DNA of 64,000 nt from Prauserella salsuginis. Lineage in GTDB: Bacteria; Actinomycetota; Actinomycetes; Mycobacteriales; Pseudonocardiaceae. Below are positions 1 to 64,000 of the stretch, in pieces. The stretch's first letter is position 1. Each line of letters opens with the position of its first letter. The position numbers and the translations under genes were made by a program. The notes under the pieces are model-generated. The model searched no databases. It saw only the letters and a list, made by a program, of their open reading frames with translations, and was not told the DNA's origin. The stretch lies in NCBI RefSeq assembly GCF_024648885.1, contig NZ_JANBBF010000010.1, positions 1 through 64,000 of the forward strand, in the 5' to 3' direction.

Positions 1-338
1 CCGCCCGGCACGAGTGCTGGCCGACAAGGCCTACTCTTCCCGCGCTAACCGGGACTATCTGCGCACACGTGGCATCGCGGCAACGATCCCGGTTCCCAAA
101 GATCAAGCCGCCCACCGCCGGGCCCGCGGCTCAGCCGGAGGCCGACCGCCTGCCTTCGACCCCACCACCTACCGACAGCGCCACGCCGTCGAATGCGGCA
201 TCAACCAGCTCAAACACCACCGCGCCGTCGCCAGCCGCTACGACAAACTCGCCGTCCGCTACGAAGCCACCCTGCACATCGCCGCCATCAACATCTGGCT
301 CGCCGACCTCACCAAGATCAATTCCTAAACAGCACCTA
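1..338 (+). mobile_element. 3' end of an IS5-type insertion sequence, cut by the window edge
   Basis: The element contains the C-terminal part of a DDE transposase and ends shortly after its stop codon, in AATTCCTAAACAGCACCTAG, which looks like the outer terminal repeat. Immediately after it, the sequence enters the middle of an unrelated reading frame (phytase-like protein). The left end lies outside the window, so the second terminal repeat and the target duplication cannot be checked. The exact right boundary is inferred from where the two reading frames meet and is uncertain by a few bases. Confidence 0.75.
2..328 (+). CDS. IS5-family DDE transposase, C-terminal fragment
   Basis: The gene is open from the window edge and ends at TAA 326-328; only about 108 C-terminal residues are visible. 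The fragment begins with the DKAYSS motif that contains the second catalytic Asp. It then shows [18 protein letters not shown], the Y/R-x3-E-x6-K signature around the catalytic Glu of IS5-group transposases. The protein would cut and join the ends of its own element. Whether it is intact upstream cannot be seen. The family call is strong; the IS5 subgroup is not resolved. Confidence 0.85.
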
Positions 339-1310
339 GTCGTCTCCGCCGAGGAGGACGACGCCGAGAACGACGTGCGCTCCTCGCTCAGCCGGTATCG
401 GCTGACGCGCAAGCCGCTCGCCGCCTCGCTGAAACACAACCAGGGCGCGCCGTCGATCGTCTCCGACGGCACCGGATTCGGTGCCCTGTCGGGGCTTTCC
501 GGCGTTCCCGGCGAGCCCGGCGAGGTCGTGGCCGTCACCGACGACGCGTACACGCCGAGCCGCGTGCTCACCGTCGACAGCGCCTCGTATCCGGCCCGCG
601 TGACGGCCGAGCTGCCGATCACGCGCGACGGTGAGGAGGCCGCCTACGACACCGAGGGCATCGCCGCTCGCGCCGACGGCGGTTACTGGCTCGCCACCGA
701 GGGCAAGCCTGCCGAGGGGATCCGCAACCTGCTCGTCGACGTCGACTCCGGCGGCGAGGTGCACCGTGAGATCGCGTTGCCGGACGAGATCGCCGACGGA
801 GCAGAGAAGTACGGCTTCGAAGGCGTGGCCGTCTCCGGCGACCACGTGTGGGTCGCCGTGCAGCGGGAGTGGGCGGACAACGAGCAGGGGCGCACCACGC
901 TCGCCCGCTACACGCCCGCGACCGGGCAGTGGGCGTTCGCGGCCTACCCGCTCGACGCCGCGCCGGACAACGGCTGGATCGGCGTGTCCGAGCTGACCGC
1001 GCTCGGCGACGGGCGGCTGCTCGTGCTCGAACGCGACAACCAGCGCGGTGAGAACGCGCGGACCAAGAAGGTCTACGAGGTCGACGTCTCGACCGTCGAC
1101 CCCGCGCCCGCCGGTGAGGCGAAACCGGTGCTGCGCAAGAAGCTCTCGCAGGACCTGCTGCCCGCGCTCGAAGCGAGTGGCGGCGTCGTGGCCGACAAGC
1201 CGGAAGGTCTCGCCGTGACCGGCGACGGCCGTCTCGTCGGTGCCGTCGACAACGACGGTCTCGACGACGCTCCCGGAGAGTCCGTCCTGCTGCGACTGGG
1301 CCGCGCCTGA
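339..1310 (+). pseudogene. Esterase-like phytase-domain protein, 5'-truncated by IS insertion
   Basis: About 323 residues remain in one frame up to TGA 1308-1310, but the N-terminus, where a signal peptide would be expected, has been replaced by the IS end. No start codon with a ribosome site exists between the IS and the domain. The body matches the esterase-like-activity-of-phytase family (beta-propeller, usually secreted). It has SGLSG near the domain start and repeated E-G motifs: EGIAARADGGYWLATEG, YGFEGVAVSG and DKPEGLAVTGDG. The family hydrolyses phosphate esters outside the cell; no catalytic assignment can be made here. It is probably not expressed as a functional exported protein. 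Confidence 0.8.
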
Positions 1311-1314
1311 GGAA

Positions 1315-1345
1315 GGGGCCGGCGGACGGGAGACACCGCCGGCCC
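1315..1345 (+). terminator. Hairpin after the phytase-like remnant
   Basis: GGGCCGGCGG pairs perfectly with CCGCCGGCCC across a 10-nt loop, starting 4 nt after the stop codon. There is no T-run, as is common in GC-rich actinobacteria. Confidence 0.6.
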
Positions 1346-1412
1346 GTTCCCGGAGTCCTTCCGGCCGGGCGCGCCGATCGCGGCCGAACCGCTGTGATCG
1401 GTGCCGAAACGA

Positions 1413-1454
1413 GAAGCGGGCGCCGCACCGGAAGTCCGGTGCGGCGCCCGCTTC
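1413..1454 (-). terminator. Long perfect hairpin after the Fe-S oxidoreductase gene
   Basis: Two 20-bp arms at 1413-1432 and 1435-1454 are exactly complementary with almost no loop. The structure lies 17 nt beyond the stop of the minus-strand gene. Together with the hairpin at 1315-1345 it separates two convergent genes. Confidence 0.75.
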
Positions 1455-1470
1455 GGCTTACCCGCCTCGG

Positions 1471-3774
1471 TTACGAGTCGTCGGCCGACCCGGGCTTGTC
1501 GCCCGCGGCATCAGCCGTACCGGCCGTGTCCGCCTTGCCGTCCGGCTCGGCCTCGCCGCCCGTTTCGGCCTCGGGGGCGCCCACCGCGACCGGCTCCTTG
1601 TCGGAGCCCCGCTTGACGGCCGACAGCAGCAGCTGCGACACGTCGACGACCTCCAGGTCCTCGCTGGCGCTGCCGTCGCTCTGGCGCGAAGTGACGCCGT
1701 CGTTCAGCATCACGCGGCAGAACGGGCAGCCCGTCGCGATCTTCGACGGCGCGGTGCCGAGTGCCTCGTCGACGCGTTCGACGTTGATGCGCTTGCCGAT
1801 CTGCTCTTCCATCCACATGCGAGCACCACCGGCACCGCAGCACATGGAGCGGTCGCCGTGCCGCGGCATCTCCCGCAGGTTCGCGCCCGCCGCGCCCACG
1901 AGCTCACGCGGCGCCTCGTACACCTGGTTGTGGCGGCCGAGGAAGCACGGGTCGTGGTAGGTGATGTCCTGCGCGACCGGCGCCATCGGCGTCAGCCGCT
2001 TCTCCCGCACCAGCCGGTTGAGCAGCTGCGTGTGGTGCACGACCTCGTAGTTGCCGCCGAGGTCCGGGTACTCGTTGGCGAGCGTGTTGAAGCAGTGCGC
2101 ACACGTGACGACGATCTTGCGCTTCGCGGGCTCCACGTCTTCGAACACCGAGTTCAGCACCTCGACGTTCTGCTGCGCGAGCATCTGGAACACGAACTCG
2201 TTGCCCGCGCGGCGAGCCGGGTCACCGGTGCAGGTCTCCTCCGGCCCGAGCACCGTGTACTTCACGTCCGCCATGTGCAGCAGCTCCGCCACCGCACGCG
2301 TCGTCTTCTTCGCACGGTCCTCGAACGCACCGGCGCAGCCGACCCAGAACAGGTACTCGGCGTCACCGAACTCGCCGTCGAACACCGGCACCTCGAAGTC
2401 GAGGTCCTCGGCCCACGCCATGCGGTCCTTGGCGTTCTGACCCCACGGGTTGCCCTTGTTCTCCAGGTTCTTGAACAGCGCGTTCAGCTCGGTCGGGAAG
2501 TTCGACTCGATCATCACCTGGTAACGGCGCATGTCGACGATGTGGTCGACGTGCTCGATGTCGACCGGGCACTGCTCGACGCACGCACCGCAGTTGGTGC
2601 ACGACCACAGCATGTCCGGGTCGATGACGCCGTTCGCCTCGGCGTCGCCCACCAGCGCCCGCTCGGACTCGGCCAGCGCCAGCACGTCGATGCCGGCGTG
2701 CGGGTCGTCCCCGGTCAGGCCGATCTCGTCGCCGGCCATATCCTTCTTGCCGCCGGCCATCAGGTACGGCGCCTTGGCGTAGGCGTGGTCGCGGAGCTGG
2801 GTGATCAGCATCTTCGGCGACAGCGGCTTACCCGTGTTCCACGCCGGACACTGCGACTGGCAGCGGCCGCACTCGGTGCACGTCGAGAAGTCGAGCCAGC
2901 CCTTCCAGCTGAAGTCCTCGACCTGGCCTGCACCGAAGACGTCCTTCTCCGGGTCGGCCTCCTCGAAGTCGAGAGGCTCGCCGCCGCTCATCATCGGCTT
3001 GAGCTTGCCCAGCGCGACTCCGCCGTCGTCCTCGCGCTTGAAGTAGATGTTGAAGAACGCGCTGAACCGGTGCCAGGCGACACCCATCGTCAGGTTCCGG
3101 CCGACCACGACCAGCCAGATCATGCCGGACAGCAGCTTGATCAGCGCCATGATGGACACGGCGGCGGTGGCGCTCGGCAGGAGCTGCGCGAGCGGCTGCG
3201 TCACGAAGCTCGACCACAAGGCCGGGTCCTCGATGCCGCTGGAGATCTTGAACGTCTTGACACCGAGGATGCCGAGACCCTCGATGACCACCACGGCCTC
3301 GACGAAGTAGGCGGCCGCGAAGTTCGACCCCTGGAACCGGGACTGCCGGTCGGCGCGGCGCGGGTGGTTGGCCTGCCGGATGATCGCCAGCGCGACACCA
3401 CCGACCACGGTGCCGATGCCCAGCAGTTCGAGCAGCAGCTGCCACGGCTCCCAGTGGCCGATGATCGGCCACGCGAAGTGCGGGTCGAAGATCTCGCCGT
3501 ATGCCTCGAACAGTGCCAGCGAGCCGAGCAGGAAGCCCCACATCACGAGCCAGTGCCATGGTCCGACGCGGCGGAACTTGTTCATCCGCGTGTGGGCGGC
3601 GAACTCCTTGATCAGCGTCTTCAGACGCGGGACGAACGGTCCGTAGCGCGTGCCGTCCGGCTGCCCGAGTCGGATGATGCGCACCTGCCGGACGACGGCG
3701 GCGGCGAACACACCCCAAGCGACAATGCTGACGGCAACGCCGATCACGCCGAGCGTGATCTGCAGTGCACCCAT
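1471..3774 (-). CDS. Membrane-bound Fe-S oxidoreductase (heterodisulfide-reductase/GlcF-like, Rv0338c type)
   Basis: This 767-residue protein has an N-terminal half with several membrane segments, resembling a nitrate-reductase-gamma-like quinone/heme domain. Two [4Fe-4S] motifs follow, CTECGRCQSQCP near residue 299 and CTNCGACVEQCP near 392. Two CCG-type domains come next, including MCCGAGGARMW near residue 645 and a C-terminal CPFC. It probably passes electrons between a soluble donor or disulfide and the quinone pool at the membrane; the substrate is unknown. The ATG at 3774 was chosen because GAAAGG lies upstream and the hydrophobic N-terminus starts here; the frame stays open much further upstream but that part is charged and unlike the family. 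It resembles M. tuberculosis Rv0338c. It is divergent from the SMR gene. Confidence 0.88.
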   Translation of the reverse strand: MGALQITLGVIGVAVSIVAWGVFAAAVVRQVRIIRLGQPDGTRYGPFVPRLKTLIKEFAAHTRMNKFRRVGPWHWLVMWGFLLGSLALFEAYGEIFDPHFAWPIIGHWEPWQLLLELLGIGTVVGGVALAIIRQANHPRRADRQSRFQGSNFAAAYFVEAVVVIEGLGILGVKTFKISSGIEDPALWSSFVTQPLAQLLPSATAAVSIMALIKLLSGMIWLVVVGRNLTMGVAWHRFSAFFNIYFKREDDGGVALGKLKPMMSGGEPLDFEEADPEKDVFGAGQVEDFSWKGWLDFSTCTECGRCQSQCPAWNTGKPLSPKMLITQLRDHAYAKAPYLMAGGKKDMAGDEIGLTGDDPHAGIDVLALAESERALVGDAEANGVIDPDMLWSCTNCGACVEQCPVDIEHVDHIVDMRRYQVMIESNFPTELNALFKNLENKGNPWGQNAKDRMAWAEDLDFEVPVFDGEFGDAEYLFWVGCAGAFEDRAKKTTRAVAELLHMADVKYTVLGPEETCTGDPARRAGNEFVFQMLAQQNVEVLNSVFEDVEPAKRKIVVTCAHCFNTLANEYPDLGGNYEVVHHTQLLNRLVREKRLTPMAPVAQDITYHDPCFLGRHNQVYEAPRELVGAAGANLREMPRHGDRSMCCGAGGARMWMEEQIGKRINVERVDEALGTAPSKIATGCPFCRVMLNDGVTSRQSDGSASEDLEVVDVSQLLLSAVKRGSDKEPVAVGAPEAETGGEAEPDGKADTAGTADAAGDKPGSADDS

Positions 3775-3819
3775 GATCGGGCCTTTCGGTTCGGTCTTCG
3801 TGGTGGGTGTCGGGAGGGT

Positions 3820-3910
3820 ATCTCTTCTCCGGTTGGTTCCTACTGAGGAGTAATGGATAAGAGATGCCCGAGTCCCACTGATGTGGCAGAAACCTCGCCA
3901 ATAGTGGGAC
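3820..3910. promoter_or_regulatory. Nested inverted repeats in a divergent promoter region
   Basis: Two inverted repeats lie between the divergent Fe-S gene and the SMR/TetR operon: ATCTCTT (3820-3826) with AAGAGAT (3859-3865), and GTCCCACT (3872-3879) with AGTGGGAC (3903-3910). The downstream TetR protein is the obvious candidate ligand for one of them. TATCTT at 3922-3927 sits 7 nt before the SMR GTG and looks like a -10 box of a leaderless transcript. Confidence 0.45.
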
Positions 3911-3934
3911 GAACGTTCAGGTATCTTCACCGGA

Positions 3935-4261
3935 GTGGGTGCATATTTATTGATCGCCGGAGCGATCGTCGCCGAGGTCGCCGGCACCGTGTCGTTGAAG
4001 TTGTCGGAGGGTTTCTCCAGGTTGCTGCCCTCGATCGCCGTGCTAATCGGGTACGGCACGGCATTCGTGCTGCTGGGACAGGCGCTGAAACACGGTATGC
4101 CGGTCGGGGTTGCGTACGCGATCTGGGCGGCCGCGGGTGTCGCGCTCGTGGCGTTTATCGGCGCGGCGTTCCTGGGTGAACCGATGAACCTGACCATGGC
4201 CGTGGGCCTGGCGCTCGTCATCGGCGGCGTCGTCCTGCTCGAGACCGGGCGTGCGGCGTGA
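3935..4261 (+). CDS. Small multidrug resistance (SMR/EmrE-type) efflux protein
   Basis: At 108 residues with four membrane helices, it has the size of SMR proton/drug antiporters, which act as dimers in the cytoplasmic membrane and expel cationic compounds. The essential proton/substrate glutamate is present at residue 14 (AIVAEVAGT). An aromatic YxxW pair at 61-64 corresponds to EmrE Tyr60/Trp63, and Tyr40 is also kept. The GTG start has no Shine-Dalgarno; a -10-like TATCTT lies 7 nt before it. Its stop overlaps the GTG of the TetR gene by 4 bp (GTGA), so the two are translationally coupled. Guanidinium export by this family is an alternative role. Confidence 0.9.
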   Translation: MGAYLLIAGAIVAEVAGTVSLKLSEGFSRLLPSIAVLIGYGTAFVLLGQALKHGMPVGVAYAIWAAAGVALVAFIGAAFLGEPMNLTMAVGLALVIGGVVLLETGRAA

Positions 4262-4821
4262 AGCGGCAGGTCGACGGCCGCAAGGCGCGCGGCGAGAAGC
4301 GGCGCACGGAGATCATCGAGGCCACGCTGCGCGTGATCGAACGTGACGGCGTCGCCGGGGTCACGCATCGCACGGTCGCGGCGGAGGCGGGTGTGCCGAC
4401 GACGTCGACGACCTACCACTTCGCGACCCTCGACGACCTCCTCATCGCCACGCTGATCGACTGCGCGCGCGACATGGCCACCGAGGTGTACTGGATGATC
4501 GATCGCGCGCGCTCACACGGCCGTGGCCGTGGCGCGGAGGAGATCGCCAAGCTCCTGGCCGAGGCGCTCGGACCGAAACGCGGGCGGACGATGGCCGAGT
4601 ACGAGCTGTACCTGCTGGCGGCCCGCAAACCGGAGCTGCGCCCCGCCGCGCGGCGCTGGCTCGACGTGCTCACGTCGATGGTGCGCCACGACGACGAGGT
4701 CGCCTTCCGCGTGTTCCTCGCCGGCATCGACGGCCTGCTGATCCAGGGTCTCATCGATGACGAACCCCCCGGCGAGGAGGAACTCCGCCCGGTGGTCGAT
4801 TACCTGCTCAACCCGAGGTGA
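4258..4821 (+). CDS. TetR-family repressor, coupled to the SMR pump
   Basis: This 187-residue protein has an N-terminal helix-turn-helix (residues about 14-60: TLRVIERDGVAGVTHRTVAA, then PTTSTTYHFATLDDLL) typical of TetR proteins. A helical ligand domain follows. It overlaps the SMR gene by 4 bp, so the natural reading is a drug-responsive repressor of the pump operon. The inverted repeats in the upstream region are candidate operators. The ligand cannot be predicted. Confidence 0.88.
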   Translation: MKRQVDGRKARGEKRRTEIIEATLRVIERDGVAGVTHRTVAAEAGVPTTSTTYHFATLDDLLIATLIDCARDMATEVYWMIDRARSHGRGRGAEEIAKLLAEALGPKRGRTMAEYELYLLAARKPELRPAARRWLDVLTSMVRHDDEVAFRVFLAGIDGLLIQGLIDDEPPGEEELRPVVDYLLNPR

Positions 4822-4841
4822 ACCGCCCAGCGGTCATCCCG

Positions 4842-4904
4842 CGTGTCCTGCATTCAGACCCGCGTGTTCTGCACTGAGAACCGCGTGTTCTGCATTCAGG
4901 GGGC
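4842..4904 (+). repeat. 21-bp-period array, three units, downstream of the TetR gene
   Basis: Units begin at 4842, 4863 and 4884 with CGTGTCCTGCATTC, CGTGTTCTGCACTG and CGTGTTCTGCATTC. The array starts 20 bp after the stop codon and reads in the direction of transcription. Degenerate further copies of CGTGTC/CGTGTT are seen near 4927 and 4968. It belongs to the same family as 5132-5314, 11575-11700, 16811-16873, 32473-32504 and 34883-34924. The stretch 4905-5131 holds no gene that I can support. Confidence 0.85.
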
Positions 4905-5131
4905 CCTGTCCTACGTCCCGGGACGCCGTGTCGTTTCGTCCGGGGACTGTTGGGCAAGTTCGGGGCGCGTGTTGCTCCCGAACGTGGCCCCCCATCGACG
5001 GGCTACCGGGTGACTGTGGTTCTTCGGGCCCCGGGGAGTGCGTTTCCGGGCCCGCGTTGTTCCCGCCCATCGCGCGGTTCCCGCCCCTCGCGAGATGTCA
5101 GGCACGGTCGGCGCGCCCTCGCGCGCCGACC

Positions 5132-5314
5132 GAGTGCAGGACACGCGGTTGCGAGTGCAGGACACGCGGTTGCGAGTGCAGGACACGCGGTTGCGAGTGC
5201 AGGACACGCGGTTGCGAGTGCAGGACACGCGGTTGCGAGTGCAGGACACGCGGTTGCGAGTGCAGGACACGCGGTTGCGAGTGCAGGACACGCGGTTGCG
5301 AGTGCAGGACACGC
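5132..5314 (-). repeat. Perfect tandem 21-bp array, 8.7 units, downstream of the PEBP gene
   Basis: Eight identical units start at 5132 and repeat every 21 bp, followed by a 15-bp partial unit to 5314. On the plus strand each unit begins GAGTGCAGGACACGCGG. Read on the minus strand this is CGTGTCCTGCACTC, the same core as in the array at 4842. The array ends 24 bp beyond the stop of the minus-strand PEBP gene and is in sense with it. The perfect identity of the units indicates recent expansion. All three frames stay open only because 21 is a multiple of 3. Confidence 0.95.
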
Positions 5315-5338
5315 GCGGATGGTCGGCGTCGGCTGGTG

Positions 5339-5887
5339 TCAGCCCTTGTTCTCGTAGAGGGCCGTCAGGGTCGCGCGGCCCAGCGTGTGGCCGAACATGT
5401 TGAACGACAGGAACGCGGGCCGGGACTCGTCGGGGATGTCGAGCGAGTCGACGTCCAGCGCGTGCACCACGAACATGTAGCGGTGCGGGCCGTGCCCGGG
5501 AGGCGGAGCGGCGCCGAGGTACTGGCGGACGCCGCCGTCGGTCGTGAGCATCTTGGCGCCCTCGGGCAGGTTGGCGCCGTTCGGGTCGCCCGCGCCGGTC
5601 GGCAGCTCGGTGACCGAGGCGGGGATGTTGTACACCGCCCAGTGCCAGAACCCGCTGACGGTCGGCGCGTCCGGGTCGTAGCAGGTCACGACGAAGCTCT
5701 TCGTGCCGTCGGGGAAGCCGGACCACGCCAGGTGTGGCGAGGTGTCCTCACCGCCGGCGCCGAACAGGCCGGACAGCTGCGGGGTCGGCAGTGTCTGGCC
5801 GTCGGCCACGTCGTCACTGCGCACGTCGAAGCTCGGCACCTGCGGCAGGAAGTCGTAGGGATTGAAGTTGAACGGCGCGTCGGCCAT
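5339..5887 (-). CDS. YbhB/YbcL-family (PEBP, Raf-kinase-inhibitor-like) protein
   Basis: A 182-residue protein with the phosphatidylethanolamine-binding-protein fold. The anion/ligand-binding motifs are visible: CYDPDAPTVSGFWHWAVYNIP (DPDAPT and the HW motif) and GHGPHRYMF. Bacterial members bind small anionic ligands; a physiological role is rarely known. There is no signal peptide, so it is probably cytoplasmic. ATG 5887 is preceded by GAGGAG at a good distance; the longer open frame upstream has no support. A perfect 21-bp tandem array follows the stop codon. Confidence 0.9.
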   Translation of the reverse strand: MADAPFNFNPYDFLPQVPSFDVRSDDVADGQTLPTPQLSGLFGAGGEDTSPHLAWSGFPDGTKSFVVTCYDPDAPTVSGFWHWAVYNIPASVTELPTGAGDPNGANLPEGAKMLTTDGGVRQYLGAAPPPGHGPHRYMFVVHALDVDSLDIPDESRPAFLSFNMFGHTLGRATLTALYENKG

Positions 5888-6143
5888 CTCACGCTCCTCG
5901 TGGTCTGTGGCACTGAGCCGGCTGGAGGTGTTGAAGTCCCCAGGGGCATGTCGTCGGGTGTATCGCTGACCCGGCCCCAGGGTAGGCAGCCGAATGCGGT
6001 GCGTCAGGGTGGGCGCGCCGCAGGCCGGTGCGTGCCGGTCGTGGCCCGTCGGAATCAGGGTCATATCGGGGTTGGCCCCAATGTCGGGGGCGGCGCGGTG
6101 GGCCTACTGTTCTCACAACCACGACAGGGGGGAATGAGGGCCC

Positions 6144-6926
6144 ATGGCAGCTCCGCGAATTCGGCGTCCGGCGCTGGCGATCGGCGGACTGGTGTTCGTC
6201 GGCGCGGGCGCGGCGATCGGGTTCGGGGTGTTCGACGAGGCGAGCGTGACGCACCGGCAGTCGGTGACCGGGGTGGAGCGGATCGAGCTCGACAAGGGTG
6301 CGGGCGATGTGGCCATCCGTGCCGGTGATGTCGAGGCTGCGAGGGTCGTCGAGACCAAGTCCTATCGGTGGGGCGACGACGACCCGGTGTTCGAGGTCCG
6401 CGACGACGTGCTGACACTGCCCGATTGCGGCATGTGGTGCACGACGACACACGAGATCGTCGTGCCGCGCGGTGTGGCGGTCTCCGGGGACATCGGTTCG
6501 GGCGAGCTCGACGTGACGGGTGCGGAGTCGCTGGATGTCGAGGTGGGCTCCGGCGGTGCGCGGGTCTCGGACGTCGAGGGGGACGCACGCGTGGATGCCG
6601 GTTCGGGACACGTCGAGCTCAGCGGCATCGGCGGCGAGGTGACCGTCGACGCCGGCTCCGGTGGGATCACCGGGCGCGGGCTGGCCGGGCCGGTGGAGGC
6701 CGAGTCCGGTTCGGGCGAGATCACCCTCGAGTTGTCCCGCCCCGCCGGTGTCACGGCCTCGACGGGCAGTGGGGACATCGCGCTGACGGTGCCGCGCGCC
6801 GACTATCGGATCGCGGGCGACAGCGGCAGCGGTTCGCGGGAGATCGGTGTCGACACGTCCCCGGGTGCGCGTCACACGCTGTCGCTCGACACGGGCAGTG
6901 GAGACGTCACGGTCCGCCGTCGCTAG
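6144..6926 (+). CDS. DUF4097-type surface protein with Gly-Ser-Gly beta repeats
   Basis: A 260-residue protein with one membrane segment near the N-terminus (about residues 10-28, LAIGGLVFVGAGAAIGFGVF). The rest is a repetitive beta-rich domain in which GSG/GSGG recurs every 15-20 residues (DIGSGELDV, EVGSGGARV, DAGSGHVEL, ESGSGEITL, STGSGDIAL, DTGSGDVTV). This is the beta-helix-like pattern of the DUF4097/DUF2807 families, which are usually outside the membrane. Two Cys in LPDCGMWC may form a disulfide. The function is unknown. ATG 6144 follows a GAGGG ribosome site. Confidence 0.75.
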   Translation: MAAPRIRRPALAIGGLVFVGAGAAIGFGVFDEASVTHRQSVTGVERIELDKGAGDVAIRAGDVEAARVVETKSYRWGDDDPVFEVRDDVLTLPDCGMWCTTTHEIVVPRGVAVSGDIGSGELDVTGAESLDVEVGSGGARVSDVEGDARVDAGSGHVELSGIGGEVTVDAGSGGITGRGLAGPVEAESGSGEITLELSRPAGVTASTGSGDIALTVPRADYRIAGDSGSGSREIGVDTSPGARHTLSLDTGSGDVTVRRR

Positions 6927-7060
6927 CCGTGTGCCGGGACGGCCGCGCGGGGTTGGCCGCGTGGCGGGGTCAGCCGTGCGGTGTCGTCAGCCGCGCGCGG
7001 GAGCCGTGACCGGCCGGTCGCGCCACGAGTTGTCTCGACCTGGCGGCTGTGGTCGCCGCG

Positions 7061-7088
7061 GGAACAAACGTCGCAGGTCGGACGTTAT
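7061..7088 (+). promoter_or_regulatory. Sigma-R/SigH-like promoter upstream of dnaK
   Basis: GGAAC (7061-7065) is separated by 18 bp from GTTAT (7084-7088), matching the GGAAT-N18/19-GTT pattern known for actinobacterial thiol/heat-stress ECF sigma factors. HAIR 1 (7101-7121) lies just downstream, where transcription would start. The same GGAAC-N18-GTT arrangement occurs before clpB. Confidence 0.65.
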
Positions 7089-7100
7089 GCTGGCAGAAAG

Positions 7101-7121
7101 GTTGAGTAGTCATCGCTCAAG
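7101..7121 (+). promoter_or_regulatory. HAIR operator 1 (HspR site) of the dnaK operon
   Basis: TTGAG (7102-7106) and CTCAA (7116-7120) form an inverted repeat with 9-bp spacing, matching the HspR-associated inverted repeat CTTGAGT-N7-ACTCAAG. It lies between the sigma-R-like box and the second promoter. HspR encoded at 11112 would bind here and repress until heat shock. Confidence 0.85.
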
Positions 7122-7127
7122 TCTGGG

Positions 7128-7156
7128 TTGACGACTCTCGGCCGGTACGGTTAGAA
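7128..7156 (+). promoter_or_regulatory. Housekeeping-type promoter of the dnaK operon
   Basis: TTGACG (7128-7133), a 17-bp spacer and TTAGAA (7151-7156) form a primary-sigma promoter. HAIR 2 begins at the next base, so bound HspR would cover the start site. Confidence 0.65.
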
Positions 7157-7177
7157 CTTGAGTGAGCCCCGCTCAGG
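7157..7177 (+). promoter_or_regulatory. HAIR operator 2 (HspR site) of the dnaK operon
   Basis: CTTGAG (7157-7162) and CTCAGG (7172-7177) form a HAIR-type inverted repeat with one mismatch from the consensus right half (ACTCAAG). It directly abuts the -10 box of the second promoter. Confidence 0.8.
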
Positions 7178-7252
7178 TCTCGGCGATACGCCGAGGCGCC
7201 CGGTCAGCCGGGCCGGTGGGGTGTCCACAGGATCAGTAGGAGGGAAAGACAC

Positions 7253-9124
7253 ATGGCGCGAGCGGTCGGCATCGACCTTGGTACGACGAACTCGGTCGTT
7301 TCCGTGCTCGAGGGCGGTGAGCCGACGGTCATCGCCAACTCGGAGGGCGCACGTACCACCCCGTCCATCGTCGCCTTCGCCAAGAACGGCGAAGTGCTCA
7401 CGGGGCAGCCCGCGAAGAACCAGGCCGTCACCAACGTCGACAGGACGATCCGGTCGGTCAAGCGGCACATGGGCACCGACTGGAAGACCGAGGTCGACGA
7501 CAAGGCCTACACCGCCCAGGAGATCAGCGCGCGCGTGCTGATGAAGCTCAAGCGCGACGCCGAGTCCTACCTGGGCGACGAGGTGACCGACGCGGTCATC
7601 ACCGTCCCGGCGTACTTCGAGGACGCCCAGCGCCAGGCCACGAAGGAAGCCGGCCAGATCGCGGGCTTGAACGTCCTGCGCATCGTCAACGAGCCGACCG
7701 CGGCCGCGCTGGCCTACGGCCTCGACAAGGGCGAGAAGGAACAGACCATCCTGGTCTTCGACCTCGGCGGCGGCACGTTCGACGTCTCGCTGCTGGAGAT
7801 CGGCGAGGGTGTCGTCGAGGTCCGCGCCACCAGTGGTGACAACCACCTCGGTGGTGACGACTGGGACGAGCGCATCGTCGACTGGCTGGTGGACAAGTTC
7901 AAGGCGTCCAACGGCATCGACCTGACCAAGGACCGCATGGCCCTCCAGCGCATCAAGGAGGCCGCGGAGAAGGCGAAGATCGAGCTCTCGAGCTCCTCGA
8001 CCGCCAACATCAACCTGCCGTACATCACGGTGGACGCGGACAAGAACCCGCTGTTCCTCGACGAGACGCTCTCGCGCGCCGAATTCCAGCGCATCACCTC
8101 CGACCTGCTCGAGCGTGCGCGTAACCCGTTCAACAACGTGGTGCGTGACGCGGGCATCTCGGTCGGCGAGATCGACCACGTCGTGCTCGTGGGTGGTTCC
8201 ACGCGGATGCCGGCCGTGACCGAGCTCGTCACCGAGCTGACGGGCGGCAAGGAGCCGAACAAGGGCGTCAACCCGGACGAGGTCGTCGCCGTCGGCGCGG
8301 GCCTGCAGGCCGGCGTGCTGAAGGGCGAGGTCAAGGACGTCCTGCTGCTGGACGTCACGCCGCTGTCGCTGGGTATCGAGACCAAGGGCGGCGTGTTCAC
8401 CAAGCTCATCGAGCGCAACACGACGATCCCGACCAAGCGCAGCGAGATCTTCTCGACGGCCGACGACAACCAGCCGTCCGTGCAGATCCAGGTGTTCCAG
8501 GGTGAGCGCGAGATCGCGGCGCACAACAAGAAGCTCGGCATGTTCGAGCTGACGGGCCTTCCCCCTGCGCCGCGTGGCGTGCCGCAGATCGAGGTCTCCT
8601 TCGACATCGACGCCAACGGCATCGTGCACGTCACGGCGAAGGACCTGGGCACCAACAAGGAACAGTCGATGACCATCACCGGTGGCTCCGCGCTGCCGCA
8701 GGAGGACATCGACCAGATGGTCAAGGACGCCGAGGCGCACGCCGAGGAGGACCAGCGGCGTCGCGAGGAGGCCGAGACCCGCAACCAGGCGGAGACGCTC
8801 TCCTACCAGACCGAGAAGTTCGTGACCGACAACGAGGACAAGTTGCCGGACGAGCTCAAGACCAAGGTCAAGACGGCGATCGAGGAGACCAACGAGGCGC
8901 TCAAGGGCGACGACATCGCCAAGGTCAAGGAGTCCGTCGAGAACCTCAACACGGTCTCGCAGGAGCTGGGCCAGGCGCTGTACGCCAACTCGGGTGCCGA
9001 GGGCGCGGCCGGTGCCGACGCCGGTGCCGCCGGCGCTGCGGGCGCGAGCGGTGACACCGGGTCCGCCAAGGCTGACGACGACGTCGTGGACGCCGAGATC
9101 GTCGACGAGGACGACAAGAAGTGA
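7253..9124 (+). CDS. dnaK: Chaperone DnaK (Hsp70)
   Basis: This 623-residue Hsp70 is the ATP-driven core of the DnaK-GrpE-DnaJ folding machine in the cytoplasm. The phosphate-1 motif [11 protein letters not shown] is at residues 6-16, the phosphate-2 motif [11 protein letters not shown] near 169, and the adenosine motif [10 protein letters not shown] follows. A substrate-binding domain comes next and the C-terminal tail is Ala/Gly-rich, ending [17 protein letters not shown] lies 7 nt upstream of ATG 7253. It is first in the operon dnaK-grpE-dnaJ-hspR; its stop overlaps the grpE GTG by 4 bp. The upstream region has two promoters and two HAIR operators, so HspR with DnaK as co-repressor is the expected feedback control. 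Confidence 0.98.
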
Positions 9125-9879
9125 CAGAGCGGGACGAGACCGAAGTCCGGGAAGAGGAGCCGGTCGTCGTTCGGGACCGTCGCAAGGTGGACCCGGAGTC
9201 GGGTGACCTGCGCGCTCCCGAGGACGGTGAGGCGGTCGAGGTGCCGGCGGGTGAGCTCGCGGGCACGGAGATCGGCGGGGCGGCCGGCGATGCCGGGCAG
9301 GCCGCGTCCGACGTCGACTCCGACCTGGCCAAACAGTTGGAGGAACGCACCGCGGACCTGCAGCGCGTCCAGGCCGAGTACGCCAACTACCGCAGGCGTG
9401 CCGACAGGGAGCGGGAGCAGCTCGCGGCGTCGGGCAAGGCGTCCCTGGCGGGCGACCTGCTGCCGCTGCTGGACGACGTCGAGCGCGCCGCCCAGCACGG
9501 CGACCTGACGGGCGCGTTCAAGTCGGTGGCGGACAAGCTGGTCGAGGCACTGGAGAAGGCCGGCCTGGAGCCGTTCGGCGCCGAGGGCGACGAGTTCGAC
9601 CCGAGCGTGCACGAGGCGGTGCAGCACGACACGTCGCCGGAGGTGTCCGGTCCGACCGTGACGACCGTGCTGCGGCGCGGCTACCGGTTCGGTGACCGGG
9701 TGCTGCGGGAGGCGCTGGTGGCCGTGACCGACCACGAGCCCGGTGAGGCACCCGCCGAGCCGGCCGTTCCGGCGGCGGACGCTCCGCCCGCAAGTGCGGA
9801 GGCGTCCGATGCGGAGGCGCCGATCGACCCGCCGGTCGAAGGTGAGCTCCCCATCGACGGCGATGAGCAACGGAACTGA
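9121..9879 (+). CDS. grpE: Nucleotide exchange factor GrpE
   Basis: A 252-residue protein that opens the DnaK nucleotide pocket. An acidic, low-complexity N-terminal region leads into the coiled-coil dimer helix (about residues 60-100, ending [18 protein letters not shown]). The conserved beta-domain with [16 protein letters not shown] and [20 protein letters not shown] follows. The C-terminal 60 residues are an Ala/Pro/Glu-rich extension, which makes it longer than E. coli GrpE (197 residues) but normal for actinobacteria. GTG 9121 overlaps the end of dnaK. Confidence 0.96.
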
Positions 9880-9906
9880 CGACAAGCGGAAAGGAGGAGA
9901 CGCCCG

Positions 9907-11115
9907 ATGAGCGCTCGGGAGTGGCTCGACAAGGACTTCTACCGTGAGCTGGGCGTCTCCTCCGACGCTTCCACGGACGAGATCAAGAAGGCGTACCGGA
10001 AGTTGGCGCGGGAGAACCATCCCGACGCCAACCCCGGCAACGCCGAGGCGGAGAAGAAGTTCAAGGCCGTCTCGGAGGCCTACGGCGTGCTGTCCGATCC
10101 GGACAAGCGCAAGGAGTACGACGAGGCGCGTGCCCTGTTCGGCTCCGGGCGCACCGGTGGCGGCTTCGGCGGGTTCCCCGGCGGCGGCCCCGGTGGCGCG
10201 GGCGGTGCCGGCGGATTCGACCTGGGTGACATCTTCGGCCAGGGCGCCGGCCCCGGTGGTCCCGGTGGCGCCGGTGGGTTCGGCGGCCTGGGCGACATGC
10301 TCGGCAACCTGTTCGGACGCCGCGGCGGCGCGGCGGGTGCGCAGCGTGGTCAGCGTGGCAGCGACGTCGAAACCGACGTGCGGATCGACTTCGCCGAGGC
10401 GGTCAAGGGCGCGACGCTGCCGCTGCGGCTGTCGAGCCCCGCGACGTGCGGTACGTGCGGCGGGAACGGCGCCCGGCCCGGCACGTCCCCGCGGACCTGC
10501 CCGACGTGCGCCGGAGCCGGACTCGTCAACCGCAACCAGGGTGCGTTCGCGTTCTCCGAACCGTGCCCGGACTGCCGCGGCAGCGGCCACCAGATCGACG
10601 ACCCGTGCCCGGAGTGCGCCGGTGAGGGCGTGTCCACGCGGACGCGCACGCTCACGGTGCGGATTCCGCCGGGCGTCGACGACGGCCAGAAGATCCGTCT
10701 CGCAGGGCAGGGCGAACCGGGCAAGGGCGGTGCGGCCGCAGGCGACCTGTTCGTCCGGGTGCACGTGCGCGCCGACGAGGTGTTCGGCAGGTCCGGCAAC
10801 GACCTGACGATCACCCTCCCCGTGGAGTTCACGGAGCTGGCGCTCGGCACGACACTGACCGTGCCGACGCTCGATTCGAAGGTGTCCGTGCGCGTGCCCG
10901 CGGGCACGGCGAGCGGCCGCGTGCTGCGGGTGCGCGGCAAGGGAATCGCCAAACGGGATGGCTCGCAGGGCGATCTCCTCGTTACGCTGCAGGTCGTCGT
11001 GCCCTCGAAGGTCGACGACGAAGCGAAGGCAGCACTCGAGAAGTACGCCGATGCGGTCGCAAAGCACGATCCGCGACCCGAGATCACTGCGCTGTTGCGC
11101 GACAGAGGTGAGTGA
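9907..11115 (+). CDS. dnaJ: Chaperone DnaJ (Hsp40, DnaJ1 type)
   Basis: A 402-residue class A J-protein that stimulates DnaK ATP hydrolysis. The J domain (about residues 9-75) contains the HPD motif in [10 protein letters not shown] long Gly/Phe-rich segment follows. Four zinc-binding CxxCxGxG repeats come next: [24 protein letters not shown] and CPECAGEG. Then comes the C-terminal substrate domain. All four zinc motifs are intact. GGAGG lies upstream of ATG 9907. Its TGA overlaps the start region of hspR. Confidence 0.97.
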
Positions 11116-11564
11116 TGTTCGGTTCAGGTTCGCCGGGATTCGGCATGCCGTACGGCGCCGACGAGGACACGCCCGTCTTCGTCATCTCCGTTGCGGCACA
11201 GCTTTCGGGGCTGCACGCGCAGACACTGCGGTCGTACGACCGGATGGGACTCGTCTCGCCCGGTCGTACGACCGGTGGCGGCCGCCGCTACTCCATGCGT
11301 GACATCGCACAGCTGCGTGAGGTGCAGCGGCTGTCCCAGGAGGAAGGCGTCAATCTCGCGGGCATCAAGCGGATCATCGAGCTGGAGAACCAGGTCGAGG
11401 CGCTGCAGGCCCGTGTGACGGAACTGGCGGAGGAACTGTCGTCGGCCTACGCGGCGGCGGAGCAGGCGGCGGCCGCCGTGCACGCGTCGTACCGCAAGGA
11501 CCTCGTGCCGTTCCGGAAGCAGAACGCCATGGTGGTCTGGAAGCCGGGCAGGCCGAAGCGCTGA
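11112..11564 (+). CDS. hspR: Heat-shock repressor HspR (MerR family)
   Basis: About 150 residues with an N-terminal MerR-type winged helix-turn-helix ([20 protein letters not shown], then [18 protein letters not shown]) and a coiled coil near residues 95-125. It binds HAIR sites, here at 7101, 7157 and 22773, and represses the dnaK operon and clpB until unfolded proteins titrate DnaK. GTG 11112 and ATG 11115 are both possible starts; both overlap the dnaJ stop, so translation is coupled. The gene is followed after 10 bp by a six-unit 21-bp-period array. Confidence 0.95.
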
Positions 11565-11574
11565 CCCCATCGTG

Positions 11575-11700
11575 CGTGTTCTGCGTTCGCGGGCCCGTGT
11601 TGTCGATTCGGGGATCCGTGTTGCGGTTTCCGGAGGCCGTGTTGCGGGTTCCGGGGCCCGTGTTGCACGTTCCGGAGTTCGTGTTGCGTGCGCCAGACAT
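11575..11700 (+). repeat. 21-bp-period array, six diverged units, downstream of hspR
   Basis: CGTGTT starts at 11575, 11596, 11617, 11638, 11659 and 11680, exactly 21 bp apart. The first unit (CGTGTTCTGCGTTC) matches the arrays at 4842 and 5132. The later ones (CGTGTTGCGG-TTCCGG) match those at 32473 and 34883, so this array links the two sub-types. It begins 10 bp after the hspR stop and runs in sense. Confidence 0.85.
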
Positions 11701-11785
11701 CGGACCGCTGCCCCGACGGCGCGTGGCCGTGCGACGGCGTGACCGCCCCGGCTGTTGGAGTGCACGGCCGCTGGAATGCACGGAC

Positions 11786-12490
11786 TCAGCGCAGCTGCTT
11801 GCTGAAGAACGCGAGCACCCGGCGCCACGAATCCTCGCTGGCTTCGTGGTCGTAGCCGAATCCGCTGATGCGGGCGACGAGGTTGAACGGCCCGAGCGGT
11901 AGCTGGTTGGCGAAGCTGTGCCGGGCCTGCGGATACTCCTTGACGTCGTGGGGAATTCCGCGTGCGGTGAGTGCGGTTTCGAGTTCGTCCGCGGCGCCCT
12001 TCAACGTCGGGTCCTTGCCGCCGAAGCTGGCGACCACCGGGCAGGCACCGTCGAGCACGGACCTGTCCTCCGGCAGCTGGCCGTAGTACGGCGCCGAGGC
12101 GTCGAATTCGCCGCCGGCCGCCACCAGCGCGAACCCGCCGCCCAGGCAGAAGCCCACGATGCCGACGCGGTCGTTGCAGTCCTCGCGGTCGGCCAGCGTG
12201 CGGCGCGTCGCTTCGAGATCGTCGAACGCTCTGCCTTCGCCGGCCAGCATCGCGCGGAACACCGACCGGACACATCGGACCAGTCCACCTCGCGAGTAGA
12301 GATCTGGCGCGAGTGCGACGAATCCCGCGGTGGCGAAGCGCTCCGTGATGAGGCGGGTGTCCCGGGGCAGGCCGAACACGTCGTGCACGACAACGACGCC
12401 GGGCCACGGTCCCGGCCCTGCGACGTCGGGCTGTGGCTCGGCGAGGTAGCCGTCGATCGTTCCGTCGGCGACGTCGATGGTGGTCTCCAC
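11786..12490 (-). CDS. Dienelactone-hydrolase-family protein
   Basis: A 234-residue alpha/beta hydrolase of the dienelactone hydrolase family. The nucleophile Cys lies in GFCLGGGFAL, the acid Asp in SFGGKDPT and the His in QARHSFAN, giving the Cys-Asp-His triad of true DLH enzymes. These open lactone rings in aromatic degradation, but many members act on unknown esters, and no aromatic-degradation genes lie nearby. GTG 12490 is preceded by GAGGAGG. It is encoded next to the two-component system in the same direction, with no evidence of a functional tie. Confidence 0.85.
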   Translation of the reverse strand: METTIDVADGTIDGYLAEPQPDVAGPGPWPGVVVVHDVFGLPRDTRLITERFATAGFVALAPDLYSRGGLVRCVRSVFRAMLAGEGRAFDDLEATRRTLADREDCNDRVGIVGFCLGGGFALVAAGGEFDASAPYYGQLPEDRSVLDGACPVVASFGGKDPTLKGAADELETALTARGIPHDVKEYPQARHSFANQLPLGPFNLVARISGFGYDHEASEDSWRRVLAFFSKQLR

Positions 12491-12516
12491 GGTGCCTCCT
12501 CGGTCGGAATCGGTGA

Positions 12517-13194
12517 TCAGTTCTCCGCATCGCGGACGACGAGGGCGATCTGCACGCGGTTCTCGACCGCGAGTTTGCCGAGTACGTTTCCGATGTGTGC
12601 CTTGACGGTCGCGACGCTGACGTGCAGTCGCGCGGCGATCTCGGAATTGCCGAGTCCGTCCGCGATGGCCCGGGCCGTGTCGCGCTCGCGTTCGGTCAGC
12701 GTGGCTAGTTTCGCGGCAGCGGCCGAACGAACGGAACGCCTGGCCTCGGAGGATCGGGGTCCGGTGGCCGCCGCGATCACTCGCGCGGTCGCTGCGGGTG
12801 ACAGCGCGGGGTTTCCTTGGGCGACGGTTCGTATCGCGTCGACGATCTGCGCGGGCGGCGTGTCCTTGAGCACGAACCCGAGCGCGCCCGCACGCAGTGC
12901 ACCGAGCACGAAATCGTCCGAATCGAACGTGGTCAGCACGAGCACCCGGGGCGGCGTGGGGCGGCTGAGGATGTCACCGGTTGCGGTGATGCCGTCCCGG
13001 CCCGGCATGCGGACATCCATCAGCACGACGTCGGGCCGGTGCTGTTCCACCGCGGCGATCGCGTCGTCGCCGTCGGCCGCTTCGGCGGTCACCGTGAGGT
13101 CCGGCTCGCCGTCGAGCACGAGACGCAGCGCCATGCGCACCAGCTGGTCGTCGTCGACGACGACGATCCGCACCGGACCGCTTTCGCTCTCCAC
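12517..13194 (-). CDS. NarL/LuxR-type response regulator
   Basis: A 225-residue regulator. The receiver domain has the DDD acidic pocket (VVVDDDQLVR), the phospho-acceptor Asp in VVLMDVRMPGRDG and the switch Lys in GFVLKDTPP. A C-terminal LuxR helix-turn-helix follows (LTERERDTARAIADGLGNSE, then VSVATVKAHIGNVLGKL). Its GTG start directly abuts the TGA of the upstream histidine kinase gene, so the pair is one transcription and signalling unit. The target genes are unknown; the divergent secreted peptidase at 14563 is a candidate. Confidence 0.93.
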   Translation of the reverse strand: MESESGPVRIVVVDDDQLVRMALRLVLDGEPDLTVTAEAADGDDAIAAVEQHRPDVVLMDVRMPGRDGITATGDILSRPTPPRVLVLTTFDSDDFVLGALRAGALGFVLKDTPPAQIVDAIRTVAQGNPALSPAATARVIAAATGPRSSEARRSVRSAAAAKLATLTERERDTARAIADGLGNSEIAARLHVSVATVKAHIGNVLGKLAVENRVQIALVVRDAEN

Positions 13195-14379
13195 TCAGGC
13201 CCTCTTCTCGTCGTCGTGACGCGGCCAGGGCAGGCGGGCCGCGAGAAGATACCCACCATCGGCGCTTCGACGGTGGTCGAGTTCCCCGCCCAGCAGCGTG
13301 ATGCGTTCGGTCAGACCGAGCAGGCCGAATCCCGACTCGGGTCGTCGCGCGGGGACGCCGGTGGCCGGCGAATTGGCCACGCTGATCCGCAGTTCGTGGC
13401 CTTCCATTCCGCCGGCACTGACGTGCACGGCGGCGCCGGGTGCGTGTTTCGCGGCGTTGGTCAATCCTTCTTGGACGACCCGGTAACAGGCCCTCCCGAT
13501 GGTCTCCGGCGGTGTGCCCCGCACGGTGGTGGTCCACGTGACCTCCAGGCCCGACGTGCGGGCGTCGGTCACCAGGTCCGGGATGCTCTCGACGGTGGGT
13601 TGCGGCTGTTCCGGCCGGTCCGGGTCGGCGCGGAGCACCCCGAGCACGTCCCGCAGTTCTTCCAGCGCCTGGTGCGCGCCGTCGGCGATACCGCGGATCA
13701 TGACCTGCCGATCGTCGGTCGACAGGTCGGCGCGATGGTTCAGCACCCCGGCTTGCATGGCGACCAGGGAGATCCGATGCGCGAGCACGTCGTGCATTTC
13801 GCGGGCGATGCGCGCCCGTTCCTGGGTGCGCGCCTGTGCCGCTCGTGCGAGCTGTTCCCGCTCGGCGCTCTCCGCCCGGTGCTGCAGCGAGCGCACCTCG
13901 GTACGGCGGGCGCCGACGGCCACGCCCACGGCGACGGTAATCCCCATGACCAGCACCGCGAGTACGAGCTGGAGCCACAGTGGGCCGTTCGGTGCGTCCG
14001 CCATGCGGAACTCGACGTGAGCTTGCGACGCGGCGACCGAGACGAGCAGCACCGCGCCGATCTCCATCGGACGCCGACGGGTGGCGAGTGAACACAGCGC
14101 CAGTAGTGCGGCGGCGGAGGCTGTGGTCGAGACCGCCGACGCGAGCGCTGTCGCCAGCGCCACCGTGAGCGGGAACCGCCTGCGCCACACGAGCGTCACC
14201 AGGCAGGCGATTCCGACGAGCGGGTCGCCGGTGTAGAACCAGGTGTCCGGTCCGGCCGAGTGCTGTTGCGCGAGCTGAACACTGGTCGCGAGCCACAGCA
14301 GGCCACCGATCGCGGCGCAGGCGAGGAGCCGCCACGCCTGGTGCAGCCGGCTGAGCCCGGGCGCGGCGTCCGTGATCAT
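13195..14379 (-). CDS. Sensor histidine kinase (HisKA_3, DesK/NarX type)
   Basis: A 394-residue membrane kinase partner of the response regulator at 12517. The N-terminal half has several hydrophobic helices. The dimerisation helix carries the phospho-accepting His in ARIAREMHDVLAHRISL. The ATPase domain shows NAAKHAPGAA (N box) and ESGFGLLGLTERI (G box). The ATG at 14379 was chosen as the first start before the hydrophobic region; the ribosome site is weak and the frame remains open to 14562, so the N-terminus is uncertain. Confidence 0.88.
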   Translation of the reverse strand: MITDAAPGLSRLHQAWRLLACAAIGGLLWLATSVQLAQQHSAGPDTWFYTGDPLVGIACLVTLVWRRRFPLTVALATALASAVSTTASAAALLALCSLATRRRPMEIGAVLLVSVAASQAHVEFRMADAPNGPLWLQLVLAVLVMGITVAVGVAVGARRTEVRSLQHRAESAEREQLARAAQARTQERARIAREMHDVLAHRISLVAMQAGVLNHRADLSTDDRQVMIRGIADGAHQALEELRDVLGVLRADPDRPEQPQPTVESIPDLVTDARTSGLEVTWTTTVRGTPPETIGRACYRVVQEGLTNAAKHAPGAAVHVSAGGMEGHELRISVANSPATGVPARRPESGFGLLGLTERITLLGGELDHRRSADGGYLLAARLPWPRHDDEKRA

Positions 14380-14562
14380 CTCGGTCAGTATTGCGGAGCC
14401 GCACGTCCCGCGCAGTGGCCGTGAGGACGGTGTCGGATCAGACGTAGGTCGAACCCGCGTCTCCGACGCGGGTCGAGGAAGCTCTGGACGCCGGAACGAT
14501 GTGGATCGCACGGCACTCCACGAAGATCGCTGCCTGTGATGGCACCGAACGTGGGGGAACAC

Positions 14563-16044
14563 ATGCGTAGAACCGTGGCTTGCGTCCTCGCCGCCGCGTT
14601 TGTCCTGTCCGCGGTCCCGGGAGTGTCGGCGGCGCGGGAAACACGGACGCCGGACGGATCGGTGGCCTGGGATTCCCTTCGGTGGGGGCCGTGTCCCGAG
14701 GAGGTGTCCGCGCCGCGCCTGGAGTGCTCGACGCTGACCGTGCCCCTTGACTATCGGATGCCCGACGGCAGGAAGATCGAGATCGCGGTGTCCCGCCTGC
14801 CGAGCGAGAACCCCTCACGGCGCCGGGGCGTGCTGCTGACCAACCCGGGCGGCCCCGGCGGCCCGGGGCTCGACTATCCGGCCGCGTTGGCGGCGTCGGG
14901 GCTGCCGAGGCGGGTGCTCGACTCCTACGACGTCGTCGGCATGGACCCGCGTGGTGTCGGCCGGAGTGCGCCGGTGACGTGCGACCTCACTGAGCGGCAA
15001 CGGGCTCGCGGCGCATTCGCGCAGTACGCGCACACTCCCGTCGATGTCGTGACCGAAGCCCGGTACGCGCGGACCATCGCCGAGCAGTGCGCAACCTCGC
15101 GTACGGCGTGGATGCTGCCGCACACCACCACCGCCAACACCGCTCGCGACATGGACCGGCTTCGCGCGGCGTTGGGTGAGCCGAAGGTCTCCTACCTCGG
15201 CGCCTCCTACGGCAGCTACCTCGGCGCGGTGTACACGACGATGTTCCCGCAGCGCAGCGACCGCGTGGTGCTCGACAGCAACATGAGTGACAGCGGCTAC
15301 GACTACGAGGCCATGCGGTTGTTCGCCCGCGGGCTGGCCGACCGGTTCCCGGACTTCGCGGCGTTCGCCGCCGCCCACCCCGAGTACGGGCTCGGCAGTA
15401 CGCCGGCGCAGGTGAGGGCGAAGTTCTTCGAGTTGGCCGATCGGCTGGACGACAAGCCCGTCCACGGCATCGACGGAACGCTGCTGCGAGGCATCACGTT
15501 GGAGTACCTCTACAGCGATGCGCTGATGCCCCTGTTGGCCGAGATGTGGCAGGCGCTCGACGAGAACGGGCCGTTGCCGCCGGCACCGCCGCCCCCTTCC
15601 GGCGACATGGAGAACCTGATGTCGGCGCGGCTCGCCGTCACCTGTGGTGACTCGCGCTGGCCGGACTCGGTGTGGCAGTACCAGGGCAATGTCGCCGTGG
15701 ACCGGGCGAAGTACCCGATGCTCGGCGGGTCGACGGCCAACATCGGACCGTGTGCGTTCTGGCCGGACGAACGCCCGGAGCCGCCGGTACACATCGGTGA
15801 TCGCGGCCCGTCGAACGTGCTCATGGTGCAGAACGAGCGCGATCCGGGGACACCGTTGGCCGGAGCCAGGAAGCTGCGCCGCGCGTTCGGGCAGCGCGCC
15901 ACGATGGTCACCGCCGACCAGGGCGGGCACGGTGTCTACCCGTTCGGCGCCAACAGCTGCGCGAAGGACGCCGTGACGACGTACCTGACCACCGGGGGTC
16001 GTCCCGACCACGACCTGGCCTGCACCGCCGAGAAGGGCCGGTGA
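14563..16044 (+). CDS. Secreted alpha/beta hydrolase, TAP-like tripeptidyl aminopeptidase
   Basis: A 493-residue exported hydrolase. The signal peptide is MRRTVACVLAAAFVLSAVPG with cleavage near VSAA. The oxyanion region NPGGPGGPGLDYP, nucleophile Ser in GASYGSYLG, Asp in NERDPGTPL and His in QGGHGVYPFG form the triad. The C-terminal TAP-like domain covers roughly the last 100 residues. Streptomyces relatives remove tripeptides or hydrolyse esters outside the cell. ATG 14563 has GGGGG at a good distance; an earlier GTG (14536) would put extra residues before the signal peptide. It is divergent from the histidine kinase and overlaps the next gene by 4 bp. Confidence 0.88.
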   Translation: MRRTVACVLAAAFVLSAVPGVSAARETRTPDGSVAWDSLRWGPCPEEVSAPRLECSTLTVPLDYRMPDGRKIEIAVSRLPSENPSRRRGVLLTNPGGPGGPGLDYPAALAASGLPRRVLDSYDVVGMDPRGVGRSAPVTCDLTERQRARGAFAQYAHTPVDVVTEARYARTIAEQCATSRTAWMLPHTTTANTARDMDRLRAALGEPKVSYLGASYGSYLGAVYTTMFPQRSDRVVLDSNMSDSGYDYEAMRLFARGLADRFPDFAAFAAAHPEYGLGSTPAQVRAKFFELADRLDDKPVHGIDGTLLRGITLEYLYSDALMPLLAEMWQALDENGPLPPAPPPPSGDMENLMSARLAVTCGDSRWPDSVWQYQGNVAVDRAKYPMLGGSTANIGPCAFWPDERPEPPVHIGDRGPSNVLMVQNERDPGTPLAGARKLRRAFGQRATMVTADQGGHGVYPFGANSCAKDAVTTYLTTGGRPDHDLACTAEKGR

Positions 16045-16709
16045 CCAGCGTGGGCGGCAGGGTCCGGGCGTGGCGGCAAGCGCGGGCACTGGGCCGCGTC
16101 AAGCCCGGTGACGGGCGGGAGCTGAAGCGGTTCCGGTGGTGGCAGTGGACGCGGCGCGCACTGCTGCACGTGCGGTTGTCCGACGACGGCAGGCAACCGG
16201 TCTACAGCGTCGACGTGATGCACGGCAAGTACGACTCGAACGGCCGCCGGAGCGCCGATCTGTATCTCGACGGCAGGCATCACGCCACTTCGACCATCCC
16301 GGCCCACTTCCCCGTGCCCGGCGGCACCATCGAGGTGGCGGCGAGCGGCTTCGGCCTCAAACGCTGCCACTACGTCACCGCAGCGGGCGCCGAGTACCGG
16401 CTCGACCCCGATCCGGCCTCCGCGGAAGGGCGGCGGCTGCGCCTCGAACGTCAACACCCCACGTTGAGCCGCTGGATGGGCGCGGGTTCGGTGGGTGTGC
16501 TGTTGGTAGCGCTGCTCGTTCTGCTCACGCAGATCGTCGGATCGATCACGCGGGTGCCGGAGATCGCCGAGCACCTCGGCACCTTCAGCGCGCCCGTGGA
16601 GCTGCCGGTCTGGGCCAACATCACGGTCACCGTCGCGGCGGCAATGGCCAGTACCGAGCGGGCTCTTCGGCTGCGCTACAGCCGACTGCTCGACGGGGCC
16701 GTCGGCTGA
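16041..16709 (+). CDS. Hypothetical protein with two C-terminal membrane helices
   Basis: A 222-residue protein of no family that I recognise. The first about 130 residues are soluble and basic, with a beta-rich stretch (YSVDVMHGKYDSNGRRSADL, and HFPVPGGTIEVAASGFGLKR). Two membrane helices follow (about residues 150-172 and 195-212). GTG 16041 overlaps the peptidase stop by 4 bp (GTGA), so it is translated with the peptidase gene and could assist or anchor an extracytoplasmic process. Confidence 0.7.
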   Translation: MTSVGGRVRAWRQARALGRVKPGDGRELKRFRWWQWTRRALLHVRLSDDGRQPVYSVDVMHGKYDSNGRRSADLYLDGRHHATSTIPAHFPVPGGTIEVAASGFGLKRCHYVTAAGAEYRLDPDPASAEGRRLRLERQHPTLSRWMGAGSVGVLLVALLVLLTQIVGSITRVPEIAEHLGTFSAPVELPVWANITVTVAAAMASTERALRLRYSRLLDGAVG

Positions 16710-16810
16710 TCGTTCGAATCCGCCGAGCTAGCGGCACCAGTGCAGAACACGCGCGAGGACGCAGTCGCGCGACAGCGCAGCGTTGGGGGCGGCGTGGGGG
16801 CGACGGGGGC

Positions 16811-16873
16811 GCAGAACACGCGGTGCTGAGTGCAGGACACGCGGTGCTGAATGCAGAACACGCGGCCTGGAAC
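16811..16873 (-). repeat. 21-bp-period array, three units, downstream of the flavohemoprotein gene
   Basis: On the plus strand GCAGAACACGCGG or GCAGGACACGCGG begins at 16811, 16832 and 16853, exactly 21 bp apart; a degenerate copy lies at 16742. Read on the minus strand the core is CGTGTTCTGC. The array touches the stop of the minus-strand gene (5 bp away) and is in sense with it. Confidence 0.85.
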
Positions 16874-16878
16874 GCGAA

Positions 16879-18054
16879 CTATTCCTCGATGAACGGGTCG
16901 TAGCGGATCTGGTCGAGGGCGGTGCCCGCGACGAGCATGCGGCTGACGGTCGCGCGGATCATGGCGGGCGACCCGGAGACCAGCACGTCGTGGTCGGCCC
17001 ACGCGCCGTACGAGGAGACGACGTCCGCCAGGGTGCCGACCTCGAACCCGGAAAGCCCTTCGTCCCGCTCGACCACCGGGTGCACGGTGAGCCACGGGTT
17101 CGTCGACGCCATCGACCGCAGCACCTCAAGCGCGTACAGGTCCTCGCGGGCGGCGCCGCCGTAGAAGATCGTCACGTTGGGGTTCTTCCCGAACCGGCCG
17201 AGGTCGTCGAGGAGCGACTGGAGCGGGGTGATGCCCGTGCCACCGGCGATCATGAGGACGTCGCGGCCCGACTCGCGGTCGACGTTCAGTTGCCCCATCG
17301 GCGCGCCGAACCGCCACACGTCGCCGGGCTGGGTGTGGCTGACGATGCCGCGCGAGACCCAGCCGCCCTCGATGGCGCGGACGTGGAACTCGATCGAACC
17401 GTCCGGACGGGGAGCGTTGGCCGGCGAGAGGTTGCGCCACAGCCGTGGCCGCTGCGGCACCTCGACGCTCAGGTACTGGCCCGGCCGGTACGGGATGTGG
17501 CGATCGGGCTCGATCCGGACGAGCGCCAGGTCCCAGCTCAGCCTGCGGTGTTCGGCGACGGTGCCCGTCCACGACGGCGGGTACTCGTCGGCCTCTGCGG
17601 CGTCCTGCATCGAGCGGGCGACGATGGTGAACGCCTCCGCCCACGCGCGTTCGACGTCGTCGGTCCAGCCGGGCCCCAACTGCCGCTTCACCGCGGCCAG
17701 CAGTGCCGTGCCGATGGCCTCGTAGTGGTGCGCCTGCACACCGAACTTGCGGTGGTCGCGGCCGAGCTGCACCAGGTACGGCGCGACGTCGTCGGGCCGG
17801 TCGACCGACTGCAGGATGTTGACGATCGCGCGGACGAGCTTGCCGCTGCGCACGTCCATGTGGATCGGAAAGAAGTCGCGTGCCTCGGGAGCGAGGGTGA
17901 ACAGCATCCCGTAGAAGAACTGGGCGACCTCGGGGGTGTAGGGCTCGATCTCACGCCACGTGTCGCGGATGTGGCGGACCATGGACGTGACGGCCGCCGG
18001 GGCGTTGCCCGAGTCGGCGACCTTCGGGATGGGGTTGAGCGGCTCGGCTGTCAT
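16879..18054 (-). CDS. Flavohemoprotein: globin plus FAD/NAD(P)H reductase
   Basis: A 391-residue two-part protein. Residues 1-150 form a globin: FFYGMLFTLAPEARDFFP holds the B10 Tyr and CD1 Phe, and KFGVQAHHYEAIG holds the proximal His. Residues 155-255 form an FAD domain (RPGQYLSVEVP and RLWRNLSPAN). The NAD(P)H domain follows (MIAGGTGITPLQSLL and YDPFIEE). Flavohemoproteins oxidise nitric oxide to nitrate in the cytoplasm. The FAD motif is RNLS instead of the usual RxYS. ATG 18054 begins at a globin-like N-terminus with only a weak ribosome site. It could instead be a flavohemoglobin relative with a different substrate. Confidence 0.9.
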   Translation of the reverse strand: MTAEPLNPIPKVADSGNAPAAVTSMVRHIRDTWREIEPYTPEVAQFFYGMLFTLAPEARDFFPIHMDVRSGKLVRAIVNILQSVDRPDDVAPYLVQLGRDHRKFGVQAHHYEAIGTALLAAVKRQLGPGWTDDVERAWAEAFTIVARSMQDAAEADEYPPSWTGTVAEHRRLSWDLALVRIEPDRHIPYRPGQYLSVEVPQRPRLWRNLSPANAPRPDGSIEFHVRAIEGGWVSRGIVSHTQPGDVWRFGAPMGQLNVDRESGRDVLMIAGGTGITPLQSLLDDLGRFGKNPNVTIFYGGAAREDLYALEVLRSMASTNPWLTVHPVVERDEGLSGFEVGTLADVVSSYGAWADHDVLVSGSPAMIRATVSRMLVAGTALDQIRYDPFIEE

Positions 18055-18370
18055 GTCGCGGCACCGGGCTCGGCAATGCCACCGGTGCCGGGGACGCGGC
18101 GGTTCCCGGCGTGGTGGCGGGTGGGATTGCAGTCGATACGCACTGTGATCGTCAGGGCCTTCCAGGGCTAGGCGCGCGCGGGTGACCCGGCGGCCGGCGT
18201 GGGGACGCCGGTTGTGGTCGAACCGTTTCCCGCCCCGGCGTGGGGCCGTGGCGAGAAGCTCCCAGTCAAGCTCACTGTCCAATCCGCCTTTCGGTGCGTA
18301 CGCACGGGCTCACCATAAATTCATGTGCAGCTGCACGGTAGGGCGTTCGGGCTCGCTCGTCCCGTTGTTG

Positions 18371-18395
18371 CTCCGGATGGGTGGATCATCCGGAG
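18371..18395 (+). terminator. Orphan terminator-like hairpin on the plus strand
   Basis: CTCCGGATG (18371-18379) pairs perfectly with CATCCGGAG (18387-18395) around a 7-nt loop and is followed by CTTTT. No plus-strand gene precedes it, so it may end an unseen small RNA or be fortuitous. Confidence 0.4.
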
Positions 18396-18513
18396 CTTTT
18401 GGGTTCTATGTCACTTTTGCTGAGGTGCGTCGTCACCCAGAGATAACGGCTCATTCGTCACATCTCGTGATCAACTACATCGCCCTCCAGGGGGATTTTG
18501 GGGTTAACGCACA

Positions 18514-18547
18514 GCGGCCCGGCACCCACAGTTGGATGCCGGGCCGC
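18514..18547 (-). terminator. Terminator of the first AGCS symporter gene
   Basis: GCGGCCCGGCA (18514-18524) pairs perfectly with TGCCGGGCCGC (18537-18547) around a 12-nt loop, 38 nt beyond the stop codon at 18586. Confidence 0.75.
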
Positions 18548-18585
18548 TCCTTGCGGGATCTGCCACGGAAGTCGCGGACGGGTCG

Positions 18586-20175
18586 TCAGACCTTCGTCTT
18601 CTCCTTCTTCTGGATCTCCCCGCTGTCGATCTTGCCGAGGAAGTCCTTGACCTCCTTCTTGACCACCGGCAGCAGCAGGTACAGGCCGGTGATGTTGAAC
18701 AGGGCCAGCAGGAACAGCACGGCGTCGGCGAAGTCGATGACCGACTGGAGCGTGAGCACCGCGCCCGCAGCCGACATCACGCAGAACAGCACCTGGTAGA
18801 TGCGGATCGACACCGTCTTGCGGCCGAACAGATAGCCCCATGCCTTCTCGCCGTAGTAGCCCCACGTGATGAGCGTCGAGATGGCGAACAGCACCACGGC
18901 GACCGTCAGCACGTACGGGAACCACGGCATGACCGTCGCGAAGGCGTTCGATGTCACCGTCACACCGTCGGGCGCGTCGGCGCCGTTCTGGTTGACGTCG
19001 GCGAAGCCCTGGGTCCAGATCGCGGGCTTGGCGATGACGATGGTCAGGGCGGTCATGGTGCAGACGATGACCGTGTCGATGAAGGGTTCGAGGAGGGCGA
19101 CGAAGCCTTCGGTGGCGGGGTTTTTGGTCTTGACGGCGGAGTGGGCGATGGGTGCGGAGCCGAGGCCTGCTTCGTTGGAGAAGGCCGACCGCTGGATACC
19201 GACGATCAGTGCGCCGATCATGCCGCCTGCGACGCCTTCGCCGGTGAACGCACCGCTGATGATCTCGCCGACCGCCGCGGGTACCGCGGTGAAGTTGACG
19301 AGGATGACCACGAGGCACGCGACGATGTAGAGCACGCCCATGGTCGGCACCAGCCGCGACGTGACGTTGGCGATCGACTTGATGCCGCCGATGATCACGA
19401 TGCCGATGACGATCGCTAGGATAATGCCGAAGATCAGGGCGGAGCCGTCGCTGCCGAATATGCCGTCGTCGCCGCCGGTGACGTCTCTGATCTGCGCGAA
19501 CGCCTGGTTCGACTGGAACATGTTGCCGCCGATGATCCCGAAGAACAGGATGCCGATGGCGGTCAGCACGGCCAGTACCTTGCCGAGGCCGACGCCGAAG
19601 CCGTTCCTGAACCGGTCGGCGATGCCCTTGCTCAGGTAGTACATCGGGCCGCCGGAGACGGTGCCGTCCTCGTGCTCCTCCCGGTACTTCACACCGAGGG
19701 TGCACTCGACGAACTTGCTGGCCATGGCAAGCAAGCCGGCACAGATCATCCAGAACGTCGCGCCCGCACCACCGATGGTGACCGCGGCACCGACACCGGC
19801 GATGTTGCCGAGTCCGACGGTGCCCGACAGTGCCGAGGCGAGGGCTTGGAAGTGGTTGATCTCGCCGGGTTCGTTCTTGTCCGTGAACTTGCCTCGCACC
19901 AGGTCGGTGGCGAGCTTGAACTTACGGACCTGGATGAACCCGAAGTAGATGGTGAAGACGATCGCTCCCAGGATCAGCCAGGAGACGATCCACGGGAACG
20001 TCACGCCGCCGAGGGTTACCTCGGCGAAGACGAAGTTCGACAGCCCGTCTGCGATCGGGGTGAAGTTGTCCGCGATCCAGCTCTCGACGCCGGCGAAGAT
20101 TCCCCCTCCGTCGGCCGCGAGGGTGTGGGTGGAGCCGGGCGGATCGGCCGCGCCGGCTGTGCTGTGCAGATACAT
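18586..20175 (-). CDS. Alanine/glycine:cation symporter (AGCS family), paralog 1
   Basis: A 529-residue membrane protein with 10-11 helices. AGCS proteins import alanine or glycine with sodium or protons. Family signatures are plain: SALSGTVGLGNIAGVGAAVT and FSNEAGLGSAPIAHSAV. The C-terminal KKEVKDFLGKIDSGEIQKKE tail is shared with paralog 2 at 20672. ATG 20175 is preceded by a GGTCA-N6-TGACC repeat rather than a clear ribosome site. A 27-bp element exactly 47 nt upstream is shared with paralog 2, suggesting common regulation. The two genes probably arose by tandem duplication, because identity is high throughout. Confidence 0.93.
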   Translation of the reverse strand: MYLHSTAGAADPPGSTHTLAADGGGIFAGVESWIADNFTPIADGLSNFVFAEVTLGGVTFPWIVSWLILGAIVFTIYFGFIQVRKFKLATDLVRGKFTDKNEPGEINHFQALASALSGTVGLGNIAGVGAAVTIGGAGATFWMICAGLLAMASKFVECTLGVKYREEHEDGTVSGGPMYYLSKGIADRFRNGFGVGLGKVLAVLTAIGILFFGIIGGNMFQSNQAFAQIRDVTGGDDGIFGSDGSALIFGIILAIVIGIVIIGGIKSIANVTSRLVPTMGVLYIVACLVVILVNFTAVPAAVGEIISGAFTGEGVAGGMIGALIVGIQRSAFSNEAGLGSAPIAHSAVKTKNPATEGFVALLEPFIDTVIVCTMTALTIVIAKPAIWTQGFADVNQNGADAPDGVTVTSNAFATVMPWFPYVLTVAVVLFAISTLITWGYYGEKAWGYLFGRKTVSIRIYQVLFCVMSAAGAVLTLQSVIDFADAVLFLLALFNITGLYLLLPVVKKEVKDFLGKIDSGEIQKKEKTKV

Positions 20176-20222
20176 GGTCAGGTAGTTGACCTGAACGAAT
20201 GGTTTAGAGCAAGCAAATCAAA

Positions 20223-20249
20223 CGATTTGTTACGGCGCGTTATTACAAC
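20223..20249 (-). promoter_or_regulatory. 27-bp element shared upstream of both AGCS symporter genes, copy 1
   Basis: On the plus strand the element runs CGATTTGTTACGG then CGCGTTATTACAAC. Copy 2 is at 22321-22347; 22 of 27 positions agree. Each copy lies exactly 47 nt before its ATG (20175 and 22273). It includes a small palindrome, GTT-N5-AAC. It is a promoter or operator core common to both paralogs. Confidence 0.65.
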
Positions 20250-20471
20250 CTGGCGTATCGGACGGCTTCGCTACGTCACCTGACGCAGGTCAGAGGGACG
20301 AATGGGGCAACGCCCGCCGTAGGTCGATTGGCCGAATGTTATGTGTTCCCGTTCACTCGAGTCCTCCGAAAGTGGTTCAGAGATGATCACTGTCGGTACC
20401 ATGCGCCGATCATCGGCGGCGGCCGCTCACTCGAGTACGTGCCCGGGACCGGACGGAGCCCGGTCGGCGGC

Positions 20472-20532
20472 TGGAAACTCGGTTTCCATCTCCGGTGAAA
20501 GCCCTGTCGATCGGTGGAAACCCGGTTTCCAC
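20472..20532. promoter_or_regulatory. Two copies of a palindrome TGGAAAC-N3-GTTTCCA
   Basis: TGGAAACTCGGTTTCCA occupies 20472-20488 and GTGGAAACCCGGTTTCCAC 20514-20532; their centres are 43 bp apart. They lie between the terminator of symporter 2 and the promoter of symporter 1. Two nearly identical symmetric sites at about four helical turns look like a cooperative operator. The rest of 20250-20671 holds no gene that I can support. Confidence 0.5.
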
Positions 20533-20583
20533 GAAGCTCGTGCCCGGCGCGGGTGAGGCTGCCGGAGCCCCGGTCCACACAGC

Positions 20584-20631
20584 GAACGCCCCCGGGCGCA
20601 CTGCGTGTGACCAGTGAGCCCGGGGGCGTTC
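20584..20631 (-). terminator. Terminator of the second AGCS symporter gene
   Basis: A 14-bp perfect stem is formed by 20584-20597 (GAACGCCCCCGGGC) and 20618-20631; the loop contains a further CACT/AGTG pairing. It lies 41 nt past the stop at 20672. Confidence 0.8.
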
Positions 20632-20671
20632 CGATTCGGATTCCGGGTCGATGCGACGCCGGTCCGGAGTG

Positions 20672-22273
20672 TCAGCTCTGCGGTTCCTTGTCGGTGCGCT
20701 GGATCTCGCCGGACTTGAGCTTGCCGAGGAAGCCCTTGACCTCCTTCTTCACGACCGGCATCAGCAGGTAGAGCCCGATGATGTTGAACAGCGCCAGCGA
20801 GAACACCACGGCGTCGGCGAACGACAGCACGCTGCCGAGGGTGAGCACGCAGCCCACGACACCGGTCAGGCAGAACAGCACCTGGTAGATGCGCTCACCG
20901 ACGCGCGACCTGCCGAACAGGAACGTCCACGCCTTCTGGCCGTAGTAGCCCCACGTGATCATCGTCGAGATGGCGAACAGCACCACGGCGATGGTCAGCA
21001 CGTACGGGAACCAGGGCAGCACGGTGCCGAACGCCTCGGACGTGATCGTCACGCCCTGCTCGTTGTCGGGCGCCTCGCCGCCCGCGGCCACGGTCGCCTT
21101 GGTGTTGAGCCACATCTGCGGGCTCGCGATGACGATGGTCAGCGCGGTCATGGTGCAGACGACGACGGTGTCGATGAAGGGTTCGAGGAGGGCGACGAAG
21201 CCTTCGGTGGCGGGGTTCTTCGTCTTGACCGCGGAGTGGGCGATGGGTGCGGAGCCGAGGCCCGCTTCGTTGGAGAACGCGGACCGCTGGAAGCCGACGA
21301 TCAGTGCGCCGATCATGCCGCCAGCGACACCGTCTCCGGTGAAGGCACCGCTGACGATCTGGCCGATCGCGTCCGGCACGTGACCGATGTTCATGATGAT
21401 CACGAGCAGGCACGCCGCGATGTAGACGATCGCCATCGCGGGCACGAGCCTGCCGGTGACGGCGCCGACGGACTTGATGCCGCCGATGATCACGACGCCG
21501 ATGATCAGCGCGAGCACGATGCCGAAGATCAGGGCGGAGCCGTCGCTGCCGAACATGCCGTCGTCACCACCGGTGACGTCGCGGACCTGCTGGAAGGTCT
21601 GATTGGCCTGGAACATGCTGCCGCCGGCGATGCCGAAGAACAGGATGCCGATGGCGGTCAGCACGGCCAGTACCTTGCCGAGGCCGACGCCGAACGCGTT
21701 GGGGAATCGCTCGGCGAGGCCCTTGCGCAGGTAGTGCATCGGGCCGCCGGAGACGGTGCCGTCCTCGTGCTCCTCCCGGTACTTCACACCGAGGGTGCAC
21801 TCGACGAACTTGGTGCACATACCGAGCAGGCCGGCAAGGATCATCCAGAACGTCGCACCCGCGCCGCCGATCGTCACGGCGACACCGACACCGGCGATGT
21901 TGCCGAGTCCGACGGTGCCGGATAGTGCTGAGGCCAGTGCTTGGAAGTGGTGGATCTCGCCCGGTTCCGACTTGTCGGTGAACTTGCCGCGCACGATCTG
22001 CGTGGCGAGCTTGAACCGGCGGAACTGGATGAATCCGAAGTAGATGGTGAAGATGGCGGCCGCGAGGACCAGCCATGCCACGATCCAGGGGAACGAGACA
22101 CCGAACACGCTGATCTCGGCGAACACGAAGGCAGAGAAGCCGTCCGAGATCGGCGTGAAGATGTCGTTGATCCAGGTCTCGATCGAGGAGAGGAATTCGC
22201 TCTCGGCGGCCAGGACGTGGGTGTCTCCCGACGTCGGCGGCGAGCTTGTGGAGACTGCGCTCGGTACAGGCAT
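20672..22273 (-). CDS. Alanine/glycine:cation symporter (AGCS family), paralog 2
   Basis: A 533-residue transporter, strongly similar along its whole length to the neighbour at 18586 (shared ALASALSGTVGLGNIAGVG, AFSNEAGLGSAPIAHSAV and KNPATEGFVALLEPFIDTV). Differences concentrate in the N-terminal 35 residues and in an external loop after SPQMWLNT, where this copy has a longer insert. That may reflect different substrate or cation preference. ATG 22273 was chosen over GTG 22306 because it places the shared upstream element at the same distance as in paralog 1. Confidence 0.92.
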   Translation of the reverse strand: MPVPSAVSTSSPPTSGDTHVLAAESEFLSSIETWINDIFTPISDGFSAFVFAEISVFGVSFPWIVAWLVLAAAIFTIYFGFIQFRRFKLATQIVRGKFTDKSEPGEIHHFQALASALSGTVGLGNIAGVGVAVTIGGAGATFWMILAGLLGMCTKFVECTLGVKYREEHEDGTVSGGPMHYLRKGLAERFPNAFGVGLGKVLAVLTAIGILFFGIAGGSMFQANQTFQQVRDVTGGDDGMFGSDGSALIFGIVLALIIGVVIIGGIKSVGAVTGRLVPAMAIVYIAACLLVIIMNIGHVPDAIGQIVSGAFTGDGVAGGMIGALIVGFQRSAFSNEAGLGSAPIAHSAVKTKNPATEGFVALLEPFIDTVVVCTMTALTIVIASPQMWLNTKATVAAGGEAPDNEQGVTITSEAFGTVLPWFPYVLTIAVVLFAISTMITWGYYGQKAWTFLFGRSRVGERIYQVLFCLTGVVGCVLTLGSVLSFADAVVFSLALFNIIGLYLLMPVVKKEVKGFLGKLKSGEIQRTDKEPQS

Positions 22274-22320
22274 GACGTAAAGGTTGACCCGTACGGTCGC
22301 TGTCAAACAAGGTTCTCGGC

Positions 22321-22347
22321 CGGTTTGTTACGCCGAGTTGTTAAAAC
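22321..22347 (-). promoter_or_regulatory. 27-bp element shared upstream of both AGCS symporter genes, copy 2
   Basis: On the plus strand it runs CGGTTTGTTACGC then CGAGTTGTTAAAAC, 47 nt before ATG 22273, aligning with 20223-20249. A TTGACA-like hexamer also occurs between it and the start codon. The stretch 22348-22660 contains nothing else that I recognise. Confidence 0.65.
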
Positions 22348-22660
22348 AGCTGACTTAGATGTGCGCCAAAGGTGCAAAACACCTCAATCAGGCACCTCCG
22401 ACGGCCGGTGCTCCACCCTCAGCAGCCTGCGGGCGCTTCTCGGTGAGGCGTTGTCACGCGGGCTTGGCGGGTCGAGTGTGACCAGGTTCAGGGCCGGCGC
22501 CACGTTGCCGCGTCCGTCTGTCGCGGTGGACTCCATCGCGCCCATCTGTCAGGTGTCGACGCTGGGCCTTTCCCGCTCCGAGGCGTCAGTGCCCGCGTGT
22601 GCCGCCGCGCCGGTTCGATCCCAGCGGGTTCAGCGCACGCACGCCACGGCGCGGAGCGCG

Positions 22661-22778
22661 CGACGTGGGGTCTGCGGGGGTCGCTCCCGCAACGGCTGAG
22701 GGACGTGGGGTCTGCGGGGGTCGCTCCCGCAACGGCTGAGCGACGTGGGGCCTGCGGGGTCGCCCTGCAATAATTGAG
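22661..22778 (+). repeat. Three 40-bp tandem hairpin repeats upstream of clpB
   Basis: Units at 22661-22700, 22701-22740 and 22741-22778 share GACGTGGGGTCTGCGGGG and an inner hairpin GCGGG-N7-CCCGC. Units 1 and 2 differ at a single base. Unit 3 is diverged, and its end (TAATTGAG, at the place of GGCTGAG) forms the left half of the clpB HAIR operator. Confidence 0.85.
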
Positions 22779-22793
22779 TGGAACAGACTCAAG
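22773..22793 (+). promoter_or_regulatory. HAIR operator (HspR site) of clpB
   Basis: ATTGAGT (22773-22779), seven bases, then ACTCAAG (22787-22793): only one base differs from the HAIR consensus CTTGAGT-N7-ACTCAAG. It overlaps the sigma-R-like GGAAC box at 22780. Confidence 0.9.
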
Positions 22794-22805
22794 TTTTCTG
22801 ACGTT
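22780..22805 (+). promoter_or_regulatory. Sigma-R/SigH-like promoter of clpB
   Basis: GGAAC (22780-22784) and GTT (22803-22805) are 18 bp apart, the same geometry as upstream of dnaK (7061-7088). The -35-like box lies inside the HAIR operator, so HspR would block polymerase directly. Confidence 0.65.
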
Positions 22806-22869
22806 GGACTACATGGCAGTGCTCGACCTGCGAGGCTGCTCCCAGTGCTGACGATCCAGAGGTGAGGGG

Positions 22870-25476
<2,607 letters not shown>

Positions 25477-25548
25477 CCGCCCGGACGAGTCGGTTTCCGC
25501 CCGGCCTGCCTCTTCGGTGTGGCGGGCCGGGCGGGATACGCTGCTCGC

Positions 25549-26307
25549 GTGGGTATTCCGGCGTGGATCTGGTTCGTCATCGCGGCCGTCGCCGCCGTGG
25601 CGGGTCTCGCTCTGCTGATGACCGACCGCGCGCGCGAGAGCTCCCGCAACCGGGAACGCGCGCGCTGGGCCGAGCTGCGCGGCTGGCAGTACGTCGACGA
25701 GGACGAGGAGCTGCCGCGCGAATGGTCGGGCGGCGCGATCGGCTACTTCGGCGCCGAGGCCGCGGTGAACGTGGTCGCGGGCTCGACGTTCACCTCGGAC
25801 GGCAGGCGTCCGGTGTTCGTGTTCGACATCGTCGCCGACGGCGTCATTCCCTCGGTGATCGTGGCCGTGCGCTGCAACCGCGTGCAGCCGGTACTGCTCG
25901 AACTGTGGCTGGCGAGCGTGCCGTTCCAGCGCACGGAGATGCCGGAGCTGCTGGGGCCGGTCGGCCAGCGGTACGCGTTCGCCGACGAGGTGGCCGCGGG
26001 CCGCGCCCTGGTCACCCAGGAACTGGTCGAGGCGGCCGACGCGCTCGGCGGCGACGTCGGTGTCGCGTGGATCGAGCAGGAATGGGTGCTGGCCAGCGTC
26101 GCGCCCAACGTCGGGCCGTCGCGGCTGGAACGCCTGCTGCGCGACCTCGGCGAGATCGCCGACATCATCGACCCTTCGGAGGAGGCGATGGAGGAGCGAT
26201 ACGTGCCCGCGCAGGCACCGGGTGTCGAACCGCCCGCCGCTGATCCGTCCGACACCGAGGTCGACGAGCCCGGCGTGAACACGCCAGGGGAAGGCGTCAA
26301 CCGCTGA
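25549..26307 (+). CDS. Conserved single-pass membrane protein (Rv0383c-like)
   Basis: A 252-residue protein with one N-terminal membrane helix ([20 protein letters not shown]) and a short basic turn. A soluble domain of unknown function follows, then a Pro/Glu-rich C-terminal tail. Its position directly after clpB and before an SDR and pyrE parallels M. tuberculosis Rv0383c, which supports orthology; the role is unknown. GTG 25549 lacks a Shine-Dalgarno, but TACGCT lies 6 nt upstream, pointing to a leaderless transcript separate from clpB. Its stop overlaps the next ATG (TGATG). Confidence 0.75.
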
Positions 26308-27071
26308 TGCCGGCAGCCCTCATCACCGGCGCCACGTCCGGCATCGGTGCCGCCTTCGCGCGCGAACTGGCCGGTGAGCGCTACGACCTGGTGCTCGTCG
26401 CCAGGGACGAGACGCGCCTGCGTACCCGTGCGGACGCGCTCGTCGAGAGCTACGGCGTTTCCGTCGACGTGCTGACCGCCGACCTGGCCACGCCCGAGGG
26501 GCGTGCGGCCGTCGAGCAGCGGCTGGCCGACGGCGTCGACATGCTGGTCAACAACGCGGGGCTCGGCCTGGCCGGCGAGTTCTGGACCGCACCGCCCGAG
26601 GAGCTGCAACACCAGCTGGACGTCAACGTCACGGCGGTGCTGCAACTGACCCGCGCGGCCGTGCCCGCGATGCGTGAGGCCGGTAGCGGTGACATCGTCA
26701 ACGTCTCCAGCGTCGCCGGCTTCTTCTCCGGTCGCGGATCGACGTACACCGCCAGCAAGGCTTGGGTGACGTCGTTCTCCGACGGCCTCGCGTCCGCCCT
26801 CCAGGGCTCCGGCGTGCGGGTGATGGCGCTGTGCCCGGGGTTCACCCACACCGAGTTCCACGATCGTGCCGGGTTGGAGAAGTCCGGCCCGAAGGGCATC
26901 TGGCTGGAGGCCGACGTCGTCGTGGCTGAGGCGTTGTCCGACCTGCGGAGCGGCAAGGCTGTCTCGGTGCCGGGCAGGCAGTACAAGTTCGCGGTGGCGG
27001 TCGGGAAGCTGCTGCCGCGCGGGCTGATCCGCCGTCTCGGCGGGCTGTTCGCCGGCCGAGACCGCACCTGA
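26307..27071 (+). CDS. Short-chain dehydrogenase/reductase
   Basis: A 254-residue classical SDR. The NAD(P) motif TGATSGIG is at residues 8-15, NNAG follows, the catalytic Ser is in NVSSVAG and the Tyr/Lys pair in YTASKAW. It reduces or oxidises an unidentified carbonyl/alcohol substrate. ATG 26307 overlaps the previous stop (TGATG), so the two genes form an operon. The C-terminus is basic and hydrophobic ([21 protein letters not shown]), which may hold the enzyme near the membrane. Confidence 0.88.
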
Positions 27072-27195
27072 CTCGCCGCCCGCCGCCGCGCGGTGTCCTC
27101 GCTGGATTCCACGGGGCGAATTCCACGGGCGGCGAGCGTCACGTCTGCCGCGGGCCGCGGCCGGAGCCGGAAGGCGCGCGTGCCAAACTGCGGCC

Positions 27196-27765
27196 GTGGC
27201 GACACCCTCGTTGGATCAAGCGGCGAAGAGCGAACTGTCCCGGCTCGTCACCGAGTTGTGCGTGGTGCACGGCAAGGTGACGCTCGCGTCCGGCAAGGAG
27301 GCCGACTACTACGTCGACCTGCGCCGGGCCACGCTCCATCACGCGGCGGCGCCGCTCATGGGCACATTGCTGCGGCAGCTGACGGCGGACTGGAACTACG
27401 TCGCGGTCGGTGGGCTCACCCTCGGCGCGGACCCCGTGGCGACGTCGATGCTGCACTCGGCCGCGGCCGACGGCATGGTGCTCGACGCTTTCGTCGTGCG
27501 GAAGAACCTCAAGGAACACGGCATGCAGCGCCGGATCGAGGGCATGGAGGTCGCCGGGCAGCGGGTGCTTGCAGTGGAGGACACGTCCACGACCGGCGGC
27601 AGCGTGCTCACGGCCGTGGAGGCGCTCAACGAGGCGGGCGCGACCGTGGTCGGCGTGGCGACGGTCGTCGACCGCGGTACCGGCGCGCGAGAGGCGATCG
27701 AGGAGGCGGGCCTCGAATACCGGTACCTCCTCGACCTCGACGACCTCGGCCTGTCCGGCACCTGA
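27196..27765 (+). CDS. pyrE: Orotate phosphoribosyltransferase
   Basis: A 189-residue enzyme that joins orotate and PRPP to orotidine monophosphate in pyrimidine synthesis. The PRPP-binding motif VLAVEDTSTTGGSVLTAV is near residues 118-135; catalytic-loop residues RKNLKEHG are present. GTG 27196 has no Shine-Dalgarno, but CAAACT lies 6 nt before it, as expected for a leaderless mRNA. In M. tuberculosis pyrE also lies close to clpB. A palindromic gene-end module (27806) follows. Confidence 0.92.
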   Translation: MATPSLDQAAKSELSRLVTELCVVHGKVTLASGKEADYYVDLRRATLHHAAAPLMGTLLRQLTADWNYVAVGGLTLGADPVATSMLHSAAADGMVLDAFVVRKNLKEHGMQRRIEGMEVAGQRVLAVEDTSTTGGSVLTAVEALNEAGATVVGVATVVDRGTGAREAIEEAGLEYRYLLDLDDLGLSGT

Positions 27766-27805
27766 CCACTCACCATCGGGCGACCTCGAACAGCCCAGCG
27801 GTTTA

Positions 27806-27915
27806 GCGCCCCCAGGGGCACCTTGGGGCACTCAACGCCGCGAAGGTGCCTTGGGGCATTTGCCCACCCGTCGGCCCGACCACCGCCCCTCACGGACACG
27901 CTGGCGCATGGCTGC
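27806..27915. repeat. CCCAAGG-type palindromic module downstream of pyrE
   Basis: The left arm GCGCCCCCAGGGGCACCTTG begins at 27806 and the opposing arm AAGGTGCCTTGGGGC ends near 27858. A tail at 27880-27915 (GCCCGACCACCGCCCCTCAC onward) matches the interior of the module at 39007-39125. It is one of six loci of the family in this window, all beside gene ends; it probably forms a terminator-like RNA hairpin. Confidence 0.75.
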
Positions 27916-28019
27916 ATTTTCAACCCGTGTTCCCGAACGCAACGGATGTATCGGCATCACCCACAAGGGTGGGTACAACCGGCAGACTTCCTCCGTCCTC
28001 GCGATGAAGGGAGTCGACG

Positions 28020-29627
28020 TTGCCAACCGAACGTGCTGGGGTGACCCGCCGCAGTCTGCTGCGCTCGATCGGCGTGGCGGGTGGTGCGGGTGCGATGTTC
28101 GAATCGATGCGTGCGCTCGGCCTGGTCGCCTCGCCACAGGCACTGGCCGTCCCCGACTTCCGTGAACCACGCGCGGGCGATCTCGCCGCTGCGAACCGCG
28201 GCAAGACGGTCGTCATCCTCGGTGCGGGCGTCGCGGGGCTGACGGCGGCGTACGAACTCGGCAAGGCCGGCTACCGATGCGTCGTGCTGGAAGCGAAGGA
28301 CCGGGTCGGCGGTCGGGTATGGACGGTGCGCTCGGGCACCACCGAAACCGACCTCGACGGCCACACCCAGACCGCCCGGTTCAGCAAGGAGCCCGGCAGC
28401 TATCTCAACGCAGGGGCCGCGCGGATTCCGCAGTCGCACATCACCCTCGACTACTGCCGCGAGCTCGGCGTGCCGCTGGAACCGCTGTTGGCTCACAACG
28501 CCAACAACCTCATCCACGGCGAGGGTTCCGGTGCGCAGCAGTACCGCACGGTGAAGGCCGACTACCAGGGCTACGTGTCGGAACTGCTGTCGAAGGCCGT
28601 CGACCAGGGTGCGCTGGACGCAGAGCTCACCGCGGACGACAAGGAGGCGCTGCTGACGTTCCTGTCGTACTACGGCGACATCGGCGACAAGAACTCCGGG
28701 TTCGCGTACACCGGGAGCAGCAGGCGCGGGTACGAGGTCGAGCCGGGCGCCGCCGACCAGGAGGGCGTGCCGCTGGGGCCGCCGCCGTCGCTGTCCGAGG
28801 TGTTGTCGAGCCGGCTCGGGCGGTACCTGTCGTTCGAATCCCGCTACACCCACGCGATGACGTTGCTGCAGCCCGTCGGCGGGATGGACGCGATCACGAA
28901 CGCCCTGCACGAGGCGGCGAAACGCACCGGTGCGGAGGTGGTCACGGGCGCACCGGTGTCCGAGGTCCGCAACACCGACGCGGGCGTCGACGTCGTCTAT
29001 CGCGGTCCCGGCGGCAAGGACACCCGGATCAGCGGGGACTTCTGCGTGGCGACGTTGCCGCCGAACGTGATGGCGAAGATCCCGACGAACCTCGACTCCC
29101 GTGTGAACTCGGCCCTTCGGTTCCCGGAGGCCTTCTCCGCGGGGAAGATCGGGCTCGAGTACGACCGCCGGTGGTGGGAGCTCGACGAGCGGATCTACGG
29201 CGGGATCACCATGACCGACCTGGATGTGCTCAACATCTGGTACCCGTCGCACGGTTTCCACACCGACCGTGGCGTGGTCGTCGGGTACTACACCGAGGGG
29301 CCGTACTCCGAGGCCTACAGCCGGCTGACCCCCGTCGAACGTGAACGCCGCGCGCTGGCGCAGGGCGCGAAGATCCACGGCGAGAAGTACCGCCAGGGCG
29401 TGCAGGCGTCCTTCTCCGTGTCCTGGGAGCGCACGCCGCACATCGAGGGCGGCTGGGTGCACTGGCCGTCCCGCGATTCCGGCGAGTACGACCTGCTGAA
29501 CAAGCCCGCGGGCAACGTCTACTTCGCGGGCGACTGGCTCAGCCATTTCATCGCGTGGCAGGCCGGTGCGATCGACTCGGCGCGATACGTCGTGACGGCA
29601 TTGCACGACCGGGTGCGGAACTCGTAG
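28020..29627 (+). CDS. Tat-exported flavin amine oxidase / L-amino-acid-oxidase-like protein
   Basis: A 535-residue FAD enzyme. The N-terminus carries a twin-arginine motif (TRRSLLRSIG) and an Ala/Gly-rich stretch ending near QALA, so the folded flavoprotein is probably exported by Tat. The dinucleotide motif VVILGAGVAGLTAAYELG and GGRVWT are at the start of the FAD domain; GNVYFAGDWLSHFIAWQAGA near the C-terminus closes the FAD site. Such enzymes oxidise amines or L-amino acids with oxygen, giving peroxide. The start is TTG 28020 with AAGGGAG upstream; no ATG or GTG fits. The substrate is unknown. Confidence 0.87.
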   Translation: MPTERAGVTRRSLLRSIGVAGGAGAMFESMRALGLVASPQALAVPDFREPRAGDLAAANRGKTVVILGAGVAGLTAAYELGKAGYRCVVLEAKDRVGGRVWTVRSGTTETDLDGHTQTARFSKEPGSYLNAGAARIPQSHITLDYCRELGVPLEPLLAHNANNLIHGEGSGAQQYRTVKADYQGYVSELLSKAVDQGALDAELTADDKEALLTFLSYYGDIGDKNSGFAYTGSSRRGYEVEPGAADQEGVPLGPPPSLSEVLSSRLGRYLSFESRYTHAMTLLQPVGGMDAITNALHEAAKRTGAEVVTGAPVSEVRNTDAGVDVVYRGPGGKDTRISGDFCVATLPPNVMAKIPTNLDSRVNSALRFPEAFSAGKIGLEYDRRWWELDERIYGGITMTDLDVLNIWYPSHGFHTDRGVVVGYYTEGPYSEAYSRLTPVERERRALAQGAKIHGEKYRQGVQASFSVSWERTPHIEGGWVHWPSRDSGEYDLLNKPAGNVYFAGDWLSHFIAWQAGAIDSARYVVTALHDRVRNS

Positions 29628-29837
29628 TTCTCGGCGGCCCGGTTTTCGGGTACCCGGAAACCACCTGGACGGCTCGCCCGCGAGCGAACTGCATATCGGA
29701 ACCATAACGGCCGGGGCGAAAACCGCCCCTTAGGTGTTTTCCCGGACGCGGAATGTGGTCGCGGCGGGCTATGTTGACCGTGACAGGGGTTGGAATCACA
29801 GGGGGTTGTCGCCGGTCACCGGGGCAGGTGGGGTCTG

Positions 29838-30233
29838 ATGTTGGGGCTGTTGACCGTCATGGTCACCGTCGTGCATTTCCTCGCGCTCGCCTACATCGGC
29901 CTCGGCGGTTTTCTGGCGTGGTTGTGGCCGAGGTCGTTCTTCGTGCACGTGTTTTTCGCGGCGTGGGGCGTCGCGGTGAACGTGTTCACACTCGCCTGTC
30001 CGCTGACCGTCGCCGAGGACTTCCTGCGCCAGCAGCGCGGACTCGACCCGCTTCCCGGCGGCTTCAACGAGTACTACATCTACGGCACGCTGATTCCGCA
30101 TTCGATCCTGCCGTTCGTCGGCGTCGCCGCGTTGCTGCTGGTGGCGGTGTCCTACGTCGGGTTGTACGTGTTGTGGCGGCACCGCGTGCACGAGTCGAAC
30201 GCCGGTCACGGCCACTCCGTTCGCCTGGGCTGA
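29838..30233 (+). CDS. DUF2784 family membrane protein
   Basis: A 131-residue protein with about four membrane helices. The pattern of an HFLALAYIGLGGFLAW first helix, a cysteine in TLACPLTVAEDFLR and a YYIYGTLIPH loop matches DUF2784 proteins, whose function is unknown. ATG 29838 was preferred because AGGTGGGG lies just before it; the frame is open to 29790 without a ribosome site. Confidence 0.78.
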   Translation: MLGLLTVMVTVVHFLALAYIGLGGFLAWLWPRSFFVHVFFAAWGVAVNVFTLACPLTVAEDFLRQQRGLDPLPGGFNEYYIYGTLIPHSILPFVGVAALLLVAVSYVGLYVLWRHRVHESNAGHGHSVRLG

Positions 30234-30261
30234 GGAACCCGGTCGGCGGCAGGACGGGGCG

Positions 30262-30318
30262 GCGGAAGGACAGGGCTGCTGCGGGACAGGGCAGCGGAAG
30301 GACAGGGCTGCTGCGGGA
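30262..30318 (+). repeat. 25-bp direct repeat after the DUF2784 gene
   Basis: An identical 25-bp unit starting GCGGAAGGACAGGGCTGC occurs at 30262-30286 and 30294-30318 (32-bp period), 28 bp after the stop codon. It is unrelated to the 21-bp family. Confidence 0.8.
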
Positions 30319-30326
30319 GCCCGGCG

Positions 30327-30351
30327 CCCCGCCGCCCCGGCAGCGGCGGGG
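30327..30351 (+). terminator. Hairpin between the DUF2784 and SpoU genes
   Basis: CCCCGCCGC (30327-30335) pairs with GCGGCGGGG (30343-30351) around a 7-nt loop, upstream of the next promoter. Confidence 0.55.
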
Positions 30352-30412
30352 TGCGGCGGAGGTCGGCCCGGGCAGTGCCCTCGCCGATCGTGGCCCGCGG
30401 GAGAATGGCCTG

Positions 30413-31084
30413 GTGACGTCTGATCCGACCGGGGCCGGTGAGCCAGGGCCGACCGAGTGGGGCGCGAACCCCGAGGTGGGCGTGGGCCCGTGGGACGGCC
30501 CGTGGCCGAACGACGAACGCTACGACCCGGAACTGCTCGCCGAGGGCGACCGCCGCAACGTCGTCGACGCCTACCGGTACTGGCGGCGCGAGGCGATCGT
30601 CGCGGACATGGACACGCGGCGGCACCCGTTCCACGTCGCGATCGAGAACTGGCAGCACGACCACAACATCGGCACGGTCGTGCGGACGGCCAACGCGTTC
30701 GCCGCCGCGGCCGTGCACATCGTCGGCAAGCGCCGCTGGAACCGCCGCGGTGCGATGGTGACCGACCGGTACCAGCACCTCCACCATCACCCGACGGTCG
30801 ACGGGCTGGTCGAGTTCGCCGCGGCGCGGGCGCTGCCGATCGTGGCGGTCGACAACACCCCGGGCGCCGTGGCGCTCGAAACGGCGGACATGCCGCGCGA
30901 GTGCGTGCTGCTGTTCGGCCAGGAAGGCCCGGGCCTGTCGAAGGAGGCGCAGGACGCGGCGGCACTCGTCGTGTCGATCGCGCAGTTCGGCACGACCCGG
31001 TCGATCAACGCGGGTGTCGCCGCGGGCATCGTCATGCACACGTGGGTGCGCCAGCACGCCGACGTCGCCGACGCCTGGGACTGA
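30413..31084 (+). CDS. SpoU/TrmH-family RNA 2'-O-methyltransferase (Rv0380c-like)
   Basis: A 223-residue SPOUT methyltransferase that would methylate a ribose in tRNA or rRNA using S-adenosylmethionine. Motif 1 is NIGTVVRTANAF, motif 2 LLFGQEGPGLSKEA, and motif 3 TTRSINAGVAAGIVMHTW, which forms the knotted cofactor site. A 60-residue N-terminal extension precedes the domain. GTG 30413 has GAGAAT 6 nt upstream and no ribosome site, consistent with leaderless expression. Which RNA is modified cannot be told. Confidence 0.88.
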   Translation: MTSDPTGAGEPGPTEWGANPEVGVGPWDGPWPNDERYDPELLAEGDRRNVVDAYRYWRREAIVADMDTRRHPFHVAIENWQHDHNIGTVVRTANAFAAAAVHIVGKRRWNRRGAMVTDRYQHLHHHPTVDGLVEFAAARALPIVAVDNTPGAVALETADMPRECVLLFGQEGPGLSKEAQDAAALVVSIAQFGTTRSINAGVAAGIVMHTWVRQHADVADAWD

Positions 31085-31179
31085 CCGGCTACCCGGTCAC
31101 GACGGTCGTCCGCACCCGGACAGGGGTGGCCAGGCTGTTGGCGACGATGCAGGCGCGGTGCGCCCGCTCGGGGCGTTCA

Positions 31180-31764
31180 TCATTCCGGGTCGCGGTATTC
31201 CGGGTCGCGAATCCTGCTGCGGGGCGCCGTGAGGGGACGTCGGTAGTGGAGCAACGGGACGAGCTCCTGCGCGGGCGTTCGATCCTCCACTTGCTCGACG
31301 AACTGAAACCCCGACCGTTCGAGATTGCGTTGTGAGGCGACGTTTCCGGTCAGGGTCCGAGCGGTGAGTGCGTCGAGTCCACTGCCGGCCGCGAGCTGCG
31401 CGGCGAGTTCGAGGGCCCCGGTCGCGTGCCCGCCCCTTCGGGATTCGGGGTGGAGCCAGAATCCGACCTCGGCCTCCGTTGCGGTGACATCGAACAGGAC
31501 CAGGCTGCCGAGGAACGTGTCGTCGGTGACGTCGACGATGCTCAGCACCGCCAGGTCTCCTCGGGCGAGGCCTGAGGGCACCACGGTTCGAGCGAGGCGA
31601 TCCACCGACTCCGGCGTGTACTCGGACTCGGGGAGATGCCCGAACTGCCGCACGAGCGGATCCCGGGTGCCTTCCGCGTAACGGACGGCGTCGACGGGCG
31701 CGAGCGCGCGCAACGCACGTAGGTGATCGCTGACGGGTAACAGTGCCGGATCAATCACATCCAC
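31180..31764 (-). CDS. GNAT-family N-acetyltransferase (RimJ/RimL-like)
   Basis: A 194-residue acetyltransferase. The acetyl-CoA motif is seen in FWLHPESRRGGHATGALELA and the region NVASQRNLERSGFQFVE is the typical RimJ/RimL end of the fold. Targets of this subfamily are protein N-termini or small amines; the substrate here is unknown. The start is GTG 31764 with no strong ribosome site; GTG 31758 is an alternative. It is divergent from a TetR gene only 32 bp away, so that regulator may control it. Confidence 0.82.
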   Translation of the reverse strand: MDVIDPALLPVSDHLRALRALAPVDAVRYAEGTRDPLVRQFGHLPESEYTPESVDRLARTVVPSGLARGDLAVLSIVDVTDDTFLGSLVLFDVTATEAEVGFWLHPESRRGGHATGALELAAQLAAGSGLDALTARTLTGNVASQRNLERSGFQFVEQVEDRTPAQELVPLLHYRRPLTAPRSRIRDPEYRDPE

Positions 31765-31769
31765 TAAAC

Positions 31770-31785
31770 TAACAGTGATTGGTTA
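31770..31785. promoter_or_regulatory. Inverted repeat between divergent GNAT and TetR genes
   Basis: TAAC (31770-31773), eight bases, GTTA (31782-31785) lie in the only AT-rich patch of the 32-bp divergent interval. A single site here would control both genes. Confidence 0.4.
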
Positions 31786-31796
31786 AGGGGGAAGTG

Positions 31797-32399
31797 ATGA
31801 GTTACTGGGATGCCGCCAAAGCCGTACGCCGCAGCCGAGTCCTCGAACCGGAGGCCATCGCTCGCACGGCGGCGCGATTACTCGATCAGGTCGGCTACGA
31901 CGAGTTCTCACTGCGCCTACTCGCGGACTGGCTCGACGTCGCACCCGCCAGCCTCTACTCGCGCATTCGTGGCACATCGGACGCGCTGGATCTGGCGTTG
32001 GATCATGCGCTCGGTGCGGACCATTCGATCCAGCAGGCGATATCTCGAGGAGAAGCGGTCGAGATCCTGCGAGCGTTCTTCGAGCACCTGCTGGAACACT
32101 CCTGGGCCGTCCACGTCGTCGCTATGCGGCCGCCTCGTGGACCTGCTTACCTCGAGTTTTCGGAATCGCTGGTCCGGGGGTTGCAAGAATCCGGCCGATC
32201 CGACCCACTATCCCGGGCCTATGCGGCCACGAACCTGGTCATCGGCAGTGCGCTCACCTATCAGGCGGCCGGCCGCGAAGTGGACGCCCCCGTGAGTGCC
32301 GACCGGGCCCCGCATTACGAGGCACTCCATGCCGACATCGCGTTCACTCCCCACGATGTGTTGGACAAGGCGCTCGGCGAGCTGTTGAACGTCGGTTGA
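31797..32399 (+). CDS. TetR-family regulator
   Basis: A 200-residue regulator with an N-terminal helix-turn-helix (ARLLDQVGYDEFSLRLLADW then VAPASLYSRIRGTSDALDLA) and a C-terminal ligand domain of the TetR_C type. ATG 31797 has AAGGGGGAAG before it. It is divergent from the acetyltransferase gene. The base composition of this gene is somewhat less GC-biased than its neighbours (codons such as CGA, TCG and GAT are more frequent), which may hint at transfer. Confidence 0.85.
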   Translation: MSYWDAAKAVRRSRVLEPEAIARTAARLLDQVGYDEFSLRLLADWLDVAPASLYSRIRGTSDALDLALDHALGADHSIQQAISRGEAVEILRAFFEHLLEHSWAVHVVAMRPPRGPAYLEFSESLVRGLQESGRSDPLSRAYAATNLVIGSALTYQAAGREVDAPVSADRAPHYEALHADIAFTPHDVLDKALGELLNVG

Positions 32400-32472
32400 G
32401 TGAGTGGCGCCGCGGCCCGTCGATAGCCACTGTGGACAGACGGAGTTGAGACGGCACTGCGTATGCGAATTC

Positions 32473-32504
32473 GCAACACGGCCCCCGGAATCTGCAACAC
32501 GGCG
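32473..32504 (-). repeat. 21-bp-period repeat, two units, at the 3' end of the molybdopterin oxidoreductase gene
   Basis: GCAACACGGC starts at 32473 and 32494, 21 bp apart (minus-strand core CGTGTTGC). The second unit touches the stop codon at 32505. Confidence 0.75.
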
Positions 32505-34697
32505 TCAGCGGGTCGGGGTCAGGGTGACCGGGATTCCGCCCAGTGCGGCGGTTCCCGTGGGACCGTCGAGGGTCCGGTCGTCGGTGAGCACGTTGGCGTT
32601 CGCGCCGCTGTGCCGGGTCGCGACCGCCGTCCGCACGCCGGCTACGTCGTGTCCCCAGCCGTGCGGAATGCTCACCACACCGGGCCGCATCGCGTCGGTG
32701 ATCTCCACCGGCACGTCGATCGATCCGGTGCGGGCGGTGACGGTCACCGGGTCGCCGTCGACCAACCCCAGCCTGCCGGCGTCGTCGGGATGCAGTTGCG
32801 CCGTGCACCGGTTGCTGCCGCGCACGAGCGGTTCGAGGTTGTGCATCCACGAGTTGTTCGAGCTCAGTTGCCGTCTTCCGATCAGGATCAGGTCCGTCGG
32901 CCTGCCGGTGTCCTGGCCGTCGGAACCCGCGGACCCCGGCGCCGATCCCGCGGACCCGGCCAGCGAGGCCGCCAACCGCGGGATGTCCGACACGATCGCC
33001 TCCGGCGCCAGCTCGACCTTGCCGCTCTCGGTGGCGAGCACGTCGGGAATGCGTGGCTGCATCGGGCCGAGGTCGACGCCGTGCGGGGCGGCTTCGAGAT
33101 CGGCGAGCGTCAGGTCGAACGGTCCTGCGCGCAGCATCAGGTCGACGATCCGCTCCGGCCCGCGCCGGGTGTCGTCGGCGGTGACGCCGTAGCGGTCCGC
33201 CAGGTCGGCGGCGAGCAGGTCGTCGAGCGCGTCGACGTCGGGATCCGGCCCCTGGCCAGCGATGACGCCACTGAGGCGCAACAACGTCCGCCACTCCTGC
33301 GGAATCTCGGATGTGAGCGTGGCCGGGGTCCAGTTCGCGACGCTGCGTACCGCGAGCTGGTACAGCGTCACGTCGTAGTGCGGCCGTTCGAGAGGGCTTG
33401 GTGCGGGCAGGACCACGTCGGCGTGGCGGGTGGTCTCGTTGCGGTAGATGTCGATCGACACCATGAAGTCCAGACCGGCCACCGCGGCGTCGAGGCGGGC
33501 CGCGTTGGGCGCGCTCAGGCACGGGTTCCCCGCGATCGTGATGAGCGCTCGCACCTGACCGTCGCCCGGGGTTTCGATCTCGTCGGCGAGCGTCGCGACG
33601 GGCACTTCGCCGAGGACCTCGGGAAGGTCGCGTACGCGGGTGCGGCGGCGTCCGGCCCGGAACGGCTTGCTCGGCGCGGTGTTCGCCTGGCCCGCGGCCG
33701 CGAGCGGGAACATCGCGCAGCCCTCACGGTCGAGGTGGCCGGTGAGTACGTTCAGCACGTCAACGAGCCAGCTGGTCAGCGTGCCGAACTCCTGCGTCGT
33801 GGTGCCGATCCGGCCGTAGACCGCGGCCCGGTCGGCGGCGGCGAGGTCACGGGCGAGCCGCCGGATGTCGGCCGCTGCCAGGCCCGTCGCGTCGGCGACC
33901 GTTTCCGGGCTGAACTCCGCCGCCAGCTCGCGCACTTCGTCCACTCCGGTGACGTGGCCGGCGAGCGTGCCCAGTCGTACGAGGTTCTCGGCGAACAGCG
34001 TGTGCACCATCGCCAGCAACAGCAGGGCATCGGCGCCCGGTCGGATGGCGTGGTGCTCGTCGGCGAACTCGGCCGAACGCGTGCGCCGCGGGTCGACCAC
34101 GACGATCCGCCCGCCGCGGTCACGGATCCCGCGCAGCCGCGACCGCACGTCACCGGCCGTCATCAGGCTGCCGTTGGACACGAGCGGGTTCGCGCCGAGC
34201 ACGAGGAGGTACTCGGTGCGGTCCAGGTCGGGCACGGGGATCGTCATGGCGCCGCCGAACAGGTACCCCGACGAGTAGTGCTTCGGGATCTGGTCGACAG
34301 TGCCGGCCGTGTAGACGTTCGTGGTGCGCAGCGCCTTGACGAGTGCGCGCAGGTACACCGAGGCGGACACGTTGTGCGAAACGGGGTTGCCGACGTAGAC
34401 GGCCACCGCGTCCCGGCCGTTGGCGTCGATGATGCCGGGCAGGCGGGCGTCGATCTCGGCGAACGCCTCGTCCCACGACGCCTCGACGAGTTCGCCGCCG
34501 CGGCGGATCAACGGTGTTCGCAGGCGGTCCGGGTCGTGGTGCAGCGCGCCGAGCGACGCCCCCTTCGGGCAGACGTAGCCGTGGGAGAACACGTCGTCGC
34601 GATCGCCTCGGACTCCCGTGACCGTCGCGGCGTCCAGCGTCACCTCCAGCCCGCAGGTCGCCTCACACAGCGGACAAGTGACATATGCCGTTGTCAT
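32505..34697 (-). CDS. Molybdopterin-dependent oxidoreductase (formate-dehydrogenase/BisC-like)
   Basis: A 730-residue catalytic subunit of the DMSO-reductase superfamily. Cys8, Cys11, Cys15 and Cys43 bind a [4Fe-4S] cluster (CPLCEATCG, then VCPKGASLG). The molybdopterin guanine dinucleotide domains follow, with a C-terminal dinucleotide-binding domain that includes SSNNSWMHNLEPLVRGSNRC. A low-complexity linker, LAGSAGSAPGSAGSDG, precedes it. The natural substrate is unknown; formate dehydrogenase is a common but unproven label. No electron-transfer subunit, FdhD or cofactor genes are adjacent, so it is an orphan enzyme, as in several actinobacteria. Confidence 0.9.
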   Translation of the reverse strand: MTTAYVTCPLCEATCGLEVTLDAATVTGVRGDRDDVFSHGYVCPKGASLGALHHDPDRLRTPLIRRGGELVEASWDEAFAEIDARLPGIIDANGRDAVAVYVGNPVSHNVSASVYLRALVKALRTTNVYTAGTVDQIPKHYSSGYLFGGAMTIPVPDLDRTEYLLVLGANPLVSNGSLMTAGDVRSRLRGIRDRGGRIVVVDPRRTRSAEFADEHHAIRPGADALLLLAMVHTLFAENLVRLGTLAGHVTGVDEVRELAAEFSPETVADATGLAAADIRRLARDLAAADRAAVYGRIGTTTQEFGTLTSWLVDVLNVLTGHLDREGCAMFPLAAAGQANTAPSKPFRAGRRRTRVRDLPEVLGEVPVATLADEIETPGDGQVRALITIAGNPCLSAPNAARLDAAVAGLDFMVSIDIYRNETTRHADVVLPAPSPLERPHYDVTLYQLAVRSVANWTPATLTSEIPQEWRTLLRLSGVIAGQGPDPDVDALDDLLAADLADRYGVTADDTRRGPERIVDLMLRAGPFDLTLADLEAAPHGVDLGPMQPRIPDVLATESGKVELAPEAIVSDIPRLAASLAGSAGSAPGSAGSDGQDTGRPTDLILIGRRQLSSNNSWMHNLEPLVRGSNRCTAQLHPDDAGRLGLVDGDPVTVTARTGSIDVPVEITDAMRPGVVSIPHGWGHDVAGVRTAVATRHSGANANVLTDDRTLDGPTGTAALGGIPVTLTPTR

Positions 34698-34882
34698 GGA
34701 TCGATGGTGACACCGGACACATCGGGCTGTCGATGTTCACGAGCGCAGCGGGAGCGGCCTGTGGCAGAAGAGCGGTCGTAGCAGCGGGCAATCGCCGTCT
34801 GGGCGCGCGGCACCGGAATCCGCAATATGGCCCCAGGCGGCACCGTCGCGTCGATGAGGCGGTGCCCGGGCGACGGGCGGGC

Positions 34883-34924
34883 GCAACACGGCCCCTGGAA
34901 TCCGCAACACGGGGCCCGGCACCG
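34883..34924 (-). repeat. 21-bp-period repeat, two units, downstream of the LacI-type gene
   Basis: GCAACACGG starts at 34883 and 34904, 21 bp apart; a degenerate copy, GCAATATGG, lies at 34822. The array is in sense with the minus-strand LacI-type gene whose stop is at 34943. The rest of 34698-34882 must hold the promoter of the molybdopterin oxidoreductase gene; nothing else is recognised. Confidence 0.75.
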
Positions 34925-34942
34925 CCGCGACGGCCGGGCGTG

Positions 34943-35977
34943 TCAGCGAGCCGAGTTCTCCGGCGGGCAGCCGCAGGACGTCCGGTGGCGCCACGCCGGT
35001 GGCAGCCGCACCGTCTCCGGTTCGCGTTCCGGGTCTTTCAGGCGGGCGAGCAGCAGGCGCATCGCCTCGCTGCCCATGTCGGCCACGGGCTGGGCGATCG
35101 TCGTCAGCGGCGGATCGACGAGGTCGGCCCATTCCGGCTCGTCGAAGCACGCGAGGGCCAGGTCGGTGCCGATTCGCAGGCCGCGTCGCCGCGCCTCCAC
35201 GACCACGCCCGCGGCCATCGCGTCGTCGGCGGCCAACACGGCCGTCGGCGGTTCCGGCAGCTCCAGCAGCGACGACAGTGCCGTGGCACCGCCGTCGCGG
35301 CTGCGATCGCCGGTCGCGACCAGTTCCGGGCTCCACGGCACGCGGGCCCTGCCGAGGCCGAGACGGTAGCCGAGGACGCGCTCGTCGCTGGTGACCTGGC
35401 CTTCCGGACCGCTGACCAGGCCGATCCGCCGGTGCGCCCGCGCGGCGACGTGCTCGGTGAGTGCCGACATGGCCTGGATGTTCTCGGGGCCGACCTGGTC
35501 GATGTCGCTGCGGGTGGTGAGCCGGTCGAGCAGCACGGTCGGCACGTCCGCGGCGAGCAGTTCGTCGACGACGTCGCGGTCGTCGGGTGCCGACACCAGC
35601 ACGACACCCTCGATGCGGTGGGCCCGGAGGGCGCGGACGACCGAGCGCTCGGTCTCGGCGTCGTCGTGGGTGTCGGAGAGCAGCACGGTGTATCCGGCCG
35701 CTGCCGCTTCGCGCTCGACGGCCTGCACGAGGGTGGCGACGTGGGGGCTGCCGCTGAGCGACACGGCCAGTCCTATCGTCTGCGTGCCGCCCGTGACCAG
35801 CGAACGAGCGATGACGTCACCCGTGTAGCCGGTCCGCTCGACAGCGGCGAGGACCGCCTCGCGGGTCGCGGGCGCCACGGCTCTCGTGCCGTTCACGACG
35901 TGTGACACGGTGGTGATCGACACTCCGGCCAGTTCGGCGATGTCGCGTTGGGTCGGCCGGCTCGGTCTCTTCGGCAC
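34943..35977 (-). CDS. LacI-family transcriptional repressor
   Basis: A 344-residue repressor. The N-terminal LacI helix-turn-helix and hinge are clear: TQRDIAELAGVSITTVSHVV and ATREAVLAAVERTGYTGDVI. A periplasmic-binding-protein-like sugar-sensing core follows. The C-terminal end is RTSCGCPP, typical of actinobacterial members. GTG 35977 starts just before the DNA-binding domain; AAGGAG is 12 nt upstream, somewhat far. A LacI-type operator at 36007-36018 sits in front of it. The ligand is presumably a sugar or nucleoside, given the divergent kinase gene. Confidence 0.92.
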   Translation of the reverse strand: MPKRPSRPTQRDIAELAGVSITTVSHVVNGTRAVAPATREAVLAAVERTGYTGDVIARSLVTGGTQTIGLAVSLSGSPHVATLVQAVEREAAAAGYTVLLSDTHDDAETERSVVRALRAHRIEGVVLVSAPDDRDVVDELLAADVPTVLLDRLTTRSDIDQVGPENIQAMSALTEHVAARAHRRIGLVSGPEGQVTSDERVLGYRLGLGRARVPWSPELVATGDRSRDGGATALSSLLELPEPPTAVLAADDAMAAGVVVEARRRGLRIGTDLALACFDEPEWADLVDPPLTTIAQPVADMGSEAMRLLLARLKDPEREPETVRLPPAWRHRTSCGCPPENSAR

Positions 35978-36006
35978 GGGGACGACGGGCTCCTTCCCGA
36001 TGGGCG

Positions 36007-36018
36007 GCAAGCGTTTGC
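36007..36018. promoter_or_regulatory. LacI-type operator GCAAGCGTTTGC
   Basis: This near-palindrome with central CG matches the general LacI/CcpA operator pattern. It lies 29 bp before the repressor start and in the interval shared with the divergent kinase gene, so autoregulation and control of the kinase are both plausible. Confidence 0.65.
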
Positions 36019-36157
36019 GCGCTCGATTGCGCGGCACGATACCGCTGCCTACTGTCGATCCTGATCGACACCCGGTGCGGCGGTGGGGTCTGGCGACACG
36101 TTCGGCGGCGGGGTCGGCGAACCGGCGGTGCGGTGCACGGGTCATGATGGGAGCGAG

Positions 36158-36793
36158 ATGACGACGTTTGATGATCTGCTGGCGCGCGCCGAGGCGCTCG
36201 CCGCATCCGGCGGCAGGCGTGTGCTGGGCATCGCGGGTTGCCCGGCGTCCGGCAAGACGACGTTGGCGTGGCGGCTGGCCGGTGCGCTCGGCAACCGCGC
36301 GAAGGTGGTCGGCATGGACGGCTTCCACCTCGCACAGGTGGAGCTCGCCCGGCTGGGCAACGCCGACCGCAAGGGTGCGCCCGACACGTTCGACGGTCCC
36401 GGGTACGCCCACCTGGTCCGCAGGCTGGCCGCGGGTGACGAGCGCGTGTACGCCCCTGAATTCCGCAGGGAGATCGAGGAGCCCATCGCGGGTGCGGTCG
36501 CCGTGCCCGAGGACGTACCGCTCGTGATCACCGAGGGGAACTATCTGCTGCTCGACACCGAGCCGTGGGCGCAGCTGCGGCCGCTGCTGGACGAGGCGTG
36601 GTTCCTGGAGCCGGACGAGAAGGTGCGCCTCGAACGGCTCGTGTCGCGGCACCGCAAGTACGGCCGGTCGCTCGTCGAGGCGCAGCAGCGGGCCTGGGGA
36701 TCGGACCAGCGCAACGCCGACCTGGTCGCGCCGAGCGCGGCCCGCGCCGACCTCGTCGTCAAGGACATGGAGCTGCCGACCTTCGCGGTGTGA
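36158..36793 (+). CDS. Nucleoside/sugar kinase of the uridine-kinase/phosphoribulokinase (YggC-like) fold
   Basis: A 211-residue P-loop kinase. Walker A is GIAGCPASGKTT at about residues 27-38; the substrate-side motif VVGMDGFHLAQ and the arginine-rich LID region RLVSRHRKYGRS match the uridine-kinase-like family that includes E. coli YggC. The substrate is a sugar or nucleoside, unidentified. ATG 36158 follows GGGAGCGAG. It is divergent from a LacI repressor, which fits substrate-induced expression. A DnaA-box-like hairpin follows the stop. Confidence 0.8.
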   Translation: MTTFDDLLARAEALAASGGRRVLGIAGCPASGKTTLAWRLAGALGNRAKVVGMDGFHLAQVELARLGNADRKGAPDTFDGPGYAHLVRRLAAGDERVYAPEFRREIEEPIAGAVAVPEDVPLVITEGNYLLLDTEPWAQLRPLLDEAWFLEPDEKVRLERLVSRHRKYGRSLVEAQQRAWGSDQRNADLVAPSAARADLVVKDMELPTFAV

Positions 36794-36804
36794 CCATCGG
36801 TCGA

Positions 36805-36858
36805 CGCATTTGTCCACGGCCTGTGGACAAATGCGGGTTATCCACAGGTCTGTCCACA
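36805..36858 (+). promoter_or_regulatory. 31-bp perfect palindrome with a cluster of DnaA-box-like sites
   Basis: CGCATTTGTCCAC (36805-36817) and GTGGACAAATGCG (36823-36835) are perfect 13-bp arms around GGCCT. Four DnaA-box-like 9-mers lie in 49 bp: TTGTCCACG at 36810, TGTGGACAA at 36822 (reverse), TTATCCACA at 36838 (perfect), and CTGTCCACA at 36850. The palindrome starts 11 nt after the kinase stop and could also serve as its terminator. Confidence 0.6.
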
Positions 36859-37221
36859 GGTGGATTGCAGCTTGCGGGCAGCAACGTCGCCGGGTGAAAA
36901 ATGCGTCGCCCGGCGCTGTGGACGTCGAGTAGCCTGGACAGCGGCCTGCTGCCGTTCTTGGGAGTCCACGACATGCTGGGTGACGCCTGACAGCTCCGCG
37001 TTGATCGCGATCACCACTCGGCCGTCGAGCCACGTGGGGAGCATTCGGCTGATTCGCCACGGCCCACCCGTCGAATCGGCCCAGCTCCGATCCGGCTGAT
37101 GCACTGCCCGTGCCGACTTCACCGCACGCGCTGACCGCACGGCCTGCGCCGATCCGCGGAGCCGCCACCGCCGGTGGCCGCCCGTCCGCGTCCGCGTCAC
37201 TCGATTCCCGAGGTATCAGCC
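36859..37221. other. 363-bp leader region upstream of the ABC-F gene
   Basis: No gene is supported. The stretch probably contains the promoter and 5' leader of the ABC-F gene. A small hairpin GCCACC-GCC-GGTGGC lies near 37165. Leader attenuation is known for antibiotic-responsive ABC-F genes, but I see no convincing leader peptide plus T-tailed terminator here. Confidence 0.4.
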
Positions 37222-39003
37222 GTGTCCCACGTTTCTTCCGGTTCGCCGTTCACTCCCGGAGCGACCACACCGGGTTCGTCGCCGTCGATCGTCTGCTCAC
37301 ATCTGTCCTTCGCATGGCCCGACGACACCCCGGTGTTCGACGACCTGTCGTTGACCGTCGGGCCGGGTCGCACCGGCCTCGTCGCGCCGAACGGCGCGGG
37401 CAAGAGCACGCTCCTCGCACTCGTCGCCGGGCTGCACCGGCCGCGTTCCGGCACGATCACCGTCGACGGGGTGCTCGGCTATCTGCCGCAGACGCTGCCG
37501 TACCGCGGTGACCTGACGGTCGCCGACGTGCTGGGTGTCGCGCCCGTGCTCGCTGCGATCTCCGCCGTCGAAGCCGGTGACGTCGACGAACGCCACTTCA
37601 CCGTCATCGGCAACGACTGGGACGTCGAGCAGCGGTCACGGGCGCAGCTCGACCGGCTCGGCCTCATCGGCGTCGAGCTGGCGCGGCCGCTGCACACGCT
37701 GTCGGGCGGTCAGATCACGGCGCTCGGACTCGCCGCGGAACTGCTCGCCGCCCCCGACGTACTGCTGCTCGACGAGCCGACGAACAACCTCGACGCCGAC
37801 GCCCGGCATCGGCTCCACGACGTGCTGGACGACTGGTCGGGCTGCCTTGTCGTGGTCAGTCACGACCGCGCACTGCTCGACCGGATGGACCGCATCGCCG
37901 AGCTCGACGACGGCGAGATCCGATTCTTCGGCGGCGGGTACACCGCGTACGAGGAGGCGATCGACGTCGAGCAGCAGGCGGCCGAGCAGCGGATTCGCAC
38001 CGCGAAACAGCAGGTCAAACGAGAGAAGCGGGAGATGCAGCAGGCCCGCGAGCGCGCGGACCGGCGGGCGAGCACCGGTTCGAGGAAGGCCGCTGAGGCG
38101 GGCCTGCCGAAGATCGTCGCCGGGGAACTGAAACGCAAGGCACAGGTTTCGGCCGCCAAGAACGACGACGTGCACGGTTCCCGCCTCGCGCAGGCCCGCG
38201 CGCGCCTCGACGACGCTCAGCGCTCGCTGCGCGACGACGACACGATCATCGTCGACCTGCCGAAGACCAGCGTGCCCGCGGGGCGAACCGTGTTCCACGG
38301 CGACGGCATCCGCGTGCGCGACCTGTTCGACCCCGACCCAGCCCAGTTCGACCCTGCCCAGTTCGATTCAGCCCAGTTCGATCCCGGGCAGCCTGGTCCC
38401 GGGCACGGCGTCGGTGTCGAGGTGGACGGCGAGGCGGCCGGCGTCGACGTCCCCGAGCCCGGGCTGGACCTGTCGATCCGTGGACCGGAGCGGATCGCGC
38501 TGACCGGGCCGAACGGCTCCGGGAAGTCGACGTTGCTGCGCGTCATCAGCGGGGACGTCGAACCGGAGGCCGGCACCGTGCGGCGGCTCGACGGGCGGGT
38601 GGCGCAGCTGACGCAGCGACTCGACGTGCTGGACGCCGACCGGTCGGTGGCCGAGAACCTGGCGCTGTTCGCACCGTCGATGCCGCCGGTCGACCGGATG
38701 AACCTGCTCGCACGGTTCCTGTTCCGGGGTGACGGTGCGCAGCGGCCGGTGCATTCGCTGTCCGGTGGCGAGCTACTGCGGGCCACGCTGGTGTGCACGT
38801 TGTTCGCCGAACCGGCGCCGCAGTTGCTGCTGCTCGACGAGCCGACGAACAACCTGGACCTCGTCAGCGTCGGTCAGTTGGAGAGTGCCCTGCGGTCGTA
38901 TGAGGGCGCGCTCGTGGTCGTCAGCCACGACGAGCGCTTCCTGTCATCCGTCCGGCCGACGCGCCACCTCGAACTCCGTAACGGAGCGCTGCGCGAGCAG
39001 TAG
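37222..39003 (+). CDS. ABC-F family ATPase (ribosome-protection/translation factor type)
   Basis: A 593-residue protein with two ATP-binding cassettes and no membrane domain. Cassette 1: Walker A APNGAGKST, signature LSGGQ, Walker B LLLDEPTNNLD. Cassette 2: GPNGSGKST, LSGGE, LLLDEPTNNLD. A basic coiled-coil linker (about residues 250-330, QVKREKREMQQARERADRRA) is the element that reaches into the ribosome in ABC-F proteins. This could be a macrolide/lincosamide-type protection factor or a housekeeping translation factor. Just before cassette 2 there is a tandem insert DPAQFDPAQFDSAQFDP, encoded by a 15-bp repeat. GTG 37222 follows GAGG. Confidence 0.88.
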   Translation: MSHVSSGSPFTPGATTPGSSPSIVCSHLSFAWPDDTPVFDDLSLTVGPGRTGLVAPNGAGKSTLLALVAGLHRPRSGTITVDGVLGYLPQTLPYRGDLTVADVLGVAPVLAAISAVEAGDVDERHFTVIGNDWDVEQRSRAQLDRLGLIGVELARPLHTLSGGQITALGLAAELLAAPDVLLLDEPTNNLDADARHRLHDVLDDWSGCLVVVSHDRALLDRMDRIAELDDGEIRFFGGGYTAYEEAIDVEQQAAEQRIRTAKQQVKREKREMQQARERADRRASTGSRKAAEAGLPKIVAGELKRKAQVSAAKNDDVHGSRLAQARARLDDAQRSLRDDDTIIVDLPKTSVPAGRTVFHGDGIRVRDLFDPDPAQFDPAQFDSAQFDPGQPGPGHGVGVEVDGEAAGVDVPEPGLDLSIRGPERIALTGPNGSGKSTLLRVISGDVEPEAGTVRRLDGRVAQLTQRLDVLDADRSVAENLALFAPSMPPVDRMNLLARFLFRGDGAQRPVHSLSGGELLRATLVCTLFAEPAPQLLLLDEPTNNLDLVSVGQLESALRSYEGALVVVSHDERFLSSVRPTRHLELRNGALREQ

Positions 39004-39006
39004 GCG

Positions 39007-39125
39007 TTGAAGCCCCCAAGGGCACCTTTGGGCCCCTCACGCCAGCCCGACCACCGGGCACCCCTCACGGGCGCGCTGGCGCGCGTGAGGGGTTCAACAC
39101 GACCAAGGTGCCCTTGAGGCACACA
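39007..39125. repeat. CCCAAGG-type palindromic module between convergent ABC-F and DedA genes
   Basis: The left arm begins TTGAAGCCCCCAAGGGCACC right after the ABC-F stop. The opposing arm GACCAAGGTGCCCTTGAGGC ends near 39120. The interior (GCCCGACCACCGGGCACCCC onward) reappears at 27880-27915. It sits between two convergent genes, where a bidirectional terminator is expected. Confidence 0.75.
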
Positions 39126-39152
39126 GCTGTGGTCCGATCCGGGGGCGACCGG

Positions 39153-39803
39153 TCAGGCGGGGTGCTCGACGTCCGCTGCGGGCTTGCGGGTCTCTTTGCG
39201 GTAGCGGACCACGCCGTAGACCGTGCTGGCGATGCAGAACAGGACGCTGATCCAGATCAGGCCCTCCGTCAGCCACGGCATGTGGGAGATCAGGCCCGCG
39301 CCGTAGAAGCCGATGAGCACGAGTGTCGGCACCCAGATGATCGCGCCGACCGTGGTCGACGCCATGAACCGCCGCATCTCCATGCGCGCCGCGCCGGCCA
39401 GCATCGGCGCGACCGTCCGCACGTACGGGATCCACCGGGCCGCGACGATCGCGAGGAAGCCCCAGCGTTGGAGGAACTCGTGTGCCCGGTCGAGATTGCG
39501 CTGGTTGAGGACCTTGCCGTCCCGTCCCGAGATGAACCGCGTGCCGGTGCGGTCGCCGACGTAGTAGCCGACCCGGTTGCCCACGATGGCGGCCAGGAGA
39601 CCTGCCACCGCCATCGCCCACACCTCGATGTCGCTCGCGTTGTCCTGCGCCAGGATGAGACCTGCGATGAACAACAGCGAGTCGCCGGGCAGGAACAAGC
39701 CCAGGATCAACGCGCACTCGATGAACACGAAGCTGAGCACGACGACCCACAGCAGCACCGGCCCGACCGTTGCGAGCCAATCCATGCCGAACCCGGCGCC
39801 CAT
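39153..39803 (-). CDS. DedA/SNARE-associated family membrane protein
   Basis: A 216-residue integral membrane protein. The DedA signatures FLPGDSLLFIAG (E/D-x-GDS type) and the arginine pair in FLAIVAARWIPYVRTVAPMLAG are present. Members act in lipid-carrier or phospholipid recycling across the membrane and maintain proton motive force. Start choice: ATG 39803 has a weak ribosome site, while GTG 39821 would be leaderless with TACGCT 8 nt before it. A DedA-like gene (Rv0364) lies next to fba in M. tuberculosis. Confidence 0.88.
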   Translation of the reverse strand: MGAGFGMDWLATVGPVLLWVVVLSFVFIECALILGLFLPGDSLLFIAGLILAQDNASDIEVWAMAVAGLLAAIVGNRVGYYVGDRTGTRFISGRDGKVLNQRNLDRAHEFLQRWGFLAIVAARWIPYVRTVAPMLAGAARMEMRRFMASTTVGAIIWVPTLVLIGFYGAGLISHMPWLTEGLIWISVLFCIASTVYGVVRYRKETRKPAADVEHPA

Positions 39804-39908
39804 CGCGTACGCACCACTCACAGCGACCCAGCGTACGTGCCCGCATCGGCGTATCACCCGCAAGTACCGAAATCAGTGGCTCGCGGTCCGGATCACCGAC
39901 GCGGAATG

Positions 39909-40730
39909 TCACATCTCGGGGAGCTGTTCGCCCTGGACGAGCTGCAAGTCGATCTCCACCTTGACCGTCGTGCCGACCGCCGCGACACCCGCGCGCACCA
40001 TCGCGTTGTAGTTGATCGCGAAGTCGTCGCGTCGCAGCTGCGTCTCGGCGTGGAACGCGGCGCGGGTGCCGCCCCACGGGTCGGGCCCGTATCCGCCGTA
40101 GGTCATCTCGAGCGTGACCGGCTTGCGTTCGCCGTGCAGGGTGAGCTCGCCCTCCATGGTCCACTCGGCCGAACCGCGCTGGACGAGACCGGTGCTGACG
40201 AAGTCGATCGTCGGGAATCCGGCGACGTCGAGGAACTCGGCCGAGCGCAGGTGGTCGTCGCGCATCTTGATGCCGGTGTCGATGGTGTCGGCGCTGATCT
40301 GGGCGTGCACGACGGACTGCTCGACCGGCCTGGCGATGTCCACCCGGCCCTGCACCTCGCCGAACCTGCCCCTGATGCTGGAAATGCCCAGGTGGCGAGC
40401 TGCGAACTGCACCGAGGAGTGCATCGGGTCGACCACCCACGGCCCCGTGGGCGGCAGTTCGATGGCGCCCTCCTCCAGTTCGAGGACGACCTCGCCGAGC
40501 TCGGCCCCGCCTGCGCTGCCGACCTGGGCCGTGCGGGCCACGGGCAGGTAGCCGGCCGCCGTGACGACGGCGGTGTAGACGCCGGGCTCGAGCAGGTCGG
40601 TGCCCAGCGTGCCCTGGGCGTCGGCGGTGGCGTGTGCGGCCTGCCGTCCGCTGAGGTCGGTGACGGTGAGGACGGCGTGCTCGATTCCCCAGCCGTCGGT
40701 CGTGCGAACGGTGGCGGACAGTCCGGGCAT
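39909..40730 (-). CDS. YceI-family lipocalin-like protein with N-terminal carboxypeptidase-regulatory-like domain
   Basis: A 273-residue two-domain protein. Residues 1-90 look like a transthyretin-like regulatory domain (GWGIEHAVLTVTDLSGRQAA, and LLEPGVYTAVVTAAGY). Residues 98-270 form a YceI barrel (WVVDPMHSSVQFAARHLGIS, and IKMRDDHLRSAEFLDVAGFP), a fold that binds polyisoprenoid-like lipids. There is no signal peptide, unlike E. coli YceI. ATG 40730 overlaps the end of a weak upstream frame (TGATG) and has only a poor ribosome site. Confidence 0.87.
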   Translation of the reverse strand: MPGLSATVRTTDGWGIEHAVLTVTDLSGRQAAHATADAQGTLGTDLLEPGVYTAVVTAAGYLPVARTAQVGSAGGAELGEVVLELEEGAIELPPTGPWVVDPMHSSVQFAARHLGISSIRGRFGEVQGRVDIARPVEQSVVHAQISADTIDTGIKMRDDHLRSAEFLDVAGFPTIDFVSTGLVQRGSAEWTMEGELTLHGERKPVTLEMTYGGYGPDPWGGTRAAFHAETQLRRDDFAINYNAMVRAGVAAVGTTVKVEIDLQLVQGEQLPEM

Positions 40731-41097
40731 CAGAGGTGGGTTCCCTTCACTCGCGTGAGCACGTGTTCGTACCCCGGCCGGTCGTCGTGGGGTGGCTTCG
40801 CCTTCGCTCGGGCGGACGTCGTCGGTGAACTCGACGTCGTGCCGCGTCGCACCGCAGGCATGGGCGGCGTCGTCGGCGGTGTCGTGGATGTCGGCGTCGT
40901 CGCTGCCGGCGGGCGGAGCCGTCCGCCGCGGGCGGCGAGGGGGCGGACACCCGCGCCGACTGCGGTGAGTGAATGGCTGCCATCCGTTCGTGTGATGCTA
41001 GCGCTGATCATGACGACGCCGGAATCGGCCGGTGTCACCGACGGGGCCCGATTGCCACTCCCCGACGGGCTGGTGCGCGGGCGCCGGATCGCCCCGG
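40731..41097. other. 367-bp region between the YceI and MarR genes
   Basis: No gene is firmly supported. A minus-strand frame of 93 residues (41011 to 40730, Pro/Thr-rich, no ribosome site) ends in a TGATG overlap with the YceI start and might couple translation. Its composition looks non-coding. The promoter of the YceI gene should lie here. Confidence 0.35.
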
Positions 41098-41664
41098 TCA
41101 CGCCTGGTTCCCCGGGGTGGCGTTCCCGCCCTCCGCGGCGCCGCGGGTGGTGTCGGCACCGGCTTCGGCCGACGCGGTCCCGTCGCCGGTGGTTTCGCTG
41201 AGGCCTTCCTGGAACTGCTCGATCTCGGCGTTGAGCCGATCGAGCAGGGTGGCGACGGCGACGCGGTCCTCCCGTGGCCACTCCTGGAGCATCGAGGCGA
41301 TCCATCGCGCGCGCAGTTGCCGGTTCTCCTCGAACACGCGCAGGCCCTCGCCGGTCGGTGCGAGCAGCGTGGCCCGCCCGTCCTCGGGGTCGGCGGTGCG
41401 CTCCACCAGCCCGTGCTGCACGAGTGTGCTGCTCTGCCTGCTGACCGTGGAGATGTCCGAATGCAGTGCGTCGGCCAGCGCGGACGTGCGCTGCGGACCG
41501 TTGTTGACCAGGTAGAACAGGATCGCGTACGCGGCTCGCTCGATGCCGTCCGGGCCGATCTTGGACAGGTACGACTTCGTCTTGGCCATCGCCCGGTAGA
41601 ACCGCACCAGTTGGCCGCCGAGTGCATCCGCGACGTCGAGGTCGTCCTGGGAGGGAACTGTCAT
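41098..41664 (-). CDS. MarR-family transcriptional regulator
   Basis: A 188-residue winged-helix regulator. The helix-turn-helix ALADALHSDISTVSRQSSTL and the wing RTADPEDGRATLLAPTGEG (with the conserved D-x-R) are clear; a helical dimerisation region and a Thr/Gly-rich tail follow. It is divergent from the GlcD-type oxidase at 41887 across a short AT-rich region, a likely target. The ligand is unknown. ATG 41664 has no strong ribosome site. Confidence 0.88.
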   Translation of the reverse strand: MTVPSQDDLDVADALGGQLVRFYRAMAKTKSYLSKIGPDGIERAAYAILFYLVNNGPQRTSALADALHSDISTVSRQSSTLVQHGLVERTADPEDGRATLLAPTGEGLRVFEENRQLRARWIASMLQEWPREDRVAVATLLDRLNAEIEQFQEGLSETTGDGTASAEAGADTTRGAAEGGNATPGNQA

Positions 41665-41886
41665 GGGGTGATCTTTCGCCGCGGGGTCCGTACTGCCACG
41701 TCGCGCCGGCGGCCGCCTCGGATCGATCAGGACCGGGGACCCGGGGCACCGCCCGCCGTTTTATTTGACGTTTACAACTATCCTAGCTCAGTCGGAGGCG
41801 TTCGGGCAGATCCGACCGGACACCGACCGTTGTGAAGGACCGCACGTACTTACCGGTTCGGGTGAGGTCGGATTACGGTGCAGACC

Positions 41887-43290
41887 ATGGCCAGTACCTC
41901 CCCGGCCGGCACCGCAGCCGGTCTCGTGGACCTGCTCACCGCGCGCCTCGGCACGTCCGGTGTGCTCACCGACCCCGACGTCATGGCGGCCTACTCGCGT
42001 GACCGCCTGCCACTGGCGCCCTCCGGCACCCCGCTCGCCGTCGCGCTGCCGTCGTCCACCGAGGAGGTGCAGGACGTCGTCCGCACATGCGCCGACGCGG
42101 GCGTGCCGGTCGTGCCACGCGGAGCGGGCAGCGGGCTGTGCGGCGGAGCCAACGCGCTCGACGGTTGTGTCGTGCTGGCGCTCACGCGCATGAACCGGAT
42201 CGTCGAGGTAGACGCGGCCAACCGGGTCGCGGTCGTCGAGCCCGGTGTCATCAACGCCGATCTGCGGCAGGCCGTCTCGGCCCACGATCTGTTCTACCCG
42301 CCCGACCCCGCGAGCTACGACTTCTGCACTCTCGGCGGCAACCTCGCCACCAACGCGGGCGGCCTGTGCTGCGTGAAGTACGGCGTGACGAGCGATTCAG
42401 TGCTGGGTCTCGACGTGGTGCTCGCCGACGGCTCCCTGCTGCGGACCGGCAGGCGCACCGTCAAAGGCGTCGCGGGCTACGACCTGACGAAGCTGTTCGT
42501 CGGCAGCGAAGGCACGCTCGGCGTGATCACCCGGGCGACGTTGGCGCTGCGGCCGCTCCCGCAGGCGCCCGGCACCCTCGTCGCCTCGTTCCCCGACACC
42601 GCAGACGCCGGCACGGCCGTCACCAGGATCGTCGGCGAAGGTCTGGTGCCGTCGCTGATGGAGATCATGGACGCCACGACGGTGCGTGCCGTCGAACGGC
42701 ACCTCGGCACCGACCTCGGCAGCGGCGACGGCGGCGGGACGCTGCTGCTGTGCCAGTCGGACGCGGGAGGCGAGGCGGCGTCCCGCGAACTGGCCGCGCT
42801 GGAACGCGTGTGCGACGAATCGGGTGCTGCGCTGGTGCACGCCACCACCGACCCCGCCGAGGGCGGCATGCTGATGCAGGCGAGGCGCTCGGTGCATCCG
42901 GCGATCGAGAGCATGGGTGCTCAGCACATGATCGACGACGTGTGCGTCCCGCGGACCCGCATCGCCGAACTCATCGACGGTTGTGCGCGGATCTCCGAGG
43001 AGGTCGGCCTGCGCATCGTCGTCAACGGGCACGCGGGCGACGGCAACATGCACCCGACCGTGATCTACGACGGCGACGACGAGTTCGCTCGCGCGCGAAC
43101 CGCGTTCGACGCGATCTGCGAACTCGGCCTGTCCCTCGGCGGCACGGTCAGCGGTGAACACGGCATCGGCAAGTTCAAGCAGGATCTGCTGGCCCGCGAA
43201 CTCGGGCCCGTCGGCCTGCGCGTCCACCGCGACATCCGCAGGGCACTCGACCCGCACGGCGTCTTCAACCCCGGCTCGATGTTCGAGTGA
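41887..43290 (+). CDS. FAD-linked oxidase, glycolate/D-lactate dehydrogenase GlcD type
   Basis: A 467-residue flavoenzyme of the vanillyl-alcohol-oxidase superfamily. The FAD domain has VVPRGAGSGLCGGANALDG and GGNLATNAGGLCCVKYGVT. The C-terminal domain has NGHAGDGNMHP (metal and substrate binding) and GTVSGEHGIGKFK. These enzymes oxidise 2-hydroxy acids such as glycolate or D-lactate and pass electrons onward. The separate Fe-S protein at 1471 is of the GlcF-related type, but too distant to claim partnership. ATG 41887 and GTG 41878 are both possible starts. A MarR regulator is divergent. Confidence 0.9.
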   Translation: MASTSPAGTAAGLVDLLTARLGTSGVLTDPDVMAAYSRDRLPLAPSGTPLAVALPSSTEEVQDVVRTCADAGVPVVPRGAGSGLCGGANALDGCVVLALTRMNRIVEVDAANRVAVVEPGVINADLRQAVSAHDLFYPPDPASYDFCTLGGNLATNAGGLCCVKYGVTSDSVLGLDVVLADGSLLRTGRRTVKGVAGYDLTKLFVGSEGTLGVITRATLALRPLPQAPGTLVASFPDTADAGTAVTRIVGEGLVPSLMEIMDATTVRAVERHLGTDLGSGDGGGTLLLCQSDAGGEAASRELAALERVCDESGAALVHATTDPAEGGMLMQARRSVHPAIESMGAQHMIDDVCVPRTRIAELIDGCARISEEVGLRIVVNGHAGDGNMHPTVIYDGDDEFARARTAFDAICELGLSLGGTVSGEHGIGKFKQDLLARELGPVGLRVHRDIRRALDPHGVFNPGSMFE

Positions 43291-43456
43291 TGAATTGTGG
43301 CGACCTGCGTCGCGGTGCGGGTGGCAGAACCTGCGGCGGTGCCAGCTGACGGCCCACGGCAAGTGACTCCGTCACTTCCGAAATGCAGGTGAGGAACAGC
43401 TTCGCGCTGCGTCTTGTGTGGCGGCGCGGGTGCCTGCCGGCGCCGGGCGCTCGACG

Positions 43457-43888
43457 TCAGGCGATGGTGAGCAGGCCGATGACGCAGCCGCAGGCGAGGC
43501 CGAGGACTGCGGCGAGCAGGATGATCCAGGGCAGTGTCACCTGCAGGCCGCCGGTGTCGGCCCGGTGGTGGCGGCCACCGGTGCGCGTGACGGCCGGCTG
43601 CGAGCCCGACCCCGCCGACGCCGACGCGGATTCCGGGGTGCTCGCGGGCTCGACGGCCTGCGCGGGCGGTTCGGTCTGGGCGTCGAGCGCGGCACGTTCG
43701 CGTTCGAGGGAACCTTCGCCCGCGCCGGACAGCAGGCCGTAACCGCCCGGGGTTTCGACGACGGGTGTCGGTCCGGCTGCTTCCTGGTGGTGGGCGGTGT
43801 GCTGCGGCGCCGGTTGCCCAGCGGGAGGCGCGTTGCGAGCCTGTGCCCGCAACGCCTCGGCCAGCAGGCGCTCGGGGTCGTCGCTCAT
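43457..43888 (-). CDS. Hypothetical tail-anchored membrane protein
   Basis: A 143-residue protein with no recognised domain. It begins MSDDPERLLAEALRAQARN, continues through a long Ala/Pro/Glu/Ser-rich unstructured segment, and ends in a single membrane helix (LPWIILLAAVLGLACGCVIG) followed by only four residues. This is the layout of a tail-anchored protein facing the cytoplasm. ATG 43888 was taken because the conserved-looking acidic start is here. The gap 43291-43456 shows nothing else. Confidence 0.68.
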   Translation of the reverse strand: MSDDPERLLAEALRAQARNAPPAGQPAPQHTAHHQEAAGPTPVVETPGGYGLLSGAGEGSLERERAALDAQTEPPAQAVEPASTPESASASAGSGSQPAVTRTGGRHHRADTGGLQVTLPWIILLAAVLGLACGCVIGLLTIA

Positions 43889-43953
43889 CGCTGCCCAGCG
43901 TAATGCTGTCGGCCTTGGCGGGTCAGCCGGTGCTCGGACGGGTTGCGAATGGG

Positions 43954-45123
43954 TCACCCGGTGGTGACCCATTGTCCCACATGCATCACTCGCTGTGTCC
44001 GGAGTTCGCCGTCGAGCACCACCAGATCGGCGCGCAGACCGGTGGCGAGACTGCCGACTTCGTGGTCGAGGCCGAGCGACCGCGCCGGCCGGGTGGCCGT
44101 GGCGTGGACCGCGTCGTCGATGCTCATGCCGACGTCGGCGACGACGTTGCGGAACGCCGTGTCCATCGTCAGCGTGCTGCCGGCGAGCGCACCGGACCCC
44201 GGGATCCTGGCGACGCCGTCACGCACCTCGACGTCGAGCGCGCCGAGGGTGTAGTCGCCGTCGGGGGCGCCGGTGGCGGACATCGCATCGGTGATCAGGG
44301 TCGTCCGGCCGGGGCCCGCGTGACCGGCGGCGAAGCGCACCACGTCGGGGTGCACGTGGATGAGGTCACAGATCAGCTCGACGGTGACCCGGTCGTCGTC
44401 GAGCAGGGTGCCGACGGCGCCGGGTTCGCGGTGGTGCAGCGGCCGCATCGCGTTGAACAGGTGGGTCGCGACGGTGGCACCCGCGTCGACCGCGGCGCGC
44501 AGCTGTTCGGAGCGGGCGTCGGTGTGGCCGAGCGCCGCGATCACGCCGTGCTCGGCGATCCGCCGCACCGCTTTGACCCCGCCCGGTAGTTCGGGGGCGA
44601 GCGTGATCATGCGGACCGGGCCTGCGTCGAGCAGCGCCGACACGGACTCACCGTCGGGTTCGCGCAGCGCGGTCGGATCGTGCGCGCCGCAGCGAGCCTC
44701 GGCGAGGAACGGGCCCTCGAGGTGCACTCCCGCCAACAGGCCGTCGGTGACCAACTCTGCGAGCGCGGCGACCTGGCTCGTCAGCGTGGGGACCGGCTGG
44801 CTGACCAGGCTCGCGAGCATCGTCGTCGTGCCGTGGCGGAGGTGTGCGGCCACGGCGCGGGCCGCGTCGGCGGGATCGGTCGTCGAGAACGACGCGCCGC
44901 CGCCGCCGTGGCAGTGGGTGTCGACGAAACCCGGGACGACGAGGCGACCGCCGACGTCGACGTGCTCGCGGGCCGCAGGCGCGGTCCCGGTGCCCGTCGC
45001 GGTGATGCGTTCCCCCGTGATCGCGACCCAGCCGTCGTCGGCCACTCCGCCGGGAAAGGCGAACCGGCCTCCGGAGAGGACGAGGTCCGGAGGTTCGGAC
45101 GTGTGGTCGTCGGGAATGCTCAC
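43954..45123 (-). CDS. nagA: N-acetylglucosamine-6-phosphate deacetylase
   Basis: A 389-residue amidohydrolase that removes acetate from GlcNAc-6-phosphate in amino-sugar and cell-wall recycling. Metal and catalytic motifs are VPGFVDTHCHGGGG, GVHLEGPFLAE, ALGHTDA, ATHLFNAMRPLHH and the catalytic Asp in LITDAMSATG. GTG 45123 follows AGGATGG. No nagB or PTS genes are adjacent. Confidence 0.94.
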   Translation of the reverse strand: MSIPDDHTSEPPDLVLSGGRFAFPGGVADDGWVAITGERITATGTGTAPAAREHVDVGGRLVVPGFVDTHCHGGGGASFSTTDPADAARAVAAHLRHGTTTMLASLVSQPVPTLTSQVAALAELVTDGLLAGVHLEGPFLAEARCGAHDPTALREPDGESVSALLDAGPVRMITLAPELPGGVKAVRRIAEHGVIAALGHTDARSEQLRAAVDAGATVATHLFNAMRPLHHREPGAVGTLLDDDRVTVELICDLIHVHPDVVRFAAGHAGPGRTTLITDAMSATGAPDGDYTLGALDVEVRDGVARIPGSGALAGSTLTMDTAFRNVVADVGMSIDDAVHATATRPARSLGLDHEVGSLATGLRADLVVLDGELRTQRVMHVGQWVTTG

Positions 45124-45364
45124 GTCGCCATCCTATTGGTCCAGACCAGCAGCGAGCGACTGACCAGCAAGGTGTCATGTGGCGAACACGGGACGTGTCC
45201 GTGAACGAGGCTTCCCGCGCGTGGCGGATCCGAACCGGAAACGCTCGCTGTGGGCGAAATGCGAACAGTGGAAAGGGGCAGCGGCTGCTGCCGCTTCCGC
45301 GGCGCGGCGTACGGCGGTTGCCGGGTGCCGCGAACCGGTCGGCGAGGTCCGTCCGGAACGCCGC

Positions 45365-46078
45365 TCAGCGTTTCGAATCGGGCATCGTGCGCTGCAGCGC
45401 CTCGAGCGCCCGGCTGGCCGTCGACTTGACCGTGCCCTTCGATATGCCCGTGGCCTCGGAGATCTCCGCTTCCGACAGGCCGCCGTAGTAGCGCAGCACC
45501 AATACCTCACGCTGCCGCGGCGGAAGGTTCGACAATGCCTTCACCACGGCCTGGTGCTCGGTCGACAGCATCGCCAGGCTCTCCGCCGACCGAGCGTTGA
45601 CCGCATGCGGCGGCACGTACTCACGCGCCGTCTTACGCCTGCGCAGCACACTGCGCGACCCGTTGACGACCGCCGCGCGCAGATAACCGACCGCGGCCGC
45701 CGCGTCGCGCAGCTTCGCCCAGTTGCGATGCAGCCCGGTGAACGCCTCCTGTACGACGTCCTCGGCCGTGGCGGGCTCGTCCACCAGCAGGATCGCCAGC
45801 CGGACGAGCCGCATGCGGTGCTGGCGGTAGAGGTCCTCCAGCGTCAGCGGGCCCTGCGACGGCGCGTCGGCGGCCTCCTCGACGGGCGCGTCGAGAGTGC
45901 GCAGGTGCCGGAGTGTCTGCTCGACGGCGTTCGTCGCCCCGCCCTCGCGGGGTGCACTGTCGTTGCCGGGCGCGCCGCCATGGCCGGCCGCACCGCCGTG
46001 ACCGGCCGCGTTGCCGTGACCGGCCGCGCCGCCGTCGGCGGCACCGCCGGCTGCTGCGCCGCGCTCGGCATTGTTCAT
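45365..46078 (-). CDS. ECF-type RNA polymerase sigma factor (SigE-family)
   Basis: A 237-residue sigma factor. Region 2 is seen in RLAILLVDEPATAEDVVQEA with GLHRNW. Region 4 is LPPRQREVLVLRYYGGLSEA followed by a helix-turn-helix with ATGISKGTVKSTASR. Residues 5-35 are an unusual Gly/Ala/His repeat (GGAAGHGNAAGHGGAAGHGG). No anti-sigma gene is adjacent, so control must come from elsewhere or from the extended N-terminus. ATG 46078 follows AAGGACGG. The gap 45124-45364 holds a CACGG-N7-CCGTG repeat near 45187 and no gene. Confidence 0.9.
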   Translation of the reverse strand: MNNAERGAAAGGAADGGAAGHGNAAGHGGAAGHGGAPGNDSAPREGGATNAVEQTLRHLRTLDAPVEEAADAPSQGPLTLEDLYRQHRMRLVRLAILLVDEPATAEDVVQEAFTGLHRNWAKLRDAAAAVGYLRAAVVNGSRSVLRRRKTAREYVPPHAVNARSAESLAMLSTEHQAVVKALSNLPPRQREVLVLRYYGGLSEAEISEATGISKGTVKSTASRALEALQRTMPDSKR

Positions 46079-46307
46079 CGAACCGTCCTTCGGTTCCGGG
46101 GACCTCACCGCGTGATCAGCGTATCGGGTCGGTGGGTGCCCGACCCAGGATTCCCGCCAAGGTGACGTCCCCGACGTGAGCCGCTGCCGCCGGGACGGTG
46201 TTCGTTCGTCCCTGTCGCCCGCATCGTCCGTTCCGCGCGGCTGGGCCTGCCCCTCGCCCGACCGCAGCCCCTGATCGACGCGCTCCGCGCGACCGTATCT
46301 TCGGGGG

Positions 46308-46592
46308 ATGACTTGGTATGTGGTTCAGACGCGGTACGACGGTGACAAGTACGTGGAGGTGCGGCCTCGGCACCGGGAGTACCTCGCCGACCTCTCCGAG
46401 CGCGGCATCGTGGCGCTGGCCGGGCCGCTCGACGACAACGTCGGAGGCATGATCGTCATGCAGGCCGCCGACCGGGACGAGCTCCAGGCACTGCTCGACG
46501 CCGACCCGTACCACCTGGAGGGCGCCTTGGCGGAACGCACGATCCGCGAGTGGAAGCCCGTCCTCGGAGCGTGGCTGCCGTCCTCGGAGTAG
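46308..46592 (+). CDS. YciI-family protein
   Basis: A 94-residue small alpha-beta protein of the YciI-like ferredoxin-fold family (MTWYVVQTRYDGDKYVEVRP, PRHREYLADLSERG, then ADPYHLEGALAERTIREWKP). The His and Asp positions of the family are present (RPRHREYL and DADPYHLEG). Some members are dehydrochlorinases or cofactor-associated domains; most have unknown roles. ATG 46308 follows GGGGG. A palindromic module follows the stop. Confidence 0.85.
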   Translation: MTWYVVQTRYDGDKYVEVRPRHREYLADLSERGIVALAGPLDDNVGGMIVMQAADRDELQALLDADPYHLEGALAERTIREWKPVLGAWLPSSE

Positions 46593-46638
46593 CCCACGTG
46601 GGTGCCACTCGAGTGCCCCAAGGGCACCTTCGGGGCAT
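46593..46638. repeat. CCCAAGG-type palindrome downstream of the YciI gene
   Basis: TGCCCC-AAGGGCACCTTC-GGGGCA spans 46614-46637 and is preceded by the palindrome CCCACGTGGG at 46593. It is a single-arm member of the family seen at 27806, 39007, 51671, 58573 and 60789. Confidence 0.65.
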
Positions 46639-46790
46639 TGTTTCGGCGCTGCCGCGCGGGGCGCGGAGGGCGACCGCAGCGCCCGCACCGCCCGGACAAC
46701 CCGGACAACACGGCCGCGCGGGCGACAGCAGCCGAACGGGTCGTCCGCAGTGCCCCGCAATCCGCAGTGCCCGGCAGGCCGCGGTATTCG

Positions 46791-46844
46791 GAACACCGAC
46801 GCGCCCACGAACACCGACGCGCCCACGAACACCGACGCGCCCAC
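46791..46844 (-). repeat. Three perfect 18-bp tandem repeats downstream of the alcohol dehydrogenase gene
   Basis: GAACACCGACGCGCCCAC is repeated exactly at 46791, 46809 and 46827. On the minus strand the unit contains GGTGTTC, resembling the 21-bp family core. It lies beyond the dehydrogenase terminator at 46895-46932. The remaining bases from 46639 to 46790 show no gene. Confidence 0.85.
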
Positions 46845-46894
46845 GGACGCGACCGTGGGTGTCGTCACGCGGCCCCCACGGTCGTCGGATGGAA

Positions 46895-46932
46895 GGGCGT
46901 GGGCGCTCACGTGATCGCGAACGCCCACGCCC
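46895..46932 (-). terminator. Terminator of the alcohol dehydrogenase gene
   Basis: GGGCGTGGGCG (46895-46905) pairs perfectly with CGCCCACGCCC (46922-46932), 6 nt past the stop at 46939. Confidence 0.75.
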
Positions 46933-46938
46933 GGCTTG

Positions 46939-48051
46939 TCAGGCGTCGTGGACGATGACGCCTCGGATGTTCTTGCCGTCGCGCAGGTCCTGGTAGCCCT
47001 CGTTGACCTGGTCGAGCGTGTACTTCGTGGTGACGAGCTCGTCGAGCTTCAGGTGGCCCTGGTCGTAGAGGCGCAGCAGGCGCACGATGTCGTACTGCGG
47101 GTTGGCCGACCCGAACAGCGTGCCCTTGATCGTCTTCTCGAACAGCGTCAGTACACCGCCCGAGACGTGCACAGTCAGCTTCTCCGGGTTCGCCAGACCG
47201 GTGACGACGACGGTGCCGCCCTTGCCGACGACGTCGAACGCCGAGCTGACCACCGCCTCGTCGACGGTGCCGACACAGATCAGTGCCTGATCGGCCATCT
47301 GGCCCCACGTGAGCTCGGTGACCTTCTCCGTAGCCTCCTCGGCGGTCGCGAACGCGTGCGTCGCACCGAGCTTCAGCGCCGATTCACGCTTGAACGCCAC
47401 CGGGTCGACGGCGATCACGTTGGCCGCACCCGCGTGCGCCGCGCCCTGCACGGCGTTGATGCCGATGCCGCCGACGCCGTAGATCACAGCCGTGTCGCCC
47501 GCGCGTACGCCGCCGCTGTAGTTGGCGGTCGCCCAGCCGGTGGGCACCCCGCAGCCGACCAGCACGGCCGTCTCCAGCGGCAGCCAGTCGTCCACCTTCA
47601 CGACGGAGTGCTGCGAGATCGTCGCGCGTTCGGAGAACGTGCCGAGCATGCACATGGCGCCGATGTCGTCGCCGTTTCCGTGGAAGCGGAAACTGCCGTC
47701 GGGCATGTGCCCTTCCAGGATCGTGGCACCCATGTCGCACAGGTTCTGCCTGCCCGTCGAGCAGTAGCGGCACGTGCCGCAGTTGGGGATGAAGCTGCAC
47801 ACGACGTGGTCGCCGGGGGCCACCTTCGTGACGCCGGGGCCGACCTCCTCGATGATGCCCGCACCTTCGTGTCCGCCGACGATCGGGAACCGCGGAACCA
47901 GATCGTTGTCGATGAGGTGCAGATCCGAGTGGCACAACCCGGCCGACGTGTACTTGATCAGCACTTCGCCGGGGCCTGGGCCGTCCAGGTCGAGTTCCAT
48001 GATCTCGAACGGTTTACCGGCACCGAACAGAACCGCTGCCTTCGTTTTCAC
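46939..48051 (-). CDS. Zinc-containing alcohol dehydrogenase, NDMA-dependent nicotinoprotein type
   Basis: A 370-residue medium-chain dehydrogenase. Catalytic zinc ligands are in AGLCHSDLH and GGHEGAG; the structural zinc site is NCGTCRYCSTGRQNLC. The Rossmann motif GVGGIGINAVQGA binds NAD(H). The overall pattern matches the actinobacterial NDMA-dependent alcohol dehydrogenases, in which NAD stays bound and electrons go to another carrier. It would oxidise primary alcohols or aldehydes. The AcoR/MimR-like activator gene lies directly upstream in the same direction, a linkage known for alcohol/aldehyde operons. Confidence 0.9.
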   Translation of the reverse strand: MKTKAAVLFGAGKPFEIMELDLDGPGPGEVLIKYTSAGLCHSDLHLIDNDLVPRFPIVGGHEGAGIIEEVGPGVTKVAPGDHVVCSFIPNCGTCRYCSTGRQNLCDMGATILEGHMPDGSFRFHGNGDDIGAMCMLGTFSERATISQHSVVKVDDWLPLETAVLVGCGVPTGWATANYSGGVRAGDTAVIYGVGGIGINAVQGAAHAGAANVIAVDPVAFKRESALKLGATHAFATAEEATEKVTELTWGQMADQALICVGTVDEAVVSSAFDVVGKGGTVVVTGLANPEKLTVHVSGGVLTLFEKTIKGTLFGSANPQYDIVRLLRLYDQGHLKLDELVTTKYTLDQVNEGYQDLRDGKNIRGVIVHDA

Positions 48052-48237
48052 GGTGACTCCTCATTGCTCCGTTGCAATCTCGGCCTGACAGTGATTGTCG
48101 GCCGGTCGCAACGAGCGCGGGTGTGCAGCTTTTGCACAGCAGGGCGCGCGACGCCGCGACCCGGGGCGCGAAACGGCACGCCCGAGTACTCCGGCACGTG
48201 GCGTTCCGGAGCAGGTGGCCGTGCGTCGGGTGGGCGA

Positions 48238-49899
48238 TCAGGCGGTGGTGATGTGGAGCGTGCGGAGGCGGTTGTACAGCGTGGAACGGCTGATCCCGAG
48301 ATCGCGGGCAGCCTTCACCTTGTTGCCTCCGACAGCGGCGAGTGCGCGGGTGATCGCCTCGTACTCGGCCTGCTGCCATCCGGACAGTGCGGGTGCGGTG
48401 GTCGTCACCGGGCACAGCGGTGCGAGGTCGCGCGCCGTGACGTCGCCGGCCGAGCGCCCCTCGGTGACGTCGGTCAGCACGGTCTCCAGTTCCCGCAGGT
48501 TCCCCGGCCACGGTTGCGCCGCGAGGAGCTCCAGCGCACCGGCCGTGAGCCGCGGGGTTCCGTCGGGGTGCACGCCGGCCAGGATCGCCCTGGCCAACGT
48601 CGGTATGTCGCCGCGGCGTGCCCGCAGCGGTGGCAGCTCGACCCGCCGGTGCACGCGCGCGAGCAGTTCGGCGTCCACCTCGCCGGTTTCGGTACCGCCC
48701 GCACGTGCCGTGTCGCACTGGCGTGCGGTGAACGCGAACCACGCGGACGTCGTGTCGAGCAGCCTGGCCAGCCTGCTCACGGCCAGTGGCGGCAACAGGT
48801 GGACGTCCCGCATCACGACGAGCCCCTGGTGGGTCGCCGCGAGCCGGTCGAGCCGCGCCGCCCATTCGGCTTCGCCGACCGGCGCGACATCACCGGCGTC
48901 GGCGCGCGCGACCGGCTGCGACCCGGCCAGCGTCGCCGTCGCCGCGTCCCGACCGGTGCCGGGCTCGCCCGTGATCAGCACCCGGCGCCGGGCCGCGGCG
49001 CTGCGGCGGAGACGGTCCTCGACGTCGGCGGGCACCACGCTCTCCGGCGAGCGCCTGCGGGTCGCCGCCGAGTACGCGGGTCGCAGCGGCGCCAGTTCGA
49101 ACAGCATCCCCGCGTTGACCGACACCGCCTCCATGCGCACCTCGACCTCGGTGCCCGACGACAGCCGCACCCGCCGCACTCCGCGCCGCGTACGTGACAG
49201 TTCACGCAGCATCGGGTGGTCGGCCGGATCGACGAGGTCCACCGCCGCGCTGTTGGCCAGCACGACGTCCTCCCCGAGCGCGAGCACCGCCGACGACCGG
49301 TGCTGCGCCGCCTGGAACGCCGCCAGTAACCGTTGCTGAGCCAGATTCGACCCGTCGAGCAGTCGCCGTTCGATGTCGGTCACGGCCTGCAGCAGGAACG
49401 GCGCCAACAGCGGATTCGCATCCTCGACCAGGCCCGTGATGTCGAGGACGCCCTCGAGCCTGCCGGTCGCCGGGTTGGTGATCGGATGGCCGTAGCAGGT
49501 GAACGGCTTGAGCGCGTCGAGGAAGTGTTCGTCACCGTGGACGGCCACCCCGCGCCGCAACTCGTGCGGCGTGGCCAGCGAGTTCGTGCCGCTGATCTCT
49601 TCGGAGAACCGGCAGCCGGGCACGGCGCTGACGGCGTCGAGTGCGCGTTCGAGGGTCTTGTCGCCGTAGCGGCGAGCGACGATGCGACAGTCGCGGTCGG
49701 CGAGCAGCACCGACAGTCGCGTGTCCTGCAGGTGCCGCGAGATCTCGGTCAGCACCGGGTCGGCGGCGCGCAGCAGGCGACTGCGGGTGTCGATGTCGGC
49801 GACATCGGCGCCCGCGAGCCGGTCGGCCGGACTGTCGGGCTTCAACCCGGACAGTTCGGCACGACGCCAGGATTGGGCGATCTCGGCTCGTAGCGTCAC
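48238..49899 (-). CDS. AcoR/MimR-like GAF-Fis transcriptional activator with degenerate AAA domain
   Basis: A 553-residue regulator. A GAF-type sensor (about residues 55-190, FSEEISGTNSLATPHELRRG and FTCYGHPITNPATGRLEGVL) is followed by a remnant AAA+ domain and a C-terminal Fis helix-turn-helix (AAVGGNKVKAARDLGISRST). The Walker A motif reads GEPGTGRDA, with Arg for the usual Lys, and no GAFTGA loop is present. It therefore cannot be a normal sigma-54 activator, in line with actinobacteria lacking sigma-54. It likely senses an alcohol, diol or ketone and activates the dehydrogenase downstream. GTG 49899 follows GAGGAG. Confidence 0.88.
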   Translation of the reverse strand: MTLRAEIAQSWRRAELSGLKPDSPADRLAGADVADIDTRSRLLRAADPVLTEISRHLQDTRLSVLLADRDCRIVARRYGDKTLERALDAVSAVPGCRFSEEISGTNSLATPHELRRGVAVHGDEHFLDALKPFTCYGHPITNPATGRLEGVLDITGLVEDANPLLAPFLLQAVTDIERRLLDGSNLAQQRLLAAFQAAQHRSSAVLALGEDVVLANSAAVDLVDPADHPMLRELSRTRRGVRRVRLSSGTEVEVRMEAVSVNAGMLFELAPLRPAYSAATRRRSPESVVPADVEDRLRRSAAARRRVLITGEPGTGRDAATATLAGSQPVARADAGDVAPVGEAEWAARLDRLAATHQGLVVMRDVHLLPPLAVSRLARLLDTTSAWFAFTARQCDTARAGGTETGEVDAELLARVHRRVELPPLRARRGDIPTLARAILAGVHPDGTPRLTAGALELLAAQPWPGNLRELETVLTDVTEGRSAGDVTARDLAPLCPVTTTAPALSGWQQAEYEAITRALAAVGGNKVKAARDLGISRSTLYNRLRTLHITTA

Positions 49900-49986
49900 C
49901 GGGCACTCCTCGTCGAGTGGTTCCGGTGCTCATCATCGCAGCTCGGAGCTGGTGGATGCAGCCCCGCGAATGGGTCAACGGCCGGG

Positions 49987-50919
49987 TCAGGAGACCACGG
50001 GCGGTACGAACCGGCAGCGGGGCGGGGCCGCGTCGGCAGGATCGAGCGCGTTCAGCACCAGCTGGGCCGCGATCGGGTCATAGGTGATGCCCAGGTGGTC
50101 GGTCTTGTCGGCCGGGCAGACGTCCTGGAGCAGGATGTTCTCCACGTTCGGAGCCGGCTCGAGGAACGCGTTCCGGTACGGGGTGACCACCTCGTCGTAC
50201 TTCGTCTGGATCACCGTGTACTCCACTCCGGGGACGGTGTCGCCGCCGGCGTTCAACTCGGCGAGGAAGTCGGAGTGCTCCTCCTGGTCGTTGAACGCGG
50301 GGAAGCCCGCGCCGACCAGATCGCGCAGTGGCGGCACCTGCTGCACGAGGGTGAGCAGCCCGAACAGGTCGGTGCCGTAGTTCGACGGTGACAGGCCGAT
50401 CAGCCGGTCGATCTTCGCCTCGCCGCCCAGGTTCTTGATCCAGTAGCGGGGATTCATCCCACCTTGGGAATGGCCGACGACGTCGAGCTGCTCCGCGCCG
50501 GTCGCGGCGAGCACGCGGTCGCCGAACTCCGCGAGTGCGGTGGCCGTCTCCGCGACGGGTGCGACGGTCTGGACCGGACTGCCCTCCGCGCCGCCGAGGT
50601 TCGCACTGAACACGCAGTACCCGGCGTCGGCCAGCTTGCCGGACAGTCCCGCCCAGTCCGCGTACGAGTTGACGAGCGTGCCGTTGGACAACAGCACCGG
50701 ATTGGGGTGTTCGGGACTCGGCTCGCAACCCCAGTCGTTGGTGTGCGGCGGCATCACCGTGGGCCGGGCCGCCGAGTACGCCAGCGCGGTGAGGATGTTC
50801 GGCTGGGGCGGGCCGGTCGGCTCCCGCTCCGAGGCGTGCGCCTGCGTGCCGAGTCCGACGACCATGCCGATCGCAGCGGCGAGCGCGCCGATCCGTCGCA
50901 GTCGTGTGCCGAGGCCCAT
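49987..50919 (-). CDS. Secreted lipase/esterase (Streptomyces-type class I.7/LipA-like)
   Basis: A 310-residue exported alpha/beta hydrolase. The signal peptide (RLRRIGALAAAIGMVVGLG) is likely cleaved after QAHA. The nucleophile Ser lies in VVGHSQGGMNPRYW; the C-terminal His is in DKTDHLGITYDP. Two cysteine pairs (WGCEP with GYCVF, and DVCPAD with PRCRF) suggest disulfides, as in secreted actinobacterial triacylglycerol lipases. ATG 50919 follows GGGGAG; the GTG at 50940 has no ribosome site. Confidence 0.9.
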   Translation of the reverse strand: MGLGTRLRRIGALAAAIGMVVGLGTQAHASEREPTGPPQPNILTALAYSAARPTVMPPHTNDWGCEPSPEHPNPVLLSNGTLVNSYADWAGLSGKLADAGYCVFSANLGGAEGSPVQTVAPVAETATALAEFGDRVLAATGAEQLDVVGHSQGGMNPRYWIKNLGGEAKIDRLIGLSPSNYGTDLFGLLTLVQQVPPLRDLVGAGFPAFNDQEEHSDFLAELNAGGDTVPGVEYTVIQTKYDEVVTPYRNAFLEPAPNVENILLQDVCPADKTDHLGITYDPIAAQLVLNALDPADAAPPRCRFVPPVVS

Positions 50920-50984
50920 GCCGACTCCCCTGTTCGTCACCGTTGACGTGCGGGAGCGTATTCGATCGTCGAACCGCGGCGGCC

Positions 50985-51133
50985 CAGTACACGCCGCCTC
51001 AGTGCACGGCGCCTCAGTACACGGTGCCTACGTACACGGCGTCTACATACACGCCGCGTCAGTACACGCCGCCCCAATACGTGATGCCTAAGTACGCGCC
51101 GGCTCAGTAGACGCCCCTCAGTACGCGCCGCCC
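50985..51133 (-). repeat. 15-bp-period array, ten units, overlapping the 3' end of the FMN-protein gene
   Basis: Units of the form CAGTACACGCCGCCT start at 50985, 51000, 51015, 51030, 51045, 51060, 51075 and 51090, then at 51105 (14 bp) and 51119. They are diverged. The last unit runs into the final codons (GGAY) and stop of the minus-strand gene at 51118. On the minus strand the core is GTGTACTG, resembling the 21-bp family. The array occupies most of the interval up to the lipase start. Confidence 0.8.
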
Positions 51134-51642
51134 AGCTTCGCGTGGTCCCAGCTGACGATCTTTGTGGGCGTGAAGACGAGCCCCACGCGTTTCGGCGCCT
51201 GCTGTGAGATGCCGGCCTTGAGCTCATCGGGCGGCTCGCCCTCGAGGCCCGCGTAGCGCATCGCGAGGGCGGTGCCGATCTCCGCGGTTTCGCCGGCGTC
51301 CTCGACGAACGCCACGTCGCACTCCATCGACACCCCGCGGAGCTGTTCGTAGGACTCGCCCGATTCGATCAGCACCGTGGCCTGTGGCAGGCGCTGCAGG
51401 TTCGCGATCTTCTGCGACTTGCGGTACGTCCACGTCACGAGCGCGGGCACCCCGTCGTTCTCCCCTGAATCGCGCGTCCCGGAGTCGCGCACCCCGGAAT
51501 CGCTGTCGCGCGGGAAGTACCACAGCGGCGCCAGGTGTGGCCTGCCGTTCGGGTTCATCGTGGCGACGTTGATGACGCGCTGCTCGGCGAAGTACGCGCG
51601 CACCTCGTCGTCGGACATGCGGATCTGATCGCGGCGGGACAA
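51118..51642 (-). CDS. Pyridoxamine-phosphate-oxidase-like FMN/F420-binding protein
   Basis: A 174-residue split-barrel protein. RVINVATMNPNGRPHLAPLWY and the strand TWTYRKSQKIANLQRLPQAT are typical of the PPOX/FDOR family that binds FMN or F420 and reduces diverse substrates or binds heme products. An insert of DSG repeats (SDSGVRDSGTRDSGEND) interrupts a loop after WYFPR. TTG 51642 was chosen because GGAGG lies 6 nt upstream and homologs begin with a similar SRRDQIRMS; ATG 51618 is the alternative. Its stop lies inside the 15-bp array. Confidence 0.82.
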   Translation of the reverse strand: MSRRDQIRMSDDEVRAYFAEQRVINVATMNPNGRPHLAPLWYFPRDSDSGVRDSGTRDSGENDGVPALVTWTYRKSQKIANLQRLPQATVLIESGESYEQLRGVSMECDVAFVEDAGETAEIGTALAMRYAGLEGEPPDELKAGISQQAPKRVGLVFTPTKIVSWDHAKLGGAY

Positions 51643-51670
51643 CGGTGGCCTCCAGCTGTGGCGCGGTTCT

Positions 51671-51825
51671 GGTGAGCCCCCAGGGGCACCCTGGTGGCGT
51701 TCAGTGCGACGAATCCTCCCCCGATCATGAAGCCGTCGTGATGGGGCGTACGTCACTCACCGCGTGGCGCGAGGGGAAGATTCGGCGCGTTGAGTGCACC
51801 CAAGGTGCCCTTGGGGGCACTCACC
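51671..51825. repeat. 155-bp MITE-like element of the CCCAAGG family
   Basis: The element begins GGTGAGCCCCCAGGGGCACC and ends with the inverted counterpart GGTGCCCTTGGGGGCACTCACC; the imperfect terminal arms extend about 38 bp each. The about 80-bp interior has no coding capacity. It ends 7 bp from the stop of the SDR gene at 51833. This is the longest member of the palindromic family in the window. Confidence 0.75.
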
Positions 51826-51832
51826 GGCGTCG

Positions 51833-52747
51833 CTACTTGATGGCGGCCCTGCCTCCGTGGCCGTTGAGGGCGGACTCGCGGGAGCCGCGCTTGGCGATGT
51901 CCTCGAGGGCGGCCTCGTCGGCCTTCGCCACGCCCTGGAAACGCGAACCGAACTCGATGATCGGCGGGAGAACGGCGCGGATCAGCTTCATCGCTCCGAC
52001 CCACTTGGGCACGTGGATGACCCGCTCCCGCTTGCGGATTCCCTCGGTGAGCTGGTCGAGCGCCAGGTCGAGCGGGTACGTCTTGCCCATCAGGCCGGGC
52101 ATGCCGGTGCGGAGCTTGCCGAACACCGGGTGCGAGTCGGCGCTGTCGACGAGATCGGTCTTGATCCACGTCGGGTGCGCCACGCCGACCCTCACGCCCA
52201 GGTGCTGCAGCTCCGCGCGCAGGCTGTTGCAGAACGCCTCGACGCCCGCCTTGGCCGCGGCGTAGTTCGACAGGCCGGGCGCGTGCGCGACGGCTGCGAA
52301 CGACGAGATCGCGAGGAGATAGCCCTTGCGGTCGATGACGTGCGGCATCGTGACGCGGAACGTGCGCCACACCCCGAGCAGGTCGACCTCGAAGACCTTC
52401 TCGTAGGCGTCACGGTCGATCGAGCGGGCGAAGCCCGTGGTGGCGATGCCCGCGTTGGCGATCACGATGTCGATGCCGCCGAAGTGCTCGACGATGTCGG
52501 CCGTGGCCCGTTCGAGGGCGTCCCAACTGGTGACGTCGGCCTCCCAGGAGCGCGCGTTCGGCCCGATGCGCTCGGCGACCTTGGCCTGCTCGTCGGCCTC
52601 GAGTCCGACGAGTGCGACCTTGGCGCCGTCGGCGGCCAGGCGTTCGGCCAGGCCTGCGCCGATGCCGCGGGCCGCGCCCGTGATCAGCACGACCTTGTTC
52701 TTCACGTTCTTCAGGTTGTCGCCCTTGCCGCCGGACAGGAACGTCAC
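51833..52747 (-). CDS. Short-chain dehydrogenase/reductase
   Basis: A 304-residue SDR. The cofactor motif TGAARGIGAGLAERL is at about residues 23-37, NAG lies in IVIANAGIA, the Ser is in AISSFAAVAH and the Tyr/Lys pair in SNYAAAKAG. The extended C-terminus (VPKWVGAMKLIRAVLPPIIE) is hydrophobic and basic and probably associates with membrane, as in related mycobacterial SDRs of lipid or steroid metabolism. GTG 52747 follows GAGGAGG. A TACT-CGT-AGTA palindrome 41 bp upstream is shared with the lipase gene at 59341. Confidence 0.87.
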   Translation of the reverse strand: MTFLSGGKGDNLKNVKNKVVLITGAARGIGAGLAERLAADGAKVALVGLEADEQAKVAERIGPNARSWEADVTSWDALERATADIVEHFGGIDIVIANAGIATTGFARSIDRDAYEKVFEVDLLGVWRTFRVTMPHVIDRKGYLLAISSFAAVAHAPGLSNYAAAKAGVEAFCNSLRAELQHLGVRVGVAHPTWIKTDLVDSADSHPVFGKLRTGMPGLMGKTYPLDLALDQLTEGIRKRERVIHVPKWVGAMKLIRAVLPPIIEFGSRFQGVAKADEAALEDIAKRGSRESALNGHGGRAAIK

Positions 52748-52787
52748 TGTTGCCTCCTCGGTGCTCGTCGTCGCCGACGGTACCGCA

Positions 52788-52805
52788 ACTTACTCGTAGT
52801 AGGCT
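52788..52805 (-). promoter_or_regulatory. Palindromic operator TACT-CGT-AGTA before the SDR gene
   Basis: CTTACTCGTAGTAGGCTACT spans 52789-52808 and aligns base by base, with a single-base gap, to CCTACTCGTCAGTAGGCAACT at 60746-60766 upstream of the secretory lipase. The symmetric core suggests a TetR-type site. Confidence 0.55.
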
Positions 52806-53745
52806 ACTGCTCGGTAGGGGGAGCTGTGGTGGCGCTGATCGCACGCACCTCGTCGGCGGTCAGCTCCAGGCGTGTCGAGGCGAGCAGGTCGTCGAGCTGG
52901 CGCCGGTTGCGGGCGCTGGCGATGGGAGCGGCGACGGTGGGGCGGGATGCCAGCCACGCGAGCGACACCGCGGTGACCGACGTGCCGTGAGCCGCCGCCA
53001 CCTCGTCCAGTACCGCCAGTGCTCGCCTGCCCCGCTCGTCCAGATAGGAACGGGCACCCGCTGCGCGTGGACTGTCCACAGTGTCGCCGCCGTCGCGATA
53101 CTTGCCCGTGAGGAAACCCTTGGCCAGGCTGAAATACGGCAGGGTCGACAGGTTCTCGCGTTCGGCGAGCGGCGCGAGCTCGCGTTCGTAGTCGCGCTCC
53201 ATGAGGTTGTAGTGCGGCTGCAGGGCTACGTACCGCGCGAATCCGTTCGAGTCCGCGATGGACAGTGCTTCGGCCAGCCGTGGTGCGGAATAGTTCGACG
53301 CCCCGAGATACCGCACCTTCCCCTCGCGTACCAGCGCGTCCAGTGCACCGAGCGTCTCGGCGAGCGGCACCTCGGGGTCGTCGAAGTGGGTGTAGTACAG
53401 GTCGATGTGGTCGGTCCGCAGTCGCCGCAGCGAATCCTCGGCCGCGGCCTTGATGTTCTCGGCCGACAGACCGGGCCGCCGGTCCCACTTGCCGACCTTG
53501 GTGGCGATGACCATTTCGTCCCGGTTGCCCCGCGCGGCCATCCAGTTCCCGATGACCGTCTCCGACTCGCCGCCGGTGTTGCCCGGCGCGCGGAACATGT
53601 ACATGTCCGCCGTGTCGATGAAGTTGCCGCCCGCCGCGTTGTAGGCGTCGAGCACGTCGAACGACTCGTCCTCGGTGGCCGTCCAGCCGAAGGTGTTACC
53701 TCCGAGGTTCAGGGGGAAAACGTTCAGTTCAGCGATGGTGGGCAT
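52804..53745 (-). CDS. Aldo/keto reductase
   Basis: A 313-residue TIM-barrel oxidoreductase. The catalytic tetrad is visible: Asp and Tyr in FIDTADMYMF, Lys in VIATKVGKW and His in DLYYTHFDDP. NADPH-binding residues lie in PIASARNRRQLDDLL. It reduces aldehydes or ketones; the substrate is unknown. ATG 53745 was preferred, with ATG 53757 also possible. It is divergent from the LLM gene by only about 40 bp, so their promoters overlap. Confidence 0.9.
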   Translation of the reverse strand: MPTIAELNVFPLNLGGNTFGWTATEDESFDVLDAYNAAGGNFIDTADMYMFRAPGNTGGESETVIGNWMAARGNRDEMVIATKVGKWDRRPGLSAENIKAAAEDSLRRLRTDHIDLYYTHFDDPEVPLAETLGALDALVREGKVRYLGASNYSAPRLAEALSIADSNGFARYVALQPHYNLMERDYERELAPLAERENLSTLPYFSLAKGFLTGKYRDGGDTVDSPRAAGARSYLDERGRRALAVLDEVAAAHGTSVTAVSLAWLASRPTVAAPIASARNRRQLDDLLASTRLELTADEVRAISATTAPPTEQ

Positions 53746-53786
53746 ACCGGGGAACATACGGCCGGACGTTGAGCGTTGCCACGGAC

Positions 53787-54617
53787 ATGGCAGTGAATCT
53801 TGGCAAGTACGGAATCTGGTGCTGGTGGAACGGCGTCGACGAGGAGCTCGCGGTCGAGATCGAGAAGCTCGGCTACGGCGCGATCTGGCTGGGCGGTAAC
53901 CCGCCCGGCGACCTCGCGCACGTCGAGAAGCTGCTCGACGCGACGTCGTCGATCACGGTCGCGACCGGCATCGTCAACATGTGGACCGACGACGCCCCGA
54001 CGGTGGGCGCCTCCTACCTGCGGATCGCCGCCAACCACCCGGACCGGTTCCTGCTCGGGGTCGGAGTCGGCCACCCCGAGGCGCAGCAGGAGTACCAGAA
54101 GCCGTACGACAAGATCGTTTCCTACCTCGACCAGCTCGACGAGGTCGGCGTTCCCGCTGAGGGCAGGGCGCTCGCGGCGCTGGGGCCGAAGGTGTTGAAG
54201 CTGTCGGCGCAGCGCGCCCTCGGCGCGCACCCCTACCTGACCACTCCCGAGCACACCCGTGAGGCGCGGGAGCAGCTCGGCCGTGGCGTGCTGCTCGCAC
54301 CGGAGCAGAAGGTCGTGCTCGACACCGACGCCGAGCGTGCGCGCGCCACCGCGCGGCCGCCGATCAACAACCCGTATCTCGGCCTCGTCAACTACCGGAA
54401 CAACCTCAAGCGCCTCGGCTGGTCCGAATCGGACATCGACGACGGCGGCAGTGACGCGCTCATCGACCGGCTCGGTCTGCACGGCGACGCGGCCACCGTC
54501 GCGGCGGGCGTCAAGAAGCACATCGAGGCAGGTGCGGACCACGTCAGCATCCAGGCGCTGCCCATGAAAGCCGATCCGCTGCCCACCTACCGGGCGCTCG
54601 CCGAGCACCTGCTGTAA
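53787..54617 (+). CDS. LLM-class F420-dependent oxidoreductase
   Basis: A 276-residue luciferase-like monooxygenase-fold enzyme. The family pattern is seen in VEIEKLGYGAIWLGGNPPGD, ATSSITVATGIVNMWTDDAP and HPDRFLLGVGVGHPE. Actinobacterial members of this type use coenzyme F420. The substrate is unknown. ATG 53787 was taken as the start because the domain begins directly after it; the divergent aldo/keto reductase is close. Confidence 0.85.
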   Translation: MAVNLGKYGIWCWWNGVDEELAVEIEKLGYGAIWLGGNPPGDLAHVEKLLDATSSITVATGIVNMWTDDAPTVGASYLRIAANHPDRFLLGVGVGHPEAQQEYQKPYDKIVSYLDQLDEVGVPAEGRALAALGPKVLKLSAQRALGAHPYLTTPEHTREAREQLGRGVLLAPEQKVVLDTDAERARATARPPINNPYLGLVNYRNNLKRLGWSESDIDDGGSDALIDRLGLHGDAATVAAGVKKHIEAGADHVSIQALPMKADPLPTYRALAEHLL

Positions 54618-54762
54618 CGGCTGAGCCCTGCGTCGACGGCGGGAGCGGCTCGGCCACCGCTCGGAGTCGCTCCCGCCGCCGTCGCGGGCGCTGGGATCGT
54701 CGCCGATCGGCGGAGTGCGCGCGCCCGCGCCACGCGGTTGGATGATCCCTGTGGAAGCAGGT

Positions 54763-55608
54763 ATGGCAACCGTGAACGGCATCCGGATGCACTACCGGCG
54801 CGCGGGTGACGGGCCACCTGTCGTGCTGCTGCACGGCTGGCCGCAGACCTGGTTCTGCTGGCGCAACGTCATCGAGTCGCTGGCGAAACGGCACACGGTG
54901 ATCGCACCGGACCTGCGGGGCTACGGCCGCACCGACAAACCTCTCGGTGGCTACGACAAGCGCACCATGGCCGGCGACGTGTCCGAGCTCGTTTCGGGCC
55001 TCGGCTTCGACCGCGTGGCGGTGGCCGGACACGACCGCGGCGGGCGCGTCGCGCACCGGTGGGCCCTCGACCGACCCGACCAGGTCGAGCGGCTCGCGGT
55101 GCTCGACATCATCCCGACGCGTGAGATGTGGAAACGGCTCGACGCCGACGTCGGGCGCGGGTACTGGCACTGGCTGTTCCACCTACAGCCCGATCTGCCC
55201 GAGCGGCTTGCCGGACAGGATGTCGCCGGGTATCTCGGCTACTTCTTCGAACGCTGGACGTATCGGAGGGACGTGTTCACTCCGGAGGTGGTCGACGAGT
55301 ACGTGCGCGCGTTCTCGGCGCCCGGTGCGCTGCGGGCGGGATTCGACGACTACCGGGCCTCGTTCCCCGACGACGCGGAGCACGACGACGCCGACGCCGA
55401 AGCCGGACACAGGCTCACCATGCCCGTGCTGGCCATGTGGGGATCGGCGGGGCTGCTCGGTTCACTGCCGAGCGCGGACATCTGGCGCGGGTACGCCGAT
55501 CACCTGACGGCGGCGGAGATCTCCGAATGCGGCCATTTCCTGCCGGAGGAACAACCGGACGTCGTCGCCGGTCAGCTTCGTGACTTCTTCGCAGCCGCCG
55601 AGTCGTGA
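54763..55608 (+). CDS. Alpha/beta hydrolase, haloacetate (fluoroacetate) dehalogenase-like
   Basis: A 281-residue hydrolase. The nucleophile is Asp in AGHDRGGRVAHRW, and the two arginines (DR..R) that hold the carboxylate in fluoroacetate dehalogenase are in place. YWHWLFHLQP matches the His-Trp halide pocket of that enzyme, HGWPQTWFCWR the oxyanion loop, and ECGHFLPEEQP the catalytic His. The epoxide-hydrolase-like alternative is less likely because of the HW motif. ATG 54763 was chosen; GTG 54751 and ATG 54742 are possible. The enzyme would be cytoplasmic. Confidence 0.85.
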   Translation: MATVNGIRMHYRRAGDGPPVVLLHGWPQTWFCWRNVIESLAKRHTVIAPDLRGYGRTDKPLGGYDKRTMAGDVSELVSGLGFDRVAVAGHDRGGRVAHRWALDRPDQVERLAVLDIIPTREMWKRLDADVGRGYWHWLFHLQPDLPERLAGQDVAGYLGYFFERWTYRRDVFTPEVVDEYVRAFSAPGALRAGFDDYRASFPDDAEHDDADAEAGHRLTMPVLAMWGSAGLLGSLPSADIWRGYADHLTAAEISECGHFLPEEQPDVVAGQLRDFFAAAES

Positions 55609-55671
55609 GGCGGCCGAGGGCGTCCACCGTGATCCCGAACTCCAGCGGGACGGCCGCCGAGGTGCCGGCGG

Positions 55672-56997
55672 CTACGCGCGGGCAGCGGCGGCGCGGCCGT
55701 GGCGGGCGTCGGGCCTGCGGCCGTGCACCGCGAGGTACAGCAGCGCGCTGAGCAGCATCACACCCGCGAGGACGAGGAACATCGCCGAATAGCCGGCCCG
55801 CTCCGCGACCAGGCCGAACGCGACCGGTCCGAGGCCGACCCCGCCGTCGAGCATCAGGAAGAACGTCGAGATCGCGACGCCGAACTGCTCCTGCGGGACC
55901 CGCGACACGGCGGCCGCCTGGCACGCGGGGTTGATGGTGCCGAATCCGAAGCCGGTGAGCGCGCCCGTGGCGACGATCATCCAGTCGGCGGATGCCGTTG
56001 CGAGCAGTAGTAGCGCACCCGCGAACACCACGATCGCCGAGTACACGACGACGTTGTCGCCGCGCCGGTCCTGCAGTCTGCCCATGACGAACCGGCTCAC
56101 GAACATCACGGTCGCGTAGGCGACGAAGAACAGGCTCGCGCCCCGCTGGAGACCCTCCTGCGCGGTGTAGGAGTTCAGATACGTGACGATGGTCGAGTAG
56201 ACGCAGCCGATGACCAGCATGAACAGTCCGATCGGCAGCACGGCCGGGTGCACCATCGACTCGAGCACGCCGCGCGCGGTGCGTTCGCGGGCGGGCTGCG
56301 GCTGCCGCGGCTCGTCCTTCGCGGTGATCAGCAGTGCCAGCAGGCAGGCCGCCGCGTGCGTCGCGAAGATCGACCAGAACAGCGTGTCGTAACCGCTGCC
56401 GCTGACGATCTCGAGGCTCATGAAGGGACCGATCGCCGTCGAGAGCGTGATGCTCAGTGCGAAGTAGCCGGTGCCCTCGCTCCGCCGGGACGACGGGATG
56501 CGTGCCTGTGCGAGCGTCATCGCGGCCGTGCTCGTCACGGCGAACAGCACGCCGTGCGTCGCGCGCACCGCGAGCAGCAGCGGCAGTGAGCTCGCCACGA
56601 GGTACAGCGCCGCGACCGCGGCGCACGACGCCAACCCCGCCCACAGCATGCGGCGCCTGCCGAGTCGGTCGACGAGCCCGCCCGCGAACAGTCGCGCGAC
56701 CGTGGCGCCGACGACGAAGATGCTCGCCGCCATGCCCCCCGTCGAATCGGAGACGGCGAACCGCGTGACGGCGTAGACCGCCATGATCGTGACGAGCCCG
56801 TAGAAGGCCAGCGCGAGGCAGAAGTTGACGACCCAGACGACCGCGAGGTCGCGGGACCAGATCGGTTCACGGGCGCCGACTGCGGTGGGGGTGGCGTCGG
56901 CAGGGTCGGTCGGTTCGGCGGGTTCGGTCGGTCCGGTGGGTTCGGCCTGCGAGCCGGTTGCGGTCGTCGAATCGGATCCTGTCATCCGTGACGTCAT
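55672..56997 (-). CDS. Major facilitator superfamily transporter
   Basis: A 441-residue 12-helix transporter. The MFS loop motif GGLVDRLGRRRMLWAG between helices 2 and 3 and the repeated GRLQDRRGDN between helices 8 and 9 are present. Before helix 1 there is a Pro/Thr/Glu-rich stretch with TEPAEPTDPAD-type repeats. The substrate is unknown, probably a drug or small metabolite. ATG 56997 has GAGGGGCAGG upstream. A 19-bp near-palindrome at 57010 is a likely operator, although no regulator gene is adjacent. Confidence 0.88.
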   Translation of the reverse strand: MTSRMTGSDSTTATGSQAEPTGPTEPAEPTDPADATPTAVGAREPIWSRDLAVVWVVNFCLALAFYGLVTIMAVYAVTRFAVSDSTGGMAASIFVVGATVARLFAGGLVDRLGRRRMLWAGLASCAAVAALYLVASSLPLLLAVRATHGVLFAVTSTAAMTLAQARIPSSRRSEGTGYFALSITLSTAIGPFMSLEIVSGSGYDTLFWSIFATHAAACLLALLITAKDEPRQPQPARERTARGVLESMVHPAVLPIGLFMLVIGCVYSTIVTYLNSYTAQEGLQRGASLFFVAYATVMFVSRFVMGRLQDRRGDNVVVYSAIVVFAGALLLLATASADWMIVATGALTGFGFGTINPACQAAAVSRVPQEQFGVAISTFFLMLDGGVGLGPVAFGLVAERAGYSAMFLVLAGVMLLSALLYLAVHGRRPDARHGRAAAARA

Positions 56998-57009
56998 GAC
57001 CTGCCCCTC

Positions 57010-57028
57010 ATTGTTTACCGTAAGCAAT
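57010..57028 (-). promoter_or_regulatory. 19-bp near-palindromic operator before the MFS gene
   Basis: ATTGTTTACCGTAAGCAAT is symmetric except for one base pair and lies 12 bp upstream of the MFS start. TTTAC/GTAAR half-sites are typical of TetR- or MarR-type operators. Confidence 0.55.
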
Positions 57029-57527
57029 ATTAATCCGGCGCAGGGTTGTCCCGATATGACAGCGACCACCACGATTCCCCGTTTGGTCGCATCCCGTGCT
57101 TATCTGCCTACGGCTACGGTGGTCCGCCGACGATCGACCGGCGCCGGACACTCGCCCTCCCGGCCGCAGTCGTTGCGGATCGAGGTTCATGTTTCGCCTC
57201 GCCCGGGGTGGCGCTCGAGGTGCGCGAGCCTGCGACGTTCCGTCACGACGCCGGGGAGTTCCGCCGCGAGGCGTGCCTGCCTGGAACGGAAGATCGGCTT
57301 CTGAATCGAAACCTGAATCGATGTTGCGAAAAAGGCCACGTGGGTGCGATACCGGGCTTCACCGTGTCACCGGGTGATGCCAGGCTGTGGCTCGTAGGAT
57401 CCGGGTCTGCAGAGCCCGGCGCCGAAACCCGTGACGGCGCCGTCCGCGAGCACGAGTCAACCGGAAGACGACCGGGAATGCGGCTGACGACACAGCCGTA
57501 TGCCACGCCGCCCCGAGGAGGACAACG
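57029..57527. other. About 500-bp region upstream of fba
   Basis: No gene is supported; the open frames lack ribosome sites and family likeness. The fba promoter must lie here. A hairpin CCGGG-N9-CCCGG occurs near 57400 and an A-rich patch (GCGAAAAAGG) near 57335. Confidence 0.4.
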
Positions 57528-58556
57528 ATGCCCATCGCCACACCTGAGGTCTACGCCGAGATGCTGGACCGTGCCAAGCAGGGTGAATTCGCGTATCCGG
57601 CGATCAATGTGACCTCGTCGGAGACCATCAACGCTGCGATCCGCGGGTTCGCGGAAGCCGAGAGCGACGGGATCATCCAGTTCTCCACCGGTGGTGCCGA
57701 GTTCGCGTCGGGCCAGCAGGTGAAGGACATGGTCGTCGGCGCGAAGGCGCTGGCCGAGTTCGCTCACGTGGTCGCCGAGAAGTACGACGTCAACGTCGCC
57801 CTGCACACCGACCACTGCCCGAAGGACAAGCTGGACGGCTTCGTCCGCCCGCTGATCGAGATCTCCCGGGAGCGGGTGAACGCAGGTCAGAATCCGCTGT
57901 TCCAGTCGCACATGTGGGACGGCTCGGCCATCGACCTCGACGAGAACCTCTCGATCGCCTCCGAGCTGCTCGACGCCTCGGCTGCGGCCAAGATCATTCT
58001 CGAGGTCGAGATCGGCGTCGTCGGCGGTGAAGAGGACGGCGTCGCGAACGAGATCAACGAGAAGCTGTACACCGCCGAGGGTGACTTCACCAAGACCGTC
58101 GACGCGCTCGGCGCGGGCGAGCGGGGCCGCTACCTGCTGGCCGCGACGTTCGGCAACGTCCACGGCTCGTACAAGCCGGGCGCCGTGCAGCTGCGCCCGG
58201 ACGTACTCAAGCGTGGCCAGGCCGTCGCGGCCGAGAAGCTGGGCCTGCCCGCCGGCTCGAAGCCGTTCGAGCTGGTGTTCCACGGCGGCTCCGGCTCGCT
58301 GCTGGAGGAGATCCACGAGGCGCTGTCGTACGGCGTCGTGAAGATGAACGTCGACACGGACACCCAGTACGCGTTCTCGCGGTCCATCGCCGACCACTTC
58401 TTCAAGAACTACGACGGTGTCCTCAAGATCGACGGCGAGGTCGGCAACAAGAAGACCTACGACCCGCGCAGCTACCTCAAGGTCGCTGAGGGCGCCATGG
58501 CCCAGCGCGTCGTCGAGTCCGCCGAGGCCCTGAAGTCGGCAGGCAAGAAGCTCTGA
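57528..58556 (+). CDS. fba: Class II fructose-bisphosphate aldolase
   Basis: A 342-residue zinc-dependent aldolase that splits or forms fructose 1,6-bisphosphate in glycolysis and gluconeogenesis. Zinc and catalytic motifs: VALHTDHCPKD, KIILEVEIGVVGGEEDG, AATFGNVHGSYKPG, and LVFHGGSGS for the phosphate. The length and sequence are those of the class IIA actinobacterial Fba. GAGGAGG lies just before ATG 57528. A palindromic gene-end module follows 16 bp after the stop. Confidence 0.97.
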   Translation: MPIATPEVYAEMLDRAKQGEFAYPAINVTSSETINAAIRGFAEAESDGIIQFSTGGAEFASGQQVKDMVVGAKALAEFAHVVAEKYDVNVALHTDHCPKDKLDGFVRPLIEISRERVNAGQNPLFQSHMWDGSAIDLDENLSIASELLDASAAAKIILEVEIGVVGGEEDGVANEINEKLYTAEGDFTKTVDALGAGERGRYLLAATFGNVHGSYKPGAVQLRPDVLKRGQAVAAEKLGLPAGSKPFELVFHGGSGSLLEEIHEALSYGVVKMNVDTDTQYAFSRSIADHFFKNYDGVLKIDGEVGNKKTYDPRSYLKVAEGAMAQRVVESAEALKSAGKKL

Positions 58557-58572
58557 CGGAACCCGGACTTTC

Positions 58573-58632
58573 GTGCCCCCAAGGGCACCTTGGTGGCGTT
58601 CAACGCCCCTACGGTGCCCTTGGGGTATTCAC
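58573..58632. repeat. CCCAAGG-type palindromic module downstream of fba
   Basis: GTGCCCCCAAGGGCACCTTG (from 58574) opposes ACGGTGCCCTTGGGGTATTC; the arms face each other around GGCGTTCAACGCC. Same family as at 51671 and 60789. Confidence 0.8.
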
Positions 58633-58684
58633 GTTCGGGGGATGTGCCTGGGCACGATTCGTGGTCGGGCACAGTGGCGGCGTG

Positions 58685-58768
58685 ATGTCGAAACGTCTCG
58701 TCGCGATTGTTCTGGTCGGCTGCCTCGTGCTGATGGCCGTCGCCTCTTCGCTGACCCTGCTGCTCTGA
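58685..58768 (+). CDS. Possible 27-residue single-span membrane protein
   Basis: A short frame encodes MSKRLVAIVLVGCLVLMAVA followed by SSLTLLL and TGA 58766-58768. It has a basic start and one membrane helix. GTG 58682 directly precedes the ATG, and CACAGT lies 6 nt before that GTG, the same leaderless geometry as neighbouring genes. It sits between fba and the DUF3151 gene. No homolog is recalled; it could be chance. Confidence 0.5.
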   Translation: MSKRLVAIVLVGCLVLMAVASSLTLLL

Positions 58769-58835
58769 GGCGGTGCTGCTGCGCTGCCGCCCCTGCGCCG
58801 CGCCGTGGCCACTCGCTCGGTGGTTCAATGGCGGC

Positions 58836-59246
58836 ATGACGCACAACCTGCTCGAACCGGATCCCACCACGCTCCCGGAGCGCCCCGACGCCGAAGCCGC
58901 GCTGGACGCGGGCACCGAGCCGAGCGAGGTCGCCGCCGAGCATCCCGATTTCAGCGAGGCCTGGGCCGCACTCGCCGAGCGGGCGCTCGGTGAGAACGAG
59001 GTCGTCGACGCCTATGCCTACGCTCGCACCGGCTATCACCGCGGCCTCGACCAGCTTCGCCGTTCCGGCTGGAAGGGCTTCGGCCCGGTGCCGTGGGCGC
59101 ATCGGCCGAACCAGGGCTTCCTGCGCTGCGTCGCCGCGCTCGCCAAGGCGGCGGGCCGGCTCGGCGAGACCGACGAGTACGAGCGTTGCAGGCAGCTGCT
59201 CGTCGACTCCGACCCCGCGTCCGCCGAGGCCACGGGTCTCGCCTGA
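58836..59246 (+). CDS. DUF3151 protein (Rv0360c-like)
   Basis: A 136-residue actinobacterial protein of unknown function. Features include a short acidic N-terminus, a helical TPR-like core (HPDFSEAWAALAERALGENE and DAYAYARTGYHRGLDQLRRS) and the conserved GWKGFGPVPWAHRPNQGFLR. Linkage to fba is also seen in M. tuberculosis. ATG 58836 has TTCAAT 6 nt upstream and no ribosome site, consistent with a leaderless mRNA. Confidence 0.87.
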   Translation: MTHNLLEPDPTTLPERPDAEAALDAGTEPSEVAAEHPDFSEAWAALAERALGENEVVDAYAYARTGYHRGLDQLRRSGWKGFGPVPWAHRPNQGFLRCVAALAKAAGRLGETDEYERCRQLLVDSDPASAEATGLA

Positions 59247-59278
59247 GTCGCAGGACTCGCGAGAGTCGAGCACACGAA

Positions 59279-59310
59279 CGGGCCGCCGGGGACACGTCCC
59301 CGGCGGCCCG
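59279..59310. terminator. Bidirectional terminator between DUF3151 and the secretory lipase
   Basis: A perfect 14-bp stem (CGGGCCGCCGGGGA, 59279-59292, with 59297-59310) around a 4-nt loop is followed by TTTCG on the plus strand. The two flanking genes are convergent. Confidence 0.85.
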
Positions 59311-59340
59311 TTTCGTTCGAGGGTGCGTCCCTCCCAGCCG

Positions 59341-60669
59341 TCAGAACTCGCCGCAGTTCGTCGGGGCGGCCTCGCCGTGGACGCGCTGGTCGAGCCAGGC
59401 GTACGCCTTCGGGTAGGCGCCCACGTAACCGCCGACGTGGGTCGGGACGGCCAGCGTGTCGAACTGCACCGTCGCGCCCTGCTCGCACCACGACCGCGCC
59501 ATGTCACGGCCCTGGCCGTACGGAACGATGTCGTCGAGGCGGCTGTGCGCCACGTACACGGGCGCCTGCGGCTCCAGGGTGCCGATGCGCTGTTCCTCGA
59601 CCGCGCTGCGGAACGGCTCCTCGTCGAGGTAATCGCCGATCGGCCTGCCGTCGACGGTCAGCTCCGAGGTTCGGGTGAACAGGTGGCCGAGCAGCCCGTC
59701 GGCGGTGCAGCGCTCCTCGATCTGCCCGCGGACCTCGCGGCCCTTCTCGTTCAGGATGTCCTCGATGCCCAGCTCCGGGTAGGCCTCGTGCATGCTGGCG
59801 ACGGCGAACAACAGGAACGCCGCCGCGTAGTGCCCGTCCAGCTTCTCGGCCACTGCGGACAGGTCCGCGGGCGGGGCGCCCGCGAACGAGCCGATGAGAT
59901 CGACGTCGGGGGCGTAGGACGGCTGCAGCTCGGCCGCGGCCGCCGACGCGCCGCCGCCCTGCGAATATCCCGCCGTGAGCACGGGGCCGTCCGAAGGCAG
60001 GTCGGCCTCCGGCAGCTGCCGGGCCGCACGAACCATGTCGAGCACGGCGTGTGCGGTGGCCTTGCGGTTGACGTACGTGTGGACACCCGGCGTGCCCAGG
60101 CCTTCGTAGTCGGTGATCGCGACGGCGTAGCCCTTGGCGAGCATGCCCGAGATGAAGACACCCTCGTACTCCATCCCCGCGGCCATGGCCTTCGACGGTG
60201 CGCAGTGGTCGCCCATGCCCTGGGTGCCCGCGGAATAGCCGACGATCGGCCGCTGCCCGGGGCCGTCCCATTCGCGATGTGGCGTGAGCACGGTGCCGGT
60301 GACGGCGTTGGCGTCGCCGTGGGTGTCGGTGCTGCGGTACATGACGCGTTGCGCGTCCGCGGGAGCGCGGGTCAGCTTGAGCGGATCGAGGAAGAACTCC
60401 GTCTCCTCGTTGCGGATGACGTCTCCGGACTCGCCGTCAGGGAGGGGTGACGGGGGTGTGTAGAACTCGTCGCTCGCGGCTGTGACGGGTGATGCCGCGG
60501 TGGTCTGTGCCGCGGTGGTCTGTGCCGCAGTGGCCTGCGATGCGGTGGTTTGCGATGTGTTGGCCGGTGACGCCGCGGCAGGGGCGGCGGTGAGCATCGA
60601 CGCGGCGGTGGCGGATAAGGCGATGGTGGCGAGGGACGCGGTGACGCGTCCCCTGCGAGCTGATCGCAT
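59341..60669 (-). CDS. Secretory lipase (LIP family)
   Basis: A 442-residue exported hydrolase. A signal peptide (about residues 1-33, ending APAAASPA) is followed by a Thr/Ala/Gln repeat segment (SQATAAQTTAAQTTAA). The lipase core has IVGYSAGTQGMGDHCAPS, nucleophile Ser in LTAGYSQGGGASAAAA, Asp in HSRLDDIVPYG and His in VPTHVGGY. Relatives include fungal secretory lipases and mycobacterial exported lipases; substrates are lipids or esters outside the cell. ATG 60669 follows GGGGAG. Confidence 0.9.
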   Translation of the reverse strand: MRSARRGRVTASLATIALSATAASMLTAAPAAASPANTSQTTASQATAAQTTAAQTTAASPVTAASDEFYTPPSPLPDGESGDVIRNEETEFFLDPLKLTRAPADAQRVMYRSTDTHGDANAVTGTVLTPHREWDGPGQRPIVGYSAGTQGMGDHCAPSKAMAAGMEYEGVFISGMLAKGYAVAITDYEGLGTPGVHTYVNRKATAHAVLDMVRAARQLPEADLPSDGPVLTAGYSQGGGASAAAAELQPSYAPDVDLIGSFAGAPPADLSAVAEKLDGHYAAAFLLFAVASMHEAYPELGIEDILNEKGREVRGQIEERCTADGLLGHLFTRTSELTVDGRPIGDYLDEEPFRSAVEEQRIGTLEPQAPVYVAHSRLDDIVPYGQGRDMARSWCEQGATVQFDTLAVPTHVGGYVGAYPKAYAWLDQRVHGEAAPTNCGEF

Positions 60670-60710
60670 GAGGCTCCCCAGCTGGGATGTGACGACGTTG
60701 TCAAAAAAAC

Positions 60711-60739
60711 GTTCTATCCGCGGGGAGATGTGAGATCAA
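60711..60739 (-). promoter_or_regulatory. Promoter of the secretory lipase gene
   Basis: On the minus strand TTGATC (60734-60739), a 17-bp spacer and TAGAAC (60711-60716) form a primary-sigma-like promoter 41 nt before the start codon. Confidence 0.5.
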
Positions 60740-60745
60740 GGTTTC

Positions 60746-60761
60746 CCTACTCGTCAGTAGG
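60746..60761 (-). promoter_or_regulatory. Palindromic operator CCTACT-CGTC-AGTAGG before the lipase gene
   Basis: A perfect 6-bp-arm inverted repeat lies just upstream of the -35 box. The longer sequence around it resembles the site at 52788-52805 before the SDR gene, suggesting a common regulator. Confidence 0.6.
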
Positions 60762-60788
60762 CAACTCACTCGTTCGGGGTAGCGTAGT

Positions 60789-60841
60789 GCCCCCAAGGGC
60801 ACTTTGGTTGCATTCAGTGCGACCAAAGTGCCCTTGGGGGC
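60789..60841. terminator. CCCAAGG-type module forming a perfect 20-bp hairpin downstream of the HNH gene
   Basis: GCCCCCAAGGGCACTTTGGT (60789-60808) and its exact complement (60822-60841) enclose a 13-nt loop, 14 nt beyond the stop of the minus-strand gene. It is the most symmetric member of the palindromic family and the best argument that the family acts as a terminator. Confidence 0.8.
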
Positions 60842-60855
60842 GAGAACGCCCGACG

Positions 60856-61494
60856 TCAGCAGGTGGCGAGCATGTCCTCGAGAGCGGCGTGTTCGGCCTC
60901 GTCGACGGTCAGCTCGTACTTGTGCTTCACGGTGATCCACATCGAGGCGTACGTGCAGTGGTACTCCTCGACCGACGGCTGCCACTCCGCCGGATCGTCG
61001 TCGCTCTTCGACATGTTGGAGCTGCTCGACACGGCGATGAGCTGCGGCGATTCCAGGTCGTTTGCGAACGCCTCGCGCTCGTCGGTCGTCCACTCCGCGG
61101 CGCCGGACACCCAGGCGTTGCCGAGCGGCACCACGTGGTCGATGTGGAAATCGGACGGGTCGCTCGCGGTCTCGCCGTCGTACTCGCTGTACCAGCTGCC
61201 GTCGGTCGGATAACAGTCGTTGCCCGTCTCGACGTCGTCGCCGTCGCGTTCGAGCACCAGTTCACGGGTGTTGCAGTTGTCCTCGTGGCTGTTCCAGTGC
61301 GGGAACAGGTCGCGGTCGTAGCCGTCCATGGAGCCGTCCTCGGCCACGGTCAGCTCGGCGAGCTGCGTCTCGGCCTCGGTGGGCGTGGGGATGCCGGGCG
61401 GTTCGGCCGCGGCAGTGCCCGTCAGCGGCAGCGTCAGTGCGGTCGCGGCACCGACGACGAGTGCGGAGTTGCGGAACTTGCGGGGAAGGATCAC
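60856..61494 (-). CDS. Secreted HNH nuclease (DUF1524/GmrSD-C-like)
   Basis: A 212-residue exported protein. The signal peptide (NSALVVGAATALTLPLTG) ends near AAA. The HNH core is HIDHVVPLGNAWVSGAAEW, followed by SSSSNMSKSDDDPAEWQP, the typical DUF1524 pattern. Four cysteines (DNCNT, NDCYP, YHCTY, LATC) probably form disulfides. Proteins of this type are extracellular nucleases that degrade environmental DNA for nutrients. GTG 61494 has AGAGGTG upstream; GTG 61503 is an alternative. Confidence 0.88.
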   Translation of the reverse strand: MILPRKFRNSALVVGAATALTLPLTGTAAAEPPGIPTPTEAETQLAELTVAEDGSMDGYDRDLFPHWNSHEDNCNTRELVLERDGDDVETGNDCYPTDGSWYSEYDGETASDPSDFHIDHVVPLGNAWVSGAAEWTTDEREAFANDLESPQLIAVSSSSNMSKSDDDPAEWQPSVEEYHCTYASMWITVKHKYELTVDEAEHAALEDMLATC

Positions 61495-61595
61495 GGCAGG
61501 CACCTCTCAGCGGGGAACATGAGGTCGTCCAGCGATGTGAAGGACTTTCCGAATGTCTCCGAAAGAGGTAACGATCCCGTTAACCCTGGGCGGAT

Positions 61596-63670
<2,075 letters not shown>

Positions 63671-63744
63671 CCCGATACCCGGAGCGACTTTCCTTCCGGG
63701 CCCCGCCGCCGGCCCCCGTTGACCCGCCCGCACGACTGTTTCTC

Positions 63745-63760
63745 GGCGCGGGTTCGCGCC
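63745..63760 (+). terminator. Weak hairpin downstream of purA
   Basis: GGCGCG-GGTT-CGCGCC is a perfect 6-bp stem with a stable tetraloop, 74 nt after the purA stop. The other bases of 63671-63841 show nothing. Confidence 0.35.
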
Positions 63761-63841
63761 CGCCCGACGTTCGGCCGTTGACGCGTCCCGCGTGACGGTC
63801 TGGACCGGCCGGGTGTCGCGGGTGGCTCGGTGGCGGGACGC

Positions 63842-64000
63842 TCAGGTGGCCGTGGCCGTGGCCGTGGCCGTGGCCGACGCGCCGGTGGCCGGTGCCGTCG
63901 CCGCCGTCAGCTCGTGCACCGCCGTGAGGGCCGCGGCGACGCCCGGTGCCTCGCGTCCGCCGCGGCGGACGCAGGTGAGGAACGTGCGGGCGGGCGCGTT
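63842..64000 (-). CDS. Partial gene at the window end, possibly a LysR-type regulator C-terminus
   Basis: The minus-strand frame is open from the window edge to TGA (63842-63844), giving 52 residues. RTFLTCVRRGGREAPGVAAA resembles the last strands and helix of LysR effector domains (VRRGG near the end). The tail is SATATATATAT, encoded by a 6-bp tandem repeat of GTGGCC (63847-63876). The start and most of the gene lie outside the window, so the assignment is tentative. Confidence 0.4.
   Translation of the reverse strand, partial: NAPARTFLTCVRRGGREAPGVAAALTAVHELTAATAPATGASATATATATAT

Follow-up and report, generated by a model that had tools for sequence, protein, structure and literature searches.

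In Prauserella salsuginis (GCF_024648885.1, hereafter G000) and a number of its relatives in the Pseudonocardiaceae, certain genes are followed by head-to-tail arrays of a 21-bp unit with a strongly conserved CGTGTY core. The place and direction of the arrays are mostly kept between sister species and much of the unit varies, a pattern indicative of a gene-end recognition system not described before. We tentatively consider it possible that these are DNA-level binding arrays at the ends of transcription units, which evolve as dialects and belong to a roadblock or insulator protein system. The arrays are real and greatly exceed chance expectation, with 213 matches of the strict unit CGTGTYCTGCRYTC in G000 and 0 of its reversed control; the looser unit CGTGTYNYGNNNTC has 393 against 19 for its control. 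Among neighbouring units 19-23 bp apart, the spacing is exactly 21 bp in 130 of 141 cases in the G000 stretches and in 257 of 268 at 77 other loci, as expected from the fixed period proposed in an earlier note on this DNA. Units run head-to-tail within each array, and separate opposed arrays occur in some gaps.

The window, a 64-kb stretch at positions 1 to 64,000 of contig NZ_JANBBF010000010.1, contains the repeat at all six loci where it had been noticed. Three A-type units (CGTGTY CTGCRYTC, period 21) lie on the plus strand at 4842..4904, 20 bp past the TetR stop, and decayed B-like units, recognized by eye, continue from there to about 4990. Nine near-identical A-type units on the minus strand, reading left, occupy 5125..5313, 25 bp past the PEBP stop. 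The plus-strand array at 11575..11700, 10 bp past the hspR stop, is mixed (ABBBBB), and the hspR gene end also has arrays in G046, G397, G037, and G398. On the minus strand, three A-type units at 16800..16862 begin 16 bp past the flavohemoprotein stop; a 66-bp companion element is located within this array (16742..16806, minus), with an additional A-type unit beyond it (16738..16751, minus). Such companion elements are located inside arrays at many loci, and no copy of the one at 16742..16806 turned up in G046, G037, or G027 at the orthologous arrays. Two B-type units (CGTGTTGCGGATTC-like) are found at 32460..32501 (minus), 3 bp past the molybdopterin oxidoreductase stop. The LacI array at 34870..34911 (minus), 31 bp past the stop, has one strong B-type and one partial unit, and a lone B-type unit lies farther along the same gap (34809..34829, minus); the orthologous place in P. 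alba has an AAA array.

Genes were called with our own codon-usage script. A Pfam check of eight genes, seven of which gave a family, agrees with the six gene names used in the earlier note, hspR being seen only as a MerR-type regulator. The arrays do follow stop codons, at 3-31 bp from the sense stop to the first core and not at the 0-24 bp claimed before. The window scan found no array in or directly upstream of a gene, which agrees with the same note; two single weak B hits inside window genes score 9.0 and 12.2 bits, about what the reversed control gives by chance. Convergent genes flank four of the window arrays, and Rfam gave no match in the window. By the same array rule, the window is array-rich, with five arrays in 64 kb versus four in C1:1-400000; density figures were drawn from these two stretches only, since the loci of the wider collection were fetched for holding units.

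That collection comprises 168 arrays, of which 5 lie inside genes and 17 at locus edges. The remaining 146 are distributed over convergent, co-directional, and divergent gaps as 63, 74, and 9, and the gap bases of an unselected sample are distributed as 13, 54, and 32%. Position is thus not random: divergent gaps make up 32% of gap bases but contain 9 of the 146 arrays, and the proposed attachment to gene ends is borne out by these counts. The corresponding counts are 16/17/0 in genus g7 and 22/8/1 in genus g3, where some arrays may have been counted on both strands because g3 units are partly palindromic. In contrast to their position, the orientation of the arrays is not "always sense", as had been claimed. 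Co-directional gaps of Prauserella and close kin contain 49 sense and 25 antisense arrays (p=0.007), and those of g7 and g3 contain 13 and 12, so strand is biased in the former and about even in the latter. Most antisense and divergent arrays are left without explanation. Two arrays follow RNA genes in sense orientation, one 67 bp past tRNA-Leu and one about 120 bp past SRP RNA; RNA genes account for only these two (ARAGORN detected a single tRNA among 33 loci, and Rfam gave three matches among 12). Since the arrays mostly follow stop codons, their translation was set aside. A stop codon encoded by the unit itself was also rejected: the bases after the stop are CCCG in 4 of 29 arrays versus 15 of 358 stops generally, and those before it do not resemble a unit.

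The CGTGTY core is strongly constrained against change. In DNA fetched for orthology, with units chosen by register alone (the flanking units had to carry the core and the middle unit was free), changes were found at 10 of 303 core positions versus 130 of 560 elsewhere (p=1e-16). The non-core positions of g3 and g7 differ strongly from one another, and only this contrast among non-core positions counts for the two genera because their loci were fetched with core patterns. Core variants such as CGAGTT exist. A scan for three cores at 21 bp, which leaves such variants uncounted, detected the family in 54 of 249 Pseudonocardiaceae genomes (reversed control mostly 0, but 29 in G472 and 20 in G488). 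Nine or more matches occur in 36 Pseudonocardiaceae genomes of eight genera, which have the same core and period and lineage-specific remainders. The distribution is sparse and patchy within genera, and some close genomes have none. A wider actinobacterial family was rejected, since 20 of 391 genomes outside the Pseudonocardiaceae in a class-wide sample have 1-5 matches (33 in total) versus 19 control matches in 15 genomes, and a virus origin was dropped, the A-type pair having no match in viral_contigs.

Between sister species, site and orientation are largely fixed, and a large part of the motif varies. Where a G000 gap is empty, so is that of the sister in 73 of 73 comparisons, most of the G000 stretches having been picked for their arrays, and the movement of arrays to new places is thus slow. 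The arrays of other species lie at G000 gaps that have units in 24 of 24 cases. Orientation is kept in 42 of 43 usable orthologous pairs (7 of 50 pairs are unscorable for orientation, and at least three pairs are repeat comparisons under another locus id). On the other hand, the unit type has switched in 12 of 37 pairs, and 31 of 42 pairs have unequal numbers of units. At syntenic G000 array gaps, the array is absent at 5 of 6 in G184 and at 2 of 4 in G398.

In the reading that we prefer, the arrays would be head-to-tail DNA recognition sites spaced at 21 bp or two helical turns, and in a number of Pseudonocardiaceae they would mark where transcription units end downstream. The CGTGTY core would be read on one helix face by a sequence-specific protein that lines up along the array, and the most likely effect of this protein would be to stop or insulate transcription running past the gene, chiefly where genes converge. 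Each lineage would have its own dialect for the remaining 15 bp, and dialects may be replaced in place as units duplicate inside an array and are copied from one array to another, with site and orientation persisting. The antisense copies and the weak RNA folding described below favor DNA over RNA as the acting level. A repeat that is constrained in its core, held in place, phased at two turns, and variable among lineages would offer a direct test of protein marking of transcript ends in actinomycetes, and a natural experiment on how numerous sites within a genome change sequence jointly and keep their places and directions.

The main rival, which we regard as somewhat unlikely, is a selfish or neutral minisatellite that spreads by slippage and inter-locus copying and survives mainly in gene-end gaps, since promoters and genes cannot tolerate repeats; its core would be kept for an amplifying or recombining enzyme. 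Much of the evidence would look the same for a selfish repeat that is accepted at gene ends alone. The differences in unit number and type between orthologous arrays and the patchy distribution within genera are consistent with such a minisatellite, as are the companion element, present in arrays at many loci and missing in three sisters at 16742, and the units of one array, which by eye are more alike than units of different arrays. Tolerance also predicts the depletion from divergent gaps. However, the slow movement of arrays (73/73) and the strong core constraint argue against it, the 49:25 sense bias in Prauserella and kin is left unexplained, and no such enzyme is known.

The strong enrichment between convergent genes also suggests a topology element, in which arrays may attract gyrase or a nucleoid protein to places where positive supercoils accumulate, as reported for REP/BIME clusters. 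REP sequences are reported to be frequent between convergent genes and to be gyrase sites (PMC1525189), and arrays that read in either direction with a two-turn period would suit this role. We consider it improbable, as the arrays have no stable fold and co-directional gaps account for about half of those placed.

The earlier note had proposed a function either at mRNA 3' ends or as a protein-binding array, and the latter idea is the one that holds up. In an RNA element, mRNAs would carry the arrays at their 3' ends, where a protein or ribonuclease recognizing CGUGUY every 21 nt would bind. The 2:1 sense bias in co-directional gaps of Prauserella and kin is consistent with this, and 12 of the 29 arrays listed begin 1-10 bp past the stop. 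Convergent gaps are uninformative on sense, since either direction is sense to one neighbor, but arrays there are nearer the sense stop in 19 of 28 cases in G000 (p=0.023) and in 18 of 29 in other Prauserella (p=0.07); this bias is absent in the small MAG (2/5) and Haloechinothrix (0/1) sets. Folding is weak, with a mean z of -0.06 to -1.35 for one-type arrays on either strand, and sense strands fold slightly better than antisense at loci outside G000. The only junction pair tested, linker base 15 versus base 6 of the next unit, has no covariation (p=0.25). A reading by RNA structure was rejected on this weak folding of both strands and on that junction pair. Antisense copies, a third of co-directional arrays in Prauserella and kin and about half in g7 and g3, also disfavor action at mRNA 3' ends, and we consider an RNA element quite improbable.

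The arrays fold weakly and in this do not match intrinsic terminators, which would have a GC-rich stem and then a U-run inside the element. Strong stems are somewhat rarer in convergent gaps with arrays (18 of 56) than in those without (28 of 61), a weak contrast in favor of the preferred reading (Fisher p=0.14; single-unit gaps and uncertain chains dropped). A first stem test in G000 alone gave no difference (15/27 versus 31/58), nor did gaps of 170-400 bp, and the contrast of stem and array at the hspR gene end, in genomes picked mostly for having arrays and with a doubtful array call in G144, gave p=0.21. Replacement of hairpin terminators by arrays was rejected, as these tests gave a trend at best; a hairpin may not fit beside an array in a short gap. 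By eye, a terminator-like hairpin precedes some arrays (L114, L120, L211), contrary to an RNA element and also to the preferred reading, and a strong hairpin follows others (L131 15700), in line with one.

REP/BIME elements mobilized by a RAYT (Y1_Tnp) transposase are scarcely credible and largely refuted: copy number and gene-end position would fit, and PF01797 matches in 4 of 16 genomes (G184, G046, G528, G174), all array-bearing, but this profile, which could miss a diverged Y1, has no match in G000, G398, G508, G518, G556, and G118, all with many arrays.

Full-text searches of an open-access library gave no description of this array family, and among the matches listed for open-access papers containing one of six unit strings, none is on actinomycetes by title. 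The WhiA motif is GACAC, and WhiA was dropped as the reader because the first G of this motif is an A in B units. According to the literature, REP sequences are extragenic, located at gene ends, often between convergent genes, and present in over 100 copies per genome (PMC2817692, PMC1525189). The arrays resemble REP/BIME in having more than 100 copies per genome and in being extragenic (5/168 in genes), at gene ends, and often convergent (63/146). REP/BIME units, however, are hairpin-forming palindromes, alternate in orientation within clusters, and have the Y1/RAYT transposase, whereas the arrays lack a stable fold, run head-to-tail every 21 bp, and have lineage dialects around one core. MIRU are described as actinobacterial minisatellites of variable copy number (PMC3635867). 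The arrays are likewise tandem repeats, and their copy number varies while their intergenic sites stay fixed. MIRU also resemble the arrays in their intergenic place and in orientation, but their unit is 40-100 bp long; the arrays differ in their 21-bp unit and several interchangeable unit types. In the DNA uptake sequence dialects of Neisseriaceae, a short core is kept with lineage-specific flanks, in association with terminators, and there are thousands of copies, commonly inside genes (PMC3630211). The arrays similarly keep the CGTGTY core across dialects with different remainders, but G000 has only 213 strict units, these are arranged in arrays, and few arrays lie in genes. We know of no competence in the array-bearing lineages.

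The TTF-I/Sal-box arrays of eukaryotic rDNA are protein roadblock terminators with tandem binding sites downstream of the transcription unit. The arrays described here are likewise tandem sites downstream of transcription units, and a roadblock mechanism would extend this likeness. In the fullest form of our preferred reading, which we hold to be unlikely as a whole, a cooperative protein-DNA array at two helical turns would end or insulate transcription units, its recognition drifting as dialects round the fixed CGTGTY core with sets of sites switching in place. The arrays would then be a bacterial equivalent of roadblock terminator arrays, acting at protein, tRNA, and SRP RNA genes.

The P. 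salsuginis genome (5.64 Mb, 69% G+C) carries head-to-tail 21-bp units at six sites in the window. Two main unit types were distinguished: A, consisting of CGTGTYCTGCRYTC and a 7-bp linker, and B, approximately CGTGTTGCGNNTTCCGGGGCC. The strict A unit gave 213 matches across the genome and none in the reversed control. The spacing is rigid: among neighbouring units 19–23 bp apart, 130 of 141 in the P. salsuginis stretches and 257 of 268 in 77 other loci lie at exactly 21 bp. Under one and the same rule, array density is uneven, with four arrays in 400 kb (G000:C1:1-400000, L213–L232) and five in the 64-kb window. The window also bears tandem repeats of 40, 18 and 15 bp (22660-22770, 46791-46845 and 50985-51132, respectively), whose unit sequence is unlike that of the 21-bp family.

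Placement was scored for arrays of at least two units, with genes called by codon usage, in 35 P. salsuginis stretches (including the window) and in loci from other Prauserella (55), from MAGs labelled Actinophytocola (14) and from Haloechinothrix (8). Only 5 of the 168 arrays are intragenic and 17 lie at locus edges; the 146 placed arrays comprise 63 in convergent, 74 in co-directional and 9 in divergent gaps. Since gap bases in unselected P. salsuginis DNA are 13% convergent, 54% co-directional and 32% divergent, convergent gaps are very strongly over- and divergent gaps under-represented (p about 1e-28); taken by themselves, the eight Haloechinothrix arrays show no significant bias (p = 0.12). 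Among unselected gaps of at least 60 bp, arrays occupy 6 of the 50 convergent, 3 of the 133 co-directional and none of the 73 divergent ones. Two other Pseudonocardiaceae genera gave 16 convergent, 17 co-directional and no divergent arrays (g7; 33 placed, one further array intragenic) and 22, 8 and 1 (g3; 31 arrays).

The earlier note's claim that the arrays always read in sense orientation does not hold, since co-directional gaps of the placement sample contain 49 sense and 25 antisense arrays (p = 0.007). The corresponding counts are 16 and 8 in P. salsuginis alone (p = 0.15), and 13 and 12 in g7 and g3. In convergent gaps, the array is closer to the stop codon of its sense gene in 19 of 28 cases in P. 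salsuginis (p = 0.023). For other Prauserella this holds for 18 of 29 arrays (p = 0.07), for the MAGs for 2 of 5 and for Haloechinothrix for 0 of 1. Our reading is that the gene-end position is the general property and that the sense bias belongs to Prauserella and its kin.

One array scored as divergent (L138) sits in sense 67 bp past a tRNA-Leu gene, and another, apparently 294 bp from its gene (L118), sits in sense about 120 bp past the small SRP RNA. This suggests that the arrays are anchored to the ends of transcripts and not to stop codons. No other RNA gene adjoining an array was detected by ARAGORN (33 loci) or Rfam (12 loci), so RNA genes do not account for the other antisense and divergent arrays in these loci. 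In P. isguenensis, a Guanidine-III riboswitch match (L105, 4138-4202) lies about 500 bp from an array.

Gaps of three P. salsuginis stretches were compared with six sister genomes. Array-free gaps are array-free in the sisters in 73 of 73 comparisons, and array gaps also hold an array in P. alba (9/9), P. aidingensis (5/6), P. halophila (6/8), P. isguenensis (5/7), G184 (1/6) and G398 (2/4). Conversely, all 24 arrays compared from named species lie at unit-holding P. salsuginis gaps; most of the P. salsuginis stretches concerned, apart from three places, had been selected for arrays. Among 50 orthologous pairs, orientation agrees in 42 of the 43 scorable ones; the unit type has switched in 12 of 37, and the number of units is the same in 11 of 42. 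The gap between the TetR and PEBP genes illustrates this turnover, with AAA and nine A units in P. salsuginis, BBBB and BBB in P. alba, seven and five B units in G184, and a further type in G398. Locus L188 of G398, the orthologue of window 4821 and 11564, carries a third unit type, CGTGTYRGC-like, at gene ends that are occupied by A or B arrays in the sisters. Beyond the genus, lag-21 identity detected arrays at the hspR end in 12 of 34 genomes, most of the 34 having been selected for arrays and one of the 12 being doubtful.

A 66-bp companion element sits between 21-bp units on the same strand. It has 27 matches in the P. salsuginis stretches (one place counted twice), 20 adjoining a unit, and 23 in other Prauserella loci, 18 adjoining a unit; none was found in the loci of g7 (20), g3 (20), the MAGs (14) or Haloechinothrix (8). 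Three sisters lack the copy between units at window 16742-16806 (minus strand) in their orthologous arrays, so array sequence seems to move between loci.

Constraint was measured on the middle of three units picked by register only, which kept the letters of that unit from influencing its inclusion. In stretches fetched by orthology rather than by pattern, the core CGTGTY differs from neighbouring units at 10 of 303 bases and the remainder at 130 of 560 (p = 1e-16), bases 11, 12 and 21 being the most variable. For g3 and g7, whose loci were retrieved by means of core patterns, only the contrast among non-core positions counts; these positions differ strongly among themselves (p below 1e-14), and in g3 conserved bases reach across the unit-unit joint. 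A freely drifting satellite should not show this pattern. A selfish minisatellite that is itself constrained is the serious rival to the protein-binding reading proposed below.

Among the matches listed in the contig scan, the A-type pair is present in Prauserella, in Haloechinothrix halophila and in two MAGs labelled Actinophytocola; an order-wide sample has it in 4 of 397 genomes, each from the window's genus. Three CGTGTY cores spaced at 21 bp were found in 54 of the 249 Pseudonocardiaceae genomes, which represent 18 of 46 genera, with at least nine matches in 36 genomes of eight genera and maxima of 362 (P. aidingensis) and 350 (G508). Most genomes have 0 matches to the reversed control, but G472 has 29 and G488 has 20. 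Outside the family, a class-wide sample is near control level (33 matches in 20 of 391 genomes versus 19 in 15). The unit remainder is lineage-specific: CGTGTTGGCCGYTCCGGNNNG-like in g7, CGTGTCGTCCRTCYRATCACG-like in g3 and of CGTGTYRGC type in G398. Because L207 and L211 of g3 also bear CGAGTTCGCC-like units, on the strand opposite to CGTGTCGTCC units, strict CGTGTY scans undercount.

The analysis demonstrates the site, period, core constraint, orthology and turnover of the arrays. We propose that a putative protein would recognise CGTGTY once per two helical turns. Action on DNA is preferred over RNA on the grounds that arrays are often antisense and fold weakly, and that some of them start, by eye, past a terminator-like hairpin. 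At transcript ends, such a protein would most likely act as a block or insulator; support for this step is modest. Stems of at least 9 pairs occur in 18 of 56 convergent gaps with arrays versus 28 of 61 without (Fisher p = 0.14; stem-length rank test p = 0.015). The contrast is 2 of 20 versus 18 of 37 in gaps of 90–170 bp and disappears in longer gaps; short gaps may be too small for array and hairpin together. The first stem test, on P. salsuginis only, gave no difference (15/27 vs 31/58), and the hspR end gave 1/12 vs 7/22 (p = 0.21).

Full-text searches of open-access literature aimed at this family gave no description of it. REP/BIME elements resemble the arrays in copy number and genomic place (PMC2817692, PMC1525189), but their hairpin and alternation are not features of the arrays, and no match to their transposase was found in the P. 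salsuginis genome. MIRU share the variable-copy minisatellite form (PMC3635867). DUS dialects differ in number, place and array organisation but share the logic of a constant core (PMC3630211).
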